A stretch of 22,400 nucleotides of DNA from a virus, in the IMG/VR virus record IMGVR_UViG_3300045119_000278, positions 1 through 22,400 of that record; one strand, given 5' to 3'. Positions 1 through 22,400 of this stretch are shown here, in pieces. The notes below the pieces were generated by a model. That model was given only the letters and a program-made list of their open reading frames with translations. It made no database searches and was not told the DNA's origin. The position numbers and the translations under genes were made by a program. The stretch's first letter is position 1; every line of letters starts with the position of its first letter.

Positions 1-59
1 GGAATCAGTTAAGTGATGCTACGATTGCTAAGTATACTAGATTTCAGGAGGTGGGGTGA
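1..59 (+). CDS. C-terminal end of a plus-strand protein (partial)
   Basis: One plus-strand frame is open from the window edge to a TGA at 57-59; the visible codons (from base 3) end ...DATIAKYTRFQEVG. The other two plus frames stop within the first 15 bases. The TGA shares one base with the ATG of the next gene (TGATG), the usual arrangement for co-translated phage genes, which is the main reason to call it coding. Only 18 residues are visible, too few to name a function. It shows that a plus-strand operon enters the window from the left and runs towards the minus-strand virion genes. Confidence 0.5.
   Translation, partial: NQLSDATIAKYTRFQEVG
46..51 (+). promoter_or_regulatory. Strong Shine-Dalgarno site AGGAGG for the gene at 59
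   Basis: AGGAGG lies seven bases before the ATG at 59 and only four before the in-frame GTG at 56. The spacing, plus the TGATG overlap with the previous gene, favours the ATG at 59 as the start. Confidence 0.75.
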
Positions 60-394
60 TGGGTGATTGCTGTCCGGATTGTGGATCAAATATACAAGGT
101 CAAGTAATGCATTTGTGTAGTATAATGACTGCGAATGGCTGGAGACAAATAATACCATTACATAAAAGGGGATCAAATTTATTGCCACAACATACTAAAT
201 TTGATTTATGTAAGGAAGATGCGAAGATGTTAGCAGATTGGGAAGAAAAACATAAATATGCTGATGCTATAGTTTGTGATACTAGAACTGGATATCCTAT
301 ACAAGCAATATATAATTCACCTGCTACAATGCATATGAGTGAGAAGGTTGATTTTCTCCATAATATTGCCAAATTAAATTTTGAAGAAGATTAG
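59..394 (+). CDS. Small Cys-rich, probably zinc-binding phage protein, unknown function
   Basis: 111 residues starting at an ATG with a near-perfect Shine-Dalgarno site. The N-terminus has a C-x2-C knuckle (C5, C8; context CCPDCG), with further Cys at 20, 51 and 73 and several His. This suggests a small metal-stabilised domain, but the cysteines beyond the first pair do not form a clean second knuckle. No signal peptide or membrane helix is seen. It is one of the few genes here on the plus strand and follows a plus-strand partial gene with a one-base overlap, so it probably belongs to a different transcription unit from the virion genes. Its TAG stop (392-394) interlocks with the TAA of the converging gene (391-393). 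Family not recognised. Confidence 0.75.
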   Translation: MGDCCPDCGSNIQGQVMHLCSIMTANGWRQIIPLHKRGSNLLPQHTKFDLCKEDAKMLADWEEKHKYADAIVCDTRTGYPIQAIYNSPATMHMSEKVDFLHNIAKLNFEED

Positions 395-750
395 CCCCCA
401 ACCATAACATCAACGTATTCAACCCCCATCAATTTATGCTCACTATAAACTTTCAGCCATATCCGATTTTTGCCCCATGTCAATTTCCTGTATCGACTGA
501 ATACTTTATCACAATCAACCTCCTCCCTAGAAAAGCCGTCACTCCAGACCCAGACAATTTCATCGGGGCACCAATCAATATTACCAATTATCTTCCCAAT
601 AAATTCAACTCCATCAGGCGACAGTAATGCACTTTTTGTGGCTATTAGTTCCAATCGTGGCTTTTCTTCTTGCTGTTTGGATTTTAGTAGGGATTTATCA
701 GGATACGCTAGACTTATGAACAGCAGCGGAAACAAAGAATATCGAAGCAT
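391..750 (-). CDS. Secreted PKD/Ig-like domain protein
   Basis: 119 residues, the last gene of the minus-strand series. Residues 1 to about 18 form a hydrophobic export signal (MLRYSLFPLLFISLAYP) with no lipobox Cys. The rest looks like one beta-sandwich of the PKD/Ig type: a strand GVEFIGKIIG, then WCPDEIVWVWSDG, where the W-x-W-x-D-G turn and the Cys before it are characteristic, a second Cys at ...EEVDCD (a possible disulfide in the periplasm), and a final VEYVDVMV strand. The start is supported by AAGGAAAG five bases upstream. A role on the cell surface or virion (adhesion, or a superinfection-related moron) is inference only. The 5' end is overlapped antisense by the candidate plus-strand zinc-ribbon gene, and the stop overlaps the converging gene. 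Confidence 0.7.
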   Translation of the reverse strand: MLRYSLFPLLFISLAYPDKSLLKSKQQEEKPRLELIATKSALLSPDGVEFIGKIIGNIDWCPDEIVWVWSDGFSREEVDCDKVFSRYRKLTWGKNRIWLKVYSEHKLMGVEYVDVMVGG

Positions 751-871
751 TCTCTTTCCTTGTCGAGTTTGTGGAGGTCTTTACTTCATGGAATTGTCAA
801 CTAGCACTATTGTCAATAATGAAAAGTTATGTCTCGGGTGTTATCAATGGTATCACGAAATCTACCGTTAA
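716..871 (+). CDS. Candidate antisense zinc-ribbon miniprotein
   Basis: A plus-strand frame from ATG 716 to TAA 869-871 encodes 51 residues with two well-formed knuckles, FPCRVCGG and KLCLGCYQWY, separated by 19 residues (C-x2-C-x19-C-x2-C), followed by an aromatic tail WYHEIYR. Two CxxC pairs at zinc-ribbon spacing are unlikely in a random frame, and neither neighbouring minus-strand gene covers 751-867. Evidence against it: no good Shine-Dalgarno site precedes ATG 716 (AGGA lies about 12 bases upstream), and 716-750 is antisense to the PKD-like gene. A later ATG at 788 has GGAGG ten bases upstream but would lose the first knuckle. The longer open frame back to 470 looks like antisense shadow (Ser-rich). 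Its stop interlocks with the minus-strand TAA at 868-870. It could be the last gene of the plus-strand operon. Confidence 0.4.
   Translation: MNSSGNKEYRSILFPCRVCGGLYFMELSTSTIVNNEKLCLGCYQWYHEIYR
793..816. repeat. Direct repeat ATTGTCAA x2, 16-base period
   Basis: ATTGTCAA occurs at 793-800 and again at 809-816; on the minus strand this reads TTGACAAT twice. It lies in the only sizeable gap between minus-strand genes at this end and inside the candidate plus-strand zinc-ribbon gene. TTGACA matches a sigma-70 -35 box, but no -10 hexamer follows at 17 bases from either copy, so an operator pair or coincidence is as likely as a promoter. Confidence 0.3.
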
Positions 872-1878
872 AAAATTTCCATTTCTTTATGAGCCTGTAA
901 ACGTTGGACCATATCTTTTAATTTTTCGATTCTACTATTTAGATCAGATACTTCTTTAGGATCTGATGCAATTCTCAATCGTCTCTCAGCCATATCTAAT
1001 GCCCTTTGAGCAGGATTGTCCAATTCCGGAGCTTTGACACTTTGGAGTGCAGATTCGATTTCCTGTGGGGCAGTTTTTGATTGCTGGATATTGGATACTT
1101 TCGGAGGAGCCTCTGGGATATTCTTCAGCATATCATTCATCGATACACCTTTACGAACCCCAGCAATAGGACCAGTTGGATTTTCCGCTGCATCGGGTTC
1201 AGCATTTGCTTGGGATAGCATATCAGAACCAGAAGCTAATCTATCTATTGGATTAGATACTGGTCCAGGTTCATTAACTCCTTTAATCAATCCTTTTATT
1301 GCACCATGAATAGGTGCACTTAATAGGCCCCTCGGTTGGGCATTCATAGCGCCTTCTGATACACCTTTGAGCATGCCTCCAAGATGGCCCCCTAGCGAAG
1401 CATCAACGGCTTTAAGCCCCTTGGGGACGAAGGGAAGGGCGAAGTTCGCCAAAGATCCTAGAAGCGCTCCAGGGGCGTTTTTGTCGCCTCCAGACATGGC
1501 CCCAATTTCCTTAAAAGGTGTCACCAAAGAATTTAGAACAGGAATAGATTCAAGGGTAGGAGAAACAATTTGATCTAAATTGGCTTTGCCAGATTTAGCA
1601 TTAATGATTGACGTTGCAACACCTTTTGCTAGATTTAGTGCTGGATTTAGGGATTGGATAGTGCCTTTTGGATCTTTAACTAATCCTTTTGCTAGAGCTG
1701 TAGGTAGAAATTCGTCAGTAAATCCAGGAGTTTTCTCACCTTCAGATACAGGAGTTTCATGATATACTTGTGCTTCCGGAGATTCAAAATCCTCCGCTTT
1801 TGAGATCATTCTTATACCAATATCTTTAGGAACTTTATTAGCTTTAATATATGCCTGAACTTCAGCAATTGTAGCCAT
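868..1878 (-). CDS. Putative internal virion / ejection protein with hydrophobic Gly-Ala core
   Basis: 336 residues, the last of three consecutive genes that look like internal virion or DNA-ejection proteins. No enzyme motif is seen. The middle (about 70-210) is Gly/Ala/Leu/Pro-rich with amphipathic or hydrophobic segments such as LLGSLANFALPFVPKGLK, which could interact with membrane. The segment 210-290 is polar and probably disordered. The last 50 residues form a charged heptad-like coiled coil (LNSRIEKLKDMVQRLQAHK). The start ATG shares one base with the TAA of the preceding gene (TAATG), so translation is likely coupled. The assignment rests on position after tail genes and composition, as for P22- or T7-type ejection proteins; no sequence family was recognised. 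Confidence 0.6.
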   Translation of the reverse strand: MATIAEVQAYIKANKVPKDIGIRMISKAEDFESPEAQVYHETPVSEGEKTPGFTDEFLPTALAKGLVKDPKGTIQSLNPALNLAKGVATSIINAKSGKANLDQIVSPTLESIPVLNSLVTPFKEIGAMSGGDKNAPGALLGSLANFALPFVPKGLKAVDASLGGHLGGMLKGVSEGAMNAQPRGLLSAPIHGAIKGLIKGVNEPGPVSNPIDRLASGSDMLSQANAEPDAAENPTGPIAGVRKGVSMNDMLKNIPEAPPKVSNIQQSKTAPQEIESALQSVKAPELDNPAQRALDMAERRLRIASDPKEVSDLNSRIEKLKDMVQRLQAHKEMEIF

Positions 1879-3029
1879 TATCGTGATTCCTGATATAATT
1901 GCTCAGCGGATTTACCCGCATGAGGATGAATAGCATTGGGTTGGGCAGCAGATCCATAATCAGACATAATTTCTTCTGGTTTCAATCCAAGTTTATTAGC
2001 TGCGCCAGCAAACTTATTTTGAACTTCTGCTTTTCTACCTTTAAAGTAGCTATCATGTACAGCTTGACCAGCATCAACTAAATTCTTAATAGATTCAGGA
2101 GATAATGCTCTACCTCCTACAGTACGCGCCATGGTATTATTGAACTTTGTTTCCCAATCGACAGCTTTATTATAAGCCTGTACACCATTAGCACCAGCGG
2201 CGCGAGCACTATTTGTCAAATCTCGGATATAAGTATGAACTAGCCCAAGATCTGCATAACTATTACCCTCTTTAGACAAACCAGCCATAGTTGAGTAATT
2301 TCTTTCAGCTTCTCGCACAGGTTTCATCTCAGCTTCATACTGCTTTTGCTGTCTATCAGATTCCTTCTGTAATTGTTCAGCTTGTTTCCCAGGAACACCA
2401 GCCATTGCAGCCTGAGCAGTCATTTCATGTGCTCCTGCAATCCTAGACTGAATACCCTCCTCAGCTTTTTGATGAGCCTGTGTAGATGGAAATTCAGTAC
2501 CTTGATGAAATTGCTGAGCTCCTTGTTGTAATCCAAATTCTTTATTCTTTAATTCTTGGTCAGCTTGGTCTTTCAATAGATTTGATTTCGCTCCTATCAA
2601 ACCCTTTTGAGCAGCAAGATTCTCACGTTCAATGTCTGCCTCAGTCTTCAGAGATTTTCCTTTATTTGACCAATCATTCAAGGCTTCATTATAGGGATCA
2701 TCTTTGATAGCTTTAATTTGGGCTAAACCTTTTGATGGATCACCAGATGCAGCACCAGTCATAGCACCTGCTAAAATGCTCAAGATATTCTTTCCTGTAC
2801 TACTTTTAAATTGATCCCTCTCCGGCATCCCTTTTAGATGCTCAGAATAATCAGTCATTCCCCTTGACGGTTTTGACAATTCGTCTAATTGAGATAGAAA
2901 ATCATCAATTCCATTTGGAGATTTTACTGGTGGCAAATTAATAGGATCACCATTTGAATCATAATTATCCTGATTCATAGGATCACTTTGACGGGGGCGT
3001 TTGATGCTTGGTAATGATAAAATAGCCAT
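1878..3029 (-). CDS. Putative internal virion / ejection protein, coiled-coil rich
   Basis: 383 residues. The N-terminus is polar and Pro-rich. A short Gly/Ala segment (SILAGAMTGAASG, about 84-96) precedes a long Lys/Glu/Gln-rich helical region (about 120-245, e.g. KQAEQLQKESDRQQKQYEAE) that should form a coiled coil. The C-terminal part is helical with a relative of the common phrase VGGRALSPESIKNLVDAGQA. No catalytic motif is seen. GAGAGGAC lies just upstream of the ATG at 3029, and the gene starts 18 bases after the previous stop. Length, helical content and neighbours fit the internal virion proteins that podoviruses eject with their DNA; this is inference from context. Confidence 0.6.
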   Translation of the reverse strand: MAILSLPSIKRPRQSDPMNQDNYDSNGDPINLPPVKSPNGIDDFLSQLDELSKPSRGMTDYSEHLKGMPERDQFKSSTGKNILSILAGAMTGAASGDPSKGLAQIKAIKDDPYNEALNDWSNKGKSLKTEADIERENLAAQKGLIGAKSNLLKDQADQELKNKEFGLQQGAQQFHQGTEFPSTQAHQKAEEGIQSRIAGAHEMTAQAAMAGVPGKQAEQLQKESDRQQKQYEAEMKPVREAERNYSTMAGLSKEGNSYADLGLVHTYIRDLTNSARAAGANGVQAYNKAVDWETKFNNTMARTVGGRALSPESIKNLVDAGQAVHDSYFKGRKAEVQNKFAGAANKLGLKPEEIMSDYGSAAQPNAIHPHAGKSAEQLYQESR

Positions 3030-3047
3030 TAGTATTGTCCTCTCTGA

Positions 3048-3875
3048 TTACCAGTTAGTAGATCCACCGCCATAGCCAGATCCACCACTCTGCTGACCAT
3101 TATCCTGATTACCCTTTGAACTAAACAACGATGTCAAACCACCCAATAAACTTCCACCAGCACCTAAAATTGGGCTCAAGAACTTAGTTAATCCGCTATC
3201 ATTACTATTGCGCCCCGATTGTAGCTGGAGCAATTGGTTAATATCAGCCTGTTTCATACCCAATCCGGATAGAAGATTAGAGAATCCACTATTTACTCCA
3301 GATTGCCCCATCCCGTACATTTGATTAGCCAATCCCTGTTTACCTAGAGAAAACTGATTCAAACCTTCAGCACCACGTTGTAAACCAGAAGCCCCTGCTA
3401 ATTTACCTTGATTGATCATATCATGCAATGATCCCTCAGCATTCATCGTTGCATTTTGACTTGCTTGACCCTGATCCCTAGCAAGTTTGCTCATCTGTGC
3501 AGTATATCCAGCATTCATGCCATGATTAACGCGATTTTGATTTTGTAATTGATCATGGACCCCAGAGAAAAATGCAGGAACATTTGACGTAGCCCTAGCA
3601 CGATAGTTTGCTTTGTCAGCATCAGAAAAGCCACCAGTATTAGCTAGATCTCCAAATACTCCATTGCCCATCATGGAGCCAGCATTTCCACCACCTAAGG
3701 AATTAAAATTGCCAATTGCATTATTATAAAGGTCAGTATCCCGTCCCTGCTGAGTATTTAGATATCCCTGTTGCCCTTGCATCAGAGAATTTAGTGGATT
3801 ATTCTTATCTTGAAGTCCAGACAATTGCCCCTGGATATTACTATTTACCTGTTGCGCACCAGAACTTTTACCCAT
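3048..3875 (-). CDS. Gly/Gln/Asn-rich virion protein of the ejection-protein group
   Basis: 275 residues. The ATG at 3875 is preferred because GAGGAG lies five bases upstream; the TTG one codon earlier would sit too close. The N-terminal third is Gln/Asn/Gly-rich with TGGFSDADKANYRARA, a phrase I associate with a widespread phage structural family (from memory, not searched). The middle is helical with MSKLARDQGQASQNA and GKLAGASGLQRGAEG. The C-terminus has a hydrophobic Gly-rich segment (PILGAGGSLLGGLTSLFSSK) and a flexible Gly/Ser tail. It overlaps the GNAT-like gene by eight bases. Probable role: an internal capsid or tail-lumen protein that reaches the host envelope during ejection (inference). 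Confidence 0.65.
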   Translation of the reverse strand: MGKSSGAQQVNSNIQGQLSGLQDKNNPLNSLMQGQQGYLNTQQGRDTDLYNNAIGNFNSLGGGNAGSMMGNGVFGDLANTGGFSDADKANYRARATSNVPAFFSGVHDQLQNQNRVNHGMNAGYTAQMSKLARDQGQASQNATMNAEGSLHDMINQGKLAGASGLQRGAEGLNQFSLGKQGLANQMYGMGQSGVNSGFSNLLSGLGMKQADINQLLQLQSGRNSNDSGLTKFLSPILGAGGSLLGGLTSLFSSKGNQDNGQQSGGSGYGGGSTNW

Positions 3876-4254
3876 CAATTCTCCTCAGGAGTCCTACTCC
3901 ATTAATTTTATGAAAGTCAAACTTATTAATTAAAATATCAGAAAAACTTAAATTCTCGGTGAAAACATGTAAATCCTGAATCTTCATGTCCTGGCAGACT
4001 TTTACAGCTTGATCCATTAATTGTTTGAAAGATGTTACCTGGACATTCTTTGATCTAGTATGATCAATAACCATCACTGCTTCTGCAAAATGTTTCAGGA
4101 CTCCATAAGCAACCACTTCTTCATTAAAGGTTACTACACTATCTTTAATTACATTATGAAAGACATCTAGATCATATGTTGGATTTTGTTTATAAATCTC
4201 AAGGATTTGAGGGATATCATTTCTGACTGCTGGTCTTTCAGATAGTCCAATCAT
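3868..4254 (-). CDS. GNAT-like acyltransferase fold protein
   Basis: 128 residues. The N-terminus RPAVRNDIPQILEIYKQN is typical of GNAT proteins (an R-x-A opening, then helix 1). It is followed by a beta meander (VVTFNEEVVAYGVLKHF), a core helix with SFKQLMDQAVKVCQDM, a strand DLHVFTEN and the closing NKFDFHKINGVGLLRR. The acetyl-CoA pyrophosphate loop (R/Q-x-x-G-x-G/A) is not intact, so activity is uncertain. I place the start at 4254 because it makes an ATGA overlap with the peptidase gene and has GGGGGGA upstream; the earlier ATG at 4266 has no ribosome site. GNAT-like proteins among phage tail and ejection genes are recurrent, with unproven substrates. Confidence 0.65.
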   Translation of the reverse strand: MIGLSERPAVRNDIPQILEIYKQNPTYDLDVFHNVIKDSVVTFNEEVVAYGVLKHFAEAVMVIDHTRSKNVQVTSFKQLMDQAVKVCQDMKIQDLHVFTENLSFSDILINKFDFHKINGVGLLRRIDG

Positions 4255-4685
4255 TTTTCCCCCCATGAGAAATGGTTATAATCTCCAGCATTATTCTTAA
4301 ATTGTTTACCACAAGTACATTTTGGATCTAAGCTAATCCAATAATTTGAGATTATATCCCATTGAGTACACTTTTCGGGTTGATAAACCCCATTAATATA
4401 GAGGAGAAGATCAGCAGCTAAACCTATATAATGGAAAGATTTTGGTAAATGCACACGATCAAGGAATTTATGTTTGTTTAAATCAGCCGCAATTAAACCT
4501 TGTGGGGCATCCTCTAAAATTCCGGTCCGATCCTGAAACACTTTACCCTCATCAAAAACAAGATCCCAGCCCTGATTTTTCGCCCAAATGATCAACTCAG
4601 CAACCTTATGTGAAAATGCAATTCTATCATCACGTAGCATAAGATGCTCCACTGGAAAAGAAAATTTAGTTACGTCTAGAGACAT
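4251..4685 (-). CDS. M15-family peptidoglycan peptidase (endolysin-like, VanY/D-Ala-D-Ala type)
   Basis: 144 residues from ATG 4685. The zinc-peptidase signature S-x-H-x-x-G-x-A-x-D is present as SFHYIGLAAD (H85, D92), and near the C-terminus DYNHFSWG supplies the third ligand H138 with D135 as the likely catalytic acid. Upstream, LRDDRIAFSHKVAELIIWAK matches the helical N-terminal part of the family. Family members are zinc-dependent LD-carboxy/endopeptidases acting on peptidoglycan stem peptides, as lysis enzymes or virion-associated. The location between tail and ejection genes fits either. There is no signal peptide. A CTCG insert (C123, C125) just before the last ligand is unusual. The start is uncertain: ATG 4706 and TTG 4739 are also in frame, and no candidate has a strong ribosome site. 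Confidence 0.8.
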   Translation of the reverse strand: MSLDVTKFSFPVEHLMLRDDRIAFSHKVAELIIWAKNQGWDLVFDEGKVFQDRTGILEDAPQGLIAADLNKHKFLDRVHLPKSFHYIGLAADLLLYINGVYQPEKCTQWDIISNYWISLDPKCTCGKQFKNNAGDYNHFSWGEK

Positions 4686-4875
4686 AGCAGACTTTGAGAT
4701 GCTCATTATAATGCTTTCGCATAAACTTATCCTGATCAAATTGGGACATAGTATTCCACCAAGCTAATTCATTTGGCAGAAATGCCCAATAAAGTTGATC
4801 ACATTTGTCGCAATTGAAGGTCATGACGACTTTGGTATTAGGATCAGAAGTTATTTCTTTAGTATTGTCGGGCAT
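4666..4875 (-). CDS. Small Cys/His protein, putative zinc finger
   Basis: 69 residues from ATG 4875. It contains C22-x2-C25 (NCDKCDQLYW) and, near the C-terminus, H55-x3-H59-x3-C63 (FMRKHYNEHLKVC), a plausible zinc-binding set; the Trp-rich middle (WAFLPNELAWW) may be a packing core. Starting at ATG 4875 gives a 17-base overlap with the previous gene; AGGAG lies 11 bases upstream, so the TTG at 4881, which has AGGAG at five bases, is an equally good start. The gene end overlaps the peptidase gene by about 20 bases. Family not recognised. Confidence 0.65.
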   Translation of the reverse strand: MPDNTKEITSDPNTKVVMTFNCDKCDQLYWAFLPNELAWWNTMSQFDQDKFMRKHYNEHLKVCYVSRRN

Positions 4876-5470
4876 AACCAAATGCGCTCCTATTTTGATC
4901 AGGTTTTTGTTTAAGCTGAAAAGGTGTAGAGAATCCTGGAATTGTTGAATTTTGAGATTGTTGCATTGGAGATGATTGCCCCATAGGATTTTGTCCAGTT
5001 TGTCCATTCATACCTGGCATTTGTGATCCTGATGATCCAAAACCACCAAGGGATTGATATGCAGTATTTTGCTGCGTACTCATATCAGGTTTCTGCGGCG
5101 CAACTGGAGCAGCAGGTTGTTGATTCTGTTGACCATTAGGGAACCCAGGAATCTGACTTTGATTTTGACTCTGATCTACATATGGAGCCATTCTAGGATC
5201 ATTTGTGCTCAGACATTGATGCTGGCCAAATGCAAGTGTCCCAGGAGGGCATGCATCAGGATGCTCAAAATCTCCTTGAATTGGTTGACCATTAGCATCT
5301 AGTTTATCGCTCTTGTATCGTTCATAGCCTTTAGCATTAGGATCTACAAGATTATCTTGAGCCCCCCACCAATCTAAGGGTTTAGAACTATCAACTTGAG
5401 TATATCCATACCATGCAGTATCAGATACTCCAGGAGGTTTAGGACCATTAGGATCAGGACCAACGCTCAT
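4859..5470 (-). CDS. Pro/Gln-rich low-complexity phage protein, unknown function
   Basis: 203 residues. The first 95 are Asp/Pro/Trp-rich with paired cysteines (HPDACPPGTLAFGQHQCLS). From about 98 to the end the chain is Gln/Pro/Ser/Met-rich and almost certainly disordered. There is no membrane helix or signal. The start at 5470 has GAGGAG eight bases upstream and an ATGA overlap with the preceding zinc-binding gene. It lies between fibre-tip and lytic-enzyme genes, which suggests a virion-associated accessory part, but nothing in the sequence proves that. Confidence 0.65.
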   Translation of the reverse strand: MSVGPDPNGPKPPGVSDTAWYGYTQVDSSKPLDWWGAQDNLVDPNAKGYERYKSDKLDANGQPIQGDFEHPDACPPGTLAFGQHQCLSTNDPRMAPYVDQSQNQSQIPGFPNGQQNQQPAAPVAPQKPDMSTQQNTAYQSLGGFGSSGSQMPGMNGQTGQNPMGQSSPMQQSQNSTIPGFSTPFQLKQKPDQNRSAFGYARQY

Positions 5471-5700
5471 AATCTATGCTCCTCAAAATCAAAACTTGGG
5501 CCACATTTAATAGGTTTGATAAACTGTTTCACGAACGCTATACCCCTACTGAACAAATTATCCCGGCAATCACCACAAATCCAGGCTGAACAAAAATTAC
5601 AAAGAAGCAAAGATTTCTTCATTTTTGCACAGACACAACAAATACCAGTTTTAAATCCCATGACCATAAAATACTGGGGAATATGCCGTCGCCACGACAT
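5467..5700 (-). CDS. Small cross-brace-like zinc-binding protein
   Basis: 77 residues. Cys spacing is C21-x2-C24-x9-C34-x2-C37-x4-C42-x2-C45 (ICCVCAK, LCNFCSAWICGDC), with a further Cys at 66. Six regularly spaced cysteines with a C-x4-C-x2-C step resemble the first part of RING/FYVE-type double-zinc folds. Start 5700 has GGTGGGG six bases upstream but overlaps the C1q-like gene by 50 bases; ATG at 5667 or 5661 would shorten the overlap but lacks a ribosome site. The stop makes an ATGA overlap with the next gene. Function unknown; such small fingers usually mediate protein or nucleic-acid contacts. Confidence 0.65.
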   Translation of the reverse strand: MSWRRHIPQYFMVMGFKTGICCVCAKMKKSLLLCNFCSAWICGDCRDNLFSRGIAFVKQFIKPIKCGPSFDFEEHRL

Positions 5701-6172
5701 TTAATGCCCCACCAGAATTTTGCTTAACCCAAACTTCTATATAATCACCAGCTATAAAAGCATAATCCATCGACAAACTCATTCTTAAAGCTGCCCATTC
5801 TGTAGCTGCGATGATTGTTGTACTATTCAAAAGAAAATAAACTACTCTAGTCCCGATAGTTAAATTCGCCCACTCAATATTTGCCCCAATGTTATAACGC
5901 CCAGCAGATTTGATAGTAATCCGATTATTTTGAACCGTAGTTTTATGATACCCATCATCATAAGTTTCGCTATCAAAAGTGAGCATTGTATCGGTATTAT
6001 TGGGAATACTGATATTTGCGCTATTAAAGACTCTCCATCCTGGGTTAATTGATGTATCAGTCTGAATAGTATTTACAGCCTTAATCAATCTCTCTAATAA
6101 TTCATAGAGAGGCTTATCTAACTTTCCCTGCTCAGAAAGTAAAAGACGATTTAGAATCGCAAAATCGCTCAT
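5651..6172 (-). CDS. C1q-like beta-sandwich tail protein (putative receptor-binding tip)
   Basis: 173 residues. A short helical N-terminus (1-40, LYELLERLIKAVNTIQ), likely a trimerisation or attachment segment, precedes a C1q/TNF-like jelly roll: WRVFNSANISIPNNTDTML, TFDSETYDDGYHKTT, RITIKSAGRYNIGANIEWA, a central RVVYFLLNSTTIIAATEW and the final GDYIEVWVKQNSGG...VFYGHGI. These phrases follow the usual order for C1q-like heads found on phage fibres, which are trimeric and often bind the receptor. It is adjacent to the nozzle-like gene with an ATGA overlap, with AGGGTG just before the ATG. The fold call is fairly safe; receptor binding is inference. Confidence 0.75.
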   Translation of the reverse strand: MSDFAILNRLLLSEQGKLDKPLYELLERLIKAVNTIQTDTSINPGWRVFNSANISIPNNTDTMLTFDSETYDDGYHKTTVQNNRITIKSAGRYNIGANIEWANLTIGTRVVYFLLNSTTIIAATEWAALRMSLSMDYAFIAGDYIEVWVKQNSGGALNVVATAYSPVFYGHGI

Positions 6173-8694
6173 GCACCCTGCAATAGAATAGCTACAGTTT
6201 TCGTATCAGTTAAAGGCCCACCAATACCAGTATTTCCAAGATCATTAGCAATACATGTCAAAGTCATACTGTCTGATGGAGCACCTAAAGTATTATGAAT
6301 AGCCATATTATTCAATGCAGCATTAATATTGACTAGAGTTCCACGAATAACCATTGTATGCGTCCCATTAGCACCAGACATTACTGTAATTCCAGTAGTG
6401 GATGTTAATGTTAAATTACAATTATGGGAACCATCAAATGGGGTTACAGTTAGGCTTAGTTGTTCTATATTACCACCAGAATCAACATCATCCATAGTGA
6501 TAGCAGTACCTTCATCAGATGTGAAATGTCTAGTTCCGCCAGTAGTTAGCAAAATAGGAACATTATCCCCAGTTGGAACGGTTAAAACTGGTGCAATATT
6601 ATGGATTTCGCAAGAAGCTTTCTTCATTAGTGGCCTAAAATTGAAAATCTTTTTGATATAAAGCCTAATCTTCTGTAATAAAAATGAGCTATTTACCATT
6701 TTAGTACCAGCATTTTCACGGACGGAGGAAAAGATTACTCGGAATGCTTCATCTTTATAATTTGCTAACCATTCAATCTCTGAGTGATATTTTTCAGTCG
6801 CGCTTTGAGCAGCTAAAATGGCATCTCCAAGATCAACTGTATTATTCTCCTCTAAATTAGTAATAGAGACATTAATACACTGCTCAATCTCGATAGAATT
6901 AGTATTTTGAGATATCCTAGCTCTAATAGTTCCTAAATGAAAAATCCCATCAGCCTCATCCTGATTGATACCAACTAAAGATGTAGAATAGTGAGAGGTA
7001 AAATTCTCCTCAGCAATTTGCGCTGTAGCATCTCCCCCAATTTGACCCAAATTTGCAAAATTACTATCAGGGACTAAAACTATAGCTTGTAAACTAGAAT
7101 TATCTATGATAATTTGGATCCAATCAATAAAATTATCATTAGCAGGCCATTGCGATTTATCTAGATCCTCATAATAATTCCACTCAGACCATCGAATTGA
7201 TTTAGCATCCAAACCTTTAGCATAATCGCCAACTAAAAATCTAGGTCCTAGATTACTTGTCTGAGTAGTATCAGTGACAATTATTGAAACATAAATAATT
7301 TTGGCTATAGGATCAATCTTGACTTGTGTACGATTGAACAAAAATGCAGTTGGACCGGCATTATTTGTTAACCAAAAATCTTCAATTTTGTAAGTTAATG
7401 CTGGTTTTTGAATGACTCCATTAAATAGATAAATCCCTGAACGGTCTGCTAAAATATAGGCATCAGAGCTTGTCGAATCTCCATAGTATACTTCTCCAAC
7501 ACCAAAAATCTCAGTTCCGACAGAGCTATCCACGTCAACAACTTCCCATTCTGCCGGCTCTAATCCATTATCCCGTACTACTTTTGTTTGCCGTTCCTTA
7601 TGGATCATCAGATTACCACGGAATGCGACGCATCTTTTTGCTTGACCTAAAGAGTTAACGCTAATATTTAGTGAACAATCGGATGCCTGAAATGATTCTG
7701 GTTTCCCAGGTTGGGAACCTTTGATGCTATTCGGATCATTTGGATCACCCCAAAGTATCATTCGCCCATTATACTCACACATGCCGAGGACTGATACTTG
7801 GGTCTCTTCTAAATCTTTAAGATACTCCGCGGAATCTACTAAATCAGTTGAGAAATAGTTTACAGCCTGAACTGTCGTGGTATTATCAGCAATATGTCCA
7901 CCAGGGATAAAGAATAATTCATAGCTGTCAACATCTGCCCCAATGGTTGGAAATACTTTAGAGGATAATAAATATCGTCCAACAATTCCTGATGGTCCAG
8001 TTGGGATACCATTAAACTGTAAATTCTTTGCCCCAGCAGCAGTTTTAACTGTTCTATTCCCTACAGCCTGTGGAGGCGTAATAAATCCAGATGCAGTTTC
8101 ATATGCAACTGCTAAGACATATTGCCCAGCATCGACATTTCCGGCTGATGGTTCAGTTATGCTCGATGTAGCCGATGCCGGCTTTAATCCTAATGCATCC
8201 CGTGTAACATTTGTCCCATCCGATGCATCATAAACCTGCATCGGAATCTCAGCATCACCAAAATCTCTAAAATGGAAAGAGATATAGGCGCGATTGTTCA
8301 TATTTAAGACAGAAAAATCAACGTGTAAGCTTGGGTGAGTAAATCCAGATGTATCAAAAATAGCATCTGCGTCGTCAAATCCTAATTTACTGTCAAATAA
8401 TTTACCATCAGAATAGTAAACTAATAACCGTACCTCAGCAGGGATAAAAACGCCATCAATGTGCCCTGAAATAGTATAAGGATGAACACGATGGATGGTT
8501 TTTCCTGCCCGATTATCCGAATCGGAGGTATCAATGTATGTAGAGAATGGAGGACGTGATTTTACACCTTTATCTAAAAACGCACAATTCTTCTCATCTG
8601 GAGAATGATCTACGGGGCAAGATTCCTTCTCACCCCGAGACCATTTGCCATTAAACTCACTTATTACTACAGCTTCATGAGTTCTCGTTGACAT
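6169..8694 (-). CDS. Tail nozzle-like protein (tail tubular B type) with C-terminal cadherin/Ig-like domain
   Basis: 841 residues, the largest gene in the window. Residues 1-690 are beta-rich. The N-terminus has the phrase CPVDHSPDEKNCAFLDKGVKSRPPF, shortened here to PDEKNCAFLDKGVKSRPPF, like the opening of nozzle and tail tubular B proteins; later come CEYNGRMILWGDPNDPNSI, RCVAFRGNLMIHKERQTK and repeated DRSGIYLFNG-type blades, consistent with a propeller-like tail tube tip. Residues about 700-841 are a separate domain resembling cadherin-like bacterial adhesin repeats (INAALNNMAI, then LTCIANDLGNTGIGGPLTD). It follows the head-tail adaptor and fibre genes, as expected for a podovirus tail. 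The start overlaps the previous stop (TAATG), with GGAAG upstream. Function is assigned by order and motifs, not by search. Confidence 0.7.
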   Translation of the reverse strand: MSTRTHEAVVISEFNGKWSRGEKESCPVDHSPDEKNCAFLDKGVKSRPPFSTYIDTSDSDNRAGKTIHRVHPYTISGHIDGVFIPAEVRLLVYYSDGKLFDSKLGFDDADAIFDTSGFTHPSLHVDFSVLNMNNRAYISFHFRDFGDAEIPMQVYDASDGTNVTRDALGLKPASATSSITEPSAGNVDAGQYVLAVAYETASGFITPPQAVGNRTVKTAAGAKNLQFNGIPTGPSGIVGRYLLSSKVFPTIGADVDSYELFFIPGGHIADNTTTVQAVNYFSTDLVDSAEYLKDLEETQVSVLGMCEYNGRMILWGDPNDPNSIKGSQPGKPESFQASDCSLNISVNSLGQAKRCVAFRGNLMIHKERQTKVVRDNGLEPAEWEVVDVDSSVGTEIFGVGEVYYGDSTSSDAYILADRSGIYLFNGVIQKPALTYKIEDFWLTNNAGPTAFLFNRTQVKIDPIAKIIYVSIIVTDTTQTSNLGPRFLVGDYAKGLDAKSIRWSEWNYYEDLDKSQWPANDNFIDWIQIIIDNSSLQAIVLVPDSNFANLGQIGGDATAQIAEENFTSHYSTSLVGINQDEADGIFHLGTIRARISQNTNSIEIEQCINVSITNLEENNTVDLGDAILAAQSATEKYHSEIEWLANYKDEAFRVIFSSVRENAGTKMVNSSFLLQKIRLYIKKIFNFRPLMKKASCEIHNIAPVLTVPTGDNVPILLTTGGTRHFTSDEGTAITMDDVDSGGNIEQLSLTVTPFDGSHNCNLTLTSTTGITVMSGANGTHTMVIRGTLVNINAALNNMAIHNTLGAPSDSMTLTCIANDLGNTGIGGPLTDTKTVAILLQGA

Positions 8695-8900
8695 TATCTA
8701 CTTCCGGGTAAACCCTCGTCGCCATCATTGTCACTTAATCCTAATGCGCCGCGCATACTCTTACCTTTTGCCGCTGCCTTTTGGAACTTCTTTTTACCAT
8801 ACTTTTTACGGCCAATAAAGGCAGACAATGCTCCTGGATTTGTAACTCCAGGCTTTCTTGCTAATTTAGCCTTTAATTTGTCAAATCCAATGTATGACAT
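8694..8900 (-). CDS. Small basic conserved phage protein with IGRKKYGKKKF motif
   Basis: 68 residues from ATG 8900, one base after the previous stop (TAAA-ATG); an upstream extension of the same frame would run into the fibre gene and is rejected. The core VTNPGALSAFIGRKKYGKKK is a motif I recognise from many phage structural regions, strongly basic (about 35-55), followed by an acidic Gly-rich tail (SDNDGDEGLPG). No function is established for it. The basic patch could bind DNA or the acidic interior of the tail or head. It lies between the fibre-like and nozzle-like genes, with which it shares a one-base overlap at the 3' end. Confidence 0.65.
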   Translation of the reverse strand: MSYIGFDKLKAKLARKPGVTNPGALSAFIGRKKYGKKKFQKAAAKGKSMRGALGLSDNDGDEGLPGSR

Positions 8901-8901
8901 T

Positions 8902-10209
8902 TTAGAATCCAACAGCCATTGTACGATACCAGATTTCCCAATTAAGAACTCCAGCAGCAGTTCCTGGTTGGGTGTATGCAGTAGTTGCAACTAGATTTAT
9001 ACTTGCATTAGATACAATTGGAGTAGCAGCAGCCGATAATGGACTGAAATAAACAGCTTTATTCCCTGAAGCACCTAAAAGGTTAGCCTTTGTAGTTACA
9101 CCAGTTATAGCAGCACCACCCGCACCCCAACGAACAGAAACGTCATCACCACCACCAGTATATGCAGCAGTTGCAAATGCGTAATAAGCTGAAAATGCTT
9201 CTATTTGAAGTGCAACGTTAGCCCCTGGCGTAGCCACTAAAACAACGCCATTAGCATGCCCTAATTGGCCAGCGGAAGTACCAGTAATATTAGCTGATGT
9301 GATCTGCCCTGATGCTCGTTGAAGGGTATTAGTAGCTATCATAGTACTAAGAACCTTATTAGCACCAATAGCTGTAACTCCAGCACCACTAATGGTAACA
9401 TCACCAGTTACAGCAGTCGAATTAATATCAGTACCATCACCAAGTAAAATCTGACCAGATACAGATGCTACTAGATCGGATGCTGCTCCAGTAGAATTAC
9501 CAACTTTTACTGTACCACGCGTCATACCAGCCGCTAATGCATTAGTAATTGATAGTGCTTGAATTTCATTGGTTCCAATTAGTCTAGGGCCAGTAGTAAT
9601 CTGCCAGAGAATCTGACCAACCGTTGCAGATTTGACTAGAACATAGCCAACAACGTGAACACGAGAAATAGCAGTCGTCGGGGCAGTTTGAGTAAATCCG
9701 CCAGCAGTTGTTGATAGATAAACAGCATCACCGGCGGATGTGAATGAGTTAGTGTTTAATGTTGCTGCTGATGTAGCGCCTTTATAGACAACGCCAGAAG
9801 CATTATTAGCAATAGTTGCAGTAGTAATCCATAGATTATCATGAGCAGCGACATCTGCATCTGCTAGGACGATTTTGGGATTACCGCTCGTCGCATCAAC
9901 AGTAGTCACTGCGACGACTTTATCAGTGACAATGTCGCTTCCAGTTTTATTGATAACCAGAAGACCAAGATTTGAAGGTTTAACTTCTCCAGGACCATTA
10001 CCAATTGCAGTCCATGTTGGAGATGCTAATGTGCCAGTATTTAAGTAAATAATAGCATTTGTAGCATCAGTATAAGTTGAACCTGGGCCACAAACACCAA
10101 CAGCAGTTCCAGATGTCCCAGATGTCGGTGCACCTGCACCAGCAATATTATAAACTCCATTATCACTTTGACTTCTTGCGCTTGTAATCCAATTCTGCAT
10201 GAATGCCAT
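8902..10209 (-). CDS. Beta-rich fibre/spike-like structural protein
   Basis: 435 residues, extremely rich in Ala/Thr/Val/Gly with few charged residues, typical of beta-helical or beta-prism fibre shafts. The N-terminus (MAFMQNWITSARSQSDN) is probably the virion anchor. About 80-210 holds repeating beta strands such as LGLLVINKTGSDIVTDKVVA and DAVYLSTTAGGF. About 225-300 has GTVKVGNSTGAASDLVASVS and GDVTISGAGVTAIGANKV, reminiscent of fibre repeat units. The final 100 residues could form a globular tip (VSVRWGAGGAAITG ... WEIWYRTM). No peptidase or depolymerase motif was noticed. The start has GAAAGG eight bases upstream. It could instead be a head fibre or decoration protein; the position after the adaptor favours the tail. 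Confidence 0.65.
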   Translation of the reverse strand: MAFMQNWITSARSQSDNGVYNIAGAGAPTSGTSGTAVGVCGPGSTYTDATNAIIYLNTGTLASPTWTAIGNGPGEVKPSNLGLLVINKTGSDIVTDKVVAVTTVDATSGNPKIVLADADVAAHDNLWITTATIANNASGVVYKGATSAATLNTNSFTSAGDAVYLSTTAGGFTQTAPTTAISRVHVVGYVLVKSATVGQILWQITTGPRLIGTNEIQALSITNALAAGMTRGTVKVGNSTGAASDLVASVSGQILLGDGTDINSTAVTGDVTISGAGVTAIGANKVLSTMIATNTLQRASGQITSANITGTSAGQLGHANGVVLVATPGANVALQIEAFSAYYAFATAAYTGGGDDVSVRWGAGGAAITGVTTKANLLGASGNKAVYFSPLSAAATPIVSNASINLVATTAYTQPGTAAGVLNWEIWYRTMAVGF

Positions 10210-10231
10210 TTGATCTGCCTTTCATCAAAGC

Positions 10232-10247
10232 GAGGCACAATTGCCTC
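10232..10247. promoter_or_regulatory. Short intergenic hairpin GAGGCA-CAAT-TGCCTC
   Basis: A perfect six-base-pair stem with a four-base loop in the 36-base gap between the adaptor and fibre-like genes; one arm includes part of the adaptor stop codon. There is no T-run on either strand, so it is not a convincing terminator. It might be an mRNA processing or stability element. This gap is wider than most junctions in the left part of the module. Confidence 0.35.
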
Positions 10248-10914
10248 AGATCAATCTACGATAACCTTGTTTGAATTTAGAACTATAACGTTTTTGTCTT
10301 ACCGGATACGCCTGATTATCTTTAACAGCAATAGCTAAAAGAAGTTCCATAGATTTATCAGCATCCTGATTCAAACTATCACTTCTTTCCTGATCCTCAC
10401 CCATACGTAATGCCGCTAGTGCTGCTGTTCTATAACCAAGATAATTTTGAGCTTGTAAGTAAACAATCGGATCATCATGTGCTGAAACGTCAACAATCAA
10501 TCTCTTGTACCATAGCATTACATCTCGATTTGCTGTGGAACCTAGAAATTTGATGAGATTTTCTTTGAATGTCCAATATCTTAAGAGTTCATTTTGAGTT
10601 TCAATCGGTAAAGTCTGAACTCTCTCCATATGTAACCAATTTTCAGGAGTTGTATCACTCTCCTGAATTTCCATCATTTTTTCTGGAACTACCAAATCGG
10701 TAGGCTGATCATCATCTAAATCTAATTGTCCCGCAGGAACGGTGATACGAGCTGATACAACTTCCAACAATTGGACATCATTTACCAATAATTGAGCCTC
10801 CAAATCTCGCATAGCAATCTGAGCATAAACTAATAGATTAGTTAGCGAGAATAGAGTCCCATCAGAATCATTCAAATGAGCCTGGGCATCGGTAATGATG
10901 TCATCTAATGTCAT
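10246..10914 (-). CDS. Head-to-tail adaptor (tail tubular A / gp4-like connector)
   Basis: 222 residues. It opens with MTLDDIITDAQAHLNDSDG, LFSLTNLLVYAQIAMRDLEA, the helix-loop-helix start common to phage adaptor proteins that dock under the portal. PTDLVVPEKMMEIQESD and NELLRYWTFKENLIKFLGS (a conserved P-x-D-L ... W-x-F-x-E-x-x-I-x-F pattern) follow, then LWYKRLIVDV and a C-terminal helical bundle (YLGYRTAALAALRMGEDQER). The basic C-terminus (KRYSSKFKQGYRR) could insert in the portal clip. The start forms an ATGA overlap with the upstream gene. The product should form the ring joining the portal to the tail nozzle. Confidence 0.75.
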   Translation of the reverse strand: MTLDDIITDAQAHLNDSDGTLFSLTNLLVYAQIAMRDLEAQLLVNDVQLLEVVSARITVPAGQLDLDDDQPTDLVVPEKMMEIQESDTTPENWLHMERVQTLPIETQNELLRYWTFKENLIKFLGSTANRDVMLWYKRLIVDVSAHDDPIVYLQAQNYLGYRTAALAALRMGEDQERSDSLNQDADKSMELLLAIAVKDNQAYPVRQKRYSSKFKQGYRRLI

Positions 10915-11141
10915 TGCGCCTCACTAAAGTCTAGATAATATGACTTTCCAGGCTCAAAATGGTCTTCTCTGACTGTTGATACTTTAAGACTTCCTGTAGG
11001 CGTAGATCCAAAGAATTGCTTATTCTCTTCGGAATCACCAGTTACAGCAGAAAATTCAGCTTCATATAAAAATGGAGAAGTACCAGTCCACCCTTTATAT
11101 TTTCTTACTGAAGTACAAGTAAACTTAGCTCGTGTATTCAC
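10911..11141 (-). CDS. Small conserved phage protein, unknown function
   Basis: 76 residues beginning with GTG 11141; AGGTG lies five bases upstream and the start forms a GTGA overlap with the previous stop. It begins NTRAKFTCTSVRKY, continues ENKQFFGSTPTGSLKV and ends FEPGKSYYLDFSEA, a pattern I have seen in small proteins next to connector genes of many phages. All-beta by appearance, with no motif for catalysis. Probably a virion-assembly accessory, but its role is not known. Confidence 0.7.
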   Translation of the reverse strand: MNTRAKFTCTSVRKYKGWTGTSPFLYEAEFSAVTGDSEENKQFFGSTPTGSLKVSTVREDHFEPGKSYYLDFSEAQ

Positions 11142-11743
11142 TTTTTCACCTCAGGCATCAATTCCGGCTTCAAAACTTGCTTACAGGTAAAGCAGATAAT
11201 TGCATCCGGATCAACCGAAGTCTTACAGAATTTACAATTGACTTTAATATCCTCAGCCTCCATCATCCAGGGGCGATCGAGATTTAATTCCCGAGCAGCT
11301 AATCGTGCATTATCAGCAATTAATGTATGCCGGCCAGGATTTCGTGCCCATTCCTCATCGGCTAATTTTACCAATTCAATGAACCATTCATTTTGCATCT
11401 TTTTAGCTGATTCAATCTGAGGCTTATATTTAGCTTTGATTTCAGGGACAGAGATATCACCCTCGACAAAGAATAATGCAGGTTGTCTTTCCCCAGGAGC
11501 GATAGCATGAGCAGTATCGAAGATATAATCACCGATAATTGACTCTGCCATTCGTCGGGAATCAGTCGTCACTTTAGTCGGGGGCATATCTTCTTTACCA
11601 TCAACATAATGCACCGATGGGCCAATGGTAAGAAGTCCGGGATCATCATTCTTTGCAGCAGGAATTAGAAATTCCCCAGGATAGATCCCATTGTGCTTAC
11701 GAAAAATGTCTTTCTTAAAATATGATACGATTGTACAGTTCAT
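11138..11743 (-). CDS. Conserved phage protein with C-terminal zinc ribbon
   Basis: 201 residues from ATG 11743 (GGAG seven bases upstream; TGATG overlap with the previous gene). The N-terminal two thirds has no recognised fold; it includes PGEFLIPAAKNDDPGLLTIG and a helical segment ESAKKMQNEWFIELVKLADE. The C-terminus carries a clear zinc ribbon C170-x2-C173-x10-C184-x2-C187 (CKFCKTSVDPDAIICFTC) followed by a short basic tail. The arrangement of a helical body and terminal ribbon is found beside capsid genes in other phages, as far as I recall, without a known role. Likely a virion or assembly factor. Confidence 0.7.
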   Translation of the reverse strand: MNCTIVSYFKKDIFRKHNGIYPGEFLIPAAKNDDPGLLTIGPSVHYVDGKEDMPPTKVTTDSRRMAESIIGDYIFDTAHAIAPGERQPALFFVEGDISVPEIKAKYKPQIESAKKMQNEWFIELVKLADEEWARNPGRHTLIADNARLAARELNLDRPWMMEAEDIKVNCKFCKTSVDPDAIICFTCKQVLKPELMPEVKK

Positions 11744-12279
11744 CAATTTACTCCAGGAGCAATTATAGCCGATCCATCACGCAGTTGCCCCGACAGCGTT
11801 GGTGAATTTTCTTCGATTTTCATCATGTCTTCTACTACGTCTTTTTCGTCCATTTCCGCTTCCATACGATCCAAATCTGCCTGTGTCAGTTTCTCTTTAG
11901 TTGCAAAGAGACTTGCAATGATACATTTTACAGCTTGCCAAATTGGATATTGATACTCTTCATTCGGAGTCTCAAATTTCCAAATAATCTCATAACTGCC
12001 ATTCTCAACACCAATTAATTCTGGACTCCAATGCCGATACTTCGATGCTGGGAATGTCAATCTTTCTAGAATCCAACGATCACGAATCCAGGGATATTTA
12101 TGTCTATCCTTACAAACTCCAGTAGTCTCCCGAAGGAAAATAGGACCATAGAATTCTCGAAAAGTGCCCCATCGAGTTTCTAATTGATCATTCGACCAGA
12201 CAATTCGGAATAATGGTCGCTTGTCGTCATTTACTCCGAAATGTTTAACCAAAAGTTTGTTAATTTCTTCTACTGTCAT
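11743..12279 (-). CDS. Conserved phage head-module protein, unknown function
   Basis: 178 residues. The characteristic phrases are LFRIVWSNDQLETRWGTFREF, shortened here to FRIVWSNDQLETRWGTF, then KYPWIRDRWILERLTFP, SYEIIWKFETPNEEY and a Pro/Trp segment YPIWQAVKCIIASLF. These occur in proteins lying between capsid and connector genes in many podovirus-like phages; no function is known to me. The C-terminus is acidic (EAEMDEKDVVEDMMKIEE). No good Shine-Dalgarno site precedes ATG 12279; instead a GC-rich hairpin (12286-12316) ends just before it, so initiation may depend on RNA structure. Confidence 0.7.
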   Translation of the reverse strand: MTVEEINKLLVKHFGVNDDKRPLFRIVWSNDQLETRWGTFREFYGPIFLRETTGVCKDRHKYPWIRDRWILERLTFPASKYRHWSPELIGVENGSYEIIWKFETPNEEYQYPIWQAVKCIIASLFATKEKLTQADLDRMEAEMDEKDVVEDMMKIEENSPTLSGQLRDGSAIIAPGVN

Positions 12280-12285
12280 AATTAA

Positions 12286-12316
12286 TTGGGGCCTTTGAAG
12301 CTATCTCCAGCCCCAA
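12286..12316 (-). terminator. Hairpin after the capsid and decoration genes (attenuator-like)
   Basis: TTGGGGC (12286-12292) and GCCCCAA (12310-12316) form a perfect seven-base-pair GC-rich stem with a 17-base loop, in the gap just downstream of the decoration gene. On the minus strand it is followed by TTAATTATG rather than a T-run, so it would be a weak or factor-dependent terminator. It could also protect the upstream capsid mRNA from 3' decay, or mask initiation at 12279. Confidence 0.45.
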
Positions 12317-12327
12317 CCTTTCTTCAA

Positions 12328-12657
12328 TTACGCAACATACGACGGATACCACTTACCAGTAATAGGATTGTAAGTTAAAGCCTGAGCTTTATTTGCAACG
12401 TTAGTAACAGCAACAGCAATATTGACAGCATTAGTAAAGGTTGATGCGCCATCAGGAATCAGAATGATAGTTCCAGCGAAACCATCATATGGAACCTGGA
12501 TAGTCGTCACCGCCCCAGTACCAGTTAATTGACTGATCTTATGTGTAGGAATAATCGTGGCGACAGCACTATCCAAAACGATAGGACTAACTACCTGCTG
12601 ATTCTTACCACCAATACCAAACTTCTCAGGACATTCAGTTGTGTAAGTGAAAGCCAT
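12328..12657 (-). CDS. Putative capsid decoration / head fibre protein
   Basis: 109 residues immediately downstream of the major capsid gene (17 bases). It is beta-rich and nearly uncharged in its second half: TGTGAVTTIQVPYDGFAGTI, ILIPDGASTFTNAVNIAVAV, and an ending LTYNPITGKWYPSY, which resembles small decoration or fibre domains. No signal peptide. GAGGAAAGGA upstream of the ATG is a strong ribosome site, fitting a protein needed in many copies. The assignment is based on position, size and composition; a scaffold-independent minor structural role is possible. Confidence 0.6.
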   Translation of the reverse strand: MAFTYTTECPEKFGIGGKNQQVVSPIVLDSAVATIIPTHKISQLTGTGAVTTIQVPYDGFAGTIILIPDGASTFTNAVNIAVAVTNVANKAQALTYNPITGKWYPSYVA

Positions 12658-12674
12658 TTTGTTTTATCCTTTCC

Positions 12675-13922
12675 TCAATATCCGGTCGGAACTGAGAGAC
12701 CAGAGATGTATGAACAAATCGCCGGATTTGATACGAAAGTATTGAATACTGCAACGATATAAAATATCGTCGAAGTAGCAACACCACCAGAAGCACCACG
12801 AGTCTCAAACATCTTACGGCCATCCTTAGACTCGAAGAAATCAACCGGGCGCATTTCTGCACGGCCCCAAACCTCAGGAACAACGAAGTCAATACGAGTC
12901 TTATCCCATGAAAAATGCGTTTTGACTGATGCTCCAGCCATTTGCATATCATCACCAAAGTAAAGATCAAGAGCTTCATCTTTAGCTTGCTTGTGAATAA
13001 GACTTACCAATTGACCCAATTGCTCATAAGCCTGTTTCTGGCAAGGATGCATCCATGCAGTGGTTTTTTCCATATTGTCCATACCAACACGATCACCAAT
13101 CTTGTTTAGTGCAAGACGGGCAAAAGGTAGGGCCAAAGGACCACCAGCAGCGACGCTATTTGCACGAATCTCTGGTGTCGTACTTCTATCAAATCCGAGC
13201 CATGTACCAGTTGATGCACTATTATGATGATAAGGAACACCCTGTAGCCAAACAGGAGGAGTAGCAGACAATCCTTCCACAACAACCTTATCGCCAGCAG
13301 TCAATCCAGCAGTCGTAGCAGTCTTGATTTGCTTATTCGGACCATCAAAATAAGTGATAGGACGAGCATTGTTTGTAGTACGGTTCGTAGCTAGAGTACT
13401 GTCATAGTAATTGACATTCTGACCATATCGGACTAGACGAGCGCCGAATCCATCAGAATTTAGAGTAACAGTATCAACACCACCAGAGTTACTAACCGCA
13501 GAGACAGTCCCAAGAACACCATCACCTCCAGTTAAGCATTGGCTGTCAATCTGCTTTCTCATCTCCTTCATTGACGTAGCGACAATACGCTGGAATGTCT
13601 TGACGACACCCTTTCGAGAGTCATCATTTCCCCAATCTGACTTTGCGGTAAACTCAAACGCAATGCCCATCGGAAAAGTAGACACTACAGCTTTGTCATA
13701 CGTCGGACCATCGCCACGACCTAGATCTCCACCATCAATATCAATGGCGCGAAACTTACCCCCCGGTCGAAGTTCCAAAGGAACTCGCATATCTCTCGTC
13801 GATACAACTTCAACATCCTTCTTCTCAATAGTACTATAAAAAGTTGCATCTCGCTCGAATAATGTAGGGAGCAATTTCCGCACATTTTCGATTTCGACAG
13901 CAACAACTTGTGCCGAATTCAT
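12675..13922 (-). CDS. Major capsid protein, HK97 fold
   Basis: 415 residues. The N-terminal segment LLPTLFERDATFYSTIEK and the block STRDMRVPLELRPGGKFRAI then GGDLGRGDGPTYDKAVVSTF are familiar from podovirus-like major capsid proteins, leading into the HK97 E-loop/P-domain region. The long helix RKGVVKTFQRIVATSMKEMR is the spine-helix candidate. C-terminal segments include KTTAWMHPCQKQAYEQLG (P-domain) and FFESKDGRKMFETRG. Product: the shell subunit, assembled around the scaffold encoded directly upstream. It starts three bases after the scaffold stop, with AGGGA nine bases upstream lying inside the end of the scaffold gene. No protease domain or cleavage site was seen. Confidence 0.88.
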   Translation of the reverse strand: MNSAQVVAVEIENVRKLLPTLFERDATFYSTIEKKDVEVVSTRDMRVPLELRPGGKFRAIDIDGGDLGRGDGPTYDKAVVSTFPMGIAFEFTAKSDWGNDDSRKGVVKTFQRIVATSMKEMRKQIDSQCLTGGDGVLGTVSAVSNSGGVDTVTLNSDGFGARLVRYGQNVNYYDSTLATNRTTNNARPITYFDGPNKQIKTATTAGLTAGDKVVVEGLSATPPVWLQGVPYHHNSASTGTWLGFDRSTTPEIRANSVAAGGPLALPFARLALNKIGDRVGMDNMEKTTAWMHPCQKQAYEQLGQLVSLIHKQAKDEALDLYFGDDMQMAGASVKTHFSWDKTRIDFVVPEVWGRAEMRPVDFFESKDGRKMFETRGASGGVATSTIFYIVAVFNTFVSNPAICSYISGLSVPTGY

Positions 13923-13925
13923 ATA

Positions 13926-15113
13926 TTATTTCCCTTTGTAGTTAATCTTCCCACTCAGAATATCTGCGTCGGAAGTACGACGGTAATCAATATTTCTAGG
14001 ATCTAGAGATTTAGTAGAACTTCCAGAATTCCCAGAAGTTGGTATAAATTTCTTTTGCGACTTATTAATTTCATTCTTGTTGCGTTTCTCTTGCAGATAC
14101 TCCGAACGGATTTTCTGTCGCGCAGGATTGATCAACGGTTTTACACGTGCTAGGAACGTGTTAATGATTTTTTCACTAGCTTCCGGCGAGAATCCATTGT
14201 CAGCGGCAGATTTGAATAAAGAATTCATTGTGGCGAGATATCGTTTATCGCTTCGTAGCACATCTTTGATCTCTTTTGCAGTGTCAGCAGCGATTGCATC
14301 TCTCATTTTGGGAGACATTGTGTTTTCTGGATCTAGTCCATTAGAGATAGCCGCTGTTAAACGCTTCTCTGCGGATACAGAGATCCCATTCTCAAAATAT
14401 GACTGCTTGGATGACTCAAAATCCTTCTGCTTCTTTTCCAATTCAGTCTGTTTTTGAAGAATCTCAGGAGGAGGTGCAATGTCATCTGGGATATTAGGAG
14501 AATTAAAGATGCGCTTTGAGATATGACCTACTGAATAGTAAAGATCCTGATTTCCATTGGCTTTTGCTTCTTGTGCAATTGCCCGTAAGATATTTTTTAC
14601 TATTGGAGTTGCTACTTGATTGTATAATGCCGGAGCATTCTTCTCAAGCATTGGGACGAAATCTACAGCAAATTTAACTGCTGCATTTTCGTCGGCTCTT
14701 GCAATCTCCTCAAGAATCGTTTTCGGATCTCCTGCTAAAGCTGCTTCCCGGATCAATTCAAATCCAGCGATAGTTTCTTGTGCCTCTTTCGCAGCTTCTA
14801 CATTTGGAAAAACTGTAGTGATCTGCTGTGCAAGGGCAATCTCTTTACGTAATTCAGGAAATTCCTTAAAAATCTCAGGATGCTTTGCTTTTAGTTTCTT
14901 GAATAATGATGGGTCATCGAGGTTTTCATCAACCTCTGATTCCTTTTCTCCATCATCCTCTTGCTCTCCCTCTGAATCAGTATCTCCAGTAGTCTCTTCT
15001 CCAGATTCATCATTTCTAGTATCTTCACTACCATCAATAATGGTCTTGTCTGGATCTCCCTCATCGGGCACCCCTTCGGCTAGAATATCCATGTCTGAAC
15101 TATCCGCACTCAT
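13926..15113 (-). CDS. Capsid scaffolding protein
   Basis: 395 residues between portal and major capsid genes, the classic scaffold position. Residues 1-65 are strongly acidic (SGEETTGDTDSEGEQEDDGE). The centre is helical (e.g. EIALAQQITTVFPNVEAAKE) with a Lys/Glu coiled coil around 215-240. The C-terminal 60 residues are basic (LQEKRNKNEINKSQKKFIP), as expected for the helix-turn-helix that binds capsid subunits. No protease motif appears, so this is a pure scaffold rather than a fused protease. Its ATG shares one base with the portal TAA (TAATG), with AAGGA nine bases upstream. Confidence 0.8.
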   Translation of the reverse strand: MSADSSDMDILAEGVPDEGDPDKTIIDGSEDTRNDESGEETTGDTDSEGEQEDDGEKESEVDENLDDPSLFKKLKAKHPEIFKEFPELRKEIALAQQITTVFPNVEAAKEAQETIAGFELIREAALAGDPKTILEEIARADENAAVKFAVDFVPMLEKNAPALYNQVATPIVKNILRAIAQEAKANGNQDLYYSVGHISKRIFNSPNIPDDIAPPPEILQKQTELEKKQKDFESSKQSYFENGISVSAEKRLTAAISNGLDPENTMSPKMRDAIAADTAKEIKDVLRSDKRYLATMNSLFKSAADNGFSPEASEKIINTFLARVKPLINPARQKIRSEYLQEKRNKNEINKSQKKFIPTSGNSGSSTKSLDPRNIDYRRTSDADILSGKINYKGK

Positions 15114-17440
15114 TAATTTAATCCTTCTGGAGCTTTCATTTTCTGAGCCTGCTCAAGCTGCTGCTGTTGCATCAATTGCTGTGGGTTTAACTGAATGTTT
15201 ACTTCTTTTGCCATCTGTACTTGTCCATCTGGGGGTAAATCTTTGAAATTGATACTCTGTGATGGAGGTTTAGTCTGTGGGGGAGCCGGAGGAATTGATT
15301 GCTGATGCTGCTGATAATGCTGCTGGATCAATTGGTATGCTTGAGGATTAGATACCTTCAAATTCTGACCAACATCACCAACCATGAATGCCTTGATGAC
15401 CTGCATGTGTATATTAGGATCATCAAATTCATCAATCTGAGCCGGAATTCCGGAGATCATCTCATAAATCTCTTTGAGTTGTTTATCTCTATCGCTATCT
15501 CCTGGGATATACAATTCACTCAATCCGATCATCTGCCATGCCATATTGATATTCTCAGGATGCATAATAACCTGAAGCAATTGGGGATTGGGAGGTTGCT
15601 GATTCAAAATCTGCATAAACAATTCCCGTCTCTGCTGCCATGCTACCGGAAGTTGCTCAGAATTGTCAATTACAATATCTCCAAGTTTGCCAGTCGTATC
15701 AATCTTCTTGATCCAAACATTAATGAATGATGTCCCACCCAAAGGTTTTGTAAAATGCTCATCCTCAATCATATTATTAATGAAAAGCATTACTGCCTTT
15801 TTCATCGTTTTGCCCCATGCGGAGGCTAATGATTTCCATGGGATAGAGAGTCTTTGAAGGGCGTTTTCATTACTTTTTTGGTATTCTCCGAGAGTTCTAG
15901 AACCACCTTGAGGACCACCATAAATGCTAGGAAAAGAACCAAGAACAAACTGAGCAGACTCAGTAAGATAAGAATTGAAAGGCTCAATGCTCTGTGAGAG
16001 TGTGCTTGGCTGGGTACTTGCAAAAGCAGAATCCAAAGATTGTCCAGCCCGTGCCTTTGCAGGAATGAAATCCCCAGGTGATGCATGATGATTTGCCAAT
16101 TCTGGAATATTTACAACTTGGGGATCGGCGAAATTGATAGAAATCCCTGTCTCAATTGTCTCCATCGTTAGATTGACTAGATCATTGAGCATTCTTTGAA
16201 TCGGAATCAGAACATTTTCCAAAGGATCAGCATGGATGTACTCAGATATTGCACATTCGGTGACTGTCCAGCAATCATCTAGAGATTCATCGCAAACTTC
16301 GGCTAAATCGTCATCATTAATCCACACAGTATAGCAGCCATTTGGGAATGCTTCCTTTAGAAGAGCAATCTGATTCTCATCATACAATCTATTGAACATC
16401 CAAGGTCGGAACCATAGACGGGAAACTGTAGATAAATTCTGCCCCTCATAGAATGGCTGATCCGCCGGAGTTCTCGCCTGTCTATCGTAGTTATTCTTAG
16501 GATATCTACCAAAATTGAATCCTGGATAAATCTCCTTTACCAATGCCTGATCTAAATCAGTATCAAGTTTGATATATCCTGCCTGATCCAAATTTTTAAC
16601 GAAAAATGGAACAGTGACATGCATTGGACCATAAACTTCAATGACTGATCTACCTTTCGGAGATTCATCCCATGAATGTATATATGGGATTGTCTCAGAA
16701 GTCTGACTTTCAACAGGAACAACTTCATTTTGACAATTGGGACAAGCTACAGATATCCCAGGCATGCTTTCCAACGGCTCATCACAAATTGGACATGTCT
16801 GCTGTGAATTTACAATAGTTTTGGTATCAATAACCGGAGTCCTGACAATGCCAAATTTCTTATCTCGATTATAGATGTTATAAGTGAATGCTAATCCATG
16901 GGTATAAAGATGATAGAGCATCTTGATGATTCTCAACGGCGCATCATTATACCCCTGGATTAGTTCACTTATTACCTGCGCAGCCTTCGCGGTTGCAATA
17001 TCATCTGGATTGTCTGCATCAGCAGGGGTAAACTTAGTATTGGGGATATTAGCAGAAAGCGCAGCAATAATAGCCTCACCATGAGCCCTACAGATATTAA
17101 TACATCGTTCGTAATCTTCATAGTCTATATCTTTGAACTCATCCATTCCTGCTAAATCTTGGAGAGTTACATAATCGTGAGCAATCTCTGAGAAGATCCC
17201 ACGTTGAATACCTTTGAAAAATGCCTCATTACGACGCCAAATTGGAATCTGCCGATTCCGCGTCATGTGTGATTCTCTATCCTGCTCATCTTTAATTGAT
17301 TTTAGAGCAGATTTGAGCTCATCCGGGAATGTTTTCCAATCGTAATAGTGTAGAGATGGGTCGAAATTATTTTCCGGAGCTTGCGCCTCAGTTTGGTTAA
17401 TCGTCGGATGATTCTCAGTCTGAGGCGTATCTTCTATCAC
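15113..17440 (-). CDS. Portal protein, P22-like, with inserted zinc ribbon
   Basis: 775 residues, the long portal class. The N-terminus is polar and disordered; RNRQIPIWRRNEAFFKGIQR begins the folded part, followed by helical wing and stem regions (LYHLYTHGLAFTYNIYNRD; LIPIQRMLNDLVNLTMETIE). SAQFVLGSFPSIYGGPQGGS with RTLGEYQKSNENALQRLSIP is a typical portal phrase near the tunnel. Residues 216-236 hold C-x2-C-x13-C-x2-C (CPIC, CPNC), a zinc ribbon inserted in the wing. The C-terminal 90 residues are Gln/Pro-rich and resemble the barrel/tail extension of P22-like portals. It starts with GTG 17440, four bases after the previous stop, with GGTGA close upstream; the weak start may limit the amount made. 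The product forms the dodecameric DNA gate. Confidence 0.85.
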   Translation of the reverse strand: MIEDTPQTENHPTINQTEAQAPENNFDPSLHYYDWKTFPDELKSALKSIKDEQDRESHMTRNRQIPIWRRNEAFFKGIQRGIFSEIAHDYVTLQDLAGMDEFKDIDYEDYERCINICRAHGEAIIAALSANIPNTKFTPADADNPDDIATAKAAQVISELIQGYNDAPLRIIKMLYHLYTHGLAFTYNIYNRDKKFGIVRTPVIDTKTIVNSQQTCPICDEPLESMPGISVACPNCQNEVVPVESQTSETIPYIHSWDESPKGRSVIEVYGPMHVTVPFFVKNLDQAGYIKLDTDLDQALVKEIYPGFNFGRYPKNNYDRQARTPADQPFYEGQNLSTVSRLWFRPWMFNRLYDENQIALLKEAFPNGCYTVWINDDDLAEVCDESLDDCWTVTECAISEYIHADPLENVLIPIQRMLNDLVNLTMETIETGISINFADPQVVNIPELANHHASPGDFIPAKARAGQSLDSAFASTQPSTLSQSIEPFNSYLTESAQFVLGSFPSIYGGPQGGSRTLGEYQKSNENALQRLSIPWKSLASAWGKTMKKAVMLFINNMIEDEHFTKPLGGTSFINVWIKKIDTTGKLGDIVIDNSEQLPVAWQQRRELFMQILNQQPPNPQLLQVIMHPENINMAWQMIGLSELYIPGDSDRDKQLKEIYEMISGIPAQIDEFDDPNIHMQVIKAFMVGDVGQNLKVSNPQAYQLIQQHYQQHQQSIPPAPPQTKPPSQSINFKDLPPDGQVQMAKEVNIQLNPQQLMQQQQLEQAQKMKAPEGLN

Positions 17441-17444
17441 TTAA

Positions 17445-18287
17445 TCACCGATTAACAGTATAAGGACCAACGCATGCTTGGCTATTCAAAAGAATATTTC
17501 CAGAAGGACATACTCCAATATCGTACACTTTCGGATCATTTAGATCATTAGGATCTTTACAGGTATATGCATCACTAGGCATGCATACGACATAAGACCC
17601 ATGCCCAGCAATGATTCCATTATATGGATCTGGCCGATTTGTTCGAGGAGTCCATGAAATGCTGCCAGATACAGCATGCACATCAAAATTGATTACACTA
17701 TCCCAAAGTCTTCCGCTACAGACATAATACATCACAGTTACCCATTTGCCAATTTTGGGTTCAAATACAGCAGATGCCGCACCTTGATCCGCATACATAT
17801 GATCACAAGCTAATCCCATACCTGGGGGATGCCAAAATGCAGGTGAACAATTATTTCCACAAGCAGGAGTAAAATTAATCATGTCCGGAATTGTTAATTT
17901 CATCCAAATATTAAATTCGCAGACTCCAGTAGCAGGATTCACTGAATTTGGATTAGAAGCATCACAACCATTAACGAAATCTACAGTTGGAGGAGTTTGA
18001 CCTTTTGGAGCTGGTGTATTTGTTGGTTTGGAAATGGTTGGGATTAATGTCGCTGTTACCACAGGCACTACCGTCGCCGTGGGTGCTGCTGTAGCTGCCT
18101 GAGTGGCTGTAGGACGAGCCGAAACGCAATAAACGCTCTGGCATACCCGGACCGTTTCAGGGTTCTTATAGAGGCTACAGGCGTCGCAGGAGGTCACTGG
18201 AGGAGCAGGAGGATTTCCCGGGCAGGATGCCCCGATGGAAATAATGGATAAACCAATTCCAAATAGATAAAACTTAAGTTTGCTCAT
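17445..18287 (-). CDS. Probable secreted lipoprotein with Thr/Pro/Ala linker, Cys-rich
   Basis: 280 residues. The signal is KLKFYLFGIGLSIISIGASC, with C22 a likely lipidation Cys, although Gly at -3 makes the lipobox imperfect. A small Cys cluster follows (C34, C37, C49, C54), then a Thr/Ala/Pro spacer (about 58-97) and a C-terminal domain with many paired Cys and aromatics (PACGNNCSPAFWHPPG; GKWVTVMYYVC), probably disulfide-bonded outside the cytoplasm. It lies downstream of the TM/coiled-coil gene and upstream of the portal, with ATGA overlap. It could be an outer-membrane partner (o-spanin-like, though far larger than usual), a superinfection-exclusion lipoprotein or a virion part. Not recognised. 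Confidence 0.65.
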   Translation of the reverse strand: MSKLKFYLFGIGLSIISIGASCPGNPPAPPVTSCDACSLYKNPETVRVCQSVYCVSARPTATQAATAAPTATVVPVVTATLIPTISKPTNTPAPKGQTPPTVDFVNGCDASNPNSVNPATGVCEFNIWMKLTIPDMINFTPACGNNCSPAFWHPPGMGLACDHMYADQGAASAVFEPKIGKWVTVMYYVCSGRLWDSVINFDVHAVSGSISWTPRTNRPDPYNGIIAGHGSYVVCMPSDAYTCKDPNDLNDPKVYDIGVCPSGNILLNSQACVGPYTVNR

Positions 18288-18508
18288 CCCACAACCTTTT
18301 TCTGTGCATTCACAAAAGCCATAAATGCTTCTGGGCTAATATTGACATCAGTAGGCAATCCAACACGAGCCAAAACTTGTGCAGATTCCTCCGCTTTCCC
18401 TTGTGAAGCCAAAATCATCCCAGCTACTAATTGAATGATCTGAGGCAAAGTATTTGATGCAATCTGTCCTATAAGACCATTCACATCAATGGTTGACATT
18501 TGAATCAT
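18284..18508 (-). CDS. Small hydrophobic protein, unknown function
   Basis: 74 residues from ATG 18508 (71 from ATG 18499, MSTIDV). The hydrophobic stretch LPQIIQLVAGMILASQG (about 21-37) could be a membrane helix or a buried amphipathic helix; the rest is helical with ESAQVLARVGLP. GGGG lies two bases before ATG 18508 and eleven before ATG 18499, so neither start is decided. It overlaps the upstream TM/coiled-coil gene by 23 bases and the lipoprotein gene by four (ATGA). Context among membrane genes suggests a role at the envelope, but no family was recognised. Confidence 0.6.
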   Translation of the reverse strand: MIQMSTIDVNGLIGQIASNTLPQIIQLVAGMILASQGKAEESAQVLARVGLPTDVNISPEAFMAFVNAQKKVVG

Positions 18509-18821
18509 GTCCCCGATCTCTAATTAAACGAATGACATTCTTATTTAGATCATCAAGAGCTTGTTTAATCTCACTCAATTGACGATTCACATCAGCATTC
18601 TGATTCTCTAAAACCGCAGTTCTCAATTCTACTGCTGAGATTCTTTGCGCCGTGACAAATTGCACACTATTGGAAATCTTTAATGCTTCTGCTGCACTAT
18701 CTTTAATACTTATTACTCCCCATCCTGCCGCCGTCGTTACTGCTACTGCCATTATACCTAATAGCCAACTATTTAATCTATCACCTGCTCGTACCACTCT
18801 AGGTTTCCAATCCTGGGTCAT
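18486..18821 (-). CDS. Single-TM protein with coiled coil (i-spanin-like)
   Basis: 111 residues: short cytoplasmic N-terminus, one membrane helix at about 18-39 (SWLLGIMAVAVTTAAGWGVI), then a long heptad-rich helix (VELRTAVLENQNADVNRQLS, EIKQALDDLNKNVIRLI). This N-in, C-out topology with a coiled coil matches inner-membrane spanins and also some holin-accessory proteins. It is the first gene after the strong terminator at 18840-18884; GGGG lies seven bases before its ATG. The lipoprotein two genes downstream would be the natural outer-membrane partner if this is a spanin. Functional call is by topology only. Confidence 0.6.
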   Translation of the reverse strand: MTQDWKPRVVRAGDRLNSWLLGIMAVAVTTAAGWGVISIKDSAAEALKISNSVQFVTAQRISAVELRTAVLENQNADVNRQLSEIKQALDDLNKNVIRLIRDRGHDSNVNH

Positions 18822-18839
18822 TCAAATACCCCAAAAGTT

Positions 18840-18884
18840 AAAAATGATACTCCGGATGCTCCCATCCAGTCATCCGGAGTATCA
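18840..18884 (-). terminator. Intrinsic (Rho-independent) terminator inside the virion module
   Basis: TGATACTCCGGATG and CATCCGGAGTATCA form a perfect 14-base-pair stem (18845-18858 with 18871-18884) around a 12-base loop. On the minus strand the stem is followed directly by TTTTTAACTTTT. It begins eight bases after the stop of the 105-residue coiled-coil gene and ends about 20 bases before the next gene. On the plus strand no T-run follows, so it acts on minus-strand transcripts only. It should stop or attenuate transcription coming from the terminase side. Confidence 0.85.
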
Positions 18885-18891
18885 AATACAT

Positions 18892-19209
18892 TTACACCTT
18901 TGGTGCAGCAGGGGTATTAGCAGTAATCGCAGCCGCTAATGCATCTGCTGAAGTCTTTAGCTGAGTCGATAAAGCAGCCAGAGCAGCAGGATCGCTAGTA
19001 TTATTAGCAATTTGCGTCGCTAGACCCTGAATAAGAACAACAGCCGAAGCCTCCACATCAGAATTTGCCTTTACTTGCGCCGTGAGATCATCTAGAGCAG
19101 CCATAATATCTCCATTCTGTCTTACTAAAGAGGATAGTAGTACAATTACTACATCCATCTTGAACATCCATTCTCGATGTTGCCGGATTAGCAAACTTTC
19201 GAGTTCCAT
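18892..19209 (-). CDS. Small coiled-coil phage protein
   Basis: 105 residues, nearly all helix. The N-terminal part (LIRQHREWMFKMDVVIVLLS) is amphipathic to hydrophobic; from residue 36 the chain is Ala-rich with heptads (MAALDDLTAQVKANSDVEAS, LIQGLATQIANNTSDPAALA), ending in TPAAPKV. Similar Ala-rich coiled-coil proteins are common beside phage lysis and tail genes. Start 19209 is chosen because AAGG lies six bases upstream and the gene then begins three bases after the previous stop; ATG 19104 with GGAG five bases upstream is a credible second, internal start giving a 70-residue form. A strong terminator follows the stop. Confidence 0.65.
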   Translation of the reverse strand: MELESLLIRQHREWMFKMDVVIVLLSSLVRQNGDIMAALDDLTAQVKANSDVEASAVVLIQGLATQIANNTSDPAALAALSTQLKTSADALAAAITANTPAAPKV

Positions 19210-19212
19210 ATT

Positions 19213-19347
19213 CTACCTTAACGGCAGGCACCCCATTAATCCTGCAATGGATGCAAGAAGAACAGGAACCCAAAGTGGACATTTACCGATAGCTGAAATT
19301 ATGGTTCCTATAAACGCCGAGATCCATAAAATACACACTATTGACAT
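19213..19347 (-). CDS. Hidden 44-residue membrane protein with two helices (holin-like)
   Basis: 44 residues from ATG 19347 to TAG. It is almost wholly hydrophobic: IVCILWISAFIGTIISAIG, a short GKCP turn, then LWVPVLLASIAGLMG and a basic end LPLR, so it is a helical hairpin. GGAGG (19355-19359) lies seven bases upstream, the best ribosome site in this block, and is itself part of the stop region of the preceding gene. The following gene begins three bases after the stop. Tight packing, strong ribosome site and helical hairpin make it a convincing gene despite its size. It may be a holin, antiholin or small membrane modulator acting with the two-helix protein upstream. A competing Cys-containing frame at 19088-19282 lacks a ribosome site. 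Confidence 0.7.
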   Translation of the reverse strand: MSIVCILWISAFIGTIISAIGKCPLWVPVLLASIAGLMGCLPLR

Positions 19348-19351
19348 ATTG

Positions 19352-19687
19352 TCACCTCCCTGTGTACGATTCGACTGGCTTCTTTCCTACCCCACCAATA
19401 GCTGAATGATTAGTGCGAGAAAAGTAGAAACCAACGATTAAAAATAGTGATGAAGATAGAATTACAGGGAAATCATTCAATCCTCTACCAACTATTCCAT
19501 CATAGACAGCAACGATCATATTTGAAAGGACAACAATAACTGCAATTGCTGATTGAGTATACTCCCAGACTAGATTGACTCTTCGTTGTCCTGCGGCTAC
19601 TAAATCCTCTTGAAATGTAGTAACAGCAGGCATTGATGGGTCAGTCGATTGAGTTTGTACATTTGGTGCGATAATAGGAGTACTCAT
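19352..19687 (-). CDS. Two-helix membrane protein, putative holin
   Basis: 111 residues. Residues 1-35 are polar, RRVNLVWEYTQ precedes helix 1 (about 46-66, AIAVIVVLSNMIVAVYDG), and helix 2 (about 73-90) is FPVILSSSLFLIVGFYFS. The end RTNHSAIGGVGKKP is a phrase I recall from small phage membrane proteins next to lysis genes. Two helices, small size and charged tail fit holins of the two-TM class. The ATG overlaps the previous stop (ATGA), and no separate Shine-Dalgarno site is visible, so translation probably depends on the upstream zinc-finger gene. Holin function is inference from topology. Confidence 0.65.
   Translation of the reverse strand: MSTPIIAPNVQTQSTDPSMPAVTTFQEDLVAAGQRRVNLVWEYTQSAIAVIVVLSNMIVAVYDGIVGRGLNDFPVILSSSLFLIVGFYFSRTNHSAIGGVGKKPVESYTGR
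19355..19359 (-). promoter_or_regulatory. Shine-Dalgarno GGAGG embedded in the end of the upstream gene
   Basis: The last codons of the holin-like gene (GGG AGG TGA) also form the ribosome-binding site for the 44-residue gene, seven bases before its ATG at 19347. The site both supports that gene and implies coupled translation of the two membrane proteins. Confidence 0.75.
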
Positions 19688-19842
19688 TTAATGTATTTAA
19701 TATCCAAAGGTTCTAGATGTAATATTTTTACTGTCTCTTCTAAAGTTTGGATATGCCTTTTGCAGACAAAAACTCCCATTGTATCAAACCAGGACAATTC
19801 TGCAATCGCATTTTCCTCACACTTCTCAATCTCGCATCTCAT
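19684..19842 (-). CDS. Hidden 52-residue zinc-finger protein
   Basis: 52 residues, ATG 19842 to a TGA that shares ATGA with the next start. Ligand pattern C3-x4-C8-x18-C27-x2-H30: MRCEIEKCEENAIAELSW, then GVFVCKRH, followed by an amphipathic helix (TLEETVKILHLE). This is a compact single-zinc module. The frame fills the gap between two clear genes exactly and begins 16 bases inside the previous one. The ribosome site is poor (AAAAGCG), so coupling to the upstream gene is likely. Function unknown; similar short CCCH modules in phages may bind nucleic acid or protein. Confidence 0.65.
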   Translation of the reverse strand: MRCEIEKCEENAIAELSWFDTMGVFVCKRHIQTLEETVKILHLEPLDIKYIK

Positions 19843-20047
19843 GACGCTTTTTATCAGCTTCTCTCATCTTATCATTCAATTGCTTGTTTGATAAACGCTT
19901 TTTAATAGGTTTGAAATCTTTAATATCCACTTCATTTTCTAGTTCATCAGGGATGAATAGTTTATTTTTTGATACTAAATTCTTCAAGAACTCTATCTCA
20001 GACTCAAGATGCGCAATGTAAATATCTTTGGGATCTGCGATTGGCAA
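19826..20047 (-). CDS. Small charged coiled-coil protein overlapping the terL end
   Basis: About 73 residues if TTG 20047 is used. IYIAHLESEIEFLKNLVSK forms a heptad coiled coil, followed by a Lys/Arg/Glu-rich tail (FKPIKKRLSNKQLNDKMREA). The frame stays open upstream to ATG 20140 or 20170, which would overlap TerL by more than 130 bases; GTG 20086 and TTG 20065 are intermediate choices. None has a clear ribosome site, so the start is unresolved and only the stop is firm. Small coiled-coil genes directly after terL, read in another frame, occur in other phages. Function unknown. Confidence 0.55.
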   Translation of the reverse strand: MPIADPKDIYIAHLESEIEFLKNLVSKNKLFIPDELENEVDIKDFKPIKKRLSNKQLNDKMREADKKRHEMRD

Positions 20048-21632
20048 AACGATTGTATCTGACAACTTTATTCTTGGATTCGACACTTTCCATTTGTCTG
20101 TAGAAGTTCGTCTGGTCGCCAGTTTTAGCCAATTGATCATGCGCCATAGCAATTCTTTGATATTTCTCATGCTCTTCTTGGCATTCTTTCAGATATGTGT
20201 CAATGGACATGATGTTATATCGTGCTGCATCATAACTATCATCTCCATCGAACTTGGCGACGTCTTCAGTTCTTTTATCGTCATAAATTAGAATCGGGAT
20301 CGTCCTCACCAATTCTGGACAATTATCACCAAAGATTTGCCATCTTGGGATATTTGTCTCTAATTTTTCAGGAATGAACATCTGCTTATATTCCTGAGCA
20401 GCTTTCTCGCCATGAATACGATAGATTCGAGTCCAAGTATCCTGATTATATCCCTCAGCCGGGATATATTTAGCCGGTCGCTCTTGCCATCGAAGGACAT
20501 TATGCATTGCCATTTTACCATTTAAGCGATCATTAATGGCTTTATCGACACGCATGTCAGATGCGCTCTCAAACTGTTCAGCAATGGTTTTTCCATGCGA
20601 TTCAGTTTTCCATGCCGATGGGTCCATCGTTGTAATGACTAAATTCTCATCCTGTCGTGAAAGGCGCCCGATGTCTGCTCCCCAAATATCAATTGGTTGT
20701 TTAGAACAAGTATATTCTCTATATGTGTATATACGGTTATCTGGGGAAATAGCTGACCAATATGCAGCGGTTTTGTGGGTATATCCCCAATCTAGTGATA
20801 ATACTTTAGGCCAATATGAAGGAATTGCAAAAGAGTCAATAACATGTAACGCATTTTCCGGTTCATTTGGTCGTCGAAGATTTCTAAATTCCGAGAATAC
20901 CTGCCCAGAAAATGCCCACCAATCACCATTCATCTTCGCTTCTCTCTCACCTTCCGGCATGAGATTGAGCTGATTGATATAATTGGGTTGGTATTCTAAG
21001 AGTTTAGGATTATCTTTGATTTTTGACGGAATAAAAATTCGTCTAGTTTGAGATTGGCTATCATAAAGTGGAGCATAGCCTTCGCGTTTGGGTGTGATAA
21101 ATCTATCTCTGACCCAAAGGTGACCGATTCCTCCAGGGTTGCTTGCTGATCTAACGATAGCTGGGAGATCAACGCTTCGTGATCGAACACGAGCTAATAG
21201 GTACGTATACATGTACTCAGTGAAGTGGGTCAACTCATCAAAAGCTAAATAATTCCATGATGCTCCGTCATAATTATGAGCATCCTCATCTGCATCCATG
21301 TACCCAAAACTTAATGTCGCTCCAGATTCAAAACCCCAACGATGTTTCGTTTCATTGTACTTCCCGCCAAGTTTATTGAAAAAGTCCTTCGATTTAGGAA
21401 CGAGATACTCATCAAGTTGCGGAAATGACCGGCGGAAAATAATTCCATGGAAACGGGGATTTCTATACCATTCTCTAGCGATGGGGAGCATTAAGAGAAC
21501 TTCAGATTTTCCACCACCAACAGCACCACCATAGAAAGCTTCAAAAAAATCATCCGGAAGGCGCAGAAAATCCTCTTGACGTCCAGGATTTGGCTTCCAA
21601 GTGAAATTTGGAGTTTCTAGGGTTTGGATCAT
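20004..21632 (-). CDS. terL: Terminase large subunit (packaging ATPase and nuclease)
   Basis: 542 residues. The ATPase domain has Walker A GGAVGGGKS (35-43), Walker B YLAFDE (128-133) with catalytic E133, and the coupling motif SASNPGG (162-168). The linker shows the typical GDWWAFSGQVFSEF (236-249). The RNase H-like nuclease begins at VLSLDWGYTH, with D281 the first metal ligand; FDGDDSYDAARYNIMS near residue 480 supplies later acidic residues. Length is normal for the family. It powers DNA translocation through the portal and cuts the concatemer, working with TerS, whose gene it overlaps by four bases (ATGA). The last 40 residues are polar and overlap the next gene out of frame. Confidence 0.95.
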   Translation of the reverse strand: MIQTLETPNFTWKPNPGRQEDFLRLPDDFFEAFYGGAVGGGKSEVLLMLPIAREWYRNPRFHGIIFRRSFPQLDEYLVPKSKDFFNKLGGKYNETKHRWGFESGATLSFGYMDADEDAHNYDGASWNYLAFDELTHFTEYMYTYLLARVRSRSVDLPAIVRSASNPGGIGHLWVRDRFITPKREGYAPLYDSQSQTRRIFIPSKIKDNPKLLEYQPNYINQLNLMPEGEREAKMNGDWWAFSGQVFSEFRNLRRPNEPENALHVIDSFAIPSYWPKVLSLDWGYTHKTAAYWSAISPDNRIYTYREYTCSKQPIDIWGADIGRLSRQDENLVITTMDPSAWKTESHGKTIAEQFESASDMRVDKAINDRLNGKMAMHNVLRWQERPAKYIPAEGYNQDTWTRIYRIHGEKAAQEYKQMFIPEKLETNIPRWQIFGDNCPELVRTIPILIYDDKRTEDVAKFDGDDSYDAARYNIMSIDTYLKECQEEHEKYQRIAMAHDQLAKTGDQTNFYRQMESVESKNKVVRYNRFANRRSQRYLHCAS

Positions 21633-22150
21633 TGATTTTTCACTGGAGTAATATCAATAGAAGCTTCATAATCGTCTAGTGTATTCTGCCGTGGAGCATA
21701 GATAATTACCTGCCCAGCATTGATTTGATTGCCTTTTTCGCTTGTTTTCTCGAATACTCCAGCTAATCCTTCTGCAATTGCTACTTGATCCCTAGGTTTT
21801 GCTTCTCTAATTTTATCATCATCAATGGATTCGATGGAAAGTAATAATTTCTCCAAAGCAGCATTATGAATTACACCTAATCGAGAATCCCGTGCTGCTT
21901 TTAATGCTTCATTCTTCCCATTATTCTGGCTGATGATGCCATTCTTTAACTTTGATGCTTCACCTTCGCAGATATCGAAAACCTGTGACGCAACAGTCGG
22001 TCCAACTACAGTCGCATAGGCAGAAATTGCAGCTTTAACTTCAAATGGAATAGTCTCTTTTCCTGCTGGTCTTCCACGACCTTCAAAAATAGTTTTATGA
22101 ACTACTTCTGGGAGTCTTTGTCGGAGTTCATCATCAGAAACAAAGAGCAT
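21629..22150 (-). CDS. terS: Terminase small subunit
   Basis: 173 residues directly before terL. A helix-turn-helix-like region (about 34-68: IPFEVKAAISAYATVVGPTV, ASQVFDICEGEASKLKNG) is the probable DNA-recognition part. A helical oligomerisation core follows (ALEKLLLSIESIDDDKIREA). The C-terminus GQVIIYAPRQNTLDDYEASI is a phrase often seen at the end of phage small terminases and may contact TerL. No strong Shine-Dalgarno site precedes ATG 22150; the gene starts four bases after the previous stop. Role: recognises the packaging site and hands DNA to TerL. Confidence 0.8.
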   Translation of the reverse strand: MLFVSDDELRQRLPEVVHKTIFEGRGRPAGKETIPFEVKAAISAYATVVGPTVASQVFDICEGEASKLKNGIISQNNGKNEALKAARDSRLGVIHNAALEKLLLSIESIDDDKIREAKPRDQVAIAEGLAGVFEKTSEKGNQINAGQVIIYAPRQNTLDDYEASIDITPVKNQ

Positions 22151-22154
22151 TGAA

Positions 22155-22400
22155 TTAACCGTTCATTCCTAACATAGCTTGAATTAATCCAGCAATTGGA
22201 GTTGCTTGTGGAGTAGGTGATTGAGGTGCATTATTTACTCCTGGCTGACCTATCGTCGGCATCGGGCGAGCCAAAACAGGCTTTCGGTTTTGCCCCTGTC
22301 GCTGCATCCAAACATTATGATCAGCACGCCATTTCTCTGCGCCACCTAATCCAAATTTAGCTTGATAATCTTTTAGATTTGGTTCAGGATCATTTGGATC
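22155..22400 (-). CDS. C-terminal part of a Pro/Gln-rich protein upstream of terS (partial)
   Basis: A minus-strand frame is open from the window edge to TAA 22155-22157 and encodes 81 residues. It contains DPNDPEPNLKDYQAKFGLGG, a Trp/Arg segment (KWRADHNVWMQRQGQNRKP), and a Pro/Thr/Gln-rich stretch (PGVNNAPQSPTPQATPIAG) ending LIQAMLGMNG. It sits four bases before terS on the same strand, so it belongs to the same transcription unit. The family is not recognised, and the beginning lies outside the window. Confidence 0.65.
   Translation of the reverse strand, partial: DPNDPEPNLKDYQAKFGLGGAEKWRADHNVWMQRQGQNRKPVLARPMPTIGQPGVNNAPQSPTPQATPIAGLIQAMLGMNG

Follow-up and report, generated by a model that had tools for sequence, protein, structure and literature searches.

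Few phage proteins have been studied as closely as portals. Those of SU10, N4, P22, T7 and phicrAss001 share the fold predicted for the portal of the phage clade described here (Z 21-25, best chains), and P22 and SU10 also have its gene order of terminase large subunit (TerL), portal, scaffold and capsid. However, the portals of SU10, N4, P22 and T7 lack any CxxC, whereas the clade portal carries a predicted zinc ribbon in a putative wing hairpin, and no portal zinc ribbon was reported in the titles and abstract openings of the papers listed for zinc and phages or portals. In the excerpted report on SU10, the portal wing touches the capsid, and a loop of the adaptor extends to one of the wing (PMC9509320).

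The major capsid protein of Patience-like mycobacteriophages is likewise a conserved tailed-phage virion protein with a putative zinc site; as described in part of that report, the site lies in the capsid A domain, not in the portal or neck (PMC10635136). The clade capsid families have no two-CxxC member. Zinc has also been modelled in virion tail proteins of the tailed archaeal virus HFTV1, but in the excerpted account it is held by coordinating histidines in tail fibres and a predicted deacylase, with no four-Cys ribbon (PMC12494034). Herpesviral ORF68/BFLF1 are genome-packaging accessory factors from a related virus group, and the term 'zinc finger' is frequent in the available text; they are, however, a separate ring-forming protein and not a portal (PMC7889075). 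Finally, the CxxC proteins of haloviruses are, in the extract available, frequently small, and most are encoded elsewhere than in the assembly module (PMC7911831). The small ones resemble, as does phi29 gene 16.6, five unconserved ORFs of the present locus, whereas the two ribbons described below lie in conserved proteins inside the module.

The DNA analysed, hereafter the window, is a stretch of 22,400 nucleotides from an IMG/VR virus record (IMGVR_UViG_3300045119_000278). It comes from an uncultivated lineage whose head and neck genes are of short-tail type, comprising in the window TerL, portal, scaffold-like protein, capsid and a putative SU10-type adaptor. The main genes are as follows:

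20004..21632, minus strand: TerL (phrog_979, E 2.3e-48; PF03237, E 3e-10)
15113..17440, minus strand: portal protein of 775 aa, with a predicted portal fold and a four-Cys motif at residues 216-236
13926..15113, minus strand: scaffold-like protein, a name based solely on gene order; family conserved in the clade
12675..13922, minus strand: putative major capsid protein, from gene order and an Acidobacteria homologue that matches the phrog_14242 major head protein (E 3.1e-4)
11138..11746, minus strand: 202-aa protein with a C-terminal ribbon at residues 171-188, between the capsid and adaptor genes
10246..10914, minus strand: SU10-adaptor-like protein, from a match to PF24175 over residues 1-196 of 222 (E 1.4e-5; 26.1 bits, curated cut-off 27)
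6169..8694, minus strand: tail or nozzle-like virion protein, through an Acidobacteria homologue that matches the phrog_3287 virion structural protein (E 2.4e-13)

The AlphaFold model of the 15113..17440 product has a predicted portal fold (Foldseek E down to 1.5e-14), with VIA Z values of 19-27 against known portals among the 50 matches listed, and in the window and long contigs its gene lies between the terminase and scaffold/capsid genes. The portal families of PHROGs and Pfam missed the clade portal, and the residue-level match between its profile and that of the SU10 portal was non-significant. The translation reads C216-x2-C219-x13-C233-x2-C236, a four-Cys CPxCG ribbon that in the model forms the tip of a long beta-hairpin, flanked by predicted strands at residues 198-215 and 243-261 (pLDDT 82-90 there). 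With wing and stem read from the helix order of the model, this hairpin probably belongs to the portal wing.

The four Cys were kept in 79 of the 81 clade portals in an alignment that included added portals, and were present in 107/109 portal ORFs and in 68/70 at 90% non-redundancy. These counts are preferred to a pattern count (100/102), which wrongly passes one portal, L037, and scores a cut fragment as a miss. Pro follows the first Cys in 56 (knuckle 1) and 55 (knuckle 2) of 79 portals, and Gly the second Cys in 59 and 56, respectively, whereas inter-knuckle loop length ranges from 8 to 106 residues across the clade. The portals without the ribbon, L036 and L037, together form one nested branch, and a scan for others returned nothing beyond the L036 contig again and L037; since this branch lives without it, the portal ribbon is dispensable. 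CxxC was absent from all 79 control-lineage portals and all 11 named-phage portals.

The second ribbon ends the 202-aa protein and reads C171-x2-C174-x10-C185-x2-C188 in the translation. The family of this protein was found in 13/13 long contigs. Cys 171, 174 and 188 are kept in 33 of 34 family members, the remaining one being cut by a contig end, and the ribbon is present in 47/48 full-length copies, with one C3H variant (Cys to His). In the structure model (pLDDT 92.5), 24-25 residues of the finger can be superposed at 1.0-1.2 A on NZF/RanBP2 fingers, at a non-significant E of 1.4-2.2. Foldseek searches of PDB and BFVD with the model gave nothing at E 0.001, and the main domain had no significant match to known structures there, which does not imply a novel fold. 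The 202-aa protein is probably part of the particle.

Both ribbons recur in relatives. In the set recruited through the family of the 202-aa protein, the ribbon was present in all 23 complete portals, 12 of them on contigs new to the analysis. In the set recruited through the capsid protein, both Cys pairs were found in 5/5 portals and in 6/6 proteins of the 202-aa type, including those of a prophage-like locus on a MAG contig from Acidobacteria, which has both ribbons; one genome of this set (L304) gave neither a portal nor a 202-aa-type match, and in G017 the 202-aa-type match is on a different contig from the portal. A scan of genome contigs with the capsid alignment gave seven loci, and one with the portal alignment gave no match. 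One early recruiting scan had a ribbon peptide among its six patterns and yielded only L001-L003; four other scans relied on patterns outside the ribbons. Taken together, these results support a lineage with two conserved predicted zinc ribbons in its virion module, in the portal and in the 202-aa protein.

We infer that both ribbons bind zinc, and consider it reasonably probable that they serve as structural staples where head and neck proteins meet. The two CPxCG knuckles of the portal would hold one zinc between them, closing the tip of the long wing beta-hairpin. Known portals have twelve subunits per ring, and a portal ring would then display about twelve such knobs. The 202-aa chain would end in the second ribbon. 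In each case, zinc would hold a small rigid knob for protein-protein contact in the head-neck assembly, with the capsid, scaffold or an adaptor loop as possible partners of the portal knob and a neck protein as that of the 202-aa ribbon. We regard a further extension as decidedly doubtful, namely that the knobs of the wing come together with the C-terminal ribbon, either directly or via a shared partner, in one zinc-dependent vertex docking system; vertex assembly of the clade and of its Acidobacteria prophage relatives would then depend on zinc, possibly as a metal-gated checkpoint.

Nucleic-acid binding is common among zinc ribbons, and the two ribbons could instead have this role, with the end of the genome or the DNA packed around the portal as possible targets. 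Indeed, in the excerpted SU10 report, wing residues Lys3 and Lys5 touch the DNA that wraps the portal (PMC9509320). However, the inter-knuckle loop of the clade portals is rich in Pro, Gly and Glu and contains only 2.4% Lys+Arg, as opposed to 9.4% in whole portals, a composition that suits protein contact. DNA binding was dropped on this ground as the main reading of the portal loop; for the 202-aa ribbon it stands, and overall we judge it unlikely.

The staple reading also assumes that the Cys pairs are zinc sites. CxxC is a motif of thiol-disulfide proteins too, and the clade proteins are Cys-rich, so that the pairs might be redox or disulfide elements. Against this, the two pairs are conserved jointly, as four Cys bearing the CPxCG signature, and the PDB profile matches at the portal ribbon are chiefly to zinc fingers and zinc-ribbon proteins, though mostly at E >0.01. 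PDB sequence searches with the profiles of both families listed no portal and had most of their matches at the ribbons. Furthermore, 9 of 33 members of the 202-aa family matched Zn_ribbon_3 at E 0.01 or better (best 4.4e-5), while the window's own two ribbons scored 15.5-16.1 bits against Pfam, below the cut-offs of 27-27.3. We regard a redox role as very improbable.

The original prediction was broader: at least seven Cys/His modules of different design, at an unusual density, in a lineage that uses zinc knuckles widely in assembly. Besides the two ribbons, its modules are the following:

56..394, plus strand: 112-aa ORF with one CxxC and scattered Cys/His, weak as a zinc module; not conserved
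716..871, plus strand: small ORF with C-x2-C-x19-C-x2-C, uncertain as a gene; not conserved
4666..5007, minus strand: small ORF with one CxxC and H/H/C; not conserved
5467..5700, minus strand: small ORF with six paired Cys; not conserved
19684..19842, minus strand: small ORF with C3-x4-C8-x18-C27-x2-H30; not conserved

The portal and 202-aa modules and those at 5467-5700 (C21-x2-C24-x9-C34-x2-C37-x4-C42-x2-C45) and 19684-19842 were as described. The module placed at 59-394 is weak, that at 716-871 is uncertain as a gene because an antisense ORF (391-750) overlaps it, and that at 4666-4875 is only plausible as a putative zinc module, with H-x3-H-x3-C about 30 residues after the CxxC. The proposed check of Cys conservation held for the two ribbons and failed for the other five, of which a search of 119 loci at E 1e-3 returned no homologue; NCBIfam gave no match for five of the Cys/His ORFs or for the 202-aa protein. 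There is one look-alike of 5467..5700, in L039 after its homologue of the 6169 gene, and one of 19684..19842, in L012. Four of the five (56-394, 716-871, 4666-5007 and 5467-5700) lie outside the TerL-to-tail stretch, and all five look like unconserved genes of an ordinary kind.

We compared the frequency of double-CxxC genes with that in other phages, after a gap-filling ORF pass applied alike to all lineages, as the gene caller misses small Cys-rich ORFs. Dereplication removed 35/119 clade loci and 14/80, 0/8 and 4/19 control loci. Between TerL and tail, 12 long clade contigs carried 1.54 double-CxxC genes per 10 kb, above the 0.13, 0.28 and 0.49 of the control lineages (partly marine, two of them small, with loci truncated at 10 kb from the query gene) and the 0.24 of named phages (ten stretches, that of phi29 being its whole genome). 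The module of G005 is cut by contig ends. Thus the claimed excess is real in this stretch, and the control counts agree that virion modules usually carry none or one. Its source, however, is not seven genes: 22 of the 23 double-CxxC genes there belong to the portal or 202-aa family. With both families removed, density fell to 0.07 per 10 kb in the TerL-to-tail stretch and to 0.30 (32/136 genes) across the clade loci, within the control range. The rest of the same genomes carried 41 such genes in 415 kb (0.99 per 10 kb).

This bears on the wider reading, in which all seven modules reflect the use of many kinds of zinc knuckle in the assembly of one lineage. Two of the seven are indeed conserved virion-module ribbons, and two others have the single look-alikes noted above. 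With five modules unconserved and only 1/23 genes outside the two families, a single seven-gene zinc system was rejected; wide use of many designs is most improbable, and what stood of it is zinc-ribbon use by two conserved proteins. A by-product of Cys-rich composition with no function is scarcely credible: Cys content is 1.01% in clade genes and 0.48-0.57% in control lineages, but chance or composition is ruled out by residue shuffling, which gave 0.02 double-CxxC genes per 10 kb, compared with 1.27 for the 84 dereplicated clade loci, and by column conservation, the four portal Cys lying among 70 alignment columns conserved at >=90% and nine other conserved clade families (including TerL, scaffold, capsid and adaptor) having no two-CxxC member.

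The finding of two predicted ribbons as candidate zinc staples raises the question of what purpose a metal-stapled knob would serve on the wing of a portal. It also defines a clade-wide portal variant that recognises an uncultivated phage group missed by the PHROGs and Pfam portal families, and the portal ribbon together with the ribbon of the 202-aa protein provides a paired signature for this clade.

Most genes of the 22.4-kb virus record lie on the minus strand, and no tRNA genes were found in the window. The genes around the two ribbons discussed here are arranged as follows:

20004-21632 (-): TerL
15113-17440 (-): portal, 775 aa
13926-15113 (-): scaffold-like gene
12675-13922 (-): putative capsid gene
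12328, 11743, 11138 and 10911 (genes named by coordinate): in that order after the putative capsid gene
10246-10914 (-): adaptor-like gene (PF24175, E 1.4e-5, slightly below cut-off)
6169-8694 (-): tail-like gene

TerL was 35.6% identical to its best relative among the matches listed, and the portal had no match among 50,697 phage records (E 1e-5) or in PHROGs (E 0.1). Scans of viral contigs with both proteins (for the portal, the best 80 of 134) yielded at least 119 loci, L001-L119, of an uncultivated short-tail-type lineage, hereafter the clade; in a 49-row alignment, its portals were 28-37% identical to that of the window. Directly before the portal lies 17445-18287 (-), whose 280-aa product starts with a lipobox-like sequence, includes a stretch rich in Thr and Pro and contains 15 Cys; it has no homologue in the 119 loci and looks like a secreted disulfide lipoprotein rather than a zinc protein. 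The product of 19352-19687 (-; 111 aa, hydrophobic middle, homologues in L074 and L062) is holin-like by look.

The portal contains a putative four-Cys zinc ribbon of CPxCG type at residues 216-236. Cys occupied all four columns in 107 of 109 portal ORFs longer than 550 aa, the other two having gaps. The four were kept in 68/70 portals at 90% non-redundancy, and in 79/81 once 11 portals from contigs found via another gene were added. Most knuckles read CPxCG (Pro in 56 and 55, Gly in 59 and 56, of 79 for the two knuckles). Among the 90% non-redundant portals, the spacing within a knuckle was 2 with three exceptions, and the loop between knuckles ranged from 8 to 106 residues; Pro, Gly and Glu abound in this loop, which is poor in Lys and Arg (2.4% vs 9.4% in whole portals). 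The portals without the ribbon, L036 (8295-10505) and L037 (4248-6485), also lack its loop, and both contigs end before the 11138 gene. They form one branch (support 1.0) nested inside a 14-tip clade (support 1.0, midpoint root), so a single loss is the simplest account.

An AlphaFold model of the portal (mean pLDDT 81.5) has a portal fold, with VIA Z 19-27 among the best 50 matches listed, and in it strands 198-215 and 243-261 flank the ribbon. If, going by helix order, residues 412-431 form the stem helix and 503-515 the tunnel loop, the ribbon hairpin would lie in the wing, an assignment that is our own reading of the model rather than a computed one.

A second ribbon ends the 202-aa product of 11138-11746 (-), at residues 171-188. 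Cys 171, 174 and 188 were kept in 33 of 34 family members, including that of the window, the last being cut by a contig end; position 185 was Cys in 32 and His in one. The family was present in 13/13 long contigs searched. Among the 48 distinct full-length copies from all loci, 47 had the ribbon, and the remaining one read C-x2-C-x9-C-x3-H. In a confident model (pLDDT 92.5), the ribbon aligned structurally with NZF/RanBP2 fingers at 1.0-1.2 A across 24-25 residues (E 1.4-2.2); the main domain had no significant structural match. The location of the gene between the capsid and adaptor genes suggests a role in head completion or the neck.

Both ribbons recurred in loci found by other means. A scan with a pattern from the 11138 family outside its ribbon returned 29 new loci and one already known; in the new ones the ribbon was present in 23/23 complete portals, 12 of these on previously unseen contigs, and in 29/29 copies of the 11138 protein (one further locus had a portal fragment and five had no portal). 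A capsid-protein scan of bacterial and archaeal genomes gave seven loci, and in these or their genomes both Cys pairs were found in 5/5 portals and 6/6 11138-type proteins; in the L304 genome, neither gene was found. By title, five of these seven records come from Acidobacteria; those from Bacteroidetes and Pacearchaeota, on contigs below 10 kb, may be stray phage. One relative (L309, L322) sits on a 294-kb Acidobacteria MAG contig (C19 of G019), with glycerol kinase, CobB, SdhA and PurH encoded ~45-70 kb away on both sides, as expected of an integrated prophage. Acidobacteria are thus the likely, though not proved, hosts of the wider group, as MAG contigs may be misbinned or chimeric.

We counted genes with two CxxC pairs within ~110 residues. 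The clade had 1.27 per 10 kb (136 genes in the 84 of 119 loci kept by dereplication), compared with 0.13 in the HMO-2011 lineage (66/80 loci), 0.49 in the KBurrousTX lineage (8/8) and 0.28 in the phiM6 lineage (15/19). Clade proteins contain 1.01% Cys vs 0.48-0.57% in the control lineages; shuffling, which preserves composition, left 0.00-0.02 per 10 kb. The unusual density of zinc modules in the original prediction is thus borne out in part: outside the portal and 11138 families it falls to 0.30 per 10 kb (32 of the 136 genes; the raw tally of 76 portals and 30 others includes the window's own two). In the TerL-to-tail stretch of 12 long contigs (150 kb), 22 of 23 such genes belonged to these two families; the remaining 415 kb held 41 (0.99 per 10 kb). 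Ten named-phage stretches had 0.24 per 10 kb. No member of the TerL, scaffold, capsid, 12328, 11743, adaptor, 6169, 21629 or 19352 families had two or more CxxC pairs. Not one CxxC occurred in portals of the three control lineages (0/57, 0/14, 0/8), of seven named phages or of four more, SU10 among them. A lineage using zinc knuckles widely in assembly, as had been proposed, is therefore too broad a reading.

At least seven modules of different design had been proposed; of those listed, the portal and 11138 ribbons are conserved but the five small ORFs (56-394, 716-871, 4666-5007, 5467-5700 and 19684-19842) have no homologue in the 119 loci (E 1e-3). Single look-alikes were seen for 5467-5700 (in L039, directly after its 6169 homologue) and 19684-19842 (in L012). 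At 56-871, ORFs overlap on alternating strands (56-394 +, 391-750 -, 716-871 +), and not all are real genes. Phages commonly carry small zinc ORFs of this kind: one phi29 gene is annotated as a YgiT-type zinc finger, and a halovirus study describes CxxC proteins as common, mostly outside the assembly module (PMC7911831). The product of 4251-4739 (-), with a weak Peptidase_M15_4 match (E 0.011, below cut-off), is possibly an endolysin and, if real, would itself be a zinc enzyme. Long clade contigs also carry a recurrent Cys-rich small protein (HKY..., several Cys pairs), at least some copies of which lie outside the TerL-to-tail stretch; it looks like a conserved multi-finger family:

L120 4300-4665
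L126 8108-8395
L131 1948-2301
L136 16706-17020
L138 11700-12011
L142 12696-12980

What remains is a portal family with a conserved putative zinc ribbon and a second such ribbon in a neighbouring gene. Each portal subunit would most likely present a zinc-stapled knob at the tip of its wing hairpin, as modelled, and a second putative knob most likely terminates the 202-aa protein, presumably a virion component; both would most probably mediate protein contacts at the head-neck vertex. The SU10 report describes a wing that touches the capsid and an adaptor whose embracing loop reaches a wing loop (PMC9509320); because of these contacts, capsid, scaffold and adaptor are, by analogy, candidate partners. 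Titles and abstract starts of the papers listed by full-text searches on phage or portal zinc, a scope outside which most subscription papers fall, mentioned no zinc ribbon in a portal, and the nearest virion zinc found was a putative site in a Patience-like capsid protein (PMC10635136). The portal family, paired with the second ribbon, would represent a clean and moderately surprising variant.
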